59,805 nucleotides of DNA from NCBI GenBank assembly GCA_028868305.1, contig JAGWUS010000017.1:1-59805 (forward strand). The letters run 5' to 3'. The notes beneath the pieces are model-generated. The model was not told where the DNA came from. It did not search any database and worked only from the letters and a program-made list of their open reading frames with translations. A program made the position numbers and the translations under genes. Below, in pieces: positions 1 through 59,805 of this stretch (position 1 is the first letter of the stretch; each line of letters begins with the position of its first letter). This DNA is from Burkholderiales bacterium. Its GTDB lineage: Bacteria; Pseudomonadota; Gammaproteobacteria; Burkholderiales; Burkholderiaceae_C.

Positions 1-1
1 A

Positions 2-121
2 ACCTTCGCCACCCGCATCCAAGCCATCGAAGCCCTCAAAGCCACCCACCGCGCCGCCCTGGCCCAGCTGGACGCCCTTTTCGCCTCGCTGCAGCAGCGG
101 GCGTTCGCAGGGGAGTTGTAG
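2..121 (+). CDS. hsdS: Type I restriction specificity subunit HsdS, C-terminal end (partial)
   Basis: The window opens inside an open frame of 39 codons ending in TAG. The peptide begins TFATRIQAIEALKATHRAAL and ends LQQRAFAGEL, which is the usual C-terminal helix of type I S subunits, the part that follows the second target-recognition domain and packs on HsdM. HsdS gives a type I R-M complex its DNA specificity. The rest of hsdS and presumably hsdM lie to the left, outside the window; hsdR follows at 1703. The same 121 bp recurs at 825-945 with only synonymous changes plus a different stop codon, so this is one of two copies of the gene end. Confidence 0.85.
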   Translation, partial: TFATRIQAIEALKATHRAALAQLDALFASLQQRAFAGEL

Positions 122-148
122 TTTGCTGATCATTTAAGGAGAGAAGAC

Positions 149-796
149 TTGATACTTAAGGATGGAGAGGCTAAGCAGGCAATGCGAGGTTGGGCTATTA
201 GGCCGCGCCAATTTTTGGGTAAAAAATCGTGGTTGAAGTTGTTACCGTTCCCCATTTCCAACGGTCCAACTCTTCCCTACTTGCATCAGGCTGGAGGGGG
301 GCTTGAGACAAACCCGGATGGGCTTTACGCTCACTTTGAAGGGCAATGTGTGGATTTGGTTGCAATTGAGCATTGCTCATCTCTGCAGAACTTCTACGAC
401 AAACGTTCTAGGTATCGCGCTGATGTCGGTTCACGGGTGCTTGCGCTCCCGACGGAATGGTGTTTCGACTGGGACGTGTTAGTGCATGGAGGGCAAGGCG
501 GGACGTATATCAAGATGGGCGTTATGGTTAATAAACTTGCGCGTACAAAAAAAGCCAAGTGGATGGGGCCGCGACTTGGAAACTCAACAAGGGCAATCGA
601 TTGGAAATTTCCGGTGCGAAAGCTGTTAGTTGTCTATTTTCTAAAACCGGATCATTACGAGAAGTGCAAGAAAGAAATTACTTTGGATCGGCACGAATTG
701 TTCACCACGCATTCACGTTTGAAGCAGGTAACCTCGTGGGCATTTCGTCGTTGGTTGCTGGAGCATCTGGAACTGCGCTCTTATTTTGGTCGGTAG
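149..796 (+). CDS. Unrecognised 215-residue protein inserted behind hsdS
   Basis: This open frame starts with TTG at 149 behind a good ribosome site (TAAGGAG at 135-141). I do not recognise the product. It is rich in Trp, Arg, Lys, Cys and His, has no membrane segment and no signal peptide. A central block reads CVDLVAIEH and then FYDKRSRYRADVG; the C-terminus is basic and aromatic (WAFRRWLLEHLELRSYFGR). Codon use differs from the neighbours, with ATA, AAA and many T-ending codons and visibly lower GC, which suggests transfer. It sits exactly between two copies of the hsdS 3' end and upstream of the MntA/HepT pair, so a role linked to restriction or to protecting the locus is possible, but this is inference from position only. 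Confidence 0.7.
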   Translation: MILKDGEAKQAMRGWAIRPRQFLGKKSWLKLLPFPISNGPTLPYLHQAGGGLETNPDGLYAHFEGQCVDLVAIEHCSSLQNFYDKRSRYRADVGSRVLALPTEWCFDWDVLVHGGQGGTYIKMGVMVNKLARTKKAKWMGPRLGNSTRAIDWKFPVRKLLVVYFLKPDHYEKCKKEITLDRHELFTTHSRLKQVTSWAFRRWLLEHLELRSYFGR

Positions 797-825
797 CGTT
801 GCGGCATAAACGTCCCCTTTAACTA

Positions 826-945
826 ACCTTCGCCACCCGCATCCAAGCCATCGAAGCCCTCAAAGCCACCCACCGCGCGGCCCTGGCCCAACTGGACGCC
901 CTGTTCGCCTCGCTGCAGCAGCGGGCGTTTGCGGGGGAGTTGTGA
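826..945 (+). pseudogene. Second copy of the hsdS 3' end (gene fragment)
   Basis: This stretch repeats the 39-codon C-terminal end of hsdS found at 2-121, now closed by TGA instead of TAG. I count seven base differences across the 121 bp; five are synonymous and two lie in the stop codon, so the encoded peptide is identical. It has no start codon or ribosome site of its own and is not in frame with the preceding 215-residue gene. The synonymous-only pattern implies that both copies spent time under selection in functional hsdS genes, as expected if a foreign hsdS allele plus cargo gene replaced the resident one and left the old tail behind. Confidence 0.85.
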
Positions 946-980
946 TAAAACGAATGACCTTGCTACGAGGAACCTGACCC

Positions 981-1271
981 ATGCGTCCATCCATTGCACT
1001 GCAAACCCATCGCGATGCGATTCGCGCCATTGCCCTCAGGCACCGGGTGACGAATGTGCGCGTGTTTGGCTCCGTGGTCCATGGCGACGACACCGAGGGC
1101 AGCGATCTGGACATCCTGGTAGAGCCCACGTCCGAGACCACCATGATGGACATTGGCGCCATTCGCTATGAACTCAAAGAGCTGCTAGGTATTCCGGTGG
1201 ATGTGCTTACGCCCCGCGCCCTGCCCGATCATTTCCGGGGCACTGTGTTGCAGGAAGCAGTAGCAGTATGA
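981..1271 (+). CDS. mntA: MntA-type minimal nucleotidyltransferase antitoxin
   Basis: A 96-residue protein with the minimal nucleotidyltransferase signature: G30-S31 followed by D42-L43-D44 (GS...SDLDILVE). Family members neutralise the partner HepT toxin by transferring AMP groups onto a tyrosine next to the RNase site. A GAGGA ribosome site precedes the ATG by about 10 bases. The stop codon overlaps the start of hepT by four bases (ATGA), so the two are translationally coupled. The position, between an hsdS tail and hsdR, places this toxin-antitoxin pair inside a type I restriction operon. A housekeeping nucleotidyltransferase is unlikely because of size and partner. Confidence 0.9.
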   Translation: MRPSIALQTHRDAIRAIALRHRVTNVRVFGSVVHGDDTEGSDLDILVEPTSETTMMDIGAIRYELKELLGIPVDVLTPRALPDHFRGTVLQEAVAV

Positions 1272-1633
1272 GCAAAGCCGATGTCTTGCGTCTGTCCGAC
1301 TATTTAGGACACATCGTTCAGGCCATTGATCGCATCCAGCGTTATGTGGACGATATGACTGAGCCCACTTTTTTGCTGGACGAGAAAACGCAAGACGCCG
1401 TGATCCGGAATTTTGAAATCATTGGCGAAGCATCTAACAACGTTCGTCGATACCATCCGAACTTCTTGACCCAGCACCCCGAGGTTCCACTCAATTTTGC
1501 CTACGAGATGCGTAACGCTCTCGCTCACGGCTATTTCAAAGTTGATTTTGAAGTGGTGTGGAAAACCATTCACACCGATCTGCCTGAACTTCGGGCACAA
1601 GTGGCTGCACTTGTTGGTACTCAAAAAAATTGA
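1268..1633 (+). CDS. hepT: HepT-type HEPN RNase toxin
   Basis: A 121-residue all-helical HEPN/DUF86 protein. The RX4HXY signature is intact at residues 82-89 (RNALAHGY): the Arg and His form the RNase site and the Tyr is the residue that MntA modifies in characterised pairs. Helix 1-2 region LGHIVQAIDRIQRYVDDM and the RNFEIIGEAS block are also typical. Start overlaps mntA by four bases. The stop codon (1631-1633) lies inside the first of two palindromes that run up to the hsdR start. Expected to act as a growth-arresting RNase when MntA is lost or titrated, which would guard the restriction locus against loss; the guarding role is inference. Confidence 0.92.
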   Translation: MSKADVLRLSDYLGHIVQAIDRIQRYVDDMTEPTFLLDEKTQDAVIRNFEIIGEASNNVRRYHPNFLTQHPEVPLNFAYEMRNALAHGYFKVDFEVVWKTIHTDLPELRAQVAALVGTQKN

Positions 1634-1699
1634 CCCCATGAGGTCAAATCTGCCGCTTTTTCAAGCAAATCGCCTGCTTTTGACCCTATGGGGTCAAAA
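1629..1699. promoter_or_regulatory. Tandem operator-like palindromes before hsdR
   Basis: Two near-identical imperfect palindromes, TTGACCCCATGAGGTCAA (1630-1647) and TTTGACCCTATGGGGTCAAA (1679-1698), have centres 50 bp apart, close to five helical turns. The first overlaps the hepT stop, the second covers the ATG at 1688 and ends four bases before the hsdR start at 1703. Such paired sites fit a dimeric regulator of hsdR; alternatives are a short terminator-like structure or a dispersed repeat. No known regulator can be assigned from sequence. Confidence 0.5.
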
Positions 1700-1702
1700 A
1701 TA

Positions 1703-4700
1703 ATGGCCTCCAATTTCTCGTTCCTGCAGCCCGAATGGCCAGCGCTCTATTCCGAAGCCATCAAGGCCGAGCAGGCCGCGTTGACCGACCCGCGCACCGC
1801 CTGCTTCTATGCCCGGCGCACGCTGGAGCTGGCGGTGGTGTGGCTGTTCCAGGCCGAGGGCGGGCGCTCTGGCCGCCTGCAAATGCCCTACAAGCCCGAC
1901 CTATCGGCCTTTTTGTTTGAGCCCAGTTTCAAGGTGCTGGTGGGCCCCGCGCTGCACGCCAAGATGGATGTGGTGCGCAAGCAGGGCAACAACGCCGTGC
2001 ACAGTGCGCGGCCTATCACCGCGCTTGACGCCACCGCCGTGTTGCGCGAGCTGTTTCAGGTGGCGTTTTGGTTGGCGCGCAACTACGGGCGCAATGTGGC
2101 CGCACGGCCCGATCCGGCGTTGCAGTTCCGCGCTGATTGGTTGCCACGCCCCTTGGACGCCGCAGCCGGGCAAGCGGCAGCCCAGGCTAGCGCGCAAGCC
2201 ACACAAGCCGCGTTGCAGAAGCTGACCAGCTTGGCCGACGAGCTGGCCGCGCGCGACTCAGCCCTTACCGCTGCCCAACAGAAAACCGCCGCACTGGACG
2301 CCGAGCTGGCCGAGTTGCGCGCCGAGGTGGCCGCCGCCAAAGCGGCCAACACGGTCACACCCGACACGCACGACTACAACGAGGCCGAGACGCGCGACCT
2401 CTACATCGACCTGCTGCTCAAGGAAGCGGGTTGGAAGCTGGACCAAGCACGCGACCGCGAATTTGAAGTGCAGGGCATGCCCAACAACCAAGGCGTGGGC
2501 TATGTGGACTATGTGCTGTGGGGCGACGACGGCAAGCCGCTGGCCGTGGTGGAAGCCAAGCGCACCCGGCGCGACGCGCGTGTGGGCCAGCAGCAGGCCA
2601 AACTGTATGCCGACTGCCTGCAAACCCAGTTTGGCCAGCGCCCGCTGATCTACACCACCAACGGCTACGAGCACTGGTTCTGGGACGACACCACCTACCC
2701 GCCCCGGCCTGTGCAGGGCTTCCACAAAAAGGACGAACTGCAACTGCTGGTGCAGCGCCGCACCTCGGCCAAGCCGCTGGCGGGTGTGACCATCAACCCC
2801 GAGATCGTAGAGCGGCACTACCAGCTGCGCGCCATCCGTCGCATTGGCGAAACCTTTGAACGCGACCGCCAGCGCAAGGCCCTGGTGGTGATGGCCACGG
2901 GCGCCGGCAAGACCCGCACCGTGATTGCGCTGGTGGACCTGCTGCGGCGCGCCAACTGGGCCAAGCGCATCTTGTTTCTGGCCGACCGCGTGGCGCTGGT
3001 GAACCAGGCGGCCAATGCTTTTAAGGCGCACTTGCCCGATGCGGCGGCGGTGAATCTGGTGACGGATAAAGCCACTGAAGGGCGTGTGTACGTGAGCACC
3101 TACCCCACCATGATGGGCTTGATCAACGAAACCGACGAAGGTTTGCGCCGCTTTGGCGTGGGGCACTTTGACCTGATCATCGTGGACGAGGCGCATCGCT
3201 CCATCTACCAAAAATACAAAGCCATCTTTGCCTACTTTGATGCCCTGCTGGTGGGCTTGACCGCAACGCCCAAGGACGAAATTGACCGCAATACCTACGG
3301 CTTGTTTGGTCTGGAAGACGGTGTGCCGACCGACGCCTACGGCCTGGAAGGTGCGATTGCCGAGGGCTACCTGGTGCCGCCGCGCGCGGTGTCGGTGCCG
3401 CTGAAGTTCCAGCGCGAGGGCATCAAATACGCCGAGCTGAGCGAAGACGAGCGCGCGCAGTGGGACGAACTGGACTGGGACGATGAAGGCCACGCCCCCG
3501 ACGAGGTGGGCGCCGAGGCAGTGAACAAGTGGCTGTTCAACACCGACACCGTAGACAAGGTGCTGGAGCTGCTGATGACCCAGGGCCACAAGGTGGCAGG
3601 CGGTGACCGGCTGGGCAAGACGATTGTGTTCGCCAAAAACAATGCGCATGCCAACTTTATCGCCGAGCGCTTCAACGCCAACTACCCGCACTACGCGGGG
3701 CAATTTGCCCGCGTGGTTACCTACAAAACGGAGTACGCGCAGAGCCTGATTGACGACTTTTCGGTCAAGGAGAAAGCCCCGCACATCGCCATCTCTGTGG
3801 ACATGCTGGACACCGGCATTGACGTGCCCGAGGTGGTGAACCTGGTGTTCTTCAAGATCGTGCGCTCCAAGGCCAAGTTCTGGCAGATGGTGGGGCGCGG
3901 CACACGCCTGTGCAAAGACTTGTTTGGCCCGGAGCAGGACAAGCAGGAGTTTTTGATTTTCGATTTCTGCCAGAACCTGGAGTTCTTCAGCCAGAACCTC
4001 GAAGGCAGCAAGGGCAATGTGGCCGAGCCGTTGAGCCAGAAGACGTTCAAGGCGCGGCTGGAGCTGTTGGGCGCGCTGGACGAGCAACTGGCGCAGGAGC
4101 AGGGCGCTGGCGGTGCCAAGGTGGCGGAGCCTGCTGCTGGCTACGGCCTTACCGCCGCTGCCATGCGCTTTGATACGGCCAGCCACTTGCATGCGGTGGT
4201 GGCGGGCATGCGACTGGATAACTTTGTGGTGCGCCCGCAGCGCCGCTGGGTGGAGTCATGGAGCGACGCCAAGGCATGGCACAAGGTGACCGGCGACCAA
4301 TTGGTGGAGCTGGCACAGCATGTGTCGGGCCTGCCCAGTAGCGTGCGCGATGACGATGAAGAAGCCAAGCGTTTCGACTTGCTCATGCTGCGCACCCAGC
4401 TGGGCGCAGCCCGTGGCGATGTGGGCTATGCCCGCCTGCGCGAACAGGTGCGCGCGCTGGCCGATGGCTTGAGTGAACTCGGCAGCATTCCCGATGTAAA
4501 AAAGCACATGGTGCTGATCGAGGCGGTGGCTGGCGAGGAATGGTGGCAGGACGTGACCCTGCCCATGCTGGAGCAAGCACGCAGGCACTTGCGCGGGCTC
4601 ATCAAGCTGCTGGAGAAGACGCGGCGCAAGGTGGTCTACACCGACTTTGAGGATGCCGTAGGCGAAACCTCCGAGGTGGCCTTGCCCTTGGGCGGCAGTG

Positions 4701-5179
4701 CGGGCGACTTTGAGCGCTTCCGGCTCAAGGTGCGGGCCTTCCTGCGCACGCATGAAAACCACATCACCTTGCACAAGCTGCGCCGCAACCAGCCGCTCAC
4801 CGCGACCGACCTGGCTGAGCTGGAGCGCCTGCTGATTGACAGCGGCACAGGTACCGCGCAGGACGTGTCGCGCGCCGGGCAGGAGGCCCATGGGCTGGGC
4901 CTGTTTGTGCGTGGGCTGGTGGGGCTGGACCGTGAGACCGCCACGCAGGCGCTCAACGGTTTTGTGGCCGGCAAGACGCTGAGCGCCAACCAGCTGGAGT
5001 TTGTGAACCTGATCGTCACCCACCTGACCGAGCGTGGCGTGATGGAGGCGGCACTGCTGTATGAGCCGCCCTTTACCAACTTCGCACCCCAGGGGCCGGA
5101 TGCGCTGTTCACGTCAGCGCAGGTGGACGAGCTGTTTGGCGTGCTGGTCCAGATCAAGGCCACTGCGCGGGCGGCTTAG
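1703..5179 (+). CDS. hsdR: Type I restriction endonuclease subunit R (HsdR)
   Basis: About 1158 residues, the ATP-dependent translocase and nuclease of a type I R-M system. In order: an N-terminal DUF4145 domain (about 10-130), a coiled Ala/Gln-rich linker, a PD-(D/E)XK nuclease block near 270-285 (YVDYVLW ... VVEAKR), a DEAD-like helicase with Walker A ATGAGKTR near 397 and VDEAH near 493, a second RecA domain ending GRGTRLCKDLFG near 731, and an EcoEI-type C-terminal domain. I prefer ATG 1703 because GGGGT lies eight bases upstream; an in-frame ATG at 1688 has no ribosome site and falls in a palindrome. No damage is seen, so the complex should be able to cut if hsdM is present to the left. 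Confidence 0.95.
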   Translation: MASNFSFLQPEWPALYSEAIKAEQAALTDPRTACFYARRTLELAVVWLFQAEGGRSGRLQMPYKPDLSAFLFEPSFKVLVGPALHAKMDVVRKQGNNAVHSARPITALDATAVLRELFQVAFWLARNYGRNVAARPDPALQFRADWLPRPLDAAAGQAAAQASAQATQAALQKLTSLADELAARDSALTAAQQKTAALDAELAELRAEVAAAKAANTVTPDTHDYNEAETRDLYIDLLLKEAGWKLDQARDREFEVQGMPNNQGVGYVDYVLWGDDGKPLAVVEAKRTRRDARVGQQQAKLYADCLQTQFGQRPLIYTTNGYEHWFWDDTTYPPRPVQGFHKKDELQLLVQRRTSAKPLAGVTINPEIVERHYQLRAIRRIGETFERDRQRKALVVMATGAGKTRTVIALVDLLRRANWAKRILFLADRVALVNQAANAFKAHLPDAAAVNLVTDKATEGRVYVSTYPTMMGLINETDEGLRRFGVGHFDLIIVDEAHRSIYQKYKAIFAYFDALLVGLTATPKDEIDRNTYGLFGLEDGVPTDAYGLEGAIAEGYLVPPRAVSVPLKFQREGIKYAELSEDERAQWDELDWDDEGHAPDEVGAEAVNKWLFNTDTVDKVLELLMTQGHKVAGGDRLGKTIVFAKNNAHANFIAERFNANYPHYAGQFARVVTYKTEYAQSLIDDFSVKEKAPHIAISVDMLDTGIDVPEVVNLVFFKIVRSKAKFWQMVGRGTRLCKDLFGPEQDKQEFLIFDFCQNLEFFSQNLEGSKGNVAEPLSQKTFKARLELLGALDEQLAQEQGAGGAKVAEPAAGYGLTAAAMRFDTASHLHAVVAGMRLDNFVVRPQRRWVESWSDAKAWHKVTGDQLVELAQHVSGLPSSVRDDDEEAKRFDLLMLRTQLGAARGDVGYARLREQVRALADGLSELGSIPDVKKHMVLIEAVAGEEWWQDVTLPMLEQARRHLRGLIKLLEKTRRKVVYTDFEDAVGETSEVALPLGGSAGDFERFRLKVRAFLRTHENHITLHKLRRNQPLTATDLAELERLLIDSGTGTAQDVSRAGQEAHGLGLFVRGLVGLDRETATQALNGFVAGKTLSANQLEFVNLIVTHLTERGVMEAALLYEPPFTNFAPQGPDALFTSAQVDELFGVLVQIKATARAA

Positions 5180-5183
5180 TGCC

Positions 5184-5237
5184 AAATTGGCCTCTAGCCC
5201 CCGTGGAATGTGCGCAAGCAGCTATCTATTTAGTAGC
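5184..5237 (+). repeat. 54-bp dispersed element, copy A
   Basis: This copy starts AAATTGGCC, carries the core TAGCCCCCGTGGAATGTGC and ends in the 17-nt hairpin GCTATCTATTTAGTAGC. It lies between the convergent hsdR and oxidoreductase genes; its last bases encode the final residues (ATK) and TAG stop of the oxidoreductase on the opposite strand. Confidence 0.8.
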
Positions 5238-6266
5238 AACCTGCAGCACCAGCTTGCCGAAGTTTTCGCCGTTGAACAGCTTGAGCAGGGTTTCTGGGAA
5301 GGTCTGCAGGCCGACCACCACGTCTTCCTTGCTTTTCATGCGCCCGTCCTTGATGTAGCCTGCCATCTCGGCAATCGCCAGGTGGTAGCGGTCGGCGTAG
5401 TCGAACACCACGATGCCTTCCATGCGGGCGCGGTTGACCAGCAGGCTCAGGTAGTTCTTGGGGCCTTGCACGGCGGTGGTGTTGTTGTACTGGCTGATAG
5501 CGCCACAGATGATGATGCGCGCCTTGCGGTTGATTTTGGCCAGCACGTCGTCGAGGATTTCGCCGCCCACGTTGTCGAAGTAGATGTCCACGCCCTTGGG
5601 GCAGTGCTCTTTGAGTCCGGCGCGCACCGCGCCAGGGCCGGCCTTGTAGTCGATGCAGGCGTCAAAGCCTAGCTCCTTGACTACCCACTCGCACTTGGCG
5701 GCGCCACCGGCAATACCCACCACGCGGCAACCTTTGATTTTGGCCATCTGGCCTACGGTCTGGCCCACGGCGCCGGCGGCACCGGACACCACCACGGTCT
5801 CGCCGGGCTGGGGCATGCCCACGTCCATCAGGCCAAAGTAGCCGGTCATGCCAGGCATGCCCAGCACGTTGAGCCATTGGGTCAGGGTGCCTAGTGACAA
5901 GTCGATTTTTACCAGGCCATTGCGTTTGATGTCTTCCTGCGCAATGGTGATGTATTCCTGTACGCCAAATGTGGCGCTTGCATGGTCACCCACGGCAAAC
6001 TTCGGGTTTTTTGAGGCGATCACCACACCCACGCCACCGGCGCGCATGACTTCGCCAATGCCCACGGGCGGTATGTAGCTCTTGCCTTCGTTCATCCAGC
6101 CACGCATGGCCGGGTCCAGGGATAGGGCCAGGGTCTTGAGCGTTACGCCGCCCTCAGCCGGTTCGGTGACTGGCTCGGTGGTGTGGCTCCAGTCGGTGGC
6201 TTTGGGTATGCCCACAGGGCGGGCGGCCAGACGAATCTGGTGGTTGACGAGGTTGGCAAGTGACAT
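5226..6266 (-). CDS. Zinc-independent NADPH-dependent oxidoreductase (CurA/leukotriene B4 dehydrogenase-like MDR)
   Basis: About 346 residues of the medium-chain dehydrogenase/reductase superfamily that reduces alpha,beta-enones with NADPH. The N-terminal block LALSLDPAMRGWM and the nucleotide-binding stretch VSGAAGAVGQTVGQMAKI followed by GCRVVGIAGG are characteristic; FDNVGGEILD and the C-terminal FPETLLKLFNGENFGKLVLQV match the CurA/YncB group. I chose ATG 6266 (MSLANLVNHQIRLAARP) because family members start there and a GGAG site precedes it; the longer frame adds 33 unrelated residues. Monocistronic. The last three codons and stop come from dispersed element copy A. Substrate cannot be read from sequence. 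Confidence 0.88.
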   Translation of the reverse strand: MSLANLVNHQIRLAARPVGIPKATDWSHTTEPVTEPAEGGVTLKTLALSLDPAMRGWMNEGKSYIPPVGIGEVMRAGGVGVVIASKNPKFAVGDHASATFGVQEYITIAQEDIKRNGLVKIDLSLGTLTQWLNVLGMPGMTGYFGLMDVGMPQPGETVVVSGAAGAVGQTVGQMAKIKGCRVVGIAGGAAKCEWVVKELGFDACIDYKAGPGAVRAGLKEHCPKGVDIYFDNVGGEILDDVLAKINRKARIIICGAISQYNNTTAVQGPKNYLSLLVNRARMEGIVVFDYADRYHLAIAEMAGYIKDGRMKSKEDVVVGLQTFPETLLKLFNGENFGKLVLQVATK

Positions 6267-6376
6267 GGGGGGCTCCGCTGCAAAAGAATGAAGTGGCGGA
6301 TGGTAGCCCTGCCCAGGGCCTTGCGGCGTAGCCGAGGTGACAGACCCTCGGGGGGCTGTGGTCAAGCCGCCAGCGG

Positions 6377-6988
6377 CTACATGGCGATGTAGCGACCCGC
6401 GCGGTGGTTGGTGGCCAGCGTCTGGTTGAGTGCCACGGCGCCCAGTACCGATAGCGCAATATGCCGCCAGTCGGTCAGGGCAAAGGCGCCCAGCACGATG
6501 GCGCAGTCCAGCGCCATCTGGATGCGGCCGGCACGCCAGCCAAAGCGCTCCTGCAGGTACAGCACCAGCACATTGAAGCCGCCCAGGCTGGAGCGGTGGC
6601 GAAACAGGATCAGCATGCCAGTGCCCATGAGCAGGCCGCCAAGCACTGCAGTGAACAGTGGATTGAGGTCGCCGAAATGCACCAGTTGCGGCACCAGATT
6701 GCTGAACACGGCCATCAGGCCCACGGCTGAAAAGGTCTTGAGGGTGAATGGTTTGCCCATGCGCTTCCAGGCCAGGCCGTAAAAGGGCAGGTTGATCAGG
6801 AAGAAGACCAGGCCGAAATTCCAGCCGGTGGCGTAGTGCAGCAGGAATGCCACGCCGGCTGTGCCGCCGGTCAGCAGGCCGATGTGGCCGAACATGACAA
6901 TACCCAGGGACACAAACAGGGTGCCGGTGACCAGCGCCTGCACGTCCTCGACAAGGCCGTGTCGCAGGGCTGGCTGTTCAGCGCCCAT
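6377..6988 (-). CDS. YitT/DUF161-family membrane protein
   Basis: About 203 residues with five or six hydrophobic helices and the conserved HIGLLTGGTAGVAFLLHY and FNLVPQL-type blocks of the YitT family, whose members lie in the cytoplasmic membrane and whose function is not established. It lacks the C-terminal cytoplasmic DUF2179 domain of larger homologues. The ATG at 6988 overlaps the TGA of the upstream hemerythrin gene by one base (TGATG), so the two are translationally coupled. The longer frame to 7177 reads through the hemerythrin gene in another frame and is not credible. Confidence 0.8.
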   Translation of the reverse strand: MGAEQPALRHGLVEDVQALVTGTLFVSLGIVMFGHIGLLTGGTAGVAFLLHYATGWNFGLVFFLINLPFYGLAWKRMGKPFTLKTFSAVGLMAVFSNLVPQLVHFGDLNPLFTAVLGGLLMGTGMLILFRHRSSLGGFNVLVLYLQERFGWRAGRIQMALDCAIVLGAFALTDWRHIALSVLGAVALNQTLATNHRAGRYIAM

Positions 6989-7506
6989 CAGGCCGCGGTG
7001 GCCTGTTCGGTAGCCGGTTCGGCGGTATCGCCACAGGTGCTGCCACCACAGCCGTGAATCTGCCCGGAGGGAAGCGCCTGGGGCTGGCTGATGGCGCCGG
7101 TGACCGGGTCGTAGCCGGCAGAGCGCAGGTGCAATGCCAGGGAAGCATCCATCGCCTGGGCGTGCTGGGGAAACCACAAACCCAGTTCATGGGCCATTTG
7201 GCGTACCACGGCCAGATCGCCCGCCAGGCCACGCTTGCCGCCTTCGCGCATGACCTGCAGGATGATGCTGTGCTGGGACGAGTGGCAGTTGTCCGGGGAA
7301 AAACCGGTGTCCACCATCCATTTGTCTTCGCGGGCAAAGTGGTCATCGGTATGGTCAATCAGCGCCGCCCACTTCGAGAGCAGTGCCTGGTCCGACGCCT
7401 CGACGACTTCGGCTAGCAATTCCACAAATTCCTGGTGCGTGGTGTCCATCAAAGGCATGTCCAGGGACAGGGCTTCGCTCCATTGCAGTGTGGTGGGTTC
7501 GGTCAT
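6988..7506 (-). CDS. Bacteriohemerythrin-like protein with Cys-rich tail
   Basis: 172 residues. The four-helix hemerythrin domain shows the di-iron ligands: MDTTHQEFVELL (His and Glu), HTDDHFAREDKWM (His, His/Glu), and SSQHSIIL. Hemerythrins bind O2 or sense redox state through a di-iron centre. After the domain the protein carries an extension ending IHGCGGSTCGDTAEPATEQA with two cysteines, not part of the hemerythrin fold. The gene is divergent from the dioxygenase at 7634 and coupled to a YitT membrane protein, suggesting a joint membrane or O2-related role (inference). Confidence 0.88.
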   Translation of the reverse strand: MTEPTTLQWSEALSLDMPLMDTTHQEFVELLAEVVEASDQALLSKWAALIDHTDDHFAREDKWMVDTGFSPDNCHSSQHSIILQVMREGGKRGLAGDLAVVRQMAHELGLWFPQHAQAMDASLALHLRSAGYDPVTGAISQPQALPSGQIHGCGGSTCGDTAEPATEQATAA

Positions 7507-7633
7507 GGCGGGGTTCTCCAGAGATAGGCGCAGAGCTTATCCACTGCGCGGACGCGATCAGTTGACCCACGTCATGCCGGCATCATAAATCGTTCACCAA
7601 GTGACCTTAGCTGGGTGAGGGAGGCGGCAGATA

Positions 7634-8380
7634 ATGGCAGCCATGACGACCCATCTTGCCCCTCCAGCGATTGAAAATGCCGTGGATCTGGTGCCGACGC
7701 TGCGGGCGCAGGGCTTTGTGGTTGCCACGGCAGACCAGGTCTGCCATCTGGCGGACGTGCCCCGGCCGGCGTTGAATGCCTGGCGCCCCCTCTGGGATGA
7801 CTTGCCCCCCGATGGCTATCTGCGCGACGGCGGCCGGTACCGGCGTCGGCGCCACTCCTGCTTTGTGGTGGACGGTGACCAGGTGACCCAGGCACCGCAC
7901 CGGTCCCACTGGCAACCGCTGGAATACAACGCCCTGCACGGCGGTATGCAGCGGCATTTCGAGCCCGTAGCCGACACCCTGGCGGCTGACCCGGGCTGGC
8001 GTCAGTTGCTGGTGTGGCTGGGCGACGTGTGTTCCGAGCTCAAGGGCGCACAGACCTGGTATGCCGAGGCGCACCAGTTCCGCATCGACACCACCGATGG
8101 TATTGGCCGCCCCACGCCCGAGGGCGCGCACCGTGACGGAGTGGACCTGGTGGCGGTGTTCATGGTCGGGCGCGAGGGAATCAAGGGCGGTGAAACCCGC
8201 GTTTTTGATGCCGGTGGACCCTCAGGGCAACGCTTTACCCTGAGCGAACCTTGGTCGGTATTGCTGCTCGACGATGAGCGGGTGATTCATGAATCCACCC
8301 CGATTCAGCCGATTACGCAAGGTGGGCATCGCGATACGCTGGTCATTACCTTGCGGGCGGGCGGTTTTCAGGGAGAATGA
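7634..8380 (+). CDS. 2-oxoglutarate/Fe(II) dioxygenase family protein
   Basis: 248 residues matching the 2OG-Fe_Oxy_2 family, which includes amino-acid hydroxylases. Visible features: YRRRRHSCFVV near 50, the metal triad start EGAHRDGVDLV (His-x-Asp), the distal VIHESTPI histidine and the 2OG-binding RDTLVITLR arginine. A strong GGAGG lies nine bases before ATG 7634; ATG 7643 is an in-frame alternative. The diguanylate cyclase gene starts 41 bp after the stop, so the two may be cotranscribed. Substrate unknown; free amino-acid hydroxylation is the family precedent. Confidence 0.85.
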   Translation: MAAMTTHLAPPAIENAVDLVPTLRAQGFVVATADQVCHLADVPRPALNAWRPLWDDLPPDGYLRDGGRYRRRRHSCFVVDGDQVTQAPHRSHWQPLEYNALHGGMQRHFEPVADTLAADPGWRQLLVWLGDVCSELKGAQTWYAEAHQFRIDTTDGIGRPTPEGAHRDGVDLVAVFMVGREGIKGGETRVFDAGGPSGQRFTLSEPWSVLLLDDERVIHESTPIQPITQGGHRDTLVITLRAGGFQGE

Positions 8381-8420
8381 GCCACCGCGCCAGCCAGATG
8401 GCGCACGGGGACAAAAAAAC

Positions 8421-9461
8421 ATGAAAAGACTGGTCGATGGACTGGTGCGCATGAGCCGGCTGCGGGACCGTGACGCGCTGGATCAGGCATTGGTGCAGCT
8501 TGTCGGCGAGCACGCTGATGAGGGCGTGGAAACCGCCCAACTGATGCGCCTCGTGGGCGAGAGCCAGGACATGCGCTGCCTCACATTGGCGACAAACGGC
8601 CTTGCAGTGCCTGCGACTGTGCAGAATCCGGTGTGGGAAGACTGGACCTTACTGCCCCACCTTGTAGACGATGCACTGCGTCTGCAGGCCGTCACGGACA
8701 ACACTCCGGCCTTATCGAATGCGCTGCCATGGAGGGTGGTGTTTCCCATTGAACAGACCCTGGGTGAGGTGGGGGTGCTTCTTGATGTTGCTGCCGATCG
8801 GCCTTTTTCAGCCGAACTGCTGGACGTACTGGGCAGTGCGGTGCAGAACTACCGGAATCTTCTGGGCCTGCTGGACTATGGTGAGAAAGACGCCCTGACA
8901 GAGCTGCTGAACCGAAAGTCGTTTGATGGGGCCTTCTTCAAGGCGGCACAGGCGCGGCATGCACAGCCGGAACTCCTGCAGCCTGAACGCAGGGCGGCAG
9001 CCGAGGCCCCGGGCACCTGGCTGGCGGTGCTTGATATTGACCACTTCAAGCGGGTGAACGATAACTTTGGCCACCTCATTGGTGACGAGGTGCTTTTGCT
9101 TATGGCGCGCCTCATGCGGGCGAACTTCCGCTTCCATGACCAGCTATACCGCTTTGGTGGAGAGGAGTTTGTCATTCTGATGCGTTGCCCCAGTGCGGAG
9201 GATGCACTCGGCGCACTCGAACGCCTGCGTCACCGGGTAGCAAACCATGTCTTTCCGCAGGTGGGACAGATCACGGTGAGTATTGGATTTGCCTGTTTGC
9301 GAGGCAATGACACACCGGGTGCAGCATTTGGCCGCGCCGATCAGGCCGTGTACTACGCCAAGGAACACGGCCGCAACCAGTGCTGCAGCTACGACAAGCT
9401 GGTGCAAACCGGGGCACTGGAGCAGGCCAAGGCAGAGGCCATGGACGTCGACCTCTTCTGA
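8421..9461 (+). CDS. Diguanylate cyclase with N-terminal GAF-like domain
   Basis: About 346 residues. An N-terminal sensor region (1-155) resembles a GAF domain. The GGDEF domain follows: DALTELLNRKSF, LDIDHFKRVNDNFGH and the active-site loop FGGEEF. An RxxD inhibitory site (RFHD) lies exactly five residues before GGEEF, so product feedback by c-di-GMP is predicted. Makes c-di-GMP from two GTP. Start at ATG 8421 (MKRLVDGLVRM) rather than 8289, since the longer frame overlaps the dioxygenase gene. No EAL or receiver domain. Confidence 0.92.
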   Translation: MKRLVDGLVRMSRLRDRDALDQALVQLVGEHADEGVETAQLMRLVGESQDMRCLTLATNGLAVPATVQNPVWEDWTLLPHLVDDALRLQAVTDNTPALSNALPWRVVFPIEQTLGEVGVLLDVAADRPFSAELLDVLGSAVQNYRNLLGLLDYGEKDALTELLNRKSFDGAFFKAAQARHAQPELLQPERRAAAEAPGTWLAVLDIDHFKRVNDNFGHLIGDEVLLLMARLMRANFRFHDQLYRFGGEEFVILMRCPSAEDALGALERLRHRVANHVFPQVGQITVSIGFACLRGNDTPGAAFGRADQAVYYAKEHGRNQCCSYDKLVQTGALEQAKAEAMDVDLF

Positions 9462-9467
9462 TCTGCC

Positions 9468-9486
9468 AGGGCCAACGGCCCTGGCC
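9468..9486. terminator. Stem-loop between convergent genes
   Basis: CCAGGGCC-AAC-GGCCCTGG forms a perfect 8-bp stem with a three-base loop just behind the cyclase stop and ahead of the convergent thiolase stop. There is no clear T-run, so termination is plausible but not assured. Confidence 0.5.
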
Positions 9487-9494
9487 GCGGCACT

Positions 9495-10682
9495 TTAGGC
9501 GGTGCGTTCAAAAATGGCGGCAATACCCTGGCCGCCGCCAATGCACATGGTCACCAGCGCGTAGCGGCCGTTGATGCGCTCCAGTTCATACAGTGCCTTT
9601 ACGGTAATCAGGGCACCGGTTGCACCAATCGGGTGGCCCAGAGAAATGCCGGAACCGTTGGGGTTGACCTTGGCAGGGTCCAGGCCCAGCTCCTTGGATA
9701 CGGCGCAAGCCTGTGCTGCAAACGCTTCATTGGCTTCGATCACATCCATGTCATTGGTCGTCAGGCCGGCTTTCTGCAAGGCCAGGCGGGATGCAGACAC
9801 CGGGCCCATGCCCATGATCTTGGGGTCCAGACCGGTGTGCGCATAGGCTACCAGGCGCGCCATGGGCTGGAGGCCACGGGCTTTGGCAACGCCGGCTTCC
9901 ATCAATACCACGGCAGCGGCAGCGTCATTGATACCGGAAGCGTTGCCCGCGGTGACGGTGCCGTTTTCCTTGATGAACACAGGCTTGAGCTTGGCCATGT
10001 CCGCGGCCACGCAGTTGGGGCGGAAATGCTCGTCAGTCTCATAGGCTACGTCGCCCTTTTTGCTTTTGAGCATGATGGGCAGAATCTGGCTTTTGAAATA
10101 GCCGGCTTCGGTCGCACGTTGGGCGCGGTTGTGGCTCTCGACGGCCGTGGCGTCCTGCATTTCGCGGGTGATGCCAAATTGGGCGGCTACGTTTTCAGCG
10201 GTTACGCCCATGTGGATGGTGTGGAAGGGGTCGTGCAACGCACCCACCACCATGTCGACCATCTTGGTGTCACCCATGCGGGCGCCCCAGCGGCCAGTCA
10301 GCGAAGCATAGGGGCCACGGCTCATGTTTTCAGCGCCGCCGCCAATGGCGATGTCGGCGTCACCCAGCATGATGGCCTGGCTGGCGCTCACGATGGCCTG
10401 CAAGCCGGAGCCGCACAGACGGTTCACGTTGAAAGCCGGTGTACCTTCTGCACAGCCACCGTTGATGGCGGCTACGCGGGACAGGTACATGTCCTTGGGT
10501 TCGGTGTTGACGACGTGGCCGAACACAACGTGGCCTACATCCTTGCCGTCCACGCTGGCGCGTTTGAGCGACTCACGCACCACCTGGGCTGCCAGGTCGG
10601 TGGGGGGAATGTCTTTCAGGCTGCCACCAAAGGTACCAATGGCGGTGCGGACTGCGCTGACGACGACGACTTCACGGGACAT
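9495..10682 (-). CDS. Acetyl-CoA C-acetyltransferase (PhaA/BktB-type thiolase)
   Basis: 395 residues, the usual length of biosynthetic/degradative thiolases. The acyl-accepting cysteine is in NRLCGSGLQ (about residue 89), the general base histidine in GHPIGATGA and the second cysteine in MCIGGGQGIA near the C-terminus. It condenses two acetyl-CoA to acetoacetyl-CoA or the reverse. Since phaC (41.8 kb) and a phasin-like gene (29 kb) are in the window, a role in poly-hydroxybutyrate supply is plausible, though no phaB reductase is adjacent. Single gene, convergent with the cyclase. Confidence 0.93.
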   Translation of the reverse strand: MSREVVVVSAVRTAIGTFGGSLKDIPPTDLAAQVVRESLKRASVDGKDVGHVVFGHVVNTEPKDMYLSRVAAINGGCAEGTPAFNVNRLCGSGLQAIVSASQAIMLGDADIAIGGGAENMSRGPYASLTGRWGARMGDTKMVDMVVGALHDPFHTIHMGVTAENVAAQFGITREMQDATAVESHNRAQRATEAGYFKSQILPIMLKSKKGDVAYETDEHFRPNCVAADMAKLKPVFIKENGTVTAGNASGINDAAAAVVLMEAGVAKARGLQPMARLVAYAHTGLDPKIMGMGPVSASRLALQKAGLTTNDMDVIEANEAFAAQACAVSKELGLDPAKVNPNGSGISLGHPIGATGALITVKALYELERINGRYALVTMCIGGGQGIAAIFERTA

Positions 10683-10822
10683 GGAAAATCTCCTCAGATT
10701 TCAGTTGGGATGGATGATTCATTCGAACGCACAGCAGAGTTTGCACCCCAAAAGCTGCACAGGACTTACGGCGATTTTGGAACTTCAGCAGTTGCTTTCC
10801 AGAAAAATCTTCACAGTAGCGT

Positions 10823-11575
10823 TCAGTTTCTGACGTCGGCTACGGGCTCAATTCCGAAATCATCACGCTGCAAATAAGCCAGCAGGCGTTGTGCCGCCAT
10901 GGCCGGGCTGGTCAGCTGCCCCTGGTGGTGCAGACCAGCAAAGGCCCGCTGGTCAGGGAAGGTGGACGGATCTGCACTGCGCAATTGCATCTGCATGTCG
11001 GTGTCAATCACCCCGGGTGCGAGGGAGCACACTTTGGCGCCGTTGGCAACCAGCGCTTCTTCCAGCGCCAGGCAGCGGGTGAAGTGGTCCATGCCGGCCT
11101 TGGCTGCGCAGTAAGCGGCCGACGATGCCATGGCGCGCCGCCCCAGACCGGAAGAAATGTTGAGTACCTTGCGTGGCATCTGCCAGGCCTTCGTGGTGAC
11201 CAGAAAGGCCGCGGTCAAGGCCATGGGTGCTTCGAGCCCTACGCGCAGCGCGTGCGCCAGGTCCTGCGGCTGCGCCTGGCGCACAGGCACCAACTCAGAA
11301 ATAACGCCGGCGTTGTTGATCAGCGTGGCACTGGCCAGGGTGACCGGGTCCAGCATCTGCAGCCACAACCGCAGGCGCTCGGCCACAGTCGCGCTGTCGG
11401 CCAGGTCAGCGGTCCACTGCTCCAGTTCCGTGCCGGTGCGCGCGGCTTCCTGTTCCAGCGCGGCGTTCGCATGGCGCGAGAGGCACAGCAACCGTGTCTT
11501 GACTCCCAGCAGTTGCTGCGCCATGGCCAGACCCATACCGCGTGATGCACCAGTGAGGATGGTGAGGTGTTTCAA
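10823..11575 (-). CDS. Short-chain dehydrogenase/reductase (sepiapterin-reductase-like)
   Basis: 250 residues with the SDR signature: cofactor loop TGASRGMG near residue 9, NNAG near 87, catalytic Ser in NISSGLGRRAM and YCAAK near 160. The C-terminal PGVIDTDMQ resembles the sepiapterin/benzil reductase subgroup. It begins with TTG at 11575, overlapping the recJ stop, behind GGAG, so it is the third gene of an operon with 13278-14213 and recJ. Substrate unknown. Intergenic DNA between it and the thiolase (about 140 bp) shows nothing clear. Confidence 0.88.
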   Translation of the reverse strand: MKHLTILTGASRGMGLAMAQQLLGVKTRLLCLSRHANAALEQEAARTGTELEQWTADLADSATVAERLRLWLQMLDPVTLASATLINNAGVISELVPVRQAQPQDLAHALRVGLEAPMALTAAFLVTTKAWQMPRKVLNISSGLGRRAMASSAAYCAAKAGMDHFTRCLALEEALVANGAKVCSLAPGVIDTDMQMQLRSADPSTFPDQRAFAGLHHQGQLTSPAMAAQRLLAYLQRDDFGIEPVADVRN

Positions 11576-13281
11576 GATTCTGCTCCTTCAACCAGAAAAC
11601 GCACCCGGCGCACGCCGTTCCATTCGTCGGCGTCCAGCCGGAAGGCCAGCGTGACCCGGGGAGGCAACTGCTCGGTGTGGCCAAACCAGATGCCATCGAC
11701 CGGCGTACCCTGGTGCTTGAGTTTGAGCTGCAGATGCTTTTCGCCCACCAGGCGTTGGGAGATGACCTCCACCTCCTCGCTGAAGGTGGGTGCGGCAAAG
11801 CCCTGGCCCCACACCTCCTTGTGCAGCGTGTCCACCAGATCGACGCGCAGGTACTGGGATTCAAGCGCCCCATCGGTGTCCAGGCGGCGGGTGAGGGTGG
11901 CGGCGTCCAGCCACTCTTGCGCCACTTCGTTGAGCCCTTGCTCAAAGTCGTCCAGCCGTTCCTCAGGGATGGTGCAGCCTGCTGCCATGGCGTGGCCGCC
12001 AAAGCGCAGCAGCACGCCGGGGTAGCGCTTGGCCACCAGGTCCAGCGCATCGCGCAGATGAAAACCGGGAATGGAGCGGCCCGAGCCTTTGAGTTCATGT
12101 TCCTTGCCCGGTGCGGCGCTGGCGGCAAATACAAAGGCCGGGCGGTGCAGCTTGTCCTTGATGCGGCTGGCCACAATACCCACCACGCCTTCGTGGAAGT
12201 CGGGGTCGAAGACGCAGATGGCCGGCGGCGGTTCGTCGCCTTCGTCAAACAGGCTCTCGGCAATCACCATGGCCTGCTCGCGCATGTCGCCCTCGATCAC
12301 GCGGCGCTCGCGGTTGATGCCGTCCAGCATTTTGGCGAGTTCATCCGCACGCGCCGGGTCGTCAGTCAGCAGGCATTCAATGCCCAGCGTCATGTCACTC
12401 AGGCGGCCTGCGGCATTGATGCGCGGGCCCAGTGCAAAACCGAAATCAAAGGTGGTGGCGGTGCTCGCGTTGCGCCCCGATGCTACAAAAAGACTAGCTA
12501 GCCCTGCAGGCATGGCAAGGGCGCGCACCCGTTTTAACCCTTGGGCGACAAGGCGGCGGTTGTTGGCGTCGAGCTTGACCACGTCCGCCACCGTGCCGAG
12601 CGCTACCAGCGGAAGAAGCGTGTCCAGCTTGGGTTGTGTGGCCGCATCCAGCACACCGCGGTTGCGGAGTTCTGAACGCAAGGCCAGCAAGACGTAGAAC
12701 ATCACCCCCACGCCGGCCATCGACTTGCTGGCAAAGGTGCAACTGGGCTGGTTGGGGTTGACGATGACATCGGCGTTGGGCAGTTCCGCGGCAGGAAGGT
12801 GGTGGTCCGTCACCAGCACCTGCAGCCCCAGCCGCTTGGCATGGGCCACGCCATCCATGCTGGCAATGCCGTTGTCCACCGTGATCAGCACGTCGGCGCC
12901 CTGGTCCTTGACGCGCTGGGCGATGGGGGCGGTCAGGCCGTAGCCATCCACAATGCGGTCGGGCACCAGGTAGCTCACATGTTGGGCACCGAGCAGGCGC
13001 AAACCGCGAATCGCCACAGCGCAGGCGGTGGCGCCATCACAGTCGTAATCGGCCACGATACACAGGCGCTTGTTCTCTGCAATGGCGTCGGCCAGCAGGA
13101 CGGCAGCGCGGTCTGCGCCCAACAGCGTGCCGGGCGCAAGCAGCTTGCCCAGCGCATCGTCCAGTTCGGCGGTCGAGGTGACGCCACGCGCTGCGTAGAG
13201 GCGGGCCAGCAGAGGGTGGATACCGGCCTGCTCCAGTGTCCATACGGAGCGGGGCGGGACGTCGCGGGGAATGATCTTCAT
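11572..13281 (-). CDS. recJ: Single-stranded-DNA-specific 5'-3' exonuclease RecJ
   Basis: About 569 residues. DHH-family metal motifs are in order: VADYDCDGATA near 80, TVDNGI near 135, TDHHLP near 158, then the DHHA1 motif region with GGHAMAAGCT near 405, and the C-terminal OB domain. RecJ resects 5' ends in recombination and mismatch repair. ATG 13281 overlaps the upstream gene by ATGA, and the downstream SDR starts in its stop codon. A region at 12483-12499 contains a weak match to the hairpin of the dispersed element, noted under rejected items. Confidence 0.97.
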   Translation of the reverse strand: MKIIPRDVPPRSVWTLEQAGIHPLLARLYAARGVTSTAELDDALGKLLAPGTLLGADRAAVLLADAIAENKRLCIVADYDCDGATACAVAIRGLRLLGAQHVSYLVPDRIVDGYGLTAPIAQRVKDQGADVLITVDNGIASMDGVAHAKRLGLQVLVTDHHLPAAELPNADVIVNPNQPSCTFASKSMAGVGVMFYVLLALRSELRNRGVLDAATQPKLDTLLPLVALGTVADVVKLDANNRRLVAQGLKRVRALAMPAGLASLFVASGRNASTATTFDFGFALGPRINAAGRLSDMTLGIECLLTDDPARADELAKMLDGINRERRVIEGDMREQAMVIAESLFDEGDEPPPAICVFDPDFHEGVVGIVASRIKDKLHRPAFVFAASAAPGKEHELKGSGRSIPGFHLRDALDLVAKRYPGVLLRFGGHAMAAGCTIPEERLDDFEQGLNEVAQEWLDAATLTRRLDTDGALESQYLRVDLVDTLHKEVWGQGFAAPTFSEEVEVISQRLVGEKHLQLKLKHQGTPVDGIWFGHTEQLPPRVTLAFRLDADEWNGVRRVRFLVEGAES

Positions 13282-14213
13282 AGCGTGGACAGCAATTGAA
13301 CAGGGGTTGGCGCATTCAAGCGTTTGCGCAGGCGTGTCAGCCAGGAGCCCTTGACCGGTGCAAAGGTAATGGCCTGGTGTTCCCCACACAGCGTGAGCGT
13401 GAGTGAGCCTGCGTCCGCTTTGGCCAGTGCGCTGGAGTCCAGTCTGCTCCAGGCTTCCAGCCAGGCGGCTGCATCGTCGCGCAGGGCCGCTGCGCGCAGG
13501 CTCGCGTCGACGGTCAGCGTTTCTGGTTCTGCCGCACCGGGGTAGTTGGCAGGGAGTTCACCAGTACCGCTGACCCAGAAAGAATTCACGGTGGTCTGGC
13601 GTTGGGCCGCGCGGGCATCGTTTACGGGATGGGTGTAAAGCAGCATCTGCATTTCATTTTGCAGGCGCCGCAGGGTTTTTGCCTGGGGTTGGCGTGGCAT
13701 CCAGGTGTCGATCCGGGCATCCCGGGCGCGCTCCAGCGAGGCAGTGGCAAGTTCCTTGAACACCGCACCATGCGCCAGCCAGGTGCCGGTGGTCAGGGCC
13801 TGTAGGGTGATGCCATCCCCGGCAAAGTAGCCCCGCATGGCGTCCATCAGTGTGGCGGTCTCTTCATCTGTAAGCGCCAGGTCGGCCGGGTCCAGCATCT
13901 CCACATGGTAGGCGTTCACCCGCCAGTGGCAGGGGGTGATCCAGGCCCAACCGCCAAGTTGGGATGCTTCCTTCAGGCCCAGCCTATGGGCATCGGCTGC
14001 GGCCCAGGGCAGCAGGCCGTCTTCAGCGTCTATTCCCCGGGCAGCGGCCCGCAGATGCTCGCTCAGGGGCGTTAAATCTTGTGGACCGCCAGCGCGCTTC
14101 TGCGCTGGTGCCAGGCGCCCGAGCCACGCCGCAAGGTGGGGCAATTGCAGCTTTGCCGTTGCGGCCTGGCAGTGGGGCCCGGACGGGGCGGCGTGGTCAA
14201 TAACAAGGTGCAT
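13278..14213 (-). CDS. Conserved betaproteobacterial protein upstream of recJ
   Basis: About 311 residues, starting MHLVIDHAAPSGPHCQ at 14213. I recognise it as a conserved protein that habitually precedes recJ in this group and is sometimes labelled a phosphoglycerate-mutase-like or RpfE-type regulatory protein; neither label is supported by a catalytic motif I can see. It is Ala/Leu/Trp rich, soluble, with blocks GGWAWITPCHWRVNAYHVEM and LQNEMQMLLYTHPVN. It overlaps recJ by four bases. Divergent from the lol genes with a 56-bp gap. The longer frame to 14312 adds 33 unrelated residues. Confidence 0.75.
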   Translation of the reverse strand: MHLVIDHAAPSGPHCQAATAKLQLPHLAAWLGRLAPAQKRAGGPQDLTPLSEHLRAAARGIDAEDGLLPWAAADAHRLGLKEASQLGGWAWITPCHWRVNAYHVEMLDPADLALTDEETATLMDAMRGYFAGDGITLQALTTGTWLAHGAVFKELATASLERARDARIDTWMPRQPQAKTLRRLQNEMQMLLYTHPVNDARAAQRQTTVNSFWVSGTGELPANYPGAAEPETLTVDASLRAAALRDDAAAWLEAWSRLDSSALAKADAGSLTLTLCGEHQAITFAPVKGSWLTRLRKRLNAPTPVQLLSTL

Positions 14214-14269
14214 GTCCGGATTGTCCCGCATGGATGCCACAATTGCGGAACTGGAGATTCTTTTCCCCG

Positions 14270-15526
14270 ATGCGTATTCCCTATGAGTTGTTGATTGGCT
14301 GGCGCTACACACGTGCGGGCCGCACTACCCGGCGTAACGGGTTTATTTCGTTCATTTCGGGCGTGTCCATGCTGGGTATTGCCCTGGGCGTGGCGGCACT
14401 GATCATTGTGCTGAGCGTCATGAACGGCTTTCAGAAAGAGGTGCGCGACCGCATGCTCGGTGTGGTTTCGCACGTGGAGGTGTACGCCACCGGCGGGCAG
14501 GCCTTGCCCGACGTGGAAAAAACCCTTGCCCAGACACGTGCCCATCCCCAGGTGATTGGGGCGGCTCCCTTTATCGCTGCCCAGGCCCTGCTGGCCCGGG
14601 GTGAGGACATGAAGGGCGTGATGGTGCGTGGCATTGACCCGGCGCTGGAGCCTGAGGTAACCGACCTTGCCGCAGGCGCCCAGTCCGCCGTGCTGGCCAG
14701 GCTGGTGCCCGGTGAATTCGGCGTGGTGCTGGGCTCCGAATTGGCCCGTACCCTGGGGGTTCGCACCGGTGACAAGGTGACGCTGGTGGCGCCCAGTGGC
14801 CAGGTGACCCCGGCGGGCGTGGTGCCGCGGCTCAAGCAAATGACGGTGGTGGGCACCTTTGACTCGGGCCACTATGAGTACGACTCGACCATGGTGTTTG
14901 CCCACTGGGTAGACACGGCCAGGATTTTTCGTCTGGAAGGCCCCACCGGTGTGCGGCTCAAATTGCGCGACCTGCACCAGGCCCGCTCGGTGGCAGACGA
15001 TCTCAGTCGCACGCTGGGCCCCGATGTGACGGTCCGTGACTGGACCCGCCAGAATCGCACCTGGTTTTCCGCGGTGCAGGTCGAAAAACGCATGATGTTC
15101 ATCATCCTTACCCTCATCGTGGCGGTGGCGGCTTTCAATCTGGTCAGCACCCTGGTAATGACAGTCACCGACAAGCGCGCCGACATTGCGATTCTGCGCA
15201 CCCTGGGCGCGAGTCCGGGCAGCATCATGGGCATCTTTGTGGTGCAGGGCGCCATGGTGGGCGTGATTGGCACGCTGGCCGGGCTGCTGCTGGGCTTGAG
15301 TGTGGCTTTCAATATTGATGTGATCGTGCCGGCGCTGGAGCATGCGCTGGGGGCGAGCTTTCTGCCCAAAGACATTTACCTCATCAGCCGCATGCCCAGT
15401 GACCCACAGCGTGGCGATATCGTGCCCATTGCGGTCATCGCGCTGGTGATGGCTTTTGTCGCCACGCTGTATCCCAGCTGGCGCGCGTCCCAAGTGAACC
15501 CTGCGGAGGCGCTCCGGTATGAGTGA
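14270..15526 (+). CDS. Lipoprotein-releasing ABC transporter permease (LolC/LolE/LolF type)
   Basis: About 418 residues: an N-terminal membrane helix ([20 protein letters not shown]), a periplasmic domain of about 220 residues, then three C-terminal helices ([18 protein letters not shown] and following). It releases lipoproteins from the inner membrane to LolA. Ends [15 protein letters not shown] as LolC/E proteins do. It overlaps lolD by eight bases. Only one permease is present in this operon and tatD follows lolD directly, so it may work as a homodimer in the LolDF manner, or a second permease lies elsewhere; no gene symbol is therefore given. Confidence 0.92.
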
Positions 15527-16202
15527 AGTTCTGTTGCAATGCCGCGGCCTGACCAAGCGCTTCCAAGAAGGGCGGCTGGATGTGACCGTGCTGCAGGGCG
15601 TTGATCTGGATGTGTTCCGAGGCGAGACTCTGGCGATTGTCGGAGCTTCGGGTTCAGGCAAGAGCACCTTGCTGCACCTGTTGGGTGGGCTGGACGCGCC
15701 CACCAGTGGCGCTGTCACCCTGTGTGGCCAGGCACTGGCTAGTTTGAACCCGGCAGAGCAGGGACGTCTACGCAACCAGCACCTCGGTTTTGTCTACCAG
15801 TTTCACCATCTGTTGCCGGAATTCAGTGCACTCGACAATGTTGCCATGCCATTGACAATTCGGCGTGCAGCCCCCGCAGAATGTGCACAGACAGCTATGA
15901 AAATGCTAGCGGCTGTGGGATTGACCGACCGCGCCCAGCACCGCCCGGCAGAGCTGTCTGGCGGCGAGCGCCAGCGGGTGGCGATTGCCCGGGCGCTGGT
16001 GACCCGGCCCGACTGCGTGCTGGCGGATGAACCCACCGGCAATCTGGACCGCAGCACGGCGGACGGTGTGTTTGCGCTCATGCTGCAACTCGCCCGCGAG
16101 CAGGGCACAGCCTTTGTGCTGGTCACGCACGACCAAGCCCTGGCAGCACGCTGCGACCGGCAACTGCAACTGGTACAGGGCAGACTGCAGGCTGCCCTGT
16201 AG
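15519..16202 (+). CDS. lolD: Lipoprotein-releasing ABC transporter ATPase LolD
   Basis: 227 residues. Walker [10 protein letters not shown] near 42, the LolD-typical [21 protein letters not shown], signature [15 protein letters not shown] near 147 and Walker [12 protein letters not shown] near 167. Energises the lipoprotein-releasing complex with the overlapping permease gene. Residues about 114-131 ([18 protein letters not shown]) are encoded by a copy of the 54-bp dispersed element; the segment length equals that of other LolD proteins, so the element stands in place of, rather than in addition to, the family sequence. Confidence 0.95.
15857..15910 (+). repeat. 54-bp dispersed element, copy B (inside lolD)
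   Basis: It reads AATTCGGCGTGCAGCCCCCG, then AGAATGTGCACAGACA, then the hairpin GCTATGAAAATGCTAGC. The copy is translated in frame within LolD between the Q-loop region and the signature motif. Confidence 0.7.
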
Positions 16203-16211
16203 GCACCGCAC

Positions 16212-17066
16212 ATGCGATGGATAGACACCCATTGCCATCTGGATGCGCCAGAGTTTTTTGTGCCAAATTGGCCGCTAGCCCCCGAAATACGTGCGCAGGC
16301 CGCTATCAAAGGTGTAGCGAAATGTGTCATTCCTGCGGTGGAAATCAGCAATTTTGACGCGGTACGCATCCTGGCGCATGCGCTGGGTGACAGCTATTGC
16401 CTGGGTATTCATCCTCTGTATGTGGCGCGCGCATCGGAAGCGGACCTGACAGCGCTGGATGCGCAACTCGCGCAGCACTGTAACGATCCGCGCCTGGTGG
16501 CAGTCGGGGAGATCGGACTGGACTATTTTGTGCCAGCACTCAACCAAAGTCCTCTGCGCGAGATGCAGGAGTTTTTCTACCGCGAGCAGCTGAAACTGGC
16601 CCGCAAATACGGTTTGCCGGTGGTCCTGCATGTGCGGCGCTCGGCGGACCGTTTGCTTAAGGGTTTGCGCGAGGTGGGGGGCGGTGCGCCCTGGTCGGGC
16701 ATCGCCCATGCTTTTAATGGCAGCGAGGTACAGGCGCAGGAATTTCTCAAACAGGGCCTCAAGCTGGGTTTTGGTGGGGCGGTCACCTATGACCGCGCCT
16801 TGCAGCTGCGCCGCCTGGCCAGTGCACTTCCGCTGGATGCGCTGGTGATGGAAACCGATGCGCCGGACATTGCACCGCACTGGCTGTATGCGACGGCAGC
16901 GCAGCGCGCGCAAGGCATCCAGCAGCCGCGCAATGAACCTGGAGAATTGCCACGCATTGCTGCTGTAGTGGCCCAGTTGCGTGGCATCTCTCTGGAGGCG
17001 CTGGCGGACGTCACTACGCGCAATGCCTGCGCGGCCTTGCCGAAACTGGCCGCGCTGCTGGTATAA
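16212..17066 (+). CDS. TatD-family metal-dependent hydrolase (DNase-like)
   Basis: 284 residues with the TatD metal ligands: THCHLD (residues 6-10), the GEIGLDYF glutamate near 102, VVLHVRR histidine near 139, IAHAFNG near 163, and METDAPDI aspartate near 216. Family members are 3'-5' DNases or proofreading deacylases. Follows lolD by nine bases and precedes the spermidine-synthase-like gene by six, so one operon. Residues about 18-36 (VPNWPLAPEIRAQAAIKGVA) are encoded by the dispersed element and are roughly four residues longer than I expect for the family there. Confidence 0.92.
   Translation: MRWIDTHCHLDAPEFFVPNWPLAPEIRAQAAIKGVAKCVIPAVEISNFDAVRILAHALGDSYCLGIHPLYVARASEADLTALDAQLAQHCNDPRLVAVGEIGLDYFVPALNQSPLREMQEFFYREQLKLARKYGLPVVLHVRRSADRLLKGLREVGGGAPWSGIAHAFNGSEVQAQEFLKQGLKLGFGGAVTYDRALQLRRLASALPLDALVMETDAPDIAPHWLYATAAQRAQGIQQPRNEPGELPRIAAVVAQLRGISLEALADVTTRNACAALPKLAALLV
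16265..16318 (+). repeat. 54-bp dispersed element, copy C (inside the TatD-family gene)
   Basis: It reads AAATTGGCCGCTAGCCCCCG, a slightly divergent middle, GTGCGCAGGCC, and the hairpin GCTATCAAAGGTGTAGC. In frame near the N-terminus of the protein. Confidence 0.78.
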
Positions 17067-17072
17067 ATCCCC

Positions 17073-17831
17073 ATGGCAAGAAATGAATCCCTCCAGCTCC
17101 CCGAAGTCAATTTTTCAGAAGAGGGGCCGATCCGCCACTTGCACCTGGGCAGCGAGTGGATACAGGGCTCCATGCTGGTGGATGCGCCCACGGTACTGGT
17201 GCATGAGTACATCCAGCGCATGATGGCTTGGCTGCTGTTTGTCGATCCGGCCACGGTGACGCAGCGCCAGGCGCTGCAACTGGGTCTGGGCGCAGGTTCG
17301 CTGACCAAGTTCTGCCACAAGCAACTGCGCATGAAGACCACAGCCATTGAGCTCAACCCCATGGTGTTGCACGCCTGCCGGGGCTGGTTCAAGCTGCCGG
17401 CAGACAACGCGCGCATGCAGGTGATTCTGGGAGATGCTGCCCAGGAGATCCGCAAACCGCATTGGCTCGGTGCGGTGGATGCCTTGCAGGTAGATCTGTA
17501 TGACGAAGAGGCCGCTGCGCCTGTGCTCGACAGTGCGGATTTTTACGCCGATTGCCGTGCCACGCTGACGCAAGAGGGGTGCATGACGGTGAACCTGTTT
17601 GGCCGTGTATCCAGCTACCAGAAAAGTCTGGACAAGATGGCTGCTGCTTTCGGTATGGATGCGATGTGGGCCTTCAAGGCCACGCGCGAAGGCAACACCG
17701 TAGTGCTGGCCCAGCGCACCCCATCGCGACCTTCACGCACAGTGCTGGGCGAACGCGCTGAGACCATCAAGGCCCAATGGGGCCTGCCTGCGGAGAAATG
17801 GGTGCGGGTTTTCAAACCGGTGAAATCATGA
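17073..17831 (+). CDS. Spermidine-synthase-like methyltransferase-fold protein
   Basis: 252 residues with the Rossmann core of spermidine synthases: LQLGLGAGSLTKF (SAM/dcSAM loop), TTAIELNPMVLHACRGWF (acidic ribose ligand) and VDALQVDLYDEE. It lacks the usual N-terminal beta-hairpin with the canonical tetramer contacts, so it belongs to the short spermidine-synthase-like group whose substrate is unproven. Six bases after the TatD gene, and its TGA overlaps the gspE start (ATGA), suggesting cotranscription of both. Confidence 0.8.
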   Translation: MARNESLQLPEVNFSEEGPIRHLHLGSEWIQGSMLVDAPTVLVHEYIQRMMAWLLFVDPATVTQRQALQLGLGAGSLTKFCHKQLRMKTTAIELNPMVLHACRGWFKLPADNARMQVILGDAAQEIRKPHWLGAVDALQVDLYDEEAAAPVLDSADFYADCRATLTQEGCMTVNLFGRVSSYQKSLDKMAAAFGMDAMWAFKATREGNTVVLAQRTPSRPSRTVLGERAETIKAQWGLPAEKWVRVFKPVKS

Positions 17832-19615
17832 TCAAGCACGACAATCTCAATGCGCGGTCACGGAGCAACTATATGGGTCCACTGGACTGGCGCAAGCTGG
17901 TTGAGTGGCTGCACAAGGATGGCGTGGTTTCCGCCGAAGAGGCGCAACGCACCATCGCGCGCTGCTCGCAGGCAGAGAGCGTCCAGCACCCTTTGGTGCG
18001 TCTTGCCAGTGTTTCCATGCGGCGCCTGGCTGACAACAAGCCGCTGGACATGGAAACGCTCACCCAATGGCTGGCAGCCCATGTCGGGCTGGAATACCTG
18101 CGCATTGATCCGCTCAAGGTGGACGTGGGCAAAGTTGCCGATGCCATGGGTGCAGCCTATGCAGAGCGGCACCGCATCCTTCCGGTGGTGGTGACACCTA
18201 CCGAGTTGACGGTGGCCACTGCAGAGCCTTTCGTGCTGGACTGGATCGAGGAAGTGGAGCGCCAGTCGCGTCGTAAGGTGCGTCGCGTGGTCGCCAGCCC
18301 GCAGGAAATTCACCGCTATACGGCCGAGTTTTATGCGCTGGCCAAGTCGGTGCGCGCGGCCAGCAAGTCAGGAACGAACAACGGCGCCAGTTTTGAGCAG
18401 CTGGTGGAATTGGGCAAGACCAACAAGCAGCTTGATGCCAATGACCAGGGTGTGGTGCAGGTGGTCGACTGGCTGTGGCAATACGCCTTTGATCAGCGTG
18501 CCAGCGACATCCACCTGGAGCCGCGGCGTGAGCAAGGGGTGATCCGCTTCCGCATTGATGGCGTGCTGCATCCGGTGTACCAGATGCCCATGGGCGTACT
18601 CAATGCCATGACGGCGCGCATCAAGCTGCTGGGGCGCATGGATGTGATTGAGCGGCGGCGCCCGCAGGACGGGCGCATCAAGACGCGTAACCCGCGTGGC
18701 GACGAGATTGAAATGCGGATTTCCACCCTGCCCACCGCGTTTGGCGAAAAGATGGTGATGCGGATTTTTGACCCTGACAACGCAGTCAAGGATCTGGATG
18801 CACTGGGTTTCTCCAGCCACGATGCGCAGCGCTGGGAGGAACTGGTCAAACGGCCCCATGGCATCATTCTGGTGACCGGTCCTACGGGCTCTGGCAAAAC
18901 CACTACGCTGTACTCCACACTCAAGCGGGTGGCGACCGAAGAGGTGAATGTGAGCACGGTGGAGGACCCGATTGAAATGATTGAGCCAGCGTTCAACCAG
19001 ACCCAGGTGCAACCGCAGTTGGATTTCGGCTTCCCGCAGGGCCTGCGCGCACTCATGCGCCAGGACCCCGACATCATCATGGTGGGGGAAATTCGCGATC
19101 TGGAAACCGCAGAAATGGCCGTGCAGGCGGCATTGACGGGCCATCTGGTGTTCTCGACGCTGCACACCAATGATGCGCCCTCCGCCGTGACGCGACTGCT
19201 GGAGCTGGGCATCCCGTCTTACCTGATCAATGCCACGCTGCTGGGTGTTTTGGCCCAGCGTCTGGTGCGCACCCTGTGCATGCAGTGCAAGGTGCGTGAC
19301 GAGGATGCCACCCGGGAATCCTTGGGTGAAATGGTCAAACCCTGGCAGATCAATGGGGGGTACAAACCCTATAAGCCAGTAGGCTGCGTGGATTGCCGCA
19401 TGACCGGATTCCTGGGGCGCATGGGGCTGTACGAATTGTTGGTGGTGACCGAAGGCTTCAAAGCCAAAGTTACCGCTGAACCCGGCATTGACGCTGTGCG
19501 GCGGCAGGCGATTGCGGATGGTATGCGCCCCCTGCGCCTTGCCGGTGCGTTGCGGGTGGCAGAAGGTCTGACCGTGATGGAAGAGGTCCTCACAGCCACG
19601 CCACCACTACAGTAA
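17828..19615 (+). CDS. gspE: GspE/PilB-family secretion ATPase
   Basis: About 595 residues. An N-terminal T2SSE domain (about 60-165) is followed by the hexameric ATPase: Walker A GPTGSGKTTTLYS near 351, Asp box VEDPIE, Walker B DIIMVGEIRD and His box STLHTNDAPSA. A zinc-binding pair of CxxC motifs, CMQC near 483 and CVDC near 519, is present as in GspE. It powers type II secretion or pilus assembly. Start chosen at 17828, overlapping the previous gene by ATGA. No gspF or other secretion gene follows in the window, so it acts with components encoded elsewhere. Confidence 0.93.
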   Translation: MIKHDNLNARSRSNYMGPLDWRKLVEWLHKDGVVSAEEAQRTIARCSQAESVQHPLVRLASVSMRRLADNKPLDMETLTQWLAAHVGLEYLRIDPLKVDVGKVADAMGAAYAERHRILPVVVTPTELTVATAEPFVLDWIEEVERQSRRKVRRVVASPQEIHRYTAEFYALAKSVRAASKSGTNNGASFEQLVELGKTNKQLDANDQGVVQVVDWLWQYAFDQRASDIHLEPRREQGVIRFRIDGVLHPVYQMPMGVLNAMTARIKLLGRMDVIERRRPQDGRIKTRNPRGDEIEMRISTLPTAFGEKMVMRIFDPDNAVKDLDALGFSSHDAQRWEELVKRPHGIILVTGPTGSGKTTTLYSTLKRVATEEVNVSTVEDPIEMIEPAFNQTQVQPQLDFGFPQGLRALMRQDPDIIMVGEIRDLETAEMAVQAALTGHLVFSTLHTNDAPSAVTRLLELGIPSYLINATLLGVLAQRLVRTLCMQCKVRDEDATRESLGEMVKPWQINGGYKPYKPVGCVDCRMTGFLGRMGLYELLVVTEGFKAKVTAEPGIDAVRRQAIADGMRPLRLAGALRVAEGLTVMEEVLTATPPLQ

Positions 19616-19686
19616 CTTGCGTTCCACAGGGCTGAATTTTTTCAGTGCAGAATACGCCACCTAGTTCATTACGAGGAGACAAAACA

Positions 19687-20175
19687 ATGAATATAAAAAG
19701 TCAGAAAGACTTTTTCTCAGGCCTGATGTTCATGGTCGTTGGAGTTGCCTTTGCGTGGGGTGCCAGTACCTACACCGTTGGCAACGGCGCGCGCATGGGG
19801 CCGGGCTACTTTCCACTGGTGCTGGGCGTCCTGCTGGGCATTCTGGGTGGCGTGATCACCTTCAAGGCTTTGGTGGTGGAAACCGTAGATGGCGACAAGA
19901 TCGGCAGCTTTGCCTGGAAGCCGCTGTTCTTCATCATCATGGCCAACCTGGTCTTTGGCGCTGCCCTCGGCGGTCTGCCCAGCATAGGCCTGCCCTCGCT
20001 GGGGCTGATCGTGGCGATTTTTCTGCTGACGTTTATTGCTGCCAACGCCGGTGACGAGTTCAACTTCAAGGAAGTGACCATCCTGGCCATCATCCTGGCC
20101 GTCATGAGCTACGCCGCCTTCATCCTGTTGCTCAAGCTGCAATTCCCTGTGTGGCCTGCCTTCATCCAAGCCTGA
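19687..20175 (+). CDS. tctB: Tripartite tricarboxylate transporter small membrane subunit TctB
   Basis: About 162 residues with four hydrophobic helices; the start FFSGLMFMVVGVAFAWGAS and the GPGYFPLVLGVLLGILGG motif are typical of TctB. ATG 19687 follows an ACGAGGAGAC ribosome site; the longer frame to 19645 is not needed. Forms the membrane part of a secondary transporter with TctA, fed by a periplasmic Bug/TctC binding protein. A Bug-type protein is encoded at 31937 but is not adjacent. Confidence 0.92.
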   Translation: MNIKSQKDFFSGLMFMVVGVAFAWGASTYTVGNGARMGPGYFPLVLGVLLGILGGVITFKALVVETVDGDKIGSFAWKPLFFIIMANLVFGAALGGLPSIGLPSLGLIVAIFLLTFIAANAGDEFNFKEVTILAIILAVMSYAAFILLLKLQFPVWPAFIQA

Positions 20176-20188
20176 GGAAAGAAAAACC

Positions 20189-21700
20189 ATGGAACTGTTT
20201 AACAACCTCGCGCTGGGTTTTGGTGTCGCGTTCACGCTGCAAAACCTGATGTATGCCTTCATCGGCTGCCTGCTGGGCACGCTGATTGGTGTGCTCCCCG
20301 GCATTGGCCCGCTGGCGACCATTGCCATGCTGCTCCCCGCCACCTATGCCCTGCCACCCGTGGCAGCGCTGATCATGCTCGCCGGCATCTACTACGGCGC
20401 ACAGTACGGTGGCTCCACCACGGCCATTTTGGTGAACCTGCCAGGCGAGTCGTCCTCGGTGGTGACCGTGATCGACGGCTACCAGATGGCCCGCAATGGC
20501 CGCGCAGGTCCGGCACTGGCTGCGGCTGGCCTGGGTTCGTTCTTTGCCGGTTGCGTGGGCACCCTGATCCTGGCAGCCTTTGCGGGCCCCCTGACCGAAC
20601 TCGCTTTCAAGTTCGGCCCGGCTGAATACTTCTCGCTGATGATCCTGGGCCTGGTCGGCGCGGTGGTGCTGGCCTCGGGCTCTTTGCTCAAAGCCATTGC
20701 CATGATCATCCTGGGCCTGCTGCTGGGCATGGTCGGCACCGACGTCAACTCCGGAGTGGCCCGTTTCAGCTTCGATATCGCAGAACTGACAGACGGCATT
20801 GGCTTCATCGTGATCGCCATGGGTGTATTTGGTTATGGCGAGATCATCAGCAATCTGTCCAAGCACGAGAGTGAGCGTGAAATCTTCGTTGCCAATGTGA
20901 CAGGCCTGTTCCCTACCAAAGAAGACTTCAAGAACATGATTCCGGCGGTACTGCGCGGCACTGCTTTGGGTTCCATACTGGGCATTTTGCCAGGCGGTGG
21001 TGCAGTGATGGCCGCCTTTGCGGCCTATACACTGGAAAAGAAGACAAAACTCAAGCCCGGTGAAGTTCCTTTTGGCAAAGGCAATATCCGTGGAGTGGCG
21101 GCTCCGGAGTCGGCCAACAATGCGGGTGCACAGACCTCTTTCATTCCGCTGCTGACCCTGGGTATCCCACCCAATGCCGTGATGGCGTTGATGGTGGGGG
21201 CAATGACCATCCACAACATCCAGCCAGGTCCCCAGGTCATGACCAGCAACCCCGAATTGTTCTGGGGACTGATTGCTTCCATGTGGATCGGCAACCTGAT
21301 GCTGATCATTCTGAATCTGCCGCTCATTGGCATGTGGATCAAACTGCTATCGGTACCTTACCGCTGGCTGTATCCGTCCATCGTGCTTTTCTGTGCGATT
21401 GGGGTGTACTCTACCAACAACAACACCTTTGATATCTGGCTGGTGGGTCTGTTTGGTGTGATTGGCTATCTGTTCATCAAACTGGGAACCGAGCCAGCGC
21501 CTTTGTTGCTGGGCTTCATTCTGGGGCCGATGATGGAAGAGTATCTGCGCCGTGCGCTGTTGCTCTCCCGAGGGGACTGGAGCGTGTTTCTGACTCGCCC
21601 CCTCTCGGCGGGATTGCTCGCGGCAGCAGCCTTGCTGCTGGTGGTGGTGCTGATGCCTTCAGTGAAGGCCAAGCGTGAAGAAGCATTTGTTGAGGATTGA
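20189..21700 (+). CDS. tctA: Tripartite tricarboxylate transporter large membrane subunit TctA
   Basis: 503 residues, about a dozen membrane helices. Two glycine-rich repeats mark the family: GVLPGIGPLATIAMLLPATY near 31 and GILPGGGAVMAAFAAYTLEK near 268, with YGGSTTAILVNLPGE near 72 and ANNAGAQTSFIPLLTLGIPP near 308. Translocates citrate-like or other carboxylates with TctB. Starts 13 bases after tctB behind AGGAAAG. A strong terminator follows at 21723-21754. Confidence 0.95.
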   Translation: MELFNNLALGFGVAFTLQNLMYAFIGCLLGTLIGVLPGIGPLATIAMLLPATYALPPVAALIMLAGIYYGAQYGGSTTAILVNLPGESSSVVTVIDGYQMARNGRAGPALAAAGLGSFFAGCVGTLILAAFAGPLTELAFKFGPAEYFSLMILGLVGAVVLASGSLLKAIAMIILGLLLGMVGTDVNSGVARFSFDIAELTDGIGFIVIAMGVFGYGEIISNLSKHESEREIFVANVTGLFPTKEDFKNMIPAVLRGTALGSILGILPGGGAVMAAFAAYTLEKKTKLKPGEVPFGKGNIRGVAAPESANNAGAQTSFIPLLTLGIPPNAVMALMVGAMTIHNIQPGPQVMTSNPELFWGLIASMWIGNLMLIILNLPLIGMWIKLLSVPYRWLYPSIVLFCAIGVYSTNNNTFDIWLVGLFGVIGYLFIKLGTEPAPLLLGFILGPMMEEYLRRALLLSRGDWSVFLTRPLSAGLLAAAALLLVVVLMPSVKAKREEAFVED

Positions 21701-21722
21701 AAGGGGACGCTTCGAACCTGGC

Positions 21723-21754
21723 AAAAAAAGGGGCGCACGATGCGCCCCTTTTTC
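21723..21754. terminator. Bidirectional rho-independent terminator
   Basis: An A-run, GGGGCGCA, a short loop, TGCGCCCC and a T-run lie between the convergent tctA and DUF3501 genes. The 8-bp GC stem with A-tract on one side and T-tract on the other can stop transcription from both directions. Confidence 0.92.
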
Positions 21755-21773
21755 ATAGACAGAGTCGGCGAGC

Positions 21774-22364
21774 CTATTTCAAGTCACCGGCCAGGGATGC
21801 CAGAGTTTCTGCGGCGATGGTGGTGTGGGCTGGATAGTTGGTATGGTCACAGCCCAGCTTGACGGCAGCCCCCGCTTTGACAGCCGCAATCATGGCAGGC
21901 GTGAGTTCAAAACGTACAAAGTGCACTGCGGATGTTTTTTCATCGTTTTCGCGTTCCAGGTCTTCATCGGCAATGGCATACACGCGGGCCTGACCCTCCA
22001 CTTCCACAAACATGTGGTCTTCCACCCCGATCAGTCGCGTGAGTTCACGTTTGCGCTCGTTTACATCGGGATACTCCAGCAGAAGTGTGGCTTTCCAGTT
22101 ACTTCCGTCGGGGACCAGTGGAGCATAGGCTTCAATTTCCTGCGCAATGCCTTCATCTTCAAAGATCTTTTCAATGCGCAGCATCTCCTGAATCTGGTAG
22201 CGGATGGTTGTCTCTGATTCAAACTGCAGGTTGATGTGGTCTCCCAGTTGCACGCTGCGTAACTTGCGGTGTGCAATGATCGCTGGCTTGTTTTCCTTGC
22301 GGTACTTGCTGTAGGACTCAAGGGTCATGAGGCTTTCGCGGGTGATCTTTCCAGTGGTTTGCAT
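21774..22364 (-). CDS. DUF3501 family protein
   Basis: 196 residues, soluble, starting MQTTGKITRESLMTLESY; recognised as DUF3501 by the LGDHINLQFESETTIRYQIQEM and HFVRFELTPAMIAAVKAGA blocks. Function unknown. It follows the cysteine-rich Fe-S protein by nine bases and lies in one operon direction with it and rubrerythrin, a grouping I have seen repeatedly, which points to peroxide or redox stress work. It has one conserved-looking cysteine in KLGCDHTNYPAHT near the C-terminus. Confidence 0.85.
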   Translation of the reverse strand: MQTTGKITRESLMTLESYSKYRKENKPAIIAHRKLRSVQLGDHINLQFESETTIRYQIQEMLRIEKIFEDEGIAQEIEAYAPLVPDGSNWKATLLLEYPDVNERKRELTRLIGVEDHMFVEVEGQARVYAIADEDLERENDEKTSAVHFVRFELTPAMIAAVKAGAAVKLGCDHTNYPAHTTIAAETLASLAGDLK

Positions 22365-22373
22365 GGCAGGCTC

Positions 22374-23735
22374 TTACTTCAGTCCATAGGCTTCACGAAT
22401 TAACGTGAGTGGGTGTTTTTGCGGTGGCAATCCCTGACCATTTGCCAGGTTGTTGACCTCGAAACCCTGCGCAATGTGGTGCCCGCCCAGCGGGCAGTCA
22501 CTGCTGATGACATCGGGCAGACCGCCATCCTTGTGGCTGGCCATGGCTTTGAACAGCGGCTTACCAATTTTCATGGCCTGCTGGTGCGTGGCCTTCTTGA
22601 CGCCGAAGGTGCCAGCATGGCCCGAGCAGCGTTCATGGGTGTGCACACTGGTTCCGGGCACCATCTTGAGCATCTCCTCGGTCTTCTTGCCGATGTTCTG
22701 CACCCTGCCGTGGCAGGGGATCTGGTAACTGACCTTGCCCAGCGACACGGGAAAGTCGGCCTTGAGCAGGCCATCGCGTTTGCGTGCCATCATGTATTCG
22801 AAAGGGTCCCACATAGCATCCTTCACCCATTGCACGTCGGGTTCATTCGGGTACATCAGGGGGATTTCCTGTTTGAACATCAGTGCGCAACTGGGTACGG
22901 CCACCAGGATGGCATAGCCATCTTTGGCGTACCGGGCCAGCACCGGGATGTTGGCTTCCTTGCTGGCGTTGACCGATTCCAGGTCGCCCAGTTCCAGCTT
23001 GGGCATGCCACAGCACTTTTCCTTGTCGACAATTACGTACGGTATATCGTTGTGGTCCAGTACCTTGAGCAGGTCATGACCAATCCCCGGTTCGTTGTAA
23101 TTGATGTAGCAGGTTGCAAAGATCGCTACTTTGCCCGGCGTTCTTTCACCGTCTTTCACTACCGTGGCTTTGGCCCTGGGGGGGGCAGAACGGAATTTCC
23201 TGGTGGCCAGCGCAGGCAGCCAGGCATTCTTGTCCACACCCAGAGTGGACTCCATCACGTTCCTCGCAATCGCGGTGTGGTTCACGGCGTTGACCACCTG
23301 GACGACGACGGGAATGCCGGCCAGAGAACCGTGCACATCGGTAGAGGCCAGCAGCTTCTCGCCAAACCCGACTTTGCCCTTTTTGAACTTGATGGCCTTG
23401 GCCCGCAACATGGTGTGCGGGAAGTCCAGGTTGAACTCGTGCGGCGGCACGTAGGGGCACTTGGTCATGTAGCACAGGTCACACAGGTAACACTGGTCTA
23501 CCACCTTCCAGTAATCCTTTTTGTCAACGCCATCGACCTCCATGGTCTTGCTCTCGTCCACAAGGTCGAACAGCGTGGGGAACGAGCCGCACAGGCTCAC
23601 ACAACGGCGGCAGCCATGGCAGATGTCGAAGATGCGCTCCATCTCATGGAAAGTGGCTTCTTCGTTGTAGTAGTCAGGACCTTTCCAGTCGATGGGGTGG
23701 CGGGTGGGAGCTGAAAGGTTGCCTTCGCGTGCCAT
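22374..23735 (-). CDS. Heterodisulfide-reductase/GlpC-like (Fe-S)-binding protein
   Basis: About 453 residues. Two N-terminal 4Fe-4S sites are visible: CHGCRRCVSLC near 40 and CYLCDLCYMTKCP near 80. Two cysteine-rich (CCG) domains follow, with DKEKCCGMPKLE and HERCSGHAGTFG, as in HdrB/GlpC/lactate-oxidase subunits. I chose ATG 23735 (MAREGNLSAP); the longer frame lacks support. Likely an electron-transfer or thiol-disulfide redox protein serving the neighbouring rubrerythrin (inference). Confidence 0.88.
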   Translation of the reverse strand: MAREGNLSAPTRHPIDWKGPDYYNEEATFHEMERIFDICHGCRRCVSLCGSFPTLFDLVDESKTMEVDGVDKKDYWKVVDQCYLCDLCYMTKCPYVPPHEFNLDFPHTMLRAKAIKFKKGKVGFGEKLLASTDVHGSLAGIPVVVQVVNAVNHTAIARNVMESTLGVDKNAWLPALATRKFRSAPPRAKATVVKDGERTPGKVAIFATCYINYNEPGIGHDLLKVLDHNDIPYVIVDKEKCCGMPKLELGDLESVNASKEANIPVLARYAKDGYAILVAVPSCALMFKQEIPLMYPNEPDVQWVKDAMWDPFEYMMARKRDGLLKADFPVSLGKVSYQIPCHGRVQNIGKKTEEMLKMVPGTSVHTHERCSGHAGTFGVKKATHQQAMKIGKPLFKAMASHKDGGLPDVISSDCPLGGHHIAQGFEVNNLANGQGLPPQKHPLTLIREAYGLK

Positions 23736-23841
23736 GGTGAGGGTCTCGTGGGTAGTTCTTGGGATGATTTTTCTGCATTGGGCGCTGACACCGGTAAGCG
23801 GCAACGCCCAACACAGACGAATCAATACGTGTCAGTGCAGA

Positions 23842-24264
23842 TCAATCTGCCAGTTCCGCCAATGCCTTGGCGTAACGGTTGGCGTGTGAACGCTCCGCCT
23901 TGGCCAGGGTTTCAAACCAGTCAGCCACTTCGTCGTGACCTTCGTCACGGGCTGTCTTGGCCATACCGGGGTACATATCGGTGTACTCATGGGTTTCACC
24001 AGCCACCGCCGACTTGAGGTTGTCACGGGTTGAGCCAAAGGGCATGCCGGTCGCTGGGTCACCACAAGTTTCCAGCCATTCCAGGTGCCCGTGGGCATGG
24101 CCGGTTTCTCCTTCCGCGGTAGATCGGAACAGGGCAGCCACATCGGGCTGCCCCTCTACGTCGGCCTTGTTCGCGAAATACAGGTAACGGCGGTTGGCCT
24201 GAGACTCGCCCGCGAAGGCGGCTTTCAGGTTGTCTTCCGTCTTGGAGCCTTTAAGTGCTGCCAT
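23842..24264 (-). CDS. Rubrerythrin (di-iron domain only)
   Basis: 140 residues of ferritin-like four-helix fold. Di-iron ligands appear as FAGESQANRRY, EGETGHAHGHLEW, AGETHEYTDMYP and AKAERSHANRYAKAL. The C-terminal rubredoxin domain of classical rubrerythrins is absent, so electrons must come from a separate carrier, possibly the Fe-S protein 106 bp downstream. It reduces hydrogen peroxide to water in this family. AAGGAGAT lies just before ATG 24264. An inverted repeat TGACC-N7-GGTCA sits at 24301-24317 in the promoter region. Confidence 0.93.
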   Translation of the reverse strand: MAALKGSKTEDNLKAAFAGESQANRRYLYFANKADVEGQPDVAALFRSTAEGETGHAHGHLEWLETCGDPATGMPFGSTRDNLKSAVAGETHEYTDMYPGMAKTARDEGHDEVADWFETLAKAERSHANRYAKALAELAD

Positions 24265-24300
24265 GGAAATCTCCTTGTGGTTAAAAAAAACGCATCGCCC

Positions 24301-24317
24301 TGACCATGAAGTGGTCA
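24301..24317. promoter_or_regulatory. Inverted repeat upstream of rubrerythrin
   Basis: TGACCATGAAGTGGTCA has five-base inverted arms spaced by seven bases, 37 bp upstream of the rubrerythrin start. It could be an operator for a dimeric redox regulator; no specific factor is implied. Confidence 0.35.
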
Positions 24318-24405
24318 AAGACGAAGATCAGCTTAGAACTTTCAGGCGCAGCCGTCTAATTGGCTGCGTATATGCTCCCAATTGGCGTTGGCTATCGGTA
24401 TTTCT

Positions 24406-25281
24406 CTATTGAAAAAGTGCTTCGAAACCGTTGGCGGGTTCAAACCGGCGGTTGCGGTAGATGAGCCGGGTGGGCCCAGGCAGGGCGCGTTCCGCGATGG
24501 AGTGGCGCTCATCCCCTGGGTAGCACAGAACCCGTTCTCCATTTTCATCATGGGGTTCCGGGCAGACGAGGGGTGGCGTCTTGCCACGTGCCTCAGCCAT
24601 GACCGTTTCGATCGTGTTGTGACGGGCCAAGTGCGACAGGCTCATGATCTGGGGAGGTGCCAATTCGATATCGCGTGCCCAGTATTGCTCCAATGCTGCG
24701 CGGGGTGACAGCCAGACGCTTTCGGTGGTTTCAAAATCATCGTGACGCGCAACCTGACTCTGGGGAATGGCAGCGACAAAGAAACGGGTGTCAAAGCGCT
24801 TGGTGGACACCGAGGCCATTTTGGGCGTGATCCAGCGCGACCATGGCGCCAGCATGCGGGTATTCAGTCTCAATGTCAGTTGCGCGAGGATTTGGTTGAA
24901 TGGCATTCCGTCACGCATCAACTGCATGGCTGTCTGGGTGGCTGCTGCGTCTGCGCCGTCCGCGAACAACACGCCCGATTCTTCAAAGGCCTCCCGAAGT
25001 GCGGCTACAAACAGCCCTTTGGCCTGATCGGGGGTAGTCCCAGGTTCACCCAATGCAGTGTGCAGGGCTCCGCTGGCCTGGTCCAGTCGGGTGCGCTCTG
25101 TCAACTGTGAATCACTTTCATCGAGTTTCCCGCCAGGAAAGACATAGGCCCCTCCTAATACGTCCGACAACCCGTGCCGCTTGACGAGGAAAACCTCAAG
25201 GCCTTGCGGCGCATCCCGCAGTAGGACTACGGTGGATGCATCGCGTGGCGGGGTCAATATGACTTCTGATCGTAGTTCCAT
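24406..25281 (-). CDS. Nudix hydrolase family protein
   Basis: 291 residues. The Nudix box is recognisable but expanded: GGAYVFPGGKLDESD is separated from AALREAFEESGVLFADG by a long insert, as in the NUDT19/peroxisomal CoA-diphosphatase-like subgroup. The N-terminus PPRDASTVVLLRDAPQGLEVFLVKRHG and the C-terminal WITPKMASVSTKRFDTRFFVA fit that group. Probably hydrolyses CoA or acyl-CoA derivatives (inference). Monocistronic, divergent from the SDR at 25397. The 140-bp gap to rubrerythrin holds only the inverted repeat noted. Confidence 0.88.
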   Translation of the reverse strand: MELRSEVILTPPRDASTVVLLRDAPQGLEVFLVKRHGLSDVLGGAYVFPGGKLDESDSQLTERTRLDQASGALHTALGEPGTTPDQAKGLFVAALREAFEESGVLFADGADAAATQTAMQLMRDGMPFNQILAQLTLRLNTRMLAPWSRWITPKMASVSTKRFDTRFFVAAIPQSQVARHDDFETTESVWLSPRAALEQYWARDIELAPPQIMSLSHLARHNTIETVMAEARGKTPPLVCPEPHDENGERVLCYPGDERHSIAERALPGPTRLIYRNRRFEPANGFEALFQ

Positions 25282-25396
25282 GGGAGACAGCTTTGGGTGG
25301 GTTGGTGGATGGGCTTGAATTACAGTTGGGGTTCAGGCACCAGAGGCTAGCAGACGCTCTGGCTTATTCTTGTCTCGCATATTTCAGGATGTATCC

Positions 25397-26311
25397 ATGA
25401 GCATTGATTTCAAGGGGCGCGTAGCCATTGTGACGGGAGCCGGCGGTGGTTTAGGGCGTCAGCATGCGCTGGCCTTGGCGGCTCGAGGCGCCAAAGTCGT
25501 CGTGAACGATCTTGGCGGTGCCAGAGATGGCTCTGGCGGCTCGGTGTCTGCCGCAGCGGCTGTAGTGGCGGAGATTGTTGCCGCCGGCGGCGAGGCCATC
25601 GCCAACGGCGCCTCGGTTACCGACTGGGAAGCCGTGCAGGCCATGGTGAAGCAGGCCATGGACGTATGGGGCCGGGTGGACATTCTGGTCAATAACGCAG
25701 GTATTTTGCGCGACAAGAGCTTTGCCAAGATGGACCTGGCGGATTTCCGGCTGGTCATGGATGTTCACCTGATGGGTGCTGTACATTGCTGCAAAGCAGT
25801 CTGGCCCCACATGACGGATCAGAAATATGGCCGTATTCTGATGACGACCTCCTCATCCGGCTTGTACGGAAACTTTGGGCAGTCCAACTACGGCGCAGCC
25901 AAGATGGCGCTTGTGGGGCTGATGCAGACGCTGTCGATCGAGGGTGCCAAGCACGGTATTCTGGTCAATTCGCTGGCACCCACTGCAGCTACCCGCATGA
26001 CCGAGGACTTGATGCCACAGGCGGTGCTGGATGCGCTCAAGCCGGAAGCGGTGGTGCCAGCCATGCTGGTGTTGGTGAGCGAACAGGCACCAACCCGTAC
26101 CATTTTGTGTGCTGGCGCTGGCAGCGTGGAGTCGGCCCACATTTCCCTTACGCAGGGAGCATGGATTGGTCTGGATGCCCAGGCGCCCGAGCGTCTGGCG
26201 CAGCAATTGGGGCAAGTGGTGAATCGCGAGGGCGATATGGTTCCGCAAAGTGGATCGGCACAAGGGACGCACGAAGTGGGCAGGGCGATGCAACATCTGA
26301 GCAATCGATAG
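25397..26311 (+). CDS. SDR-family (3R)-hydroxyacyl-CoA dehydrogenase-like protein
   Basis: About 304 residues, close to the dehydrogenase domain of peroxisomal multifunctional enzyme 2. TGAGGGLGRQHALALAARGA is the cofactor loop, VVVNDLGGARDGSGGS is the group-specific segment, NNAGILRDKSFAKM follows, and the catalytic block is SSSGLYGNFGQSNYGAAKMA. ATG 25397 (MSIDFKGRVAIVTG) is the natural start. Likely in fatty-acid or acyl-CoA oxidation, consistent with the Nudix neighbour. Confidence 0.9.
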   Translation: MSIDFKGRVAIVTGAGGGLGRQHALALAARGAKVVVNDLGGARDGSGGSVSAAAAVVAEIVAAGGEAIANGASVTDWEAVQAMVKQAMDVWGRVDILVNNAGILRDKSFAKMDLADFRLVMDVHLMGAVHCCKAVWPHMTDQKYGRILMTTSSSGLYGNFGQSNYGAAKMALVGLMQTLSIEGAKHGILVNSLAPTAATRMTEDLMPQAVLDALKPEAVVPAMLVLVSEQAPTRTILCAGAGSVESAHISLTQGAWIGLDAQAPERLAQQLGQVVNREGDMVPQSGSAQGTHEVGRAMQHLSNR

Positions 26312-26390
26312 GACAATTCCTCGGATTCCTACGCATTCATAGGTCTTGTGGTACCTTCACGCCCGAACAAAAAGTTGAAGGGCCACGGGC

Positions 26391-27908
26391 ATGAAAATCA
26401 CGACAGAGGCCCCAGGCGCGCTGACAGAATCGAGAATTCTGGGTATTCGGCGCGGTGTTGAAAAGGAAAGTCTGCGGGTGACTGCAGACGGCGTACTGGC
26501 ACGCACACCTCACCCGTTGTCGCTCGGATCGGCGTTGACGCATCCGCATATCACCACGGATTTCAGTGAATCGCAGGTGGAGTTGATTACCGGCGTGCAT
26601 GCAGGTGTTCAGCCCTGCCTGGAGGAGTTGCGGGAAGTTCACCAGTTCACGGAGCATGCCATTGGTGACGAAATGCTCTGGGTATCGAGCATGCCCTGCT
26701 GCCTGCCAGACGACGGAGCTATTCCGCTGGGCCAGTACGGCAGTTCCAACGTGGGGCTGTCCAAGACGGTTTATCGCATGGGTCTGGGATACCGCTATGG
26801 TAGGCGCATGCAGACCATTTCCGGTATTCACTACAACTGGTCCATGCCGGCTGTCTCCACCGAGGCGTATTTTGGGTTGATTCGCAATTTCCGTCGAAAT
26901 GCTTTTTTGCTGCTGTATTTGTTTGGCGCATCGCCCGCAGTGTGCTCTTCTTTTGTAGCAGGACGGCAGCACCCATTGCAAACACTGAGCGAAGATACGC
27001 TATATCTTCCGTATGCCACGTCCCTTCGCATGGGGCGACTGGGCTATCAGAGTGATGCACAGGCTTCGCTGGCGGTGAGTTACAACAGCCTGGAAGGCTA
27101 TGGGGACTCTCTGCATAAGGCATTAATCCGGCCATATCCCGCTTATGAAGCCATTGGCGTACGGGGTGAGGATGGCCAATACAGGCAGTTGGCAACGACC
27201 TTGCTGCAAATAGAGAACGAGTTTTACGGAACGATACGGCCCAAGCGGGTGATATTCCCCGGCGAGCGTCCCCTGCACGCCTTGCGTGAGCGTGGCGTCG
27301 AGTATGTGGAAGTCCGGCTGATGGATCTGGATCCATTTGAGCCCCTGGGCATTCAAGGGCAAACCATGCGTTTTCTGGATGTGTTCCTGACACATTGTCT
27401 GTTCAGCGAGAGCCCTCCGGACACCCCCGAGGAGATTGTGGCCATATCGAGCAACCAGCACGCGGTTGCCGAACGCGGGCGGGAGCCCGGACTGATGCTG
27501 CAGAGGGGGGAGAGCAGGGTAGAGCTAGCGGATTGGGGGCGCGAACTGATTCGGGACATGGAACCCATTGCGGAGCAGTTTGACGCTAGCCATGGGACAA
27601 ACGCCTACACGGAAGCAATTCAAGCCGCAATACAGGGGTTGCACCAGTCTGAGACGCTACCGTCTGCACGGGTGCTTCAGGCCGTCAGGGATGCGCATGC
27701 GGGATCATTTCTGGACTTTGTTCGCGCGCAATCTCGGCGTACCAAAAGCGCAGTCCTGCAGACACCACTCTCGCAGGCAGTGCGTGAAAAGCTGGAACGG
27801 CAGGCCAGTGAATCCCTGGAGTCACAACGCGCTATCGAGGCGGCCGATACCATGCCCTTTGACATCTATCTCAAAGAGTACTTGGCACCGCGTCGCCTGC
27901 TGGTTTGA
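26391..27908 (+). CDS. gshA: Glutamate-cysteine ligase GshA
   Basis: 505 residues, near the length of the E. coli type. RRGVEKESLRV near 21, TDFSESQVELITG near 55, QYGSSNVGLSKTVYRMGLGY near 118, HYNWSMP near 145, and VEYVEVRLMDLDPFEP near 305 are hallmark blocks. Catalyses the ATP-dependent first step of glutathione synthesis. The final codon and stop overlap an FNR-type box that serves the next gene. Monocistronic as far as seen. Confidence 0.94.
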   Translation: MKITTEAPGALTESRILGIRRGVEKESLRVTADGVLARTPHPLSLGSALTHPHITTDFSESQVELITGVHAGVQPCLEELREVHQFTEHAIGDEMLWVSSMPCCLPDDGAIPLGQYGSSNVGLSKTVYRMGLGYRYGRRMQTISGIHYNWSMPAVSTEAYFGLIRNFRRNAFLLLYLFGASPAVCSSFVAGRQHPLQTLSEDTLYLPYATSLRMGRLGYQSDAQASLAVSYNSLEGYGDSLHKALIRPYPAYEAIGVRGEDGQYRQLATTLLQIENEFYGTIRPKRVIFPGERPLHALRERGVEYVEVRLMDLDPFEPLGIQGQTMRFLDVFLTHCLFSESPPDTPEEIVAISSNQHAVAERGREPGLMLQRGESRVELADWGRELIRDMEPIAEQFDASHGTNAYTEAIQAAIQGLHQSETLPSARVLQAVRDAHAGSFLDFVRAQSRRTKSAVLQTPLSQAVREKLERQASESLESQRAIEAADTMPFDIYLKEYLAPRRLLV

Positions 27909-27918
27909 TCAAAATCAA
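27905..27918 (+). promoter_or_regulatory. FNR/Anr-type box upstream of hsp20
   Basis: TTGATCAAAATCAA is a perfect match to TTGAT-N4-ATCAA. It overlaps the gshA stop codon and is centred about 111 bp before the hsp20 start. It suggests low-oxygen control of the small heat-shock gene. Confidence 0.6.
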
Positions 27919-28022
27919 AGTCTGTTCACGTCCCTCTTGAAGTTCAGGTCAGCTGTCCACACCATTGCTGCATGGCGGTACTTTGTTGGTATTGCCGCAA
28001 CCGAGCAAGAAGGAGCGTGAAT

Positions 28023-28451
28023 ATGAACTCATTGATCAGCCGTGGCAGTCTGTTTGACGATTTTTTTCGTGATGTGGCACCCGGGTTTTATGTCAAGCCA
28101 TTGCATGGTGACCCATTGCCCACTGCTGCGAGCATCAAGATGGATGTGAAGGAAACCGACAAGGGGTATAGCGTTCATGCGGAAGTTCCGGGAGTCAACA
28201 AGGAAGACATCCATGTTTCCCTCGACGGAAATGTGGTTACGGTTCGTGCCGAAGTAAAACAGGAAGACGCACAGACCAAGGATGAAAAGCTGCTCCGTAG
28301 CGAGCGCTATTACGGTGCGGTCTCGCGCAGCATCCAGTTGCCGTCAGACATTGACCAGAATTCTGCCAAGGCCAAGTATGAGAATGGCGTCCTGACGCTC
28401 ACGCTGCCCAAAAAGCGGGGAAGTGCATCACAGCGGCTGGCTATTGACTGA
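28023..28451 (+). CDS. Hsp20/alpha-crystallin family small heat-shock protein
   Basis: 142 residues with a full alpha-crystallin domain (about 40-140): IKMDVKETDKGYSVHAEVPG, KEDIHVSLDGNVVTVRAE and the closing YENGVLTLTLPKK. The N-terminal region FDDFFRDVAPGFYVKPL is family-typical. ATP-independent holdase chaperone in the cytoplasm. AAGGAGCGTGAAT precedes ATG 28023. Preceded by a perfect FNR box at 27905. Confidence 0.94.
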   Translation: MNSLISRGSLFDDFFRDVAPGFYVKPLHGDPLPTAASIKMDVKETDKGYSVHAEVPGVNKEDIHVSLDGNVVTVRAEVKQEDAQTKDEKLLRSERYYGAVSRSIQLPSDIDQNSAKAKYENGVLTLTLPKKRGSASQRLAID

Positions 28452-28472
28452 GCCGTACTGTGTGCGCTGCAC

Positions 28473-28985
28473 TTATGTCTCGGTTTCGATGGCGAAGAAG
28501 TGTTCTTGCACGCCTTCGCAGGGTCCGAGGCTTTAGACGCCATAGCGGGGGCTAGCTCCTTGCGCACAGCAGTGTGGCTTGTGGGAAGCAAGATGGCAGC
28601 GATGCCAAAACTCTTGGGAAACGGTAGTTGCCTTGGGGCATGCATCGCGCGGATGCGTACCAGACCATGTCGGAAGATCCCAGCGGATGGCTTTACAACC
28701 TGAAGTACGGGTTGGGGTGTGCTGGCCGATCGGATAGCACAACGTCAAGTTTGTGCAGGGCTAGTTCGCCCAGCAACCGCTCGAATTCATCTTCGTGGCT
28801 CAGGAGATGCAGGTTCGGCACCCTGTCAGAGTTTGAGCAAGGCATAGCCCACAGCTTTCCAATCTCGTGCACCTGGGTCCCCACCATTTGTACGGCCACG
28901 CCCAGACAGTTTGCCGCACGGAAGATGCCCCCCTCATTGGCAACTAGCCAAAAGTAGTGCAGATGCCTGTGGCAGACAAGTTCAT
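28473..28985 (-). pseudogene. Broken LysR-family regulator, NhaR-like
   Basis: The region between hsp20 and the phasin-like gene has no intact gene but, read on the minus strand in shifting frames, gives pieces of an NhaR-type regulator. The DNA-binding N-terminus appears as HRHLHYFWLVANEGG and FRAANCLGVAVQMVGTQV, joined with a large gap to HEDEFERLLGELALHKLDVV and LSDRPAHPNPYFRL followed by a stop, then, after a frame change, IAAILLPTSHTAVRKEL and a tail EGVQEHFFAIETET. The start ATG (28985-28983) is out of frame. At least two frameshifts and one internal deletion are needed, so it is not functional. Confidence 0.75.
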
Positions 28986-29033
28986 CCGGGCTATCTCAGT
29001 CGCTGAGTTGCCCATGGCACCCCTGAGTTGCGA

Positions 29034-29567
29034 TTACGCCGCTTTGCGAACGCGTGCAACCTTCTTGGCTGCGGTGCGTTTGACAGTAGCCACTTTTGCT
29101 TTGGTTTTGTAACTAGTGGCCTTGTCGACCAGTACGCTGGAGCGGGCTTCCATTTTTGAAGCCATTTCAACAGCGGCCTGTGCTGCGGGGATTACCGCAA
29201 CGGCCAGCACGTTCAATGTGCCAACGCCCGTCGCCTTTTCAAAACGGCTGGCGTTCGCTGCCATCTGACGCAGGCCCTTGCCGGCATATTCCACCGCCTT
29301 GCCCACGGCATTATTCGCGCTATCGGAGGTCAGGCTCACTGCGTTGGAGTAGAGCCCTGTCACTTTCTTTTCTGCTGCTACAGCATTGCCGCGCACTTCG
29401 GGGCTCAGACGTGCCCCCGCCCTGTGAACTGCAGAAGCCCAACCTTGGTCCATCAGTACGACGGCACGCTCATTGCCAATGCGGTAGGCATTGATAACAT
29501 TCTTGGCAGTGTTGCCATAAGACTCAATCAATTCATGGGTGATGGCGGTCAGCGATTTGGAAGTCAT
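29034..29567 (-). CDS. Phasin-like protein with basic histone-like tail
   Basis: About 177 residues, predicted mostly helical. The body (SESYGNTAKNVINAYR-type helices, Ala-rich) resembles phasin-family granule proteins; the last 25 residues are a Lys/Ala/Arg/Val repeat (KTKAKVATVKRTAAKKVARV) like the DNA-binding tails of PhaF/PhaM-type proteins. It may bridge PHB granules and the nucleoid, in line with phaC and thiolase in the window; this is inference. ATG 29567 follows CTGGAGATT. An alternative is a histone-H1-like structural protein. Confidence 0.65.
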   Translation of the reverse strand: MTSKSLTAITHELIESYGNTAKNVINAYRIGNERAVVLMDQGWASAVHRAGARLSPEVRGNAVAAEKKVTGLYSNAVSLTSDSANNAVGKAVEYAGKGLRQMAANASRFEKATGVGTLNVLAVAVIPAAQAAVEMASKMEARSSVLVDKATSYKTKAKVATVKRTAAKKVARVRKAA

Positions 29568-29742
29568 GTAAATCTCCAGAGAATGATAAAACTGCGGGCC
29601 CAAGCCCATAGGTGGAATTCTCTGCAGGTGTCCTAGTGGCTACACCTTAAAAGCGGCATATTTCCTAGAGGCGACTGCCTAGGACCGACCTAAACTGCCT
29701 GACAATCCAGAGACCTGCCGATCACCAAGAAATATCAACAGC

Positions 29743-30720
29743 ATGGCTATCCAGTGGTTCCCCGGTCACATGCACCTGACGCGAAAAGCGATTGCTGAGC
29801 GCATCAAGGATATTGACGTCGTCATTGAAATGCTGGATGCCCGACTCCCTGGTTCAAGTGCCAATCCAATGCTCGCGGAGATGACGTCGGCCAAGCCTTC
29901 GTTGAAGGTGTTGAACAAACAGGACCTCGCGGATCCTGCGCGTACGGAGGCTTGGATAGCGCACTACAGTGCCTTGCCTGGCGTACAGGCCATACCGCTG
30001 GATGCCAGTATGGGGGCTCCGGCCCGTGCTCTGGTTCAAGCGTGCCATGTGCTGGCACCCAATCGTGGCGGCATGGCCAAGCCCATGCGGGTTCTGATCT
30101 GCGGAATCCCCAATGTCGGGAAATCCACCTTGATCAATACCCTGAAAGGCAAGCGCGCTGCCAAGACTGGGGACGAAGCGGGGGTCACCAAGCAGGAGCA
30201 GCGCATCACCATTGCTGACGACTTCTATTTGTACGACACCCCTGGTGTGCTGTGGCCGCGCATCATCGTGGCAAAAAGCGGGTACAACCTGGCAGCGAGT
30301 GGGGCAATTGGCCGCAACGCTTTCAACGAAGAAGAGGTGGCGCTGGAGTTGCTGGACTACCTGCGTCAGCATTACGCGGCTGAACTGGAGGCGCGTTTCA
30401 AACTGAGGTCGGTGGCAGAGCAGACCGATGAGCAACTGCTGGAGGCAGTCGGTCGCAAGCGGGGTGCCTTGCAGGGTGGCGCCAAAGTTAACCTGCAGAA
30501 AGCGGCTGAAATTGTCATCCATGAATTTCGCGCTGGCAGCCTGGGGCGCATCACTCTGGAAACCCCCGATGAGTTTTCGCAATGGCTGTCGGCAGGACAA
30601 AAGCTTGACGCTGAACGACAAATCAAGAAGGACGCCATTGAGCACGCGCGACTGGTTCGGCTCAAAAAGATACCCAGGCCAGCGCGTGTGCAAGACGGCC
30701 ACGAGGAGCCATCCGATTAA
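29743..30720 (+). CDS. ylqF: Ribosome biogenesis GTPase YlqF/RbgA
   Basis: 325 residues of the circularly permuted GTPase group: G4 motif LNKQDLAD near 57 comes before G1 GIPNVGKSTLINTL near 121 and G3 DTPGVLWPR near 167. The N-terminal QWFPGHMHLTRKAI is diagnostic. Acts in late 50S subunit assembly. No ribosome site of note. Nothing shares its operon; the next gene starts 96 bp on behind its own promoter. Confidence 0.95.
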   Translation: MAIQWFPGHMHLTRKAIAERIKDIDVVIEMLDARLPGSSANPMLAEMTSAKPSLKVLNKQDLADPARTEAWIAHYSALPGVQAIPLDASMGAPARALVQACHVLAPNRGGMAKPMRVLICGIPNVGKSTLINTLKGKRAAKTGDEAGVTKQEQRITIADDFYLYDTPGVLWPRIIVAKSGYNLAASGAIGRNAFNEEEVALELLDYLRQHYAAELEARFKLRSVAEQTDEQLLEAVGRKRGALQGGAKVNLQKAAEIVIHEFRAGSLGRITLETPDEFSQWLSAGQKLDAERQIKKDAIEHARLVRLKKIPRPARVQDGHEEPSD

Positions 30721-30738
30721 GCTGCGATTTGTAGAGTA

Positions 30739-30781
30739 TTGATGTGCATCAAGGACGGGGACGTCAACCTGTTGCTACAGT
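30739..30781 (+). promoter_or_regulatory. FNR/Anr box and -10 element of uspA
   Basis: TTGATGTGCATCAA (30739-30752) matches TTGAT-N4-ATCAA perfectly. A TACAGT hexamer at 30776-30781 is placed where a -10 box belongs if the FNR site is centred at about -41.5, the class II arrangement. This predicts induction of the universal stress gene under oxygen limitation. Confidence 0.7.
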
Positions 30782-30816
30782 AAACGGTAACTCAAACTCA
30801 TTATTGCGAGGCATTC

Positions 30817-31257
30817 ATGTTTAAACACATTTTGTTGGCTACCGACGGTTCAGCCGCGTCAGAACATGCAGCCAAACTCGCAGTAGGGTTGGCGCGCACC
30901 CATGGTGCCAAGCTCACTGCGCTGTATGTTGCTGACCCCTATCCTTATATTGGGGTTGGGGAAATCAACCCTATGGGATATCAGGCTTACTCGGCCGCAG
31001 CCCAGCAATTGGCGGCTCAAGCGCATGCGACTGTTGACACCCTTTGCAAGCAGGGCGGTAGCCCTGTCGAGCTTCAGGCACGTCTGGTCGAGGACGTCGC
31101 CGCCGCCAGCGGTATTGTGCAAAGCGCCAAAGATGAGGGGGCTGACCTGATTGTGATGGGCTCTCACGGACGGTCCGGTATTGCTCGCCTCATGCTCGGC
31201 AGTGTGGCAACCAAAGTGGTGGCCGAATCGCTGGTGCCGGTGCTGGTTACCCGTTGA
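30817..31257 (+). CDS. Universal stress protein UspA family
   Basis: 146 residues with the ATP-binding type of Usp fold: N-terminal [17 protein letters not shown] and the G-x2-G-x9-G-S motif seen as [15 protein letters not shown] near 120. Such proteins aid survival in stasis or energy stress. Preceded by a perfect FNR-type box and fitting -10 hexamer. GCGAGGCATTC lies before the ATG. Convergent with the GST gene, six bases apart. Confidence 0.94.
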
Positions 31258-31263
31258 ACAGCG

Positions 31264-31908
31264 CTAAAGATTTCTGGTAGTGGCCACTTTGCGGTCGGCT
31301 ACTACTTTTTGCGCGCTGGCACGCTCTCCTACCAGTTTGACATAGGGCTTGTAGTCCACGCCGGCGGTCGCCAGCATGTCTTCACCAAACATAACGCGAG
31401 TGGCCATGCCAACCAGCGGAAGATTGTTAAACGCCACGCAGTCGGCGAGCGTAAAAGTGTTTCCAGCCACATAAGGGGTGAATTTTGCCAGGCGCTTGAA
31501 GCCCGCAATGTTCTTCTCCAGCAATTTGCGCACGCGCTCTTTGGTGCCGTCGCTGACCGTGCCACCGAAGAACGCCTGGGGATACAACTCACGCGCCACC
31601 AATTCCAGGTGGAGGTCAATATAGTTGATCAACTCGCGCACTTTTGCTGCGGCGAACGGGTCTGTCGGTAGCAGTGCTGGCGTGGGATGGGCTGCTTCGA
31701 TGTATTCCAGAATGGCGTGGCTTTCGCACATGCTGCCTTGGGGAGTTCGGATAAAGGGTACCTTGGCCAAGGGCGAGCACGCGAGCACGGCTTCATCCTT
31801 GCTGCCGGTCATGACCAGTTCTTCAGTGAAGGGCGCATTCTTTTCCAGAAGAGCCATTTTGACCACGTTGTAGTAGTTGGAAATGGCAAAGCCGCACAAA
31901 GTAATCAT
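31264..31908 (-). CDS. Glutathione S-transferase family protein
   Basis: About 214 residues: thioredoxin-like N-domain (CGFAISNYYNVVKMALLEK, VPFIRTPQGSMCESHAILEY with the cis-Pro and Ser/Glu of the glutathione site) and a helical C-domain (FTLADCVAFNNLPLVG with the N-capping Asp). ATG 31908 chosen; the longer frame overlaps the upstream gene. Divides from the Bug gene by 28 bp in the same direction, so cotranscription is possible. Confidence 0.92.
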   Translation of the reverse strand: MITLCGFAISNYYNVVKMALLEKNAPFTEELVMTGSKDEAVLACSPLAKVPFIRTPQGSMCESHAILEYIEAAHPTPALLPTDPFAAAKVRELINYIDLHLELVARELYPQAFFGGTVSDGTKERVRKLLEKNIAGFKRLAKFTPYVAGNTFTLADCVAFNNLPLVGMATRVMFGEDMLATAGVDYKPYVKLVGERASAQKVVADRKVATTRNL

Positions 31909-31936
31909 AGTTTTTGTCTCCGGTTTGAGTAAAGCC

Positions 31937-32941
31937 TCAGTCCACACGTGCACCCGAGGTCTTGACGACCTGAGCCCACTTGGTATGTTCGCTTTCGATC
32001 AGGCGTGCGAACTCCGCAGGTGAATTGCCGCTGGGAATTGCTCCCTGGGCCAGCATTTTTTCCTTCATGGACGGTGTATTCAGTGCGCGGGCCACTTCCT
32101 GCTGAATGCGGCTCACGATATCAACTGGTGTGCCTGCTGGAGCCAGCAGGCCAAACCAACTGGTGGCTTCAAAACCCTTCAGTCTGGCAGCCTCTTCGAT
32201 CGTCGGAACATCAGGCAGGGCGGCCGAGCGCTGCGCACTGGTTACTGCCAGCGCCTTGAGTTTTCCGCTCTTGATGAGCTGCATCGCAGATGGAAGATTG
32301 TCAAACATCACATCCATCTGTCCACCTGCCAGATCCATCAGTGCCGGACCTGAACCGCGGTAAGGAATGTGTGTCATGAAGATGCCAGTCCGGCTCTTGA
32401 ACAGTTCCCCGGCCAGGTGGATTGATGTGCCATTGCCGCTGGAGGCCATATTTAACTGGCCGGGTCTGGATTTCGCCAGCTTGATGAAATCCTCGACGGT
32501 ATTGATGTTGTTAGTGCGTGCTACATCGGCATTGACTACCATTACGTTGGGTACGGCGGCCACCAGGGTAATGGGAGTGAAGTCCTTGAACGGGTCGTAG
32601 GGAAGCCTGGGGTACAGCGCGCGGTTGATTCCGTGTGTTCCAACGGTACCCATCAACAGCGTGTAGCCATCGCCAGGCGATTTCGCGACCACTTCCGCGC
32701 CCACGTTGCCGCCCGCTCCGGCCCGGTTTTCCACGAAAAATTGCTGACCAAAAGCCTTTGAAAGCTCGGGCGCCACAGCTCGGGCCAGAATATCGGTTGT
32801 GCCACCAGGCGCAAAGGGAACAACGATTTTGACAGGCTTGCCCGGCCATACCGTTTGCGCCCTGGCGTTCAGCCCACCCAACGCCAGAACTGCAGCAACG
32901 CCGGCCAGTGCCATGCGGCGCGTGAGGTACGTGTACTTCAT
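31937..32941 (-). CDS. Bug/TctC-family periplasmic solute-binding protein
   Basis: About 334 residues. A signal peptide ([22 protein letters not shown], cleavage after ARA) is followed by the family start [20 protein letters not shown], the ligand-loop blocks [15 protein letters not shown] and [17 protein letters not shown], and the end [19 protein letters not shown]. Binds carboxylates for a tripartite tricarboxylate transporter. The TctBA pair at 19.7-21.7 kb is not adjacent, so partnership is only possible. Confidence 0.94.
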
Positions 32942-33017
32942 GACAAATCTCCTGCCTATTTGTTTGTTGTACATCATGCCAGCAAAAGCGGTGCGGCAGA
33001 TGACCTAGGCGACAGAC

Positions 33018-33605
33018 TCAGGGGGACTCCAAGCCCAGAAGATGTGCCAGTGCAGCGGTTTCCATGGCGCCGGTATTGGTCACTACCTGCCCAGTTTGCG
33101 AATGCTTGGCAATGAGATAGGGAACCGACTCAACGCCCATGCTAGTAAGAAGCTGCGTGTTAGCTTTGATAGCCGCCTCAATGTCGGAGGGAATGCTCGC
33201 TGATGCAGGGATGCCTCCAGTGCCTGCAAGAATCGAAGCTTCATGGCTGCTCATTAACTCCGTCGGATTGGCTGCGGCCAGCAGAGCGGCCCCTTGAGGG
33301 GTGCTCTTCGCATTGATGAACGCGACGGGAATCCATACAAATTTCACTTTTTTAAGCAGAGGCTGTGCCTGCTGCCACAGGTGTCCGCAATGTGGACATT
33401 GCGGATCGAACAGCACATAAACGGTGTTCGCACTCATGAGGGCGCCCACGGTAAAACCGCGGGTCTTGGCGGCCACGTCTGCATAGGACTGGGCCGGATT
33501 GGCAGTGGTGGCCGAAGACTTGGTTGTGGCATCCTGCGGCGAGCAGCCGGCGATTGAAAGCAGCAAAGCAGTGGTCAGCAGAAGGGTGAAACTGGTTTTT
33601 TTCAT
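33018..33605 (-). CDS. DsbG/DsbC-like thiol:disulfide lipoprotein
   Basis: 195 residues. A lipoprotein signal ends LLLSIAGC with Cys21 as lipid site. The thioredoxin-fold active site is FDPQCPHCGHLW, a CPHC motif at residues 70-73 close to the CPYC of DsbG. The cis-proline loop is VESVPYLI. It lacks most of the N-terminal dimerisation domain of DsbC/G, being shorter than either. Predicted periplasmic, membrane-tethered thiol oxidoreductase or sulfenic-acid reductase. Confidence 0.88.
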   Translation of the reverse strand: MKKTSFTLLLTTALLLSIAGCSPQDATTKSSATTANPAQSYADVAAKTRGFTVGALMSANTVYVLFDPQCPHCGHLWQQAQPLLKKVKFVWIPVAFINAKSTPQGAALLAAANPTELMSSHEASILAGTGGIPASASIPSDIEAAIKANTQLLTSMGVESVPYLIAKHSQTGQVVTNTGAMETAALAHLLGLESP

Positions 33606-33640
33606 GAAGTTTTCCGGAATGCGAATATGGTAATTCTGGC

Positions 33641-34264
33641 TCAAACTGGCACTGCCTGGCCCCAGTAGTGGAAGGTAAATGGGCGTGGCCCTTTCAGGTA
33701 GCGGGTTTGCAGGTCAGGCAAAGCGAACCTCGCCTGCTGCAGAAGAGAAGGGATGTCGCGTCCGAGGTGGCAGCCGCCGGCAACTGCCCCCCACACGGGC
33801 TGCAAGCGGTCCTGCCAAGCCTGAACCGAAGCATCGGGTGCACGGCCATGCTCGCAAAACAGCAGTGTGCCGCCTGGTGCCAAAACACGGTGCATTTCAA
33901 GCAGTGCACTGAGCGGGTCAGGGATGGTGCACAGCGTGTAGGTGATGACCACCGTATCAAAGCTGGCATCAGCCATGGGGATTTTTTCGGCCGAGAGCCC
34001 CACCAGATCAACCTGCAGGCCAGCCTCGTCGATCCGCTCCTGCGCCAAAGGATGCATTTGTACGCCCGGGTCCAGTCCCGTAATACGCTGGACCCGTGTC
34101 TTGTGATAATGCCGCATGTTCAGGCCGGTACCGATGCCTACTTCAAGCACTCGCCCTTGTGCCAGAGGGACGACACGCTCACGCATGCGTGAAATCATGG
34201 GCATGCCACAGACCATATCCAGTACAGGCGGAAGAATGTATCGGTCGTACCAGGATGCGGTCAT
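33641..34264 (-). CDS. Class I SAM-dependent methyltransferase
   Basis: About 207 residues from MTASWYDRYILPPVLDMVCG; an in-frame ATG at 34294 adds ten residues. Motif I is GRVLEVGIGTGLNMRHY, the acidic loop GLDPGVQMHPLAQ, and the post-motif region FDTVVITYTLCTIPDPLSAL, with the closing GTLLFCEHGRAPD. This resembles the UbiE/METTL7-like thiol/phospholipid methyltransferases. Divergent from the DHH gene. Substrate unknown. Confidence 0.9.
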   Translation of the reverse strand: MTASWYDRYILPPVLDMVCGMPMISRMRERVVPLAQGRVLEVGIGTGLNMRHYHKTRVQRITGLDPGVQMHPLAQERIDEAGLQVDLVGLSAEKIPMADASFDTVVITYTLCTIPDPLSALLEMHRVLAPGGTLLFCEHGRAPDASVQAWQDRLQPVWGAVAGGCHLGRDIPSLLQQARFALPDLQTRYLKGPRPFTFHYWGQAVPV

Positions 34265-34326
34265 GGGGTGATGCGTTTGAGACAGGGGTGCCATTGTTAC
34301 CGGGCTCAGGCGACAAACGGTACAGT

Positions 34327-35247
34327 ATGCGCATGAAAACCATTCTCCCCACACAAGTACTGACTGCCCCTGACAAGAACGACCCCAAACCCCTGGTGCT
34401 TTACCACGGGCGCAATTGCCCAGATGGTTTCGCGTCTGCATTGGCTGCGCGTCTTTATTACGGTGATGTGGTCGAATGTGTGGGGCTGGACCATGGGGAT
34501 GTTAAGACCGTGGATGACCTGCCAGCGCTTGACGGTCGCGCGGTCTATATTCTTGATTTCTCGTTTGATGCCGATATTTTGCGGGCGATCGAGCAGCGCG
34601 CGGCCAAGCTGGTACTGCTGGATCACCACAAAAGTGCAGCAGAGAAACTGACCGGCTTTACCTGTCGCTGTGGCGTGGTGCATTTTGATTTATCCAAATC
34701 CGGAGCGCGCTTGGCATGGGAGTTCTTTCATCCTGATGTGCCCGCGCCAGATCTCGTGCGCTTTGTTGAAGATCGCGATATTTGGGCATGGCAGTATCCC
34801 GAGAGCGCCGCCTTTCTTGCTGCACTGGACATGGAGCCGTTTGAATTTTCCCGCTGGGCCCAAATTGCCGCGTACAGCCCGACCGAGGTGCAGACCTTCA
34901 TGGCGCGCGGACAGGCCATGGACGAAAAGTTTTCCAAGCTTGCGGCCGATATTGCGGACGGTGCTCAGCCGGTGGTGTTTAACGGACAGCCGGGACTGAT
35001 GGTCAATGCGCCTGGTGTCTTTCATAGCCTGGTTGGGGACCTGTTGTCTAGAAAGAGCGGTACGTTTGCGCTGATGTGGAACGTGGGTAAAGATGGCATT
35101 GTCAAGGTGGGTCTGCGTTCCCAACGCGATTTCGACTGTATTCCGTTGGCGGAAAGCATGGGCGGCGGGGGACATGCACAAGCCTGCGGGTTCAAATTGT
35201 CGGCGGACCGTGTCTCAGCATTGATTGCAGGCCGACTCGACGCCTGA
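34327..35247 (+). CDS. DHH-family phosphoesterase
   Basis: About 306 residues. The conserved motifs are HGRNCPDGFASALA near 35 (D of motif I), ILDFSFD near 75, LLDHHKSAAEK near 98 (the DHH triad), FVEDRDIW near 145 and the DHHA1 signature GGGGHAQACGFKL near the C-terminus. The family includes RecJ, pyrophosphatases and oligoribonuclease-like NrnA. It is not RecJ-like in length and probably acts on short oligonucleotides or nucleotides. The long upstream frame from 34096 runs into the divergent gene and is rejected. Confidence 0.88.
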   Translation: MRMKTILPTQVLTAPDKNDPKPLVLYHGRNCPDGFASALAARLYYGDVVECVGLDHGDVKTVDDLPALDGRAVYILDFSFDADILRAIEQRAAKLVLLDHHKSAAEKLTGFTCRCGVVHFDLSKSGARLAWEFFHPDVPAPDLVRFVEDRDIWAWQYPESAAFLAALDMEPFEFSRWAQIAAYSPTEVQTFMARGQAMDEKFSKLAADIADGAQPVVFNGQPGLMVNAPGVFHSLVGDLLSRKSGTFALMWNVGKDGIVKVGLRSQRDFDCIPLAESMGGGGHAQACGFKLSADRVSALIAGRLDA

Positions 35248-35369
35248 TCGCGGCCTTTGCGCCCTGCTTAAAGTACAAAGAAGGAGGTTTTTTTCCGGTC
35301 AATTTTGCCCGATGCTGCGCTTTGCTTAACCCTAAACTGGCCTCCAGATTTGTCCAACAGGAGTGCTTT

Positions 35370-36179
35370 ATGAATACCTCAGTTCAGAATCCAGTCACTG
35401 CGCCTTTCAGCGAAGCACTCCAGTTCGTGGTTGAAATGGCCCGTCAGGGGGATTTGCGAGATGTGGCTGCCTTGCGATCGGTGTCGTATGGCCGGCATAT
35501 TCCTGAATTGGGCATGGTCTTACAGAAGCCCGAAGAATGTGACTATGAGTTGGGCTGTGAAGTCATCGTTGCACGTTCCAAATTTGATGGCTCGTTACTC
35601 GGAACGATGCGAATCCACACAAACGCATTCAAGCCATTGCCATTGCAAATGTCTTTGCGCTTGCCCGAGCGATTTTCCAATGCGCGCATGGTGGAGGCCA
35701 CGCGTTTGTGTGTCAAAGGAAGCCCTAACGCGTCATTAGTGCGAAATGCGCTCTTCAAAGCACTGTTTGAGTATTGTGTAGCGCAAAACGTTGAGTGGAT
35801 GATGGCGGCTGGCCGTCGCCCAGTTGACCGGATTTACGATGCGCTGTTGTTCTCCGACGTAGGCGAACAGGGAAAATTTTATCCAATGACACATGCTGCC
35901 GGTGTACCTCATCGCGTCATGAGTTTCCCGACTTTTGAGGCGCAAGCCACTTGGGGAGCATGCAAACATCTGCTCTATAGTTTTGTGTTCGAAACGCTGC
36001 ACATAGATTTGGATCTGTCGGCCATGACCAGCCTTAACTTTGCCTGGAATTGTCCGCAGGCGGAACCGGAATCGAACAGCGGGTTGGCGCCTTTGAGCGA
36101 CTTCACGCCTATCAGCCGGTTTGGACAACTCAGTGCGGCCGATATTGATATCGATCTTGCCAGGCCGTTCAATGCATAG
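35370..36179 (+). CDS. FeeM-like N-acyl amino acid synthase (GNAT fold)
   Basis: About 269 residues. The blocks LLGTMRIHTNAFKPLPLQM, NARMVEATRLCVKGSPNASL and LFEYCVAQNVEWMMAAGRRP place it with the FeeM/N-acyl amino acid synthase and acyl-homoserine-lactone-synthase-like group, which transfer acyl chains from acyl-ACP to an amino acid. CAACAGGAG lies before ATG 35370. It converges on a GGDEF-EAL gene and overlaps its 3' end by 11 bases. The 120 bp upstream contain GAAGGAGG at 35278-35285 with no start codon suitable for it. Confidence 0.75.
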   Translation: MNTSVQNPVTAPFSEALQFVVEMARQGDLRDVAALRSVSYGRHIPELGMVLQKPEECDYELGCEVIVARSKFDGSLLGTMRIHTNAFKPLPLQMSLRLPERFSNARMVEATRLCVKGSPNASLVRNALFKALFEYCVAQNVEWMMAAGRRPVDRIYDALLFSDVGEQGKFYPMTHAAGVPHRVMSFPTFEAQATWGACKHLLYSFVFETLHIDLDLSAMTSLNFAWNCPQAEPESNSGLAPLSDFTPISRFGQLSAADIDIDLARPFNA

Positions 36180-39100
36180 CGTCGGTCTGGAAACTGCCAA
36201 ACAGTGACATCGTGTTGTCCGCAGTTGACTGCAGACCTGCCAGGAACTCCAGTATGGCGGGGTCTTCGACAAAGTCGGCACTGGATTTTGCCGACAGTAT
36301 CCGCTCTGGCATGACCGGTTTGCTGATGCCATAGCCCTGCGCATAGTCAATGCCGGCATCCGACAAGGCCTTGATGGTCACCAAATCCTCGGCGTATTCG
36401 CCAATGGACTTCATTCCCAGGCTGGACACCAACCCACCAATGGCCTGAATAATGGCCAGACCTGCGGTGCTGCGTGGAGCATCTTTTACCAGAGAACCAT
36501 CGAGTTTGAGCGCATCCACGGACAGGTTCCTGAGGTAACCAAACGAAGAGTAGCCTGCACCAAAGTCATCAATCGCCACTTTGGCGCCCAGAGACCGGAC
36601 CCGGTCGATAAAGCGTTGTACGTTACGTATGTCGGTCAGCGCCACTGACTCGGTGATTTCAATGCAGATGAGCGACAGGATGGACGGGTGTTTTGCTAGC
36701 GTGTCGAACAGTTCGTCCGTAAATGCCTCGTCGTTGAGCGACCCCCCCGATATGTTGATACTGACAAAGCGGGTGTTGCACAAGGTTTTGGCGTGGGTCT
36801 CCAACCATTCAATCGCCCTAGAGATGACCCACCGGTCAATGATGGCCGTTTTGCCGTGCATTTCGGCGGCTTCGATGATGATGCCCGCCGGGATGATGCC
36901 GCCATCCGCCTTGCGCATCCGCAGAAGTATCTCGAAGTTCAACGAGTCAAACGGCTGTGTAAGAGAAATCTCAGGTTGCATGACCAGGAAAAGACCTTCC
37001 GGAACTACTCCGCGCTCAAGGCAAGTAATCACCTCCAGTTCCTGCTTGTGGTGCAGGAAGAAGCTGTCGTCGGACTCCATCACCACGAGCCGCTGGGTTG
37101 TCCGCTTTTTTGCCAGACGGCACAAGGTATCGGCAGCGGAGATGATTTCTTTGAGCGGTGCGTCTTCAAACCGCGCTGTGCCAACGAGCCCAGCAGAAAT
37201 GTTCAGGGTAAAGCGTTGGCGCCCCACCTGGTAGGGCTGCGCAGCAATCAAGTGCACGATGGTTTCGCAGCAGACTGTGGCCTGCGCCACCGTAGCGTCA
37301 TAAAAGGCAATGACAAACTCATCTCCTCCGACCCTCGACAGCAGGTCTTTCGGCCCCAGGGCGCTCCTCATGCGTTCGCTCACACGCTTAAGTACTTTGT
37401 CCCCTGCCGCGTGGCCATACAGATCGTTGATTAACTTGAACCGGTCCAGATCAAAGTACGCCAGCGCTGAAGGCGGTCGCGCAAGGCGACCCAGGGTGCG
37501 CGCGATACCACGCAAATTCAGGCAATCCGTCAATGGATCATGGTTGGCCAGATATTCCAGGCGTTCGGTGGCAACAAACCGTTCGGTAATATCCTGCAAA
37601 GTGCCTTCAATGGTGGTTCCATCCACCGTGGATGCTTTGATGGCAAACCATCGGTCCGTGTTCTTGTTTGCATCGTGTACCTTGGTATGCAGTTCGATGG
37701 CACGCGACTTGGTACCTCCCAGGCTCATCAAATCAGCCGCCACGCGGGCATCAAATATCTGGGATATGTGGGTAGGTCGCTCAATACGCAGGCTTTGCAC
37801 CATGTGCTGAAACGCGGGATTGGTTTTCAGTATGACCTCGGTATTGCCTAGAGAAAACAGGCCTATGGGGGAATCTTCGTAGGCAGCTTTCAGTGTTTGC
37901 TGTGCCTCCAGTTTTTCCCGCCTGTCAGCACGCATGCTCTCTGCGACCGCAGCGGAGACCAGTAGCGCAGAGGCAATGGCTGCGGTAACACTGTTGAGGC
38001 CCATGGTCACAAAGGACCCTCCGGTGGATGCGGCAACCACCTCATTGAAGCTACCAGCCAAGGTCATGATGATGGAGGCGGAATACCAAATGGCCACTCT
38101 GGAGTGTGCACGCCGCAAAATCATGTAGAGATAACGAATCAGAACCACCGACCCTAGCGTGGTGCTGAGCCAAAGCGTTGGAAGCATCTGTTCAAAAGAG
38201 AGAAAGACGCAGACTATGGGCAGAGAAATGGCGGCTAGCTGGGTAAATAAGAGGGGTATTCGCGCTTTGATTTCGAACAACTCTTGTTTGAAGAGCATAC
38301 TGAAAAGCGCAATCGTCATGGAGAAGTAGGTACAGACGGTCCATTTTCTGGACTCCACCAGCCCAGTGGGCGATAGTGTGTAGCCAAACAGATTGAAGTC
38401 GGTTCCCGCCGAAATCGCAGCCATCCGCATATTGAGCAGCAGCCAGGCTACAAAGGCCCAGTAGAGCCAACTGCGGTTCACGATGGCAGTAATCAGCATG
38501 GAGATGGCCAGAACACCGATGCCCGCCTCGATGAGCGTGCCGACCTGCTGGTATTCCACTTGCGCACGGGCCATCGTGCTAGCGTTCCAGAGGCTGGCTG
38601 AAATCTTGGCTGGGCCACGGTAAGTACCGCGGCATAGCAACGCTGGCATATCCGTTGCGCTGACCGAAAGCAAATTAAAACCTGCCCGCTGCGCCACCAA
38701 TTGGCCTTCTGTGGTGACGCGGTCAGCATACCCCAGCTTCAGACCGCTGGCATGGTTCCAGCAAGTCAGGCTCATGGCATGGCGAGACGGGAAGTCCACC
38801 AGCGTAGGTGAGTTGGCGTTATCGCTGGACCCATCCAATGCGAACCAGAAAGCGCGGGTTGACAGTTGGGTACTAAAAGTGGAGACGGTCGGACTGGCCT
38901 GCACTGCGCTCCACACCGCCTCCATGGATGGCTCGGGTTGTTGTGCTGGCTGCTCCCAGACGCGGATGGCTACGGCCGTCCCACGCGGCGAATCAAAATG
39001 CACCATCTGCCAAGCGAGGATGAAGATAGCAAGAAGTGCCAGTACGAATGGAACTACAAGCGTCCCCAGCCGCGCCAACAGGGCGGCAATAAATCTTTCC

Positions 39101-39225
39101 AGAGACGAATAAACATCAGGTTTCATACGTGAGAAACGACCTACCGGACTTTCGGCGCCTGCACTTGCAAGCGCCACGAACCCGATTGCCATTGTCAGGA
39201 GAATGGTGAACTCCCGCCAGGGCAT
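36169..39225 (-). CDS. Membrane sensor with PAS-GGDEF-EAL output
   Basis: 1018 residues. The N-terminus has one or two membrane helices and a periplasmic sensor domain (about 70-250), then seven-helix 7TMR-DISM-like segment (about 250-455), a PAS domain (about 470-590), GGDEF domain with FDLDRFKLINDLYGH and RVGGDEF (about 600-760), and EAL domain with ExLxR (EILLR), IEITES, IDDFGAGYSS, LKLDGSL and YAQGYG. Both active-site sets are intact; no RxxD site precedes GGDEF. It can make and break c-di-GMP. ATG 39126 (MKPDVYSSLERF) is an alternative start; neither has a good ribosome site. Confidence 0.92.
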   Translation of the reverse strand: MPWREFTILLTMAIGFVALASAGAESPVGRFSRMKPDVYSSLERFIAALLARLGTLVVPFVLALLAIFILAWQMVHFDSPRGTAVAIRVWEQPAQQPEPSMEAVWSAVQASPTVSTFSTQLSTRAFWFALDGSSDNANSPTLVDFPSRHAMSLTCWNHASGLKLGYADRVTTEGQLVAQRAGFNLLSVSATDMPALLCRGTYRGPAKISASLWNASTMARAQVEYQQVGTLIEAGIGVLAISMLITAIVNRSWLYWAFVAWLLLNMRMAAISAGTDFNLFGYTLSPTGLVESRKWTVCTYFSMTIALFSMLFKQELFEIKARIPLLFTQLAAISLPIVCVFLSFEQMLPTLWLSTTLGSVVLIRYLYMILRRAHSRVAIWYSASIIMTLAGSFNEVVAASTGGSFVTMGLNSVTAAIASALLVSAAVAESMRADRREKLEAQQTLKAAYEDSPIGLFSLGNTEVILKTNPAFQHMVQSLRIERPTHISQIFDARVAADLMSLGGTKSRAIELHTKVHDANKNTDRWFAIKASTVDGTTIEGTLQDITERFVATERLEYLANHDPLTDCLNLRGIARTLGRLARPPSALAYFDLDRFKLINDLYGHAAGDKVLKRVSERMRSALGPKDLLSRVGGDEFVIAFYDATVAQATVCCETIVHLIAAQPYQVGRQRFTLNISAGLVGTARFEDAPLKEIISAADTLCRLAKKRTTQRLVVMESDDSFFLHHKQELEVITCLERGVVPEGLFLVMQPEISLTQPFDSLNFEILLRMRKADGGIIPAGIIIEAAEMHGKTAIIDRWVISRAIEWLETHAKTLCNTRFVSINISGGSLNDEAFTDELFDTLAKHPSILSLICIEITESVALTDIRNVQRFIDRVRSLGAKVAIDDFGAGYSSFGYLRNLSVDALKLDGSLVKDAPRSTAGLAIIQAIGGLVSSLGMKSIGEYAEDLVTIKALSDAGIDYAQGYGISKPVMPERILSAKSSADFVEDPAILEFLAGLQSTADNTMSLFGSFQTDAMH

Positions 39226-39301
39226 CCAACGCGCTTATTTATAGATCGATTGATACTACCGCAGATGGCGCGGAAACGGGCCATGCGTACACGGCAGTTG
39301 C

Positions 39302-39724
39302 TTATATCTTGGCTCTGAGACCCTGCACCAGCGCGCCCAGTGAAATCCCGGCCAGTGCCCAAAGCAAATCCCAATTTCCCGCACCCAGGCCTGCAATGGC
39401 GGGTCCAGGGCATACGCCACACAGCCCCCATCCCATGCCAAATAGTGCAGCACCCACAGCCGTGTCACGGTTCCAGGCACTGGGGTGTCGGTGAAAGTGG
39501 TCGTCCAGTAGGGGGCGCGTCAGGATTCTGGGCGCCAGCTTGTAGGTCAGCAAAACCACCCCTACGGCGCCTCCCATTACCAGCATCAGACCGAGGTCCT
39601 TGAAGCGCAGAAAGTCCAGAACGACTTCGGGACGGATCATGGTTGAAATCGACAGACCAAACCCGAACAGCGTGCCCGCTGCCAGGGTGGCCAGGCTTTT
39701 GGCGAGGGTGTTGGGTGTGCTCAT
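39302..39724 (-). CDS. YeeE/YedE (DUF395) sulfur-transport protein, second subunit
   Basis: 140 residues, about four membrane helices. The conserved GWGLCGVCPGPAIAGLG holds two cysteines used for thiosulfate or persulfide passage in this family, and GTLFGFGLSISTMIRPEVVL the N-terminal half. ATG overlaps the previous gene stop by ATGA. With the upstream subunit it forms a split YeeE-type (PmpAB-like) transporter. Confidence 0.88.
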   Translation of the reverse strand: MSTPNTLAKSLATLAAGTLFGFGLSISTMIRPEVVLDFLRFKDLGLMLVMGGAVGVVLLTYKLAPRILTRPLLDDHFHRHPSAWNRDTAVGAALFGMGWGLCGVCPGPAIAGLGAGNWDLLWALAGISLGALVQGLRAKI

Positions 39725-40194
39725 GCCAGTACCCTTGCGGAAATATTGGCCGTCAGGAACGCCGTGGCCATGAAGGTCAGCACCGCCATCAGGGAGGGAA
39801 GCTGGAGCGAGCCCAGTCCACATATACCGTGGCCCGATGTGCAGCCGTTACCTAGACGCGCGCCGTAACCCACAAAAAAACCGCCCACGACGAGTTGCCA
39901 AACCGGCACAGCTGTGGCTTGTGCGGCACCACCGGCGAAACCCGTCCACCAGATAAAGGCGCCCAGAATCAGTCCTGCCGCATACACCAGTCGCCAGCCG
40001 CGCGAATCCACAAACCGGGCCTGCTGGAAGAATGGCCGCTGCAACAGATACGACCAGGTACTGGAAAACACGGTACTCATGCCACCGATGCGGCCGGTAA
40101 ACACATACAGCAATGCGGTACCGCTGCCAATGATCAGGCCGCCCAGCAGGTAATGCTGCCAGCCCAGGGGAAAGAGGGAAGATGTCAGGTTCAT
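39721..40194 (-). CDS. YeeE/YedE (DUF395) sulfur-transport protein, first subunit
   Basis: 157 residues, four to five membrane helices. GLIIGSGTALLYVFTGRIGG and RLGNGCTSGHGICGLG are the two family signatures; the latter carries the cysteines. Its ATG overlaps the methyltransferase stop by four bases and its stop overlaps the second subunit, so three genes are translated in a chain. Predicted uptake of reduced sulfur species. Confidence 0.9.
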   Translation of the reverse strand: MNLTSSLFPLGWQHYLLGGLIIGSGTALLYVFTGRIGGMSTVFSSTWSYLLQRPFFQQARFVDSRGWRLVYAAGLILGAFIWWTGFAGGAAQATAVPVWQLVVGGFFVGYGARLGNGCTSGHGICGLGSLQLPSLMAVLTFMATAFLTANISARVLA

Positions 40195-40814
40195 CGGGTG
40201 GGATTATCCGTAATCCGTGCGAATACCAGCAGCAGGTTGTTGGCAGGCAGGGAGTAACGGGCTTGCAGGACCAGTCCGGCGGCGGCAGCCTGTTGTTCCA
40301 CGTCCTCGCGCCGGCGTATGCCCCAGCTGGGGTCGTGCTCACGCAGGCTCCCGTCAAAAGCCAGATTGCTGGGGACAGGTGGCACGCCGTCTTCAAAGTA
40401 CGGGCCGTAGGTCGCCAGCAAGCCGGCAGGAGTCAGATGCCTGGCGCACCCCTGCATGAGTGCTGCACAACTGGCCCAGGGCGCAATGTGCAACATGTTG
40501 ATGCACAGCACCAAATCGAACCTGTCTTCACCCACTGGCCACAGCGGCGTCAGCACATCCAGCTGAACAGGCGCGTAGACATTGTCCAGGTTGGCCTCGT
40601 TTGCACGCACCTCGATGTTATAGAGCGCACCGCGGTGCGCGTCGGTGGGTTGCCAGGTCCAGTGCGGCAGTTGCTGTGCAAACCACACCACATGCTGGCC
40701 AGTGCCCGAAGCAATTTCCAGCGCGTTTCCGTACTCGGGCAGCACGCGGCGCAGTAGATCCAGAATGGGCTGCTTGTTGCGTTCGGCGGCGGGGCTGAAG
40801 TCGGGCGACGCCAT
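40191..40814 (-). CDS. DUF938 family SAM-dependent methyltransferase
   Basis: 207 residues. SPAAERNKQPILDLLRRVLP is the DUF938 start, LEIASGTGQHVVWFAQQLPH is motif I, and DLVLCINMLHIAPWAS plus ATYGPYFEDG are typical. First gene of a three-gene overlapping operon with the YeeE/YedE pair, which hints at a sulfur-linked substrate (inference). Confidence 0.9.
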   Translation of the reverse strand: MASPDFSPAAERNKQPILDLLRRVLPEYGNALEIASGTGQHVVWFAQQLPHWTWQPTDAHRGALYNIEVRANEANLDNVYAPVQLDVLTPLWPVGEDRFDLVLCINMLHIAPWASCAALMQGCARHLTPAGLLATYGPYFEDGVPPVPSNLAFDGSLREHDPSWGIRRREDVEQQAAAAGLVLQARYSLPANNLLLVFARITDNPTR

Positions 40815-40875
40815 GGATTTCAGCTTGGGTTCCGCAAGGCATCAAGGCGGGTGATATCCATGGTGCCAGGAACAG

Positions 40876-41184
40876 TCAGTCTGCTGCTGTTTCGCCTTGT
40901 TCGCGTGGCTTGCGATGGCCGTGCTTGGCCAAAATTTCCACGTAAAACTGCGTCCCGCCTTCTTTCACCAGGGTATCGATCAGGGGCGTCAGTTCGGCCG
41001 CGTGGGCGCTTTGCGCGGTGTCCGGTGTAGCGCCAAACCGGCAGTCAAAGTCCCAGAAGTCCACGCCCTGGGGCAGCGTACGCCTGCGTTCGCGTTTGAT
41101 GTATTTGCGGATTTCGTGCTTGGTGGCTTCAAGCAGACGCTCAGGGTTCTTGCCTTCAACGGCCAGAGGAAAAGTTTTTTTCAT
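40876..41184 (-). CDS. Conserved small protein (DUF6172-like)
   Basis: 102 residues, start MKKTFPLAVEGKNPERLLEA at ATG 41184. Highly charged with KRERRRTLPQGVDFWDFDCRFG, followed by a conserved AAELTPLIDTLVKEGGTQFYVEILAKHG block. Known only as a conserved protein in proteobacteria; function not established. Divergent from the exonuclease gene, 31 bp apart. Confidence 0.78.
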   Translation of the reverse strand: MKKTFPLAVEGKNPERLLEATKHEIRKYIKRERRRTLPQGVDFWDFDCRFGATPDTAQSAHAAELTPLIDTLVKEGGTQFYVEILAKHGHRKPREQGETAAD

Positions 41185-41215
41185 GGGGATCCTTAAGCGG
41201 CGATGATACGACCCC

Positions 41216-41833
41216 ATGAATACCAGTGCCCAGACCCGCCACGCCACGCCCGACAAAGACACCATCGCCCTGCTGCCTCCATTCGAGCGGCTTGGAATGG
41301 ATCGCATTGCGTTGATCAGTTCCGGGACGGAGGCCCGTGAGGCCAAGGCGCATCTCATGGATGTGCCGGCCTGGGGCTTCGATACCGAGTCCAAGCCCAC
41401 ATTTCGCGTGGGTGACCTGTCGGACGGGCCGCATATTCTGCAACTCGCCAGTGCCGAGCGGGCATGGGTGTTTCAGCTCCATGACACGGCCTGTCGTGAC
41501 ATCGCCGCCGAATTGCTGGCAATGCAGGGGTTTGTCAAGGCCGGTTTCGGTCTGGGGGATGACCGCAAGCGCATTGTCAGCAAGCTGGGCGTGGAGCCTG
41601 CCGGCGTGCTGGAACTCAACACGGTTTTCCGTGCGCAGGGCTACCGCAAGGACATGGGCGTCAAAGGCGCCGTGGCCGTGCTGTTCAACCAGCGTTTCAT
41701 GAAATCCAAAAAAGCGGCCACCAGCAACTGGGCCAATGCCCGTCTGACCGAGTCCCAACTGGTCTACGCTGCCAACGATGCCTATGCCGCCATTCGCGTC
41801 TTCAACGCACTGGGGCTGGGTCAGTCGGTGTAG
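41216..41833 (+). CDS. 3'-5' exonuclease, RNase D-like DEDDy domain
   Basis: 205 residues with the DEDDy set: GFDTESKP (Asp, Glu), the FGLGDDRKRI aspartate, and YAANDAYAAIR (Tyr and Asp of motif III). There is no HRDC domain, so it is a stand-alone exonuclease of the WRN/RNase D superfamily. The 3' end overlaps the convergent phaC gene by 13 bases. Confidence 0.9.
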   Translation: MNTSAQTRHATPDKDTIALLPPFERLGMDRIALISSGTEAREAKAHLMDVPAWGFDTESKPTFRVGDLSDGPHILQLASAERAWVFQLHDTACRDIAAELLAMQGFVKAGFGLGDDRKRIVSKLGVEPAGVLELNTVFRAQGYRKDMGVKGAVAVLFNQRFMKSKKAATSNWANARLTESQLVYAANDAYAAIRVFNALGLGQSV

Positions 41834-43578
41834 CGCTGCATCACATATTCGCCGGGGGCGTTGCACAGCACGGCGCTGGCCGCTAGTTTGGGGGGCGTCA
41901 CCTTGTGCCCCGAATGTGCGGCCAGCCACGCGTGCCACGCTGTCCACCAGGAGCCCTCGTGGCTGGGTGCCTGGGCTGCCCATTGGGTGTGGTCTACCCA
42001 GCTCCCGTGTTCCGGGCGGGTCTCGATCTGGTAGCTGCGTTTGGGGTGCCCCGGCTCCGAGACGATGCCGGCGTTGTGCCCGCCACTGGTCAGTACAAAA
42101 GTGATCTCGGCGTCGCACAGGTGGTGCAGCTTGTAGACCGATGGCCAGGGCGAAACGTGGTCACGCTGCGTGCCTACCAGGAACACAGGCATGTGAATGT
42201 CGCCCAGCGACACTGCACGGCCCCGTACCCGGTAGGTGCCGTTGGCCAGCGCGTTGTGCAGGTACAGCGAAGTCAGGTATTCGTGGTGCATGCGCGCGGG
42301 CATGCGGGTGGTGTCTGCATTCCAGGCCATCAGGTCGTTGGGCTGTTCACGTTCTCCCATCAGGTACTCGCGCATGCGCCGTGTCCACAACAAATCACGC
42401 GAGTGCAGAAACTGGAACGAGCCCGCCATCTGCTCCCCGGTGAGGTAGCCCTTGCCGCGGGTAATGTTGTCCAGAAAGCCCACCTGGCTTTCGTCAATGA
42501 ACAGGCCCAACTCGCCGGGCTCGGAGAAATCAGTTTGCGCCGCCAGCAGTGTCAGCGTTCTGACGGTGGGCATATGCGAGTACTCTGACATGCCACCCCT
42601 GCGGCCCAGCGCAGCGGCAATGGCCAGCAGGGTGCCACCCAGGCAGTAGCCCATGGCATGCACCCCATGCCGCGTGCCACTGAGCGCACCCACCGCATGC
42701 AGGGCGTCAATGACCCCCATGTGCAGGTAATCATCCATGGTCAGATCGTGGTCGGACGCATCCGGGTTACGCCACGAAACCATGTAGACGGTGTGCCCCT
42801 GTTCCACCAGATAGCGCACCATCGAGTTGTGTGGCGACAGGTCCAGGATGTAGTACTTCATGATCCACGAGGGGATGATCAGCACTGGCTCGGGGTGTAC
42901 CTTGCTGGTCTGGGCGTCGTAGCGAATCAGCTCGATCAGCCGGTTGCGAAACACCACCTTGCCCGGCGTGACCGCGACATCCTGGCCGAACCGGAAGTGG
43001 TCTGTTTGCGCCAGCTCTTCGGGTGTATGGATGCCTGTGACGTCACGCAGCCAGTTCTGTGCGCCGGCCATGAGATGTCTGCCTTTGGACTCCACCACAT
43101 CCTTGAGCACGACCGGGTTGGTGGGCAGCCAGTTGGCGGGTGCCATCATGCCAAGCCACTGCCGGGCAAAAAACTGGGTCATGTCGACGTGGTGGGTGGT
43201 CATGCCAGGAACCCGGGCCGCCTCACGCCAGAAGGCCTCGGTATTGCGAAAGCCGGTGCGCAGCTGGCTGAAAGGCCACTGAGCCCAGGCCTCATGCCGG
43301 AAGCGTGGGTCATCGTCAGCCGTGCCCGCATCGTCGGGCACTTTGCCATCGGCCAGCAAAGTATCTTTGGCCAGTTGCGCCGCCAGGGCCGCAAGCTCGA
43401 GTTGCCGCCCGGGGGATACGCCCAGGTGCCATCCCCAGTCGGCCATGGCCAGCGCCAGCGACACAGGCGAGAGCCCGCCGGTCAGCGGGGCGATGGTGGC
43501 ATGCGTCAACCGGTCCAGGCGCTGCGTAGGGGTCTCTTCTGTTTGTGGCGGTGTGGCAGTTTTCTTGCGTGTTGTCAT
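41821..43578 (-). CDS. phaC: Class I poly(3-hydroxyalkanoate) synthase PhaC
   Basis: 585 residues. Lipase-like box GYCLGG near 312 contains the catalytic cysteine; the PhaC_N domain (FARQWLGMMAPANWLPTNP), the DFSEPGELGLFID Asp region and SGGHNAGIVSEPGHPKRSYQ histidine are all present. Polymerises hydroxyacyl-CoA into PHB granules. Monocistronic, divergent from dctA with 183 bp between them containing two inverted repeats. Works with the thiolase at 9.5 kb and phasin-like gene at 29 kb. Confidence 0.96.
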   Translation of the reverse strand: MTTRKKTATPPQTEETPTQRLDRLTHATIAPLTGGLSPVSLALAMADWGWHLGVSPGRQLELAALAAQLAKDTLLADGKVPDDAGTADDDPRFRHEAWAQWPFSQLRTGFRNTEAFWREAARVPGMTTHHVDMTQFFARQWLGMMAPANWLPTNPVVLKDVVESKGRHLMAGAQNWLRDVTGIHTPEELAQTDHFRFGQDVAVTPGKVVFRNRLIELIRYDAQTSKVHPEPVLIIPSWIMKYYILDLSPHNSMVRYLVEQGHTVYMVSWRNPDASDHDLTMDDYLHMGVIDALHAVGALSGTRHGVHAMGYCLGGTLLAIAAALGRRGGMSEYSHMPTVRTLTLLAAQTDFSEPGELGLFIDESQVGFLDNITRGKGYLTGEQMAGSFQFLHSRDLLWTRRMREYLMGEREQPNDLMAWNADTTRMPARMHHEYLTSLYLHNALANGTYRVRGRAVSLGDIHMPVFLVGTQRDHVSPWPSVYKLHHLCDAEITFVLTSGGHNAGIVSEPGHPKRSYQIETRPEHGSWVDHTQWAAQAPSHEGSWWTAWHAWLAAHSGHKVTPPKLAASAVLCNAPGEYVMQRYTD

Positions 43579-43628
43579 GGCGTGCCTTGGTCTTCATATA
43601 ACTCAGCTTCAATGCTAGCCGCTGCATT

Positions 43629-43660
43629 GCCTTGAATATTGATCTGTGTCAGTTCAAGGC
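43629..43660. promoter_or_regulatory. Inverted repeat between phaC and dctA
   Basis: GCCTTGAA and TTCAAGGC are perfect 8-bp arms separated by 16 bases, 51 bp upstream of phaC. The spacing suits either a hairpin or a dimeric regulator site. Confidence 0.4.
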
Positions 43661-43686
43661 CTTGCCGTGTGTGGCCAGGAGGGTGA

Positions 43687-43700
43687 TGTGGATTTCCACA
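43687..43700. promoter_or_regulatory. Short palindrome upstream of dctA
   Basis: TGTGGATTTCCACA is a palindrome with 6-bp arms about 62 bp before the dctA start. It may be an operator for dicarboxylate-responsive control; no factor can be assigned. Confidence 0.35.
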
Positions 43701-43761
43701 CTACCCAACTGCAACCGGAGTGCCTAGACTGCCCCCCACCCAAATCAAGAGGAGACAGTCC

Positions 43762-45111
43762 ATGAGCACATCTACCACGGCGACAAAAAGGCCGCTCTAT
43801 CGTTCCCTGTACTTTCAGGTGCTTGTTGCCGTTGCGCTGGGGGTTGCTCTGGGGCACTTCTATCCGCATCTGGGCGCCGACATGAAACCGCTGGGTGAAG
43901 GCTTTATCAAGCTGATCAAAATGATCATCGCGCCCATCATCTTCTGCACCGTGGTGGTAGGCATTGCCGGCATGGAAGACATGAAGAAGGTCGGCAAAAC
44001 CGGTGGTCTTGCACTGCTGTACTTCGAGATTGTCAGCACCCTTGCACTGATTGTGGGTCTGGTCACGGTCAACCTGATCCAGCCGGGTGCAGGCATGAAT
44101 GTCGATGCTTCCACGCTGGACACCAAGAGCATTGCGGCCTACACCGGCCCCGGCAAGATGGTGGGTACGGTGGACTTCCTGCTCAACGTGATTCCGACCT
44201 CGGTGGTCGATGCGTTTGCCAAGGGCGAGATCCTGCAGGTGCTGCTGTTCTCGGTACTGTTCGGCTTTGCGCTGCACAAGTTTGGCGGGCGCGGCACCAT
44301 GGTGTTTGACTTCATCGAAAAAACATCGCACGTGCTGTTCGACATTGTCGGCATCATCATGAAAGTGGCCCCCATAGGTGCCTTTGGCGCGATGGCGTTC
44401 ACCATCGGCAAGTACGGCGTGGGGTCCCTGTTCTCGCTGGGCAAGCTGATGGGCACCTTCTACCTGACCTGTCTGATTTTCGTGTTCGTGGTGCTGGGCA
44501 TCATTTCGCGGCTGCACGGCTTCAGCATCTGGAAGTTTGTGAAATACATCAAGGAAGAACTACTGATCGTGCTGGGCACCTCCTCCAGCGAATCGGTGCT
44601 GCCCCGCTTGATGGAAAAAATGGAAAACCTGGGCGCCAAAAAAACCTGTGTGGGCTTGGTGATCCCCACGGGTTATTCCTTCAACCTGGACGGCACCTCT
44701 ATCTACCTGACGATGGCGGCGGTGTTCATTGCGCAAGCCACCAACACGCCCATGTCACTCACGCAAGAACTCACATTGCTGGCGGTGCTGCTACTCACGT
44801 CCAAGGGCGCGGCCGGCATTACCGGCAGCGGCTTCATCGTGCTGGCGGCCACGCTGTCTGCGGTGGGCACGGTGCCGGTGGCTGGCCTGGCATTGATTCT
44901 GGGGATTGACCGCTTCATGTCCGAAGCCCGCGCCCTGACTAATCTGGTGGGCAATGGCGTGGCTACGCTCGTGGTGGCCAAGTGGACGGGTGAGTTGAAC
45001 ACCAAGCGCCTGCAAGCCGGGTTGAATAACGAAACCTGGATGGAGGCAGAAGCCCCCGAAGTGTTGATCAACCAGAAGGTCGCCCACATGGACGGAGCAC
45101 AACCTTACTGA
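43762..45111 (+). CDS. dctA: C4-dicarboxylate transport protein DctA
   Basis: 449 residues, a DAACS-family secondary transporter for succinate, fumarate and malate. [21 protein letters not shown], the long [20 protein letters not shown], the serine-rich re-entrant loop [17 protein letters not shown] and the [25 protein letters not shown] substrate-binding helix are all present. ATG 43762 follows AAGAGGAGACAG. Convergent with the small 45112 gene, with no space between. Confidence 0.96.
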
Positions 45112-45360
45112 TCAGTGGGTAACAAACTCGTAGGCGACGGCTTCGCTCTCCACCATGTCGAGGATGTCGTTGAGCACGGCTTCGTTTTCGGTGCTGCTCC
45201 AGGTGTCTTCGGGGTCGGCGGCAAACAGCGGCTCAATGGCCATGTCCATGAACTGGCCGTTGGGCAGCTTGAGCACCGGTGTTCCCTCGGAGGTGTCCAC
45301 AATGTCCCAGTCATCTGGGACCGACATTTCGAGCTGGATGGTGATATTGAGTTTTTTCAT
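45112..45360 (-). CDS. Conserved 82-residue acidic protein
   Basis: Starts MKKLNITIQLEMSVPDDWDI and is strongly acidic, without membrane segments. I see a conserved look (PDDWDIVDTSEGTPVLKLPNG) but cannot name the family. Single gene, stop abutting dctA. Confidence 0.65.
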   Translation of the reverse strand: MKKLNITIQLEMSVPDDWDIVDTSEGTPVLKLPNGQFMDMAIEPLFAADPEDTWSSTENEAVLNDILDMVESEAVAYEFVTH

Positions 45361-45412
45361 GGAGTGCTTCCGGTTAGTTGAGGCCGCAAGATTACCCCAT
45401 GCCAGAACGTGC

Positions 45413-45928
45413 TCAACCCCTGGTGATGACTGCGCAGGCCAGGCGGGGGCCTGAGTTGCCGGTGGGTTGGGTCGTGTAGTCGTCTGGGTCGCGGTGCACG
45501 ATCAGGCCGCGGCCGACCACGTCGTTGGCGCCGCTGCCCACGCTGATGGTGGTTGATGAGTAGCTGAACCGAGCCACACCGTTGGTATCGGCCTTCAGGC
45601 TCATCAGGTCGCCAGCGTGGTGCTCGCTGTGGTCATGCGCGCCATGCGCCCTGCCCGTGGGGTTGAAGTGTCCGCCCGTGCTCATGCCGTCGCCACTGGA
45701 GCAATCGCCCTTGTCGTGGATGTGAAAACCATGCTCCTTGCCGGGCGCCAGGCCGCGCACTTCGCCCGAGACCAGCACTGCGTCGCCCTGCTGGGCGAAG
45801 GTGACCGTGCCCGTCACGGCGTTGCCCCTGGTGGGCGCCAGCTGGGCGGTAGCGTTGGGCCCCGCCGGGTAGCCCGCACAGGCGGCGAGCAGCAGGGAAA
45901 CTGCAAGGGGTGTGATGCGTTGGATCAT
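45413..45928 (-). CDS. sodC: Cu/Zn superoxide dismutase family lipoprotein SodC
   Basis: 171 residues. Signal ends SLLLAACAGYP with Cys17 a lipid site. Metal ligands are in HGFHIHDKGDCSSGDGMSTG, GGHFNPTGRAHG, HHAGDL and VGRGLIVHRDPDDY; the disulfide cysteines (GDCSS, RLACAVITRG) are present. Detoxifies superoxide in the periplasm. One small oddity is the histidine-rich insert GRAHGAHDHSEHHAGDL, usual in bacterial SodC as a copper loop. Confidence 0.95.
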   Translation of the reverse strand: MIQRITPLAVSLLLAACAGYPAGPNATAQLAPTRGNAVTGTVTFAQQGDAVLVSGEVRGLAPGKEHGFHIHDKGDCSSGDGMSTGGHFNPTGRAHGAHDHSEHHAGDLMSLKADTNGVARFSYSSTTISVGSGANDVVGRGLIVHRDPDDYTTQPTGNSGPRLACAVITRG

Positions 45929-46016
45929 TTGGAAAGCCCTCTCAAGGTGAAGATGGAAACCAGCTCAAAGCCGCGCCAGTATTCCACGATTCACGCAAGC
46001 CTGCTGGCTGTTTGCC

Positions 46017-46694
46017 CTATGTCTTTGCGGCAGCCATGGGCAGCCACGCCTTGCATTGCGGGAAGTTGCTGCAGGCCCAGAACTGCGCGCCGCCGCGCGA
46101 GGGGGTGCGCTCCTCCATCTTGATGCCGCACCGGGCACAGGTGGGGCGCCAGTATTCGCCCTCATAGGCCACGTCCAGCAGTTCCTGCTGCTGCGCGGGT
46201 GTGCGCTTGGCAATGAGTGCCAGCAGGCCGGTGTTGTCCAGCGCATTGATGCTGTGGGCTTTGGCAAAACGCAAGGCGCTGGGGGTGTAGGTGGCAACGG
46301 TGGCAAAAGTGCCGCGCGTGAGCTGGTGGGATGCCAGCAGGTTCACAAACTCACGCAACTCCGTCACCCCCACGTTTTTGCCCAGCCAGTGCCTGCACAG
46401 CAGGATGGCTACCGGACCTTTGGCGTTGCGGCTGTGCAGCCAGATCTCGGCGCCGCCATCCGGACTGCGCGGTTGCAATTGTGTGCGAAAACCGGCTTGT
46501 TCAAACAGCCTGGCGCACACCGCCTCAAAACGCCGCCACTCAATAGAGGAAAACACATCGGCACTCCATTGCGTGGCCACTGGGGGTATTTCGCTCACCC
46601 TGGCGTTTTTGGAACCCGAGAAAAGCGGTGCCCCCAAGGCCTTGAAGGCCTGGGTTACGCGATTGGTGCGTTTGGGCGCCGTTTCCTCGGCCAT
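46017..46694 (-). CDS. Mrr-type nuclease paralogue with altered catalytic site and zinc ribbon
   Basis: About 225 residues, from MAEETAPKRTNRVTQAFKA. It aligns along its length with the protein at 53419-54351: WRRFEAVCARLFEQAGF, then PDGGAEIWLHSRNAKGPVAI, RGTFATVATYT, and the C-terminal topoisomerase-like zinc ribbon CARCGIKMEERTP ... CSNFPQCKAWLP. In the paralogue the nuclease core reads GVDIW and VQCKHW; here it reads GAEIW and LLCRHW, so the catalytic lysine is arginine and the glutamine is lost. It also lacks the two membrane helices. Probably catalytically dead but still able to bind nucleic acid. Confidence 0.85.
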   Translation of the reverse strand: MAEETAPKRTNRVTQAFKALGAPLFSGSKNARVSEIPPVATQWSADVFSSIEWRRFEAVCARLFEQAGFRTQLQPRSPDGGAEIWLHSRNAKGPVAILLCRHWLGKNVGVTELREFVNLLASHQLTRGTFATVATYTPSALRFAKAHSINALDNTGLLALIAKRTPAQQQELLDVAYEGEYWRPTCARCGIKMEERTPSRGGAQFWACSNFPQCKAWLPMAAAKT

Positions 46695-46707
46695 GATCTT
46701 TTGCTTG

Positions 46708-47328
46708 CTACACGCCAAATTTGGCGTAGTACGCCAGCACAGCCGGGTTTTGGGCAATACGCTGCATGTGGGCATTGAGCGCCGGGGCCACCTTTTCCAC
46801 CAGATCGGTGGGCACATGGTCCAGGCGGCCGGAGTTCAGGCCACGCACATCCACAAACACCTTGAGGTCGGCTACGGTCAGGCGGCCATCGGCAAAGTAT
46901 TCGCCGCCATGCGCCAGCAGCCGGCGCTGCAGCCAGCCCAGGTACAGGGGCATGGAGCTGTTGACCAGCGCCACGCGCGCCGCCTTCTGCTCGTCGCCCT
47001 TCATGCTGAAGGTGGGGCCGAGCTTGACGCCCGCTTCTTCCACCACATACGCCACCTCATCGCACAGCAGGGCCTGGTAGGCATCGGTGGGGTACAGGCC
47101 GGCCAGCTTGCCCGCATAGCGCAGGAGGGCGTCGCTCTGCGTCACCAGCGTGCCGTCCACATGCAGCACCGGCACCTGGCCAAAAGGCACCGTCTTGCGC
47201 ACCTCGGCAAACTCGGGGAAGGTAAAGCGGTGGTCTTCAAACGCCACACCGCCAATGGCCAGGGCCAGGCGGATCGGCTCGGCGCGGCCACCGTGAAAGT
47301 CGAAATACGAGAGTTTGAGTTGGGCCAT
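46708..47328 (-). CDS. Glutathione S-transferase (sigma/prostaglandin-D-synthase-like)
   Basis: 206 residues. LKLSYFDFHGGRAEPIRLAL has the catalytic Tyr of the sigma-like group, GQVPVLHVDGTLVTQSDALL the glutathione-binding segment, and LTVADLKVFVDVRGL the C-domain motif. ATG 47328 chosen, with the longer frame lacking a ribosome site. Starts 13 bases upstream of the Mrr paralogue in the same direction. Confidence 0.9.
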   Translation of the reverse strand: MAQLKLSYFDFHGGRAEPIRLALAIGGVAFEDHRFTFPEFAEVRKTVPFGQVPVLHVDGTLVTQSDALLRYAGKLAGLYPTDAYQALLCDEVAYVVEEAGVKLGPTFSMKGDEQKAARVALVNSSMPLYLGWLQRRLLAHGGEYFADGRLTVADLKVFVDVRGLNSGRLDHVPTDLVEKVAPALNAHMQRIAQNPAVLAYYAKFGV

Positions 47329-47393
47329 GGTGTGTCTTCCTGAAGGGTTGGTGCGCACTGCGCACGGGGAGTGGATGGATTCTAGACTTGCAG

Positions 47394-47717
47394 TCAGGCC
47401 TGCCACACCCCAAACCCCGCCGAGCGCAGATCGATGCCAACCTCGATCTCCTTGTCCACGGCGTCTTTGTAAGTCATGGGGTTGAAGGCTTCGTACAGGT
47501 CCGGCAGCAGGCGCAGGCCGTATTGCTGCGCGTAGCCGTTGGCCTGGATGCCAGCCTTGTGCTTGTCAAAGCGCACGTCCGGGTCCAGCCCGGTCATGCC
47601 CACGTAGACGCAGGGCTTGCCGTCGATATAGCCGGGGTTGTTCTTGCGAAAGCGTGGCTCCAGCAGCACGTCCCGGGACAGCTCGATCACATAGACGTGG
47701 TGGTGCTTGCGGGCCAT
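47394..47717 (-). CDS. GIY-YIG-like small protein
   Basis: 107 residues. HHVYVIELSRDV followed by CVYVGMTGLDPDVRFDKHKAG has the layout of a GIY-YIG nuclease core (GIY-like VYVIEL, YIG-like VYVGMTG, then Arg and His). The later VDKEIEVGIDLRSAGF supplies a possible glutamate. Small single-domain members of this superfamily are often of unknown role. It lies at the edge of the accessory stretch. Confidence 0.6.
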   Translation of the reverse strand: MARKHHHVYVIELSRDVLLEPRFRKNNPGYIDGKPCVYVGMTGLDPDVRFDKHKAGIQANGYAQQYGLRLLPDLYEAFNPMTYKDAVDKEIEVGIDLRSAGFGVWQA

Positions 47718-47730
47718 GGTGCGGCTGCAA

Positions 47731-48030
47731 CTACTGGGGCTGCATGGCCGCGTGGCTTGCCAGCAGCCGCGCACTCACCTCGGCCGCATCGGGCTGCGCG
47801 AACACCATGTTGTGCTGATGGGTCAACGGCCCGCCACCGGGCTCTACCGCACCGGCGGTGTCGTAGCCCACAGCCTTGAACTTCCACACCGCGCCCACCC
47901 GCTTGAGGTTGCCCACCTGCGCGCCATCTGCCAGGTGTACGCCGTACACATTGGCGTTGACGGGCTGCATGGTGAGCGGGCCCGGCAAAGGCGTCACAGG
48001 TGTAGTTGAAGCGGGTGTGGTGGATGGCAT
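47731..48030 (-). CDS. Hypothetical 99-residue protein
   Basis: Starts MPSTTPASTTPVTPLPGPLT at ATG 48030, with a low-complexity Thr/Pro head followed by a compact region (VNANVYGVHLADGAQVGNLK). No family recognised. The longer frame to 48096 takes its extra N-terminus from the dispersed element, so I reject it. Thirteen bases from the GIY-YIG-like gene, same strand. Confidence 0.5.
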   Translation of the reverse strand: MPSTTPASTTPVTPLPGPLTMQPVNANVYGVHLADGAQVGNLKRVGAVWKFKAVGYDTAGAVEPGGGPLTHQHNMVFAQPDAAEVSARLLASHAAMQPQ

Positions 48031-48064
48031 GGCCTGCAGTGTAAATCGTGCGGCATTGAATGCG

Positions 48065-48118
48065 AAATTGGCCTGTACCCCTCGCGGAATATGCACAAGC
48101 AGCTACGAAAAACGTAGC
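48065..48118 (+). repeat. 54-bp dispersed element, copy D
   Basis: AAATTGGCC start, CCCCTCGCGGAATATGCAC core, and the hairpin GCTACGAAAAACGTAGC, whose stem extends to six pairs. It lies 17 bp beyond the stop of the DUF924 relic. Confidence 0.85.
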
Positions 48119-48238
48119 AAACACAAGACAAAGACTTAGAACGAAGACCCCGGCTCGCTCAGAAACGCCAGCTCCTACGCGCTGGAGGTACGCCCCAGAA
48201 TCGCGTTGCGGTGGGGGTAGCGGCCAAAGCGGTCGATG
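48065..48238. repeat. Direct repeat, left copy (DUF924 3' end plus element)
   Basis: About 174 bp covering element copy D and the coding end of a DUF924 gene. The right copy is 49158-49330. The two enclose the DUF2442 relic and the DUF4160-DUF2442 pair. Confidence 0.75.
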
Positions 48239-48375
48239 ATGGCTTTATGGCGCAGCTCGAAGTTCAGGTTCCAGCGCGTCGCCAAACCGCGCACGAATGG
48301 TGTCGTCCAGCGCGGCGTCCTTGACGAAGTGCTGCTTGGGGGTTAGCTCTTCGAACCAGAAATGGAGGATGGGTT
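48136..48375 (-). pseudogene. DUF924 family gene, internally deleted relic
   Basis: On the minus strand the N-terminal piece ILHFWFEELTPKQHFVKDAA and DDTIRARFGDALEPEL runs, after a frame change, straight into the C-terminal RHKAIIDRFGRYPHRNAILG with an in-frame TAG inside SSA*ELAFLSEPGSSF. The family is about 180-200 residues; most of the middle is missing and there is no start codon. The conserved RFGRYPHRN block identifies it. Confidence 0.8.
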
Positions 48376-48384
48376 GGGGGGAGT

Positions 48385-48634
48385 TCACACTGCGGTGTGT
48401 ATCAAAGACAGCTCATGCACCTTGGCGGGAGAAATTTCCAGCCCGTTGGGCCAACACAGTGCGCCAGCATCAATGCACGCGCGCGCAAAGTATCGGCATC
48501 GCGCAGCTCGTCCAGCAGTGGGCTGGAACGGCTTGCCAGGCAGGCGCTTGCGTCGAACACGCCCTGGGGTGGTCGCTGAAATCCAAGTCCAGTTTGAAGT
48601 CGCTGACGGGGCGGATGTTGAGGACCTTTATCAC
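48385..48634 (-). pseudogene. DUF2442 gene relic with two frameshifts
   Basis: On the minus strand, starting at GTG 48634, KVLNIRPVSDFKLDLDFSDH is followed in a second frame by QGVFDASACLASRSSPLLDE and LRDADTLRARALMLAHCV, and in a third by WPNGLEISPAKVHEL before a stop. These are the three conserved parts of a DUF2442 protein. A different intact DUF2442 gene lies directly upstream. Confidence 0.75.
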
Positions 48635-48644
48635 GATCCTGAAC

Positions 48645-48896
48645 TTATGCGGTTTGATGCGTACCGCGCCGGGTCAAGTCAGGCTGCCCAGCCAGTAAGC
48701 CGGCTACCGAGATGTCTTCATCCAGCGCTTCCCAGTGCAGGCCACCCTTGCTCAACTCAACCAGGGCGCGCTGCGCAGGTGCAGCTTCCAACAGACGCGG
48801 AAACCAGGCCAACGGTGCCGCAATCGTGCGACCGTCAGACAGGCTGACCCACAGAGTGTCCTCATCGAAGCGAACTGCTTTAGGCGAAGTGGTCAT
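48645..48896 (-). CDS. DUF2442 domain protein
   Basis: About 83 residues from MTTSPKAVRFDEDTLWVSLS; the block SDGRTIAAPLAWFPRLLEA and the end DEDISVAGLLAG define the family. These are small DNA-binding-like partners of DUF4160 proteins, widely thought to be toxin-antitoxin-type pairs but little studied. AAGGACATGGA precedes ATG 48896; the 48911 TTG frame is longer but less likely. Overlaps the DUF4160 gene. Confidence 0.88.
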   Translation of the reverse strand: MTTSPKAVRFDEDTLWVSLSDGRTIAAPLAWFPRLLEAAPAQRALVELSKGGLHWEALDEDISVAGLLAGQPDLTRRGTHQTA

Positions 48897-49122
48897 TCCA
48901 TGTCCTTTCAATCAACTCTTTGTTCGCAATCACTACGTCACGTAACTCTCGCAGGGTGCGGGCATCAAAACCGTCGCTGTCTGCCAAATACACAGTAGGT
49001 GTCAACCAAAATTTTGCCTCGCCTTCCGCGCCGCGCACGTGAATGTGTATCGCCTCGCGCGGATTGCCTTCGTTGGAATAGAAGAAAAACCGAAGCGATT
49101 TGTAGCGCAAAACGACTGGCAT
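48880..49122 (-). CDS. DUF4160 domain protein
   Basis: 80 residues: YKSLRFFFYSNEGNPREAIH and IHVRGAEGEAKFWLTPTVYL are the family signature. Encoded just ahead of and overlapping DUF2442, as in many genomes, so the pair is one functional unit. Role unproven; a toxin-antitoxin or stress-adaptation module is the common suggestion. Confidence 0.88.
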   Translation of the reverse strand: MPVVLRYKSLRFFFYSNEGNPREAIHIHVRGAEGEAKFWLTPTVYLADSDGFDARTLRELRDVVIANKELIERTWNDHFA

Positions 49123-49157
49123 GGGCCAAGTTTAACGATATGAGGCGGTTATGTGTC

Positions 49158-49211
49158 AAATCTGCCTCTGGACCCCGTGGAATATGGGCAAGCAGCTACT
49201 AAAACCGTAGC
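49158..49211 (+). repeat. 54-bp dispersed element, copy E
   Basis: AAATCTGCC start, GACCCCGTGGAATATGGGC core and hairpin GCTACTAAAACCGTAGC. Lies next to the second DUF924 tail. Confidence 0.82.
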
Positions 49212-49227
49212 ATTCGCAAGACGGAAC

Positions 49228-49330
49228 CTAGAAAGAAGACCCTGACTCGCTCAGGAAAGCCAGCTCCTCCGCGCTGGAGCTGCGCCCCGGAATCGCGTTG
49301 CGGTGCGGGTAGCGGCCAAAGCGGTCGATG
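49228..49330 (-). pseudogene. DUF924 C-terminal fragment, second copy
   Basis: IDRFGRYPHRNAIPGRSSSA followed by EELAFLSESGSSF and TAG. It is the same end as the relic at 48136 but without the internal stop. There is no upstream part: the next gene on this strand is the mmeI-like gene. Confidence 0.82.
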
Positions 49331-49367
49331 GATCGGGGTTGCATGGGTTGCTTGCACCCGCGGACGT

Positions 49368-52292
49368 TCAGGCTGCTTTGGCTTTGCGCTTGCCTTTGGC
49401 GGGTGCGCCAGGCAGCAGGCTGGTGTACCGCTGGTACAGCTCAAACAAAAACGCCACGCGCTCGGCGTCGCTCTTGTAGCTTTTCTTGCCGCCGCTGGCT
49501 TCGTAGGCTTTGTCCACGGCAGCGTCCAGCTTCTGGTGCGCCTTGAGCAGTTCGGGCGGCATGGTGAGCGGATCGTACAGGTCCGCCAGCGTGGCAGGCT
49601 GCGCTCCGGACTGGAACTTGGTGCGCACGTCGAGCACGGCTTGTGCTGCAATTTCGATAGCGGCTTGCGCAGGTTGGACGCGGGCTGCAGGCTGATTTGG
49701 CTTGAAATTCTGTGTAAATTCGGGCCAGGGGAAGTTGTTGTAGACGATATCTTTGGAATAACGGTAATCGCTTTTTAGACGGCCACATGTGTAACGAACC
49801 CAGGCGTTATGCATAGTGCTCGAAAGAATGCCGAAGTGGAGCAGAGTTGCGTTCGGCGCCAGCTTCACGAGGTTGCTGCAGAGCGTAGCTGGCTGTTCAA
49901 ATCCAAAGGGTATGAAGGCCCGCCGTTCTGACGAAACCTCGGGCAGCACCAAGTAAGGCGCAGTCGGCATGTTTTCCACGTGGAAACGGGTGGGTGTCGA
50001 TGCCAACTTTTGGGTCGGTGGACTTTTGCTAGCGAGTCTTGATGCTCTGACCGCCTGCACACGTTTCATGCATTCTGGCATCGCACGCAACTCGGCTGGT
50101 GGGCAATCACCTAGCCATAGGCACCAACGTTCGTAGCCGTTCAAGAACTCTATCGAGCCAAGCCAACGGCGGAACCATCTTTCACTTGCAGGCTCCGCAG
50201 CGATGAAGGCCAGCTTCTCTTCAGTGGTAAACAAATAGTTTCCATCGTCAATCGGCTTATTGCCAATGCCAATCTGCGGTACGTTGCAGACAGGGTTCGA
50301 CCGGCGGGGTAGTACTACATCTGGCCCGTCAATCAAATACGGGTTGATATTTTTCGCAGCGACTTGGTGGGGCTCGCCCTTGATGTCGTCGTACTCGTAG
50401 ATGATCTTGCCGGGGCGGTCTTCCAGGGCAAAGCCAATGATCACGCAATGCACGGCTGCTTTGCCTGAAGCTTCGTTGCTCCAACTGAAGGTGCGGTGCG
50501 CAAAGTGAATATGCGCTCCTTGTGCCAACATCCAGCCCCACAGCACGCCTACCTGTTCACCCTGGGTAATGCTGTTGGTGGATACAAACGCCACCCGAGC
50601 CGAATGCGTCACGCCAACGCCAGAAGGCGAGTGTGGGGTGCCCGATGGGCGCGATTTCGGAGCCGCAGGCTCATGAGCGCCCAGTGGGCACCCCGCGATC
50701 GCCGTTGCATCGCAATGAAGGTAGTGCGCAGCCTTCACGTACCACGCCGCCACAAAGTCCAGCAATCCGGCGTTGTCAATGCCAGAAAACACAGCACGTG
50801 TGTCTTCGCGCTGCGTGTCGTCCATGAACTTGGCGCCCACAAACGGTGGATTCCCCAGCACATAGCTGCACCGCTGCGCTGGCAACACCTCATTCCAATC
50901 CAGCCGCAACGCATTGCCATGCACCACATGCGGCGAAGTGCGCAGCGGAATGCGCGCAAAGTACAGACCGAACTCCTCGCTCACCTGCAAATTCATCTGG
51001 TGGTCCATCAGCCACATGGCCACCTGCGCAATCTGCGCCGGAAACTCTTCAATCTCGATGCCGTAGAACTGGTCCACATCAATGCCGATGAGCTGGTGCA
51101 CGTCCACACTCAACTGGCCGGTGACATGCGATGCGCGTAGCACCGCCAGCTCCAGCGCGCGCAACTCGCGGTAGCTGATCACCAGAAAATTGCCACAACC
51201 GCAGGCCGGATCAAAAAACGTGAGCGTGCGCAGCTTCTTGTGAAACTCAAACAGCTTGTTCTTGTTGCTTTTGACCTTTTCAAACTCTGCCCACAGCTCA
51301 TCCAGAAACAGCGGCTTGATGAGCTTGAGGATGTTTTCTTCCGATGTGTAATGCGCGCCCAGGTTGCGGCGCGCCTTCTCGTCCATGATGCTCTGGAACA
51401 GGCTGCCAAAGATGGCCGGACTGATGGCAGACCAGTCCAGCGCGCAGGCATCGAGCAGGGCCTCGCGCATGGCGCTGGTGAAGTCGGCCATGGGCAGCAC
51501 TTCGGCAAACAGCTTGCCGTTGATGTACGGAAAGGCCGCTACCTGCTCATCCAGCGCCTTGCTGCGTTTGTCGTCGGGCGTGTTGAGCACCTGAAAGAGT
51601 TGCGCAAGCCGCGAGCCCAGATCGGAGCCGTCCACCGCCGTACGTTCTTCAATGAAGGTGCGGAACACTTGCGCGGGCTGGAAGATGCCGGTGTCGTCGG
51701 CGAACAGGCAAAACAGCAGGCGCACCAGCAGCACTTCCAGCGGGTGGTCGGTGTAGCCGCTGGCTTTGAGTGCATCGTGCAGCTTGCCTAGTGCGGAGGC
51801 GGCCTTGATGTTGACAGGGTCTTGCGCCTTGATCTCCAGCGCCTTGTAGCCCGCCACAAAGCCAAAGAGCTTGATGTGCTTGTGCAGGTCTTTCAGCGCA
51901 AATTCAACCGTCTCGTTGGTCGTGAGGCGGTGCACCCGGAAACGCGCAAAGTCGCAGACGATGATGATTTGCGGCAGATCACGCTCCGCAATACCAGGAA
52001 AGTACGACAGTGCTTGGGTGAGCGCCGCGTCCAGATTTTTGCCCCGCGACTTTTGCTCCACCAGCAGCATGCCGGGCCAGAACAGGTCTACAAAGCCGTC
52101 CGTCTTGGCGTTGGCACCGGGCAGCTTTTTGACGGCATGCTCAAACGTGGCAACGCGCTTGTCGGTGATGCCGAAGATTTCAAAGAAGTCGATCCAGAAC
52201 GGCTTGGCCTGGCTGTCCTCATGGGCCGCGTCGGCCCAGGTGCGGCTGAAGGTGAGCGCGCGGGATTTGATTTCGTTCCAGGACAGGGGCAT
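49368..52292 (-). CDS. MmeI-like single-chain restriction-modification enzyme (type IIL/IIG)
   Basis: 974 residues combining nuclease, methyltransferase and target recognition. N-terminal PD-(D/E)XK block DGFVDLFWPGMLLVEQKSRG near 66-85, helical spacer, methyltransferase motif I FDPACGCGNFL near 365, motif IV LGNPPFVGAKF near 480, and a C-terminal TRD region with LVLPEVSSERRAFIPFGF; the end is Lys-rich. A 20-odd-residue low-complexity insert (PLGAHEPAAPKSRPSG, near 535) is encoded by a 60-bp palindrome and separates HCDATAIA from RVAFVSTNSITQGEQVG. Frame intact. It probably cuts and protects DNA at one asymmetric site. Confidence 0.92.
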   Translation of the reverse strand: MPLSWNEIKSRALTFSRTWADAAHEDSQAKPFWIDFFEIFGITDKRVATFEHAVKKLPGANAKTDGFVDLFWPGMLLVEQKSRGKNLDAALTQALSYFPGIAERDLPQIIIVCDFARFRVHRLTTNETVEFALKDLHKHIKLFGFVAGYKALEIKAQDPVNIKAASALGKLHDALKASGYTDHPLEVLLVRLLFCLFADDTGIFQPAQVFRTFIEERTAVDGSDLGSRLAQLFQVLNTPDDKRSKALDEQVAAFPYINGKLFAEVLPMADFTSAMREALLDACALDWSAISPAIFGSLFQSIMDEKARRNLGAHYTSEENILKLIKPLFLDELWAEFEKVKSNKNKLFEFHKKLRTLTFFDPACGCGNFLVISYRELRALELAVLRASHVTGQLSVDVHQLIGIDVDQFYGIEIEEFPAQIAQVAMWLMDHQMNLQVSEEFGLYFARIPLRTSPHVVHGNALRLDWNEVLPAQRCSYVLGNPPFVGAKFMDDTQREDTRAVFSGIDNAGLLDFVAAWYVKAAHYLHCDATAIAGCPLGAHEPAAPKSRPSGTPHSPSGVGVTHSARVAFVSTNSITQGEQVGVLWGWMLAQGAHIHFAHRTFSWSNEASGKAAVHCVIIGFALEDRPGKIIYEYDDIKGEPHQVAAKNINPYLIDGPDVVLPRRSNPVCNVPQIGIGNKPIDDGNYLFTTEEKLAFIAAEPASERWFRRWLGSIEFLNGYERWCLWLGDCPPAELRAMPECMKRVQAVRASRLASKSPPTQKLASTPTRFHVENMPTAPYLVLPEVSSERRAFIPFGFEQPATLCSNLVKLAPNATLLHFGILSSTMHNAWVRYTCGRLKSDYRYSKDIVYNNFPWPEFTQNFKPNQPAARVQPAQAAIEIAAQAVLDVRTKFQSGAQPATLADLYDPLTMPPELLKAHQKLDAAVDKAYEASGGKKSYKSDAERVAFLFELYQRYTSLLPGAPAKGKRKAKAA
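50635..50694. repeat. REP-like palindrome inside the mmeI-like gene
   Basis: Arms GGGGTGCCCGATGGGCGC (50635-50652) and GCGCCCAGTGGGCACCCC (50677-50694) pair with two mismatches; the loop holds an inner hairpin GAGCC-GCA-GGCTC. The 60-bp unit is a multiple of three and is read through in frame. Confidence 0.82.
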
Positions 52293-52294
52293 GG
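52251..52294. repeat. mmeI 5'-end repeat, intact copy
   Basis: 44 bp around the start of the mmeI-like gene are identical to 55146-55189. The two copies enclose the HEPN, nucleotidyltransferase, Mrr and PLD genes. Confidence 0.85.
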
Positions 52295-52295
52295 A

Positions 52296-52703
52296 CTACC
52301 TTTGAATTGCGTTGGACACCGCTTCAGTGGCGCTGATGAGGTCTTTGACCAAGCGCTCGTCCACATCCAGCATGCCTTCGTACTCGCCCAGATTGCGCGT
52401 GTTGTGGCACTTATCCAAGACGCGCCACACCTCTGGGCCCAGGCCCAGGGTGTGCGGCAATACCTGAAACACGATGTAGCGGTTGCCAGAGCGGTAGCCC
52501 ATGCGCCGCAGTGCGGCCAGGCACAAGGCATGCGCGGCGTTGTAGGCCAGGTCGAAGCGGCTTTCCAGCGCCAGCGAGTTGTTTTGCGCATCGCGCAGGC
52601 GTGCAATGCCGGTGCGCAGCAAGCCGGCAATCTCGTTGGCGTCCGGGGCCTCGGCCTTCAGCGGTTTGCCGGGGCCACACAGGTTTTCAAGTGCTGGGTG
52701 CAT
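52296..52703 (-). CDS. HEPN-domain protein (partner of nucleotidyltransferase)
   Basis: About 135 residues, all helical. RFDLAYNAAHALCLAALRRM and CHNTRNLGEYEG (an RNxxEY-type HEPN motif) support the HEPN superfamily; the classical RX4-6H RNase motif is not seen, so catalysis is unclear. GAGGAG lies before ATG 52703, which overlaps the upstream nucleotidyltransferase gene by 17 bases. It ends three bases before the mmeI-like start, so three genes may be cotranscribed. Confidence 0.75.
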   Translation of the reverse strand: MHPALENLCGPGKPLKAEAPDANEIAGLLRTGIARLRDAQNNSLALESRFDLAYNAAHALCLAALRRMGYRSGNRYIVFQVLPHTLGLGPEVWRVLDKCHNTRNLGEYEGMLDVDERLVKDLISATEAVSNAIQR

Positions 52704-53310
52704 GGAGTTTCTCCTCACTGCCGATCAGCCATATCTTGGGTTGCTGCCAGACGCGGGTCACAAAGGCATTGTCGTTGTGCACCCGCTTGGCCCAGTCGGC
52801 CGGTGTGTACAGCGTGGGGTTGATCTTGCGGCCCAGCGATGCAGTGGCGCTTTCCAGCGCGCCAAACACCTCGCCATAACCCAGCGCGTTGCTGACGACC
52901 ATCACGTCCACATCGCTGTGCGCCGTGTCTTGCTGGCGCGCCACCGAGCCGTAGATAAACGCGGCGTCGATCTGCGCCGCCAATGGCGCGAGCGCCGTAC
53001 GCAGCACGTCCGCCAGGCCCATGGTCTTGAGCACCAGCGAGCGCAGCTCGGCAAACACCGGCGCGCTGGCATTGGCCTGGTAATGTTTCTGGTTGCCTTG
53101 CTTGCTGACGGTGAGCAAGCCCGCCGCAGACAGGTCTGCCAGCTCGCGCTGCACCGCGCCCGTACCCGACTGCGCCAGCGCAATCACCTCGTTGGCGTAG
53201 TAGCTGCGGTCTGGCGTACCAAACAGCACGGCCAGCACCCGCTGGCGCACCTTGGGGAACAGGGCGTCTGCAAGCGCGGAGGACTCAGTTGAATTGGTTG
53301 AAATACCCAT
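52687..53310 (-). CDS. HTH-nucleotidyltransferase fusion protein
   Basis: About 207 residues from ATG 53310 (MGISTNSTESSALADALF). An N-terminal winged helix (FPKVRQRVLAVLFGTPDRSY and TGAVQRELADLSAAGLLTV) is followed by a nucleotidyltransferase domain with GSVARQQDTAHSDVDVMVVS. Alternative starts (ATG 53331, TTG 53349) read through two copies of a palindromic motif. Such fusions may combine DNA binding and antitoxin activity, here with the downstream HEPN protein. Confidence 0.85.
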   Translation of the reverse strand: MGISTNSTESSALADALFPKVRQRVLAVLFGTPDRSYYANEVIALAQSGTGAVQRELADLSAAGLLTVSKQGNQKHYQANASAPVFAELRSLVLKTMGLADVLRTALAPLAAQIDAAFIYGSVARQQDTAHSDVDVMVVSNALGYGEVFGALESATASLGRKINPTLYTPADWAKRVHNDNAFVTRVWQQPKIWLIGSEEKLHAPST

Positions 53311-53338
53311 ATTGGGGTGGATGATACCCATATTGGGT
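53305..53338. promoter_or_regulatory. Twin palindromic operators at the HTH-nucleotidyltransferase start
   Basis: ACCCATATTGGGG (53305-53317) and ACCCATATTGGGT (53326-53338) are repeated with a 21-bp period, two helical turns. Both cover possible start codons; read as protein each gives PNMGI. They fit autoregulation by the encoded winged-helix domain. Confidence 0.6.
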
Positions 53339-53358
53339 TGTATTGGCAATTGGTATCA

Positions 53359-53412
53359 AAATTGGGCTCTAGACCACGTGGAATATGCACAGACAGCTAC
53401 TAAAAGCGTAGC
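53359..53412 (+). repeat. 54-bp dispersed element, copy F
   Basis: AAATTGGGC start, GACCACGTGGAATATGCAC core and hairpin GCTACTAAAAGCGTAGC, seven bases from the stop of the membrane-anchored Mrr gene. Confidence 0.85.
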
Positions 53413-53418
53413 AATCTG

Positions 53419-54351
53419 CTACCGCAGAGCCGCCGCCATCGGTAACCGCGACTTGCACCTGGGATAGTTGCAGCAACCCCAAAACTGCGCGCCGCCTTTG
53501 GCAGGCGTGCGCTCCAGCATCTTGATGCCGCAACTGGCGCAGGTAGGGCGCCAGTATTCGCCCTCATAGGCCACGTCCAGCAGTTCCTGCTGCTGCTCTG
53601 GTGTGCGCTTGGCAATCAGTGCCAGCAGGCCTTTGCCATCCAGCGCATTGATGCCGTTGTCTTTGGCGAACTGCTGTGCGTCAAGGGTGTATGTGGAAGT
53701 GGTGGCATAGGTGCCGCGCTGCAGCTTGTGCGAACTCATCACGCCGAAGAACTCGCGCATTTCCTTCACGCCTACGGCTTTGCCCTGCCAGTGCTTACAC
53801 TGCACCACGGCCACCGGACCTTCGGCGTTGCGGCTGTGCAGCCAGATGTCTACGCCGCCATCGGCACCGTGGGATTGGGACTTGGTTTCGAATCCAGCCT
53901 GTGCAAACAGCTTCTCGCATACCGCTTCGAACCGCCGCCACTCAATGGCGGCAAAGACGGCAGGGCTCCAGTTAGTTGCGGCCTCGCGTGTCTTTGGCGC
54001 TGGTGAGAAGGGCTTCCTTGGGATTACGCCGATTTCGTCTCGAATGTCGCGCAGCACTGCACTCTCGTTGGGCACCGATGCACGTGGAGTAAGGTGAGGC
54101 AAGGGTGCGATTCGGGTGACTTTGGCTTTGGTGATGTGATGGATGCCCAATAGCACTACTCCCGCTGTCAACGCCATCCAGCCTGGTATGCGAAGGGCCG
54201 AAGCCACGGAATTCATCATGGGTGAAGCGCCGAAGAGTAAGGGAGCGACCAGCATTCCAACGCCCAGAGCGCAAAGCCTCAAGCCCTTGTCCTGCATGGT
54301 GTTGAGTGCGCGACTCTTCCGCTTGGTGGACCTTGACCGTGCCATGGTCAT
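53419..54351 (-). CDS. Membrane-anchored Mrr-type restriction endonuclease with zinc ribbon
   Basis: 310 residues from ATG 54351. Two hydrophobic segments (LCALGVGMLVAPLLFGA and GWMALTAGVVLLGIHHI) near 25-75 are followed by a linker and a Mrr_cat nuclease: WRRFEAVCEKLFAQAGF, SHGADGGVDIWLHSRNAEG (catalytic Asp), AVVQCKHWQGK (Gln-x-Lys), then the zinc ribbon CASCGIKMLERTP ... CCNYPRCKSRLP. The ATG overlaps the TGA of the PLD gene by one base, so the two are coupled. Probably cuts foreign or modified DNA near the membrane. A degenerate paralogue is at 46017. Confidence 0.9.
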   Translation of the reverse strand: MTMARSRSTKRKSRALNTMQDKGLRLCALGVGMLVAPLLFGASPMMNSVASALRIPGWMALTAGVVLLGIHHITKAKVTRIAPLPHLTPRASVPNESAVLRDIRDEIGVIPRKPFSPAPKTREAATNWSPAVFAAIEWRRFEAVCEKLFAQAGFETKSQSHGADGGVDIWLHSRNAEGPVAVVQCKHWQGKAVGVKEMREFFGVMSSHKLQRGTYATTSTYTLDAQQFAKDNGINALDGKGLLALIAKRTPEQQQELLDVAYEGEYWRPTCASCGIKMLERTPAKGGAQFWGCCNYPRCKSRLPMAAALR

Positions 54352-55067
54352 CAAACCGGATGAAAGTCCTGCGGCCACAAGAAATAGGGGCCAAAGCGTC
54401 CTTTTGCCACGAACTCGACACCGGCCTTTTCACCCTTGGGTGTCAGCACATGCTTGTCACCGTTGAGCCCCAAATAGCCTTGCTCGGTGGCACGGCTCAG
54501 CAGATCGGCAGCCTTCATCCCCAACTTCTGCGCCAGCTTGCCCGATGGCAGCTTGTCACTTGCGGCGTCACCCTCATCGCCAGTCTCTGCAGCAGAGTTG
54601 GCAGTGGCAGGTTCATCGACAACGCGCTCCAAGGAAATGCGCACTTCTTCGCTGATGCGAATAATGCGCTGTGCTTCTTCGTACGCGTCTTTGTAAAGCT
54701 GCGCATCTTCACTGCGCTGAATCAGAATGCCCATCTCGTTGTTGTTGACTTGACTGAACTCGTACAGATTCAGGCTGGTGATGATGCACAGCTCTTCGTT
54801 CATGTAGCACTTGGCATGCAGGTTCTTGCAGAAGCTGGTGCGAACGTAAGTCATGCCGCGCAGCCACTCAATTTCCTGCGGCTGCAACTCGCTCTTGCCG
54901 TAGACGATGCGCACGTCAATCTTCAGCCGGTTCTTGTCCGCCAGCAGTTCCTTCATGCGGTCATTGAGCTTGAGGAAAGGACTGATCAAAATCAAGCGGT
55001 CTGATGCACTTTTGATCAACTCTTCGAGGTGGTAGTTGGTGCCGGTGGTCGCTAGAAACTTTGCCAT
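54351..55067 (-). CDS. PLD-family protein with C-terminal winged helix
   Basis: 238 residues. The N-terminal half is a single phospholipase-D-like domain: LIKSASDRLILISPFLKL, then NLHAKCYMNEELCIITSLNL and NNNEMGI, i.e. HxK, an acidic residue, SLN and NE. The expected Asp of HKD is Glu. Dimeric single-PLD proteins include nucleases such as BfiI and Nuc. The C-terminal LPSGKLAQKLGMKAADLLSR and KGRFGPYFLWPQDF looks like a winged helix seen with phage regulators. Operon with the membrane-anchored Mrr gene; likely DNA-acting. Confidence 0.82.
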   Translation of the reverse strand: MAKFLATTGTNYHLEELIKSASDRLILISPFLKLNDRMKELLADKNRLKIDVRIVYGKSELQPQEIEWLRGMTYVRTSFCKNLHAKCYMNEELCIITSLNLYEFSQVNNNEMGILIQRSEDAQLYKDAYEEAQRIIRISEEVRISLERVVDEPATANSAAETGDEGDAASDKLPSGKLAQKLGMKAADLLSRATEQGYLGLNGDKHVLTPKGEKAGVEFVAKGRFGPYFLWPQDFHPV

Positions 55068-55088
55068 TTTTTGTTTTCCCTGATTGAA

Positions 55089-55187
55089 CTAACCGGTTTT
55101 AGTGGATTTGCGTTTTGCCTTTGCTGGGGCGCTTGGAAACAGGCTGGTGAGCGCGCGGGATTTGATTTCGTTCCAGGACAGGGGCAT
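55089..55187 (-). pseudogene. mmeI-like gene collapsed to 32 codons
   Basis: The frame begins MPLSWNEIKSRALT, identical to the start of the mmeI-like protein at 52292, and continues directly as SLFPSAPAKAKRKSTKTG, matching the C-terminal SLLPGAPAKGKRKAKAA. About 940 codons are missing between. At the join the shared tetranucleotide GGTG (plus strand) occurs once although present at both original ends, which indicates a microhomology deletion. Confidence 0.88.
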
Positions 55188-55189
55188 GG
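55146..55189. repeat. mmeI 5'-end repeat, relic copy
   Basis: The 44 bp are identical to 52251-52294; this copy is the start of the 32-codon relic. Confidence 0.85.
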
Positions 55190-55201
55190 GTTGGATTTAA
55201 A

Positions 55202-55411
55202 TCAGCTTGAAACCGACTTGTACCGGTTTTTTTGTAGCGCAGAATCGCCCATTTGGGCCTTCGCCTGCTGGGCCATCCGCACAAACTGAGAGCACTGTTC
55301 CACCCATTGCAGTCTCTGCGCGTAGGTGAGTTGCGCAAAGGCGCGCAGACGCTCGTCGCTAACGAAATAGGTGCGTTGATCTCGTACCGTGCTGAGGGTT
55401 GCGCTAGTCAT
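55202..55411 (-). CDS. Small protein that normally partners a nucleotidyltransferase
   Basis: 69 residues, MTSATLSTVRDQRTYFVSDE and then RLRAFAQLTYAQRLQWVEQC. I recall this short family encoded right behind an AbiEii-like/DUF6036 nucleotidyltransferase gene; here it overlaps the end of a truncated copy of such a gene. The C-terminal KSVSS tail looks extended. Probably an orphan remnant. Confidence 0.6.
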   Translation of the reverse strand: MTSATLSTVRDQRTYFVSDERLRAFAQLTYAQRLQWVEQCSQFVRMAQQAKAQMGDSALQKNRYKSVSS

Positions 55412-55505
55412 GGGGTTTGGAGTGCATCGCTACCGCCGGGCCGCCAATCACAACGTATTCAACCTGGTGGCGGTGTAATGCGGCAAAAAGGTCGAGGTAG
55501 AACAT
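55404..55505 (-). pseudogene. Nucleotidyltransferase gene collapsed to 33 codons
   Basis: The frame reads MFYLDLFAALHRHQVEYVVI and GGPAVAMHSKPHD before TAG. The GGPAVAMHS is the start of the nucleotidyltransferase core, but the downstream DxD and the rest of the domain are missing. The last codons overlap the start of the small partner gene, as the full gene would, so an internal deletion that kept both ends is likely. It begins three bases after the glnS stop. Confidence 0.7.
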
Positions 55506-55508
55506 GGC

Positions 55509-57356
55509 TTATTTCCCCCAGCTATCCTTCAACCCCACCGCCAGGTTAAACACTGGCTTCGTACCTTGCACGTGATCCACCCGATCCGCCACAAAGTACC
55601 CATGCCGTTCAAACTGAAACTTTTGATCCGGCGCGGCGTTGGCCAATGATGGCTCCACGATCGCGGTCACCACTTTCAGGCTGTTGGGGTTCAGGCTTTC
55701 GATAAAGTCTTTGCCGCCCGCGTCGGGCTGCGCGTCCAAAAACAAGCGGTCGTACATGCGCACTTCGGCGCTCACGCCGTCGGCCACGCCCACCCAGGTG
55801 ATGGCGGCTTTCACCTTCACGCTGTCGCTGCCGGGCGTGCCGCTCTTGGTGTCGGGCACCACGGTGGCCAGCACTTCGGTAATCACACCATTCGCATCTT
55901 TGGTACTGCCGGTGCACTCGATCACGTAGCCGCCCTTCAGGCGCACCTTGCTTCCTGGGACCGCATTGCCGCTAGCGTCAATGCTCGGGGGGACCAAGCG
56001 CTTGTAGCCCTTGGGCGGCACTTCTTCAAAGTCTTCGCGCTCGATCCACACTTCTTTGCCGATGGTGAAGTGGCGCGTGGGCGATTCCACACCCTCGGGT
56101 TGGTGGGGCAGGGCGGGCTGGGTGCAGGGCTCCAGGTGGCTGGCGCCCCCCTGTGCGGCAAATACGTCGTCCCAGTTGGTCAGTACCAGCTTGACAGGGT
56201 TGATCACGGCCATGCCGCGGTGGGCCTTGGCCTCCAGGTCTTCGCGCAGGCAGCCTTCCAGCGTGCTGTAGTCAATCCAGCTGTCGCTCTTGGTCACGCC
56301 AATGCGCTCGGCAAAGAGTTGCAGGCTCTCGGGCGTGTAGCCGCGGCGGCGCAGGCCCACGATGGTGGGCATGCGCGGGTCGTCCCAGCCTGATACTTTG
56401 TGGTCGTACACCAGTTGCGCCAGCTTGCGCTTGCTGGTGATCACATAGGTGAGGTTCAGGCGGGCAAACTCATACTGTTTGGGCGCGGGGTGGGCCAGCA
56501 GGCCGCCCTCGCACAGGCGGTCCATCAGCCAGTCGTAAAACGGGCGCTGGTCTTCAAACTCCAGCGTGCAGATGCTGTGGGTGATCTGCTCCAACGCGTC
56601 CTCAATCGGGTGCGCATAGGTGTACATCGGGTAGATGCACCAGGTGTCGCCGGTGTTGTGGTGCGTGGCGCGGCGGATGCGGTAGATGGCCGGGTCGCGC
56701 ATGTTGATATTGGGGCTGGCCATGTCGATCTTCGCGCGCAGCACCATGCTGCCATCCTCATGCTTGCCGTCGCGCATTTCCCTGAACCGTGCCAGGTTTT
56801 CGGCCGGCGTGCGGCTGCGGAAAGGGCTGTCCACACCGGGTTTGCCAAAGTCGCCGCGGTTGGCGCGCATTTGTTCAGACGTTTGCTCGTCGACATAGGC
56901 ATGGCCGGCTTCAATCAAATACTCCGCCGCGCGGTACATGAAGCCAAAGTAATCGCTGGCCTGGTAGGGGGCATCGTTGCCAGGCTGGCTCCAGCTAAAG
57001 CCCAGCCACTTCACCGCGTCGATGATGGAGTTCACATATTCTGTGTCTTCCTTCTCGGGGTTGGTGTCGTCAAAGCGCAGGTGGCACACGCCGCCGTAAT
57101 CGCGCGCCAGGCCGAAGTTGATGCAGATGCTCTTGGCGTGGCCCACATGCAGGTAGCCATTGGGTTCGGGCGGGAAGCGGGTGCGGATTTTGGCCGGGTC
57201 GGGTTGGCCCGCAGCGTGGTGGGAGGCGTCGCCGGGGCTGCCGGCCCACTTGCGCTGGGCGTAGGTGCCTGTTTCCAGATCAGACTCGATGATCTGGCGC
57301 AGGAAGTTGCTGGTTTTGGGCGTGTCGGTGCTGGATGCGGAGGTAGGGGAACTCAT
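55509..57356 (-). CDS. glnS: Glutaminyl-tRNA synthetase GlnS
   Basis: 615 residues. RFPPEPNGYLHVGHAKSICI holds the HIGH-like HVGH near 72; LRFDDTNPEKEDTEYVNSI and the KMSKS-like VITSKRKLAQLV are class I GlnRS hallmarks, and the anticodon-binding beta-barrels follow (WIEREDFEEVPPKGYKRLVP). Charges tRNA-Gln in the cytoplasm. The N-terminus has a Ser/Thr-rich extension before FLRQIIESDLETG. Confidence 0.96.
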   Translation of the reverse strand: MSSPTSASSTDTPKTSNFLRQIIESDLETGTYAQRKWAGSPGDASHHAAGQPDPAKIRTRFPPEPNGYLHVGHAKSICINFGLARDYGGVCHLRFDDTNPEKEDTEYVNSIIDAVKWLGFSWSQPGNDAPYQASDYFGFMYRAAEYLIEAGHAYVDEQTSEQMRANRGDFGKPGVDSPFRSRTPAENLARFREMRDGKHEDGSMVLRAKIDMASPNINMRDPAIYRIRRATHHNTGDTWCIYPMYTYAHPIEDALEQITHSICTLEFEDQRPFYDWLMDRLCEGGLLAHPAPKQYEFARLNLTYVITSKRKLAQLVYDHKVSGWDDPRMPTIVGLRRRGYTPESLQLFAERIGVTKSDSWIDYSTLEGCLREDLEAKAHRGMAVINPVKLVLTNWDDVFAAQGGASHLEPCTQPALPHQPEGVESPTRHFTIGKEVWIEREDFEEVPPKGYKRLVPPSIDASGNAVPGSKVRLKGGYVIECTGSTKDANGVITEVLATVVPDTKSGTPGSDSVKVKAAITWVGVADGVSAEVRMYDRLFLDAQPDAGGKDFIESLNPNSLKVVTAIVEPSLANAAPDQKFQFERHGYFVADRVDHVQGTKPVFNLAVGLKDSWGK

Positions 57357-57499
57357 GGTTACGATTCTAGACGGCTACCTGTCGTGCCGCGTGTTCCGCG
57401 ACAGCATGCTGTGCCCGTTTGCGCTCACCCCGCTGGGCCTGCCGGTGGTGTGGCTGGGCGTGCCTGAAGGGCTGCGCCCAAGATAGTTGGGCTTGAGGG

Positions 57500-58093
57500 C
57501 TAGGCTAAAAGCGTGGCCACGAAGGCGTTGATTTCCTGCACATTGGGCTGCAGCACGGTGTAGGGGATTTTTTCGCGCTCCATCAGGGCGCGCAGGCCCC
57601 GGTCAATGGCGCGGGCCTGCTCTTCGTCCTGAAAACGGCCGGTGTGCACATACTTCTTGTCGCCGCGTTCCACAAAGATGTTGACGTTGTCGTACTGCTG
57701 GTACCACTCCAGAATCTGCGCGCGGGTTTTGGTGATATCGCAGATGTTGTCGGGGTAGTTTTCGTTGTAGTACAGCACTTGGGGCAGGGCGCATTCGGTC
57801 ATCAGAAACTGCACCTGGCCATCGAGCAGGCTGAGCATTTCATCCTGGCGCTGGGCGATGAAGTACTGGTTTTTCAGCACTTCATAGTTCTTTTGCCACA
57901 CCAGGGACTTGGCGTAGTCCGGGATGGTTTCGACCGTCTTGTTGTGCAGGTGCAGGTACAGGATGATGGCCGATGCAATAAGCGACTTGTCGCTGCCCGG
58001 CCCGCCAATGATGTTGATGACCTTGGTGGGGTACAGGCGCATCTTGTTTTCAGGCAGGACCTGGGACATGGGCGCGTAGCGAATGGTTGTCAT
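57500..58093 (-). CDS. AAA/NadR-type nucleotide-binding protein
   Basis: 197 residues. The P-loop reads INIIGGPGSDKSLIASAI, with Asp where Gly usually precedes Lys. Later blocks NQYFIAQRQDEMLSLLDGQV and the closing IPYTVLQPNVQEINAFVATLL resemble the kinase-like ATPases of NadR/phage type. Function not known. The 140-bp stretch to glnS on its right contains no gene I can support. Confidence 0.7.
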   Translation of the reverse strand: MTTIRYAPMSQVLPENKMRLYPTKVINIIGGPGSDKSLIASAIILYLHLHNKTVETIPDYAKSLVWQKNYEVLKNQYFIAQRQDEMLSLLDGQVQFLMTECALPQVLYYNENYPDNICDITKTRAQILEWYQQYDNVNIFVERGDKKYVHTGRFQDEEQARAIDRGLRALMEREKIPYTVLQPNVQEINAFVATLLA

Positions 58094-58141
58094 CCCTCTA
58101 TCCTAGTGCGCCACACCGTCTGCGGCAACCCAAAGCCGGGC

Positions 58142-58996
58142 TTACATAGCCCGGAAATGGTGGGTGTAAAGCCGGCTGATGCTGAGTTTGTCGCCGTGCT
58201 GGCGCAGAGTGAGCCAGGTTTTGCCGGTCTCGTCGCGGGTCACGCTGTCAATGGCGTCGGCCCGCACCACCGTGCCGCGGTGGATCTGCCAGAAGCTGGC
58301 GGGGTCGAGTTGCGGTAGCAGCTCTTTGAGTGGCGTGCGGATCAGGTACTCGTGGGTCGCGGTGATCACGCGCACATATTTGTCGGCCGCCTCGAAGTAC
58401 AGCACCTCGTCAATCGGCACCATGCGGATGCTGGCCCCCACACTGGCCTGGATCACCTTGAGGAGGGGTACGCTGGCGGTGGAATCGGCATTGGAGGTTG
58501 CAGGCGCGGCCATCAGCGCCCGCAACTGCGCCAATGCCTTTTCCATTTCCGCTTCCCGGCGTGCTTCAAAATTGATAGCTGCTTGAGAACGTCCCGCAAG
58601 GGCCAACTTCACTTTTGCCACAGTTTTTGCCAGACGGTCTGCCTGCACCGGCTTGAGCACATAGTCCACCGCCTGGGCATCAAACGCCTGCACCGCGTAC
58701 TGGTCATAGGCAGTGACAAACACCAGCGCGGGGAAGGGCTTGCCTGCGGGGCCGGCGGTCACCCATTGGTCGGCCAGCTCGGCGGCGGCTTCCAGGCCGC
58801 TCATGCCAGGCATGCGAATGTCAAAAAACAGCACGTCCGGCTGCAGTGCCAGCGCCTGCTCCACTGCGGAAGCACCGTCGCCCACGCTGACCAGCACCTG
58901 CAGCGCAGGCCAGGCTTGGGCCAGCTCGGCGCGCAGGGCCTGGGCCAGTAGCGGCTCGTCTTCGGCAATCAGGGCGGTGGCAGGTGTCTGGCTCAT
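58142..58996 (-). CDS. LytTR-family response regulator
   Basis: 284 residues. Receiver domain with AEDEP near 12, phospho-acceptor Asp in LFFDIRMPGMSG near 60, FVTAYDQYAVQAF and YVLKPVQADRL; then a linker and a C-terminal LytTR DNA-binding domain (VLYFEAADKYVRVITATHEY and the end LSISRLYTHHFRAM). Start overlaps the kinase stop (ATGA). Residues about 129-144 (LALAGRSQAAINFEA) are encoded by the dispersed element on the coding strand. Confidence 0.94.
   Translation of the reverse strand: MSQTPATALIAEDEPLLAQALRAELAQAWPALQVLVSVGDGASAVEQALALQPDVLFFDIRMPGMSGLEAAAELADQWVTAGPAGKPFPALVFVTAYDQYAVQAFDAQAVDYVLKPVQADRLAKTVAKVKLALAGRSQAAINFEARREAEMEKALAQLRALMAAPATSNADSTASVPLLKVIQASVGASIRMVPIDEVLYFEAADKYVRVITATHEYLIRTPLKELLPQLDPASFWQIHRGTVVRADAIDSVTRDETGKTWLTLRQHGDKLSISRLYTHHFRAM
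58563..58609 (-). repeat. 54-bp dispersed element, copy G (inside the LytTR regulator gene)
   Basis: On the minus strand: AAGTTGGCCCTTGCGGGACG then TTCTCAAGCA then the hairpin segment GCTATCAATTTTGAAGC. It is a shortened copy, in frame in the linker between receiver and DNA-binding domains. Confidence 0.7.
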
Positions 58997-59805
58997 GGCT
59001 TTAAGGGAATTGTGATGCTAGCCCTCGTGCCACCTGCATGGTCAGCTATGAATTCAATAGCAGCCGCAGTACCATACAGGGTGGCCAGGCGCTCGCGCAC
59101 CTGGCGCAGGCCAAAGCCGTTGCCGTCTGCGGGCGATGTGGCGGGGTCCAGGCCTTTGCCGGTGTCAGCCACTTCCAGTGTCAGCACACCAGCGGCGGCA
59201 AACGCACGCACCGAGATGCTGCCACCCTGCACCTGCGGCTCCAGCCCGTGCTGGATGCTGTTCTCCACCAGCGGCTGCAGCAGCAGGGGCGGCACGCTGA
59301 TCTGGCGCAGCGTGTCAGGCAGCTCCAGCGTGTAGTGCAGGCGCGGGCCCATGCGCACCGCCATCAGCTCCAGGTAGTCGCGCAGCCGGTCAAACTCCTG
59401 CGCCAGGGTGTGGCTGCCGGTGCGCGATGCGCTCAGCGTGGCGCGCAGGTAGGCAATCAGGTAGTCCAGCATGGTCTGGGCCCGCGCCGGGTCCACGCCA
59501 ATGAGCGCGCGCAGGTTAGCCAGGGTGTTGAACAGCATGTGGGGTTCGAGCTGCGATTCGAGCAGGCGCAGGCGGGATTCGGCTGCGTGGCGCTGCGCCG
59601 CCTCGGCACGCTCCCGCGCTTTGGCCAGTTGGGCGCGACTGGCCGCGAAGTAGGTCAGCACCGCACCCGTGACCAGACTCAGTGTGAGAAAGCCCCAGGC
59701 CATGCGGGGCTGGGCGTGCCAGTAGGCCATGCTGTCGGTGCCCAGCAGTGCGTCGGCCAATGCGGTGCCCAGCAGAAAACCGGCCACAGCGGCCAGCGGT
59801 ACGAT
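58993..59805 (-). CDS. LytS-like sensor histidine kinase, N-terminus outside the window
   Basis: At least 264 residues, open to the right edge (frame continues IVPLAAVAGFLLG). Two membrane helices remain (LGTALADALL, and WGFLTLSLVTGAVLTYFAAS), then the His_kinase domain with LESQLEPHMLFNTLANLRAL (the phospho-acceptor His) and an HATPase with LQPLVENSIQHGLEPQVQGG and VADTGKGL, GFGLRQVRERLATLYG. Partner of the overlapping LytTR regulator. Near its C-terminus, AAIEFIADHAGGTRASIT is encoded by the dispersed element. Confidence 0.92.
   Translation of the reverse strand: MVPLAAVAGFLLGTALADALLGTDSMAYWHAQPRMAWGFLTLSLVTGAVLTYFAASRAQLAKARERAEAAQRHAAESRLRLLESQLEPHMLFNTLANLRALIGVDPARAQTMLDYLIAYLRATLSASRTGSHTLAQEFDRLRDYLELMAVRMGPRLHYTLELPDTLRQISVPPLLLQPLVENSIQHGLEPQVQGGSISVRAFAAAGVLTLEVADTGKGLDPATSPADGNGFGLRQVRERLATLYGTAAAIEFIADHAGGTRASITIPLKP
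59008..59061 (+). repeat. 54-bp dispersed element, copy H (inside the kinase gene)
   Basis: On the plus strand: AATTGTGATGCTAGCCCTCG, a diverged middle, and the hairpin GCTATGAATTCAATAGC with a perfect GCTAT/ATAGC stem. In frame with the kinase on the opposite strand. Confidence 0.65.

Follow-up and report, generated by a model that had tools for sequence, protein, structure and literature searches.

A short repeat that recurs along one bacterial contig raises the question of what it is: a sequence that moves, a structure formed in transcripts or a DNA site with a role of its own. The preliminary description of this locus had reported eight copies of a 54-bp element, each ending in a 17-nt hairpin with base-pair changes in step, and had proposed that the copies are either mobilised in trans or act as an RNA/DNA site. 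Our analysis confirms this observation in part and supports the interpretation in part, as the DNA-site option fits the data and the RNA option is not supported.

Extent of the repeat and its copies in the window

All eight 17-mers lie at the positions and on the strands originally given and all eight copies are real, but the window, i.e. the whole analysed stretch of 59,805 nt, holds nine sites according to a 67-column profile trained on the matches in the relative OS-4, one minus-strand copy having been overlooked. By information content the motif spans 67 columns and not 54 bp; it contains 53.8 bits, with at most 0.06 bits per column beyond its borders, save two right-hand columns of 0.22. 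Besides this profile we used model R1, built from a gapless alignment of 32 copies of the own genome, among them six of the eight known ones, and a set (A3) of 62 of the 109 eligible copies from named genomes together with 23 own-genome copies.

The first site (5173..5239, plus strand, 67 bp, 80.9 bits with the OS-4-trained profile) bridges the gap between an HsdR-like gene (stop at 5179) and an oxidoreductase gene (5226-6365, minus strand) and overlaps both 3' ends. Two further plus-strand sites of 67 bp lie within genes, i) at 15846..15912 in lolD (15519-16202), which is of unchanged length and shares its site with OS-4 and further members of the genus, and ii) at 16254..16320 in a TatD-family gene (16212-17066), where the site reads NWPLAPEIRAQAAIKGVA and the protein is 4 aa longer than in OS-4. 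The sites at 48054..48120 and 49147..49213 (both plus, 67 bp) form a locally duplicated pair, and the 105-nt repeat that follows the former is also found at the latter. The newly found copy (49643..49709, minus, 67 bp) is located within an MmeI-like gene (49368-52292, minus) on the gene's own strand and scores 44.6 bits with R1 and 55.9 bits with the OS-4-trained profile. Just beyond the 3' end of an Mrr-like gene (53419-54378, minus) follows the site 53348..53414 (plus, 67 bp). The last two are 58561..58627 (minus), weak but full-length within a LytTR response-regulator gene (58142-58996, minus), and 58997..59063 (plus), on the strand opposite to a histidine-kinase gene (58993-59787, minus); at the matching places OS-4 has sites of 55 and 30 bits, respectively. 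With R1, the copies at 5176, 48055, 49149, 53349, 16255 and 15852 score from 66.5 to 49.1 bits, all six being part of its training set, and the weaker copies at 59000 and 58562 (minus) score 26 and 15.8 bits. Over the full length, the OS-4-trained profile assigns 44.2 and 30.8 bits to these two, so that the copy described as shortened (58563) is weak rather than truncated.

Instead of only a few copies, which would have spoken against the element, the own genome carries at least 150. In 2.0 Mb of OS-4, 236 matches of at least 18 bits were found with the own-genome profile and 299 with the profile retrained on OS-4 matches; since the reversed sequence gave 0 in both cases, the repeat is not due to chance. 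By simple arithmetic, about 13.7 bits are needed to pick 299 sites in 2 Mb, compared to the 53.8 observed, and this excess could reflect several bound proteins or mean that the copies share an ancient origin. The distance between the half-sites is identical in 231 of the 233 cases in which both halves pass, 74 of 307 cases having no passing left half. Within the Comamonadaceae the distribution is patchy, with matches in 97 of 299 family genomes and 51 of 126 genera; the phage records searched gave no match, and plasmid records with site matches numbered 2 and 3. A dispersed, high-copy, conserved Comamonadaceae element without established function was thus rightly recognised.

Separate descent and conservation of the sites at the DNA level

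The copies sit at orthologous places. From the 68 copies in 400 kb of genome G007, 51 are alignable to OS-4 (the other 17 have no alignable flank pair and were left out), and 48 of these 51 occupy the same place, with flanks that are 69-96% identical. Among the three unshared copies, one has given way to other sequence of almost the same length, a clear loss by substitution, one is sub-threshold in OS-4 and one faces a 1.4-kb gap; a clean insertion difference was not seen between these two genomes. For the own genome (G000), all 15 copies that could be aligned to OS-4, out of 39 (24 lacked an alignable flank pair), are found at the matching place, with orientation not enforced and one pair (L017) being only 48% identical and possibly not truly orthologous. 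In the other named genomes, 114 copies were tried after exclusion of the OS-4 self match (L103, one of 115); 92 had no alignable flanks, and 16 of the remaining 22 are shared, 15 on the same strand and one on the opposite strand. The 15 include three from Polaromonas, three from Acidovorax and one from Comamonas, and as several of the compared genomes are Rhodoferax, this comparison is only partly across genera. Orthologous sites of G007 and OS-4 are 80.8% identical, compared to 53.3% between G007 copies and other OS-4 copies, and the nearest OS-4 copy is the orthologue for 37 of 48 G007 sites; within OS-4, sampled pairs of copies have a mean identity of 52% and a maximum of 78%. The sites are old and separately descended, not recently copied; present mobility is contradicted, and the proposed mobilisation in trans is not supported. 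Possible exceptions to evolution by point mutation are two Acidovorax alignments (L166, L170) with 87-88 nt extra on the site-bearing side.

The lolD site illustrates this origin. It scores 21-63 bits in eight site-bearing genomes besides the own one, and the corresponding place scores -24 to -88 bits in seven genus genomes with 0-2 copies, at unchanged gene length; LolD also has the full family length (residues 5-224 on 1-220 of 221). The lolD sites arose by substitution, not by insertion. Within genes, it is the DNA sequence of the site that is conserved: third codon positions are identical in 224 of 272 cases (82%) in strong columns, in 64 of 100 in weak columns and in 980 of 1519 (65%) in the flanks. 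A DNA-level constraint that overrides codon choice in this way has to be considered when protein evolution is inferred from these genomes.

Between lineages, the consensus shifts in one direction at many unlinked sites. At column 27, all 15 orthologous sites have C in the own genome and 12 of them have G in OS-4, although own-genome copies outside the window were mostly found with a query carrying C at this column, and 11 of the 15 pairs rest on such loci and four on the window. The window copies alone have C in nine of nine cases, and a comparison free of this bias, G007 against OS-4, gave G/C 13 times and C/G 0 times (p=0.00024). At column 42, nine of the 15 pairs combine A in the own genome with G in OS-4, and none shows the reverse. 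A shared mutational bias may be the cause of these shifts.

A possible mark of self DNA or site for chromosome organisation

Our main reading, held tentatively with a probability of roughly 0.4, is that the 67-bp site is likely protein-bound and would act as a mark of self DNA. A putative sequence-specific protein would bind hundreds of chromosomal copies, which would label the genome as a whole much as uptake signal sequences do; preferential uptake or exchange of DNA, with subsequent homologous recombination, would keep the copies near the consensus, and the consensus would drift together with its putative reader. In favour of this reading are the shared positions and separate descent of the copies, the conserved third codon positions, the fixed half-site distance, the TpA-poor A-tracts, the even spacing in OS-4, the high information content and the concerted consensus shifts. 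Uptake signal sequences serve as the closest working model, and a chromosome-organising site appears almost as likely. Leaving the choice between these two aside, we see about an even chance that Comamonadaceae chromosomes carry an undescribed sign system of 67-bp sites at intervals of a few kb, with a putative dedicated reader and lineage dialects, be it an uptake-type self mark or a new chromosome-spacing site.

Like USS/DUS, the site has hundreds of copies within and between genes and on both strands (163 plus and 136 minus in OS-4), exists in lineage variants, changes at orthologous places through point mutation, with L166 and L170 as possible exceptions, and is scarcer in coding and newly acquired DNA. 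In OS-4, 142 of 299 sites fall in predicted genes, called by a crude script, compared to 82% of random 55-mers, and the OS-4 plasmid has three sites in 300 kb where 45 are expected. The USS/DUS core, however, is short, with about 9-12 bp, and to our knowledge the present motif exceeds every known uptake sequence several-fold in length. The density differs as well, with one site per 6.7 kb in OS-4 compared to about one per kb for the uptake sequence of Haemophilus influenzae; the available part of the same source describes uptake sequences as evolving by point mutation rather than insertion and as rare in newly acquired DNA (PMC7811141).

The competence gene comEC does not separate site-rich from site-free genomes. 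ComEC was found neither by family nor by protein search in the own genome, rated 99.99% complete; in the family search, PF03772 was absent from the results of three site-rich genomes (G000, G012, G020), and with OS-4 ComEC as query neither G000 nor G012 gave a match, whereas G020 gave two pieces. PF03772 was found in all 24 other site-rich genomes tested, in G043 in three pieces, and also in 11 of 12 site-free genus genomes, so that the presence of ComEC does not track the sites. In addition, no reader protein for the site was found, which counts against the uptake reading.

Somewhat doubtful, though a serious competitor, is the alternative that an architectural or topology protein, such as a nucleoid-associated protein, a condensin loader or a gyrase-like wrapper, binds the site within the cell, and that the site partitions the chromosome into domains several kb long. 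It is favoured by the use of both strands, the fixed half-site distance, the nearly site-free OS-4 plasmid and the even spacing in OS-4 (CV of 0.79 vs 0.95 in a matched null, with 0 of 1000 as low). Divergent gaps also hold fewer sites than expected (17 of 110 intergenic sites vs 189 of 691 gaps), and the motif has two A-tracts in which TpA is scarce, with 2 observed and 38 expected at columns 56-57. Against it stand the roughly 54 bits, far above the need for recognition, and a search that identified no candidate protein. Besides, A/T helical phasing at 10-11 bp is weak (45 of 1000 shuffles are equally strong) and was set aside; column information peaks at a period of 12.5 instead (13 of 1000 shuffles as high). 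We know of no site-specific architectural system of 67-bp size. With regard to even spacing, the available part of PMC1939737 recounts that Karlin claimed uptake sequences to be evenly spaced, and itself regards them as less even than compaction sites should be.

A replication-oriented site was rejected, as the first 2.0 Mb of OS-4, with nearly all positive GC skew, has no clear strand bias. Sites overlap gene starts three times on the same and 13 times on the opposite strand, and gene stops 21 and 14 times, respectively, which speaks against strand neutrality; the openness of reading frames may lie behind this skew.

Coming back to the self-DNA mark and its competitor, hundreds of long, separately maintained sites with a concerted consensus point to a putative protein acting chromosome-wide. 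Its discovery would make chromosome organisation or DNA exchange in a large family of environmental bacteria directly testable and would account for at least one of the motif pairs described in 2017 with no function assigned. If true, the sites would extend uptake-type self marks to a new family, with a motif far longer than any we know of, or represent a new kind of chromosome-spacing site.

Described repeats and the remaining alternatives

A literature search with five 11- to 13-mers of the core sequence gave, among the matches listed, none that concerns these bacteria, and for a described repeat family only PMC5217627 and PMC3110155 seemed relevant among the matches listed. The available part of the former reports GCTTAT(N)5AAGCG with 114 copies in Acidovorax ebreus and ATAGCT(N)22CAAAAG with 125 copies in Polaromonas naphthalenivorans, leaves both without an explanation and lists most motif pairs for the genome of R. 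ferrireducens T118 (PMC5217627). The A. ebreus motif matches ten times in 117 named loci; five of these matches form the GCGC...GCGC block of a site, and at least two of the five are other copies than those used to select the loci. The spacing of the P. naphthalenivorans motif fits columns 20-25 plus the GCTA arm; since CTTTTG(N)22AGCTAT has 0 matches in the 117 loci, its identity with the present site stays at likely, judged from spacing. As far as the available text of that study goes, its motifs differ from the site in being word pairs, mostly intergenic and within single genomes (PMC5217627). The BRE, repeated in Bordetella and Comamonadaceae and, like our site, partly located in genes, is set apart by its description rather than by sequence: the accessible part of the source gives 75-91 bp, 69% GC and frequent tandem arrangement in Bordetella (PMC3110155).

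That the site goes back to an ancient transposed repeat (REP/RAYT, MITE or in-frame palindromic element), which multiplied in an ancestor of the Comamonadaceae and was then retained, is unlikely and already weakened by the data. The high information content, the patchy distribution, the single Y1_Tnp gene of the genome and the extra 87-88 nt in L166 and L170 would suit it, and high copy number, shortness, partial palindromy and lineage restriction recall REP/RAYT systems. However, the RAYT-like transposase that the preliminary description had suggested looking for is present without a nearby site: an R1 search of L059, which covers the one PF01797 gene found and 1.5 kb on each side, gave no match with E up to 10, and PF01797, counted with RAYT subfamilies pooled, also occurs in 11 of 12 site-free genus genomes. 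In OS-4, about half of the copies lie in predicted genes, LolD has no added length, and the low identity among OS-4 copies together with a loss by substitution instead of clean insertion boundaries (48 of 51 copies shared between G007 and OS-4) does not fit a MITE. Rickettsia palindromic elements are repeats within protein genes in preferred frames that lengthen the proteins. The site likewise occurs in protein genes in preferred frames, but in lolD and tatD, the two genes looked at closely, an in-frame insertion was rejected, as lolD is not extended and the 4-aa-longer TatD form is also present in G008, whose tatD has no site.

A structured RNA element forming a hairpin in transcripts is very improbable and already contradicted. 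Its GCT...AGC arms are nearly invariant, the mean folding z is -0.96 (120 copies), many copies have inverted GCGC blocks, and the upstream pairs 24-44 and 30-38 beat most of the 200 shuffles (2 and 7, respectively, were at least as high), although they are paired in only 22 and 34% of copies. The base-pair changes in step, on which a selected stem had been proposed, did not hold up: at the fifth pair, the 32 own-genome copies have UG 15, UA 7, CG 6, CA 2 and UC 2 times, and they contain no compensatory pair. In the 299 OS-4 copies, stem pairs 1 to 3 are almost constant, and pairs 4, 5 and 6 form in 61, 69 and 36% of copies vs 65, 71 and 41% in shuffles, so covariation does not go beyond chance, an outcome that the preliminary description itself had named as speaking against it. 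Neighbour correlations dominate, 98 of 299 minimum-energy folds contain the stem, sites use both strands of genes, and Rfam at gathering threshold gave 0 matches for the window and six loci.

Finally, that in-gene copies are merely a chance likeness of alanine-rich helices is hardly credible: alanine does recur at fixed positions in favoured reading frames, and lolD of G008, G006 and G014 (0-2 copies) reaches -24 to -35 bits, above the 99.9% point of random 67-mers, but third codon positions are conserved, the reversed-sequence control gave 0 matches, and the DNA encoding the similar LolD helices of these relatives scores about 45 bits or more below that of site-bearing genomes.

A 67-column site and its distribution

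In our reading, put at a probability of about 0.8, the dispersed repeat is a DNA site recognised by a protein and neither an RNA hairpin nor a mobile repeat. The 32 own-genome copies align without gaps across 67 columns, and R1, a sequence-only model built from them, recovered in the window the eight copies of the preliminary description, whose 17-mers are all present where they had been placed, together with a ninth site on the minus strand (49643-49709). Using the profile retrained on copies from OS-4, a Comamonadaceae bacterium that was our main comparison genome, we found nine sites above 18 bits in the window and one sub-threshold match of 15.7 bits at 12480. The internal spacing is fixed: 307 right-half matches had a left half at offset 0 in 231 cases, at another offset in 2 and none above threshold in 74. 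At eight right-half-only loci from Acidovorax, Giesbergeria and Polaromonas (L107, L121, L127, L128, L145, L163, L187, L197), the match stands behind a different, mutually alike upstream sequence, and Rfam gave no matches in three of them (L107, L145, L163). The profile holds 53.8 bits of information, far above the need of 299 sites, and TpA is depleted in its A/T stretches at columns 12-15 and 55-59, as in A-tracts, with no such depletion in the third (columns 36-38).

Counted across the own genome, the copies are not a few: there are at least 150 (the best 150 of 1874 candidates scored by R1, all with E ≤5.4e-8). The first 2.0 Mb of the OS-4 chromosome contain 236 sites at ≥18 bits with the own-genome profile and 299 with the retrained one, and none in the reversed sequence with either. 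With at most the best 126 candidates scored per genome, 12 of 24 relatives in the genus have at least one match and the other 12 none, and 16 genomes of 16 other families also have none; with at most the best 17 scored, 97 of 299 family genomes, representing 51 of 126 genera, have matches. An order-wide sample gave matches in 9 of 349 genomes, seven from the same family, a count that covers the own genome, and two from elsewhere with one copy each, and 21 loci (71 kb) of site-free genus genomes contained no site. A pattern scan of named genomes yielded at least 117 stretches, those listed belonging to Rhodoferax, Polaromonas, Acidovorax, Curvibacter, Xenophilus, Giesbergeria, Comamonas and Paracidovorax or to bins titled just Comamonadaceae, Burkholderiaceae, Burkholderiales, beta-proteobacterium or Pseudomonadota.

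According to our own rough gene calls for OS-4, 142 of the 299 sites lie in genes (82% for random 55-mers), 47 across a gene end and 110 between genes; 103 of the 142 are separated from either gene end by 100 nt or more. Both strands are used, within genes (66 same, 76 opposite) as well as in tandem gaps (28 same, 39 opposite), and a skew is seen only at gene starts (3 same versus 13 opposite). Away from gene ends, one reading is used by 39 of 48 same-strand and one by 42 of 56 opposite-strand copies, and in these favoured readings each of the four conserved GC pairs falls in a codon for alanine. The pairs lie at columns 25, 40, 49 and 64; as every interval between them (15, 9 and 15 bases) is divisible by three, alanine codons can be read from either strand. 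Gaps between sites are more even than in a context-matched null (CV 0.79 versus 0.95, sd 0.05; 0 of 1000 as low), and 300 of the 305 kb of plasmid pOS401 hold 3 sites where 45 were expected. A linear Rhodoferax antarcticus record labelled as plasmid (L370, NZ_CP019241.1) has seven sites in 23 kb, denser than the OS-4 chromosome, and may be a piece of chromosome.

Conservation, lineage dialects and possible role

Orthologous sites are 81% identical, and 88% in strong columns, compared with 67% and 69% in the adjacent 40 nt. At third codon positions of 23 in-gene orthologous pairs, 224 of 272 are identical in strong columns, 90 of 134 in middling and 64 of 100 in weak ones, and 980 of 1519 in the flanks, a pattern that points to selection at the level of the DNA. 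Besides, lineages differ in dialect. Across 15 sites orthologous between the own genome and OS-4, column 27 is C in 15 of 15 own-genome copies and G in 12 of 15 OS-4 copies, although these pairs carry a search bias at this column, and column 42 pairs own-genome A with OS-4 G at 9 sites and the reverse at none. In a comparison of the genome G007 with OS-4, column 27 shows a G-to-C change at 13 sites and no change the other way (sign test p=0.00024). Such a joint shift of copies without sequence exchange suggests that one reader serves them all, though a mutational bias in common may also be the cause.

The clearest case on the origin of a site is lolD. Apart from the own genome, eight genomes that carry the site score 21 to 63 bits over this segment, and seven genus genomes with 0-2 copies score -24 to -88 bits, against an average of -100 for random OS-4 67-mers. 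Three of these seven (-24 to -35) exceed the 99.9% point of random 67-mers, and thus some likeness remains, from protein constraint or decay. The genus orthologues (≥77% protein identity) align without gaps, a 45% match in G011 being a paralogue outside this set, and the window LolD spans its family model almost completely. The intermediate scores (G009, G012, 337R bin) fit a gradual origin by substitution; decay would look alike. TatD of G000 (the own genome), G012 and G013 is 4 residues longer than in OS-4 and G007, as is that of G008, which has no site there.

The site resembles uptake signal sequences in several respects: it is numerous and evenly spread, occurs on both strands, originates by point mutation, is depleted on the plasmid, has dialects and carries excess information. 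A role of this kind is quite possible, but tentative. Two papers attribute the abundance of uptake signal sequences to biased uptake plus recombination (PMC7811141; PMC1939737), and here biased DNA uptake with recombination may likewise keep the sites near a consensus. Against this role, the 67-bp site is longer and less dense than uptake signal sequences, and ComEC was not found in the own genome (assembly rated 99.99% complete). A chromosome-organising site would account for most of the same facts, and we consider this nearly as probable. Two word pairs are listed as unexplained motifs in PMC5217627, and copies of the element contain one of them; the literature searched held no account of the whole site, its in-gene copies or its conservation.

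Mobility and a hairpin as alternatives

Mobilisation in trans, raised in the preliminary description, does not agree with the positions of the sites, which are common to genomes and hence not mobile now. In 400 kb of G007, 51 of 68 copies could be aligned to OS-4 on both flanks, and for 48 of them OS-4 has a site at the matching place, with flank identities of 69 to 96%. The three exceptions are a site lost by substitution with nearly unchanged length, a 22-bit G007 site with a sub-threshold OS-4 counterpart, and a G007 copy opposite a 1.4-kb gap. The own genome shares the site with OS-4 at 15 of 15 alignable copies. For other named genomes (22 alignable, OS-4 self match excluded), the OS-4 site is on the same strand in 15, on the opposite strand in 1 and absent in 6; two of the absences concern a single place, at which OS-4 instead has another palindromic sequence within an apparent site remnant. 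Relative to L109 and L126, OS-4 411346-411473 contains about 104 nt of other sequence with inverted ends inside such a remnant, and L166 and L170 have 87-88 nt more around the site than OS-4. Orthologous G007 and OS-4 sites are 80.8% identical, while a G007 copy and other OS-4 copies share 53.3%, and the nearest OS-4 copy is the orthologue in 37 of 48 cases; copies are therefore neither spreading nor homogenised.

The proposed selected stem with base-pair changes in step is rejected as an RNA structure, since covariation is missing, both gene strands are used and the stem (≥4 of 5 pairs) forms in 98 of 299 minimum-energy folds. In the 299 OS-4 copies, pairs 1-3 are nearly invariant and pairs 52-62, 53-61 and 54-60 fall below shuffles (197, 193 and 198 of 200 equal or exceed the observed pairing), and the strongest dependencies join neighbouring columns. 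For two upstream-block pairs, 24-44 and 30-38, most shuffles gave lower pairing (2 and 7 of 200 reached the observed value), but only 22% and 34% of copies form them.

Other features of the window

Several restriction- or defence-like genes lie in the window: a type I HsdR-like protein on the plus strand (1688-5176) and, all on the minus strand, an MmeI-like protein (49368-52292), a PLD-domain protein (54351-55067) and two Mrr-like proteins (46017-46817 and 53419-54378), the genes of the latter two sharing 80% identity across 300 nt. A 105-nt repeat pair (48134-48238 and 49226-49330, 90% identical) is spaced about as far apart as two adjoining sites, and pieces of it recur in site-free genus genomes too.
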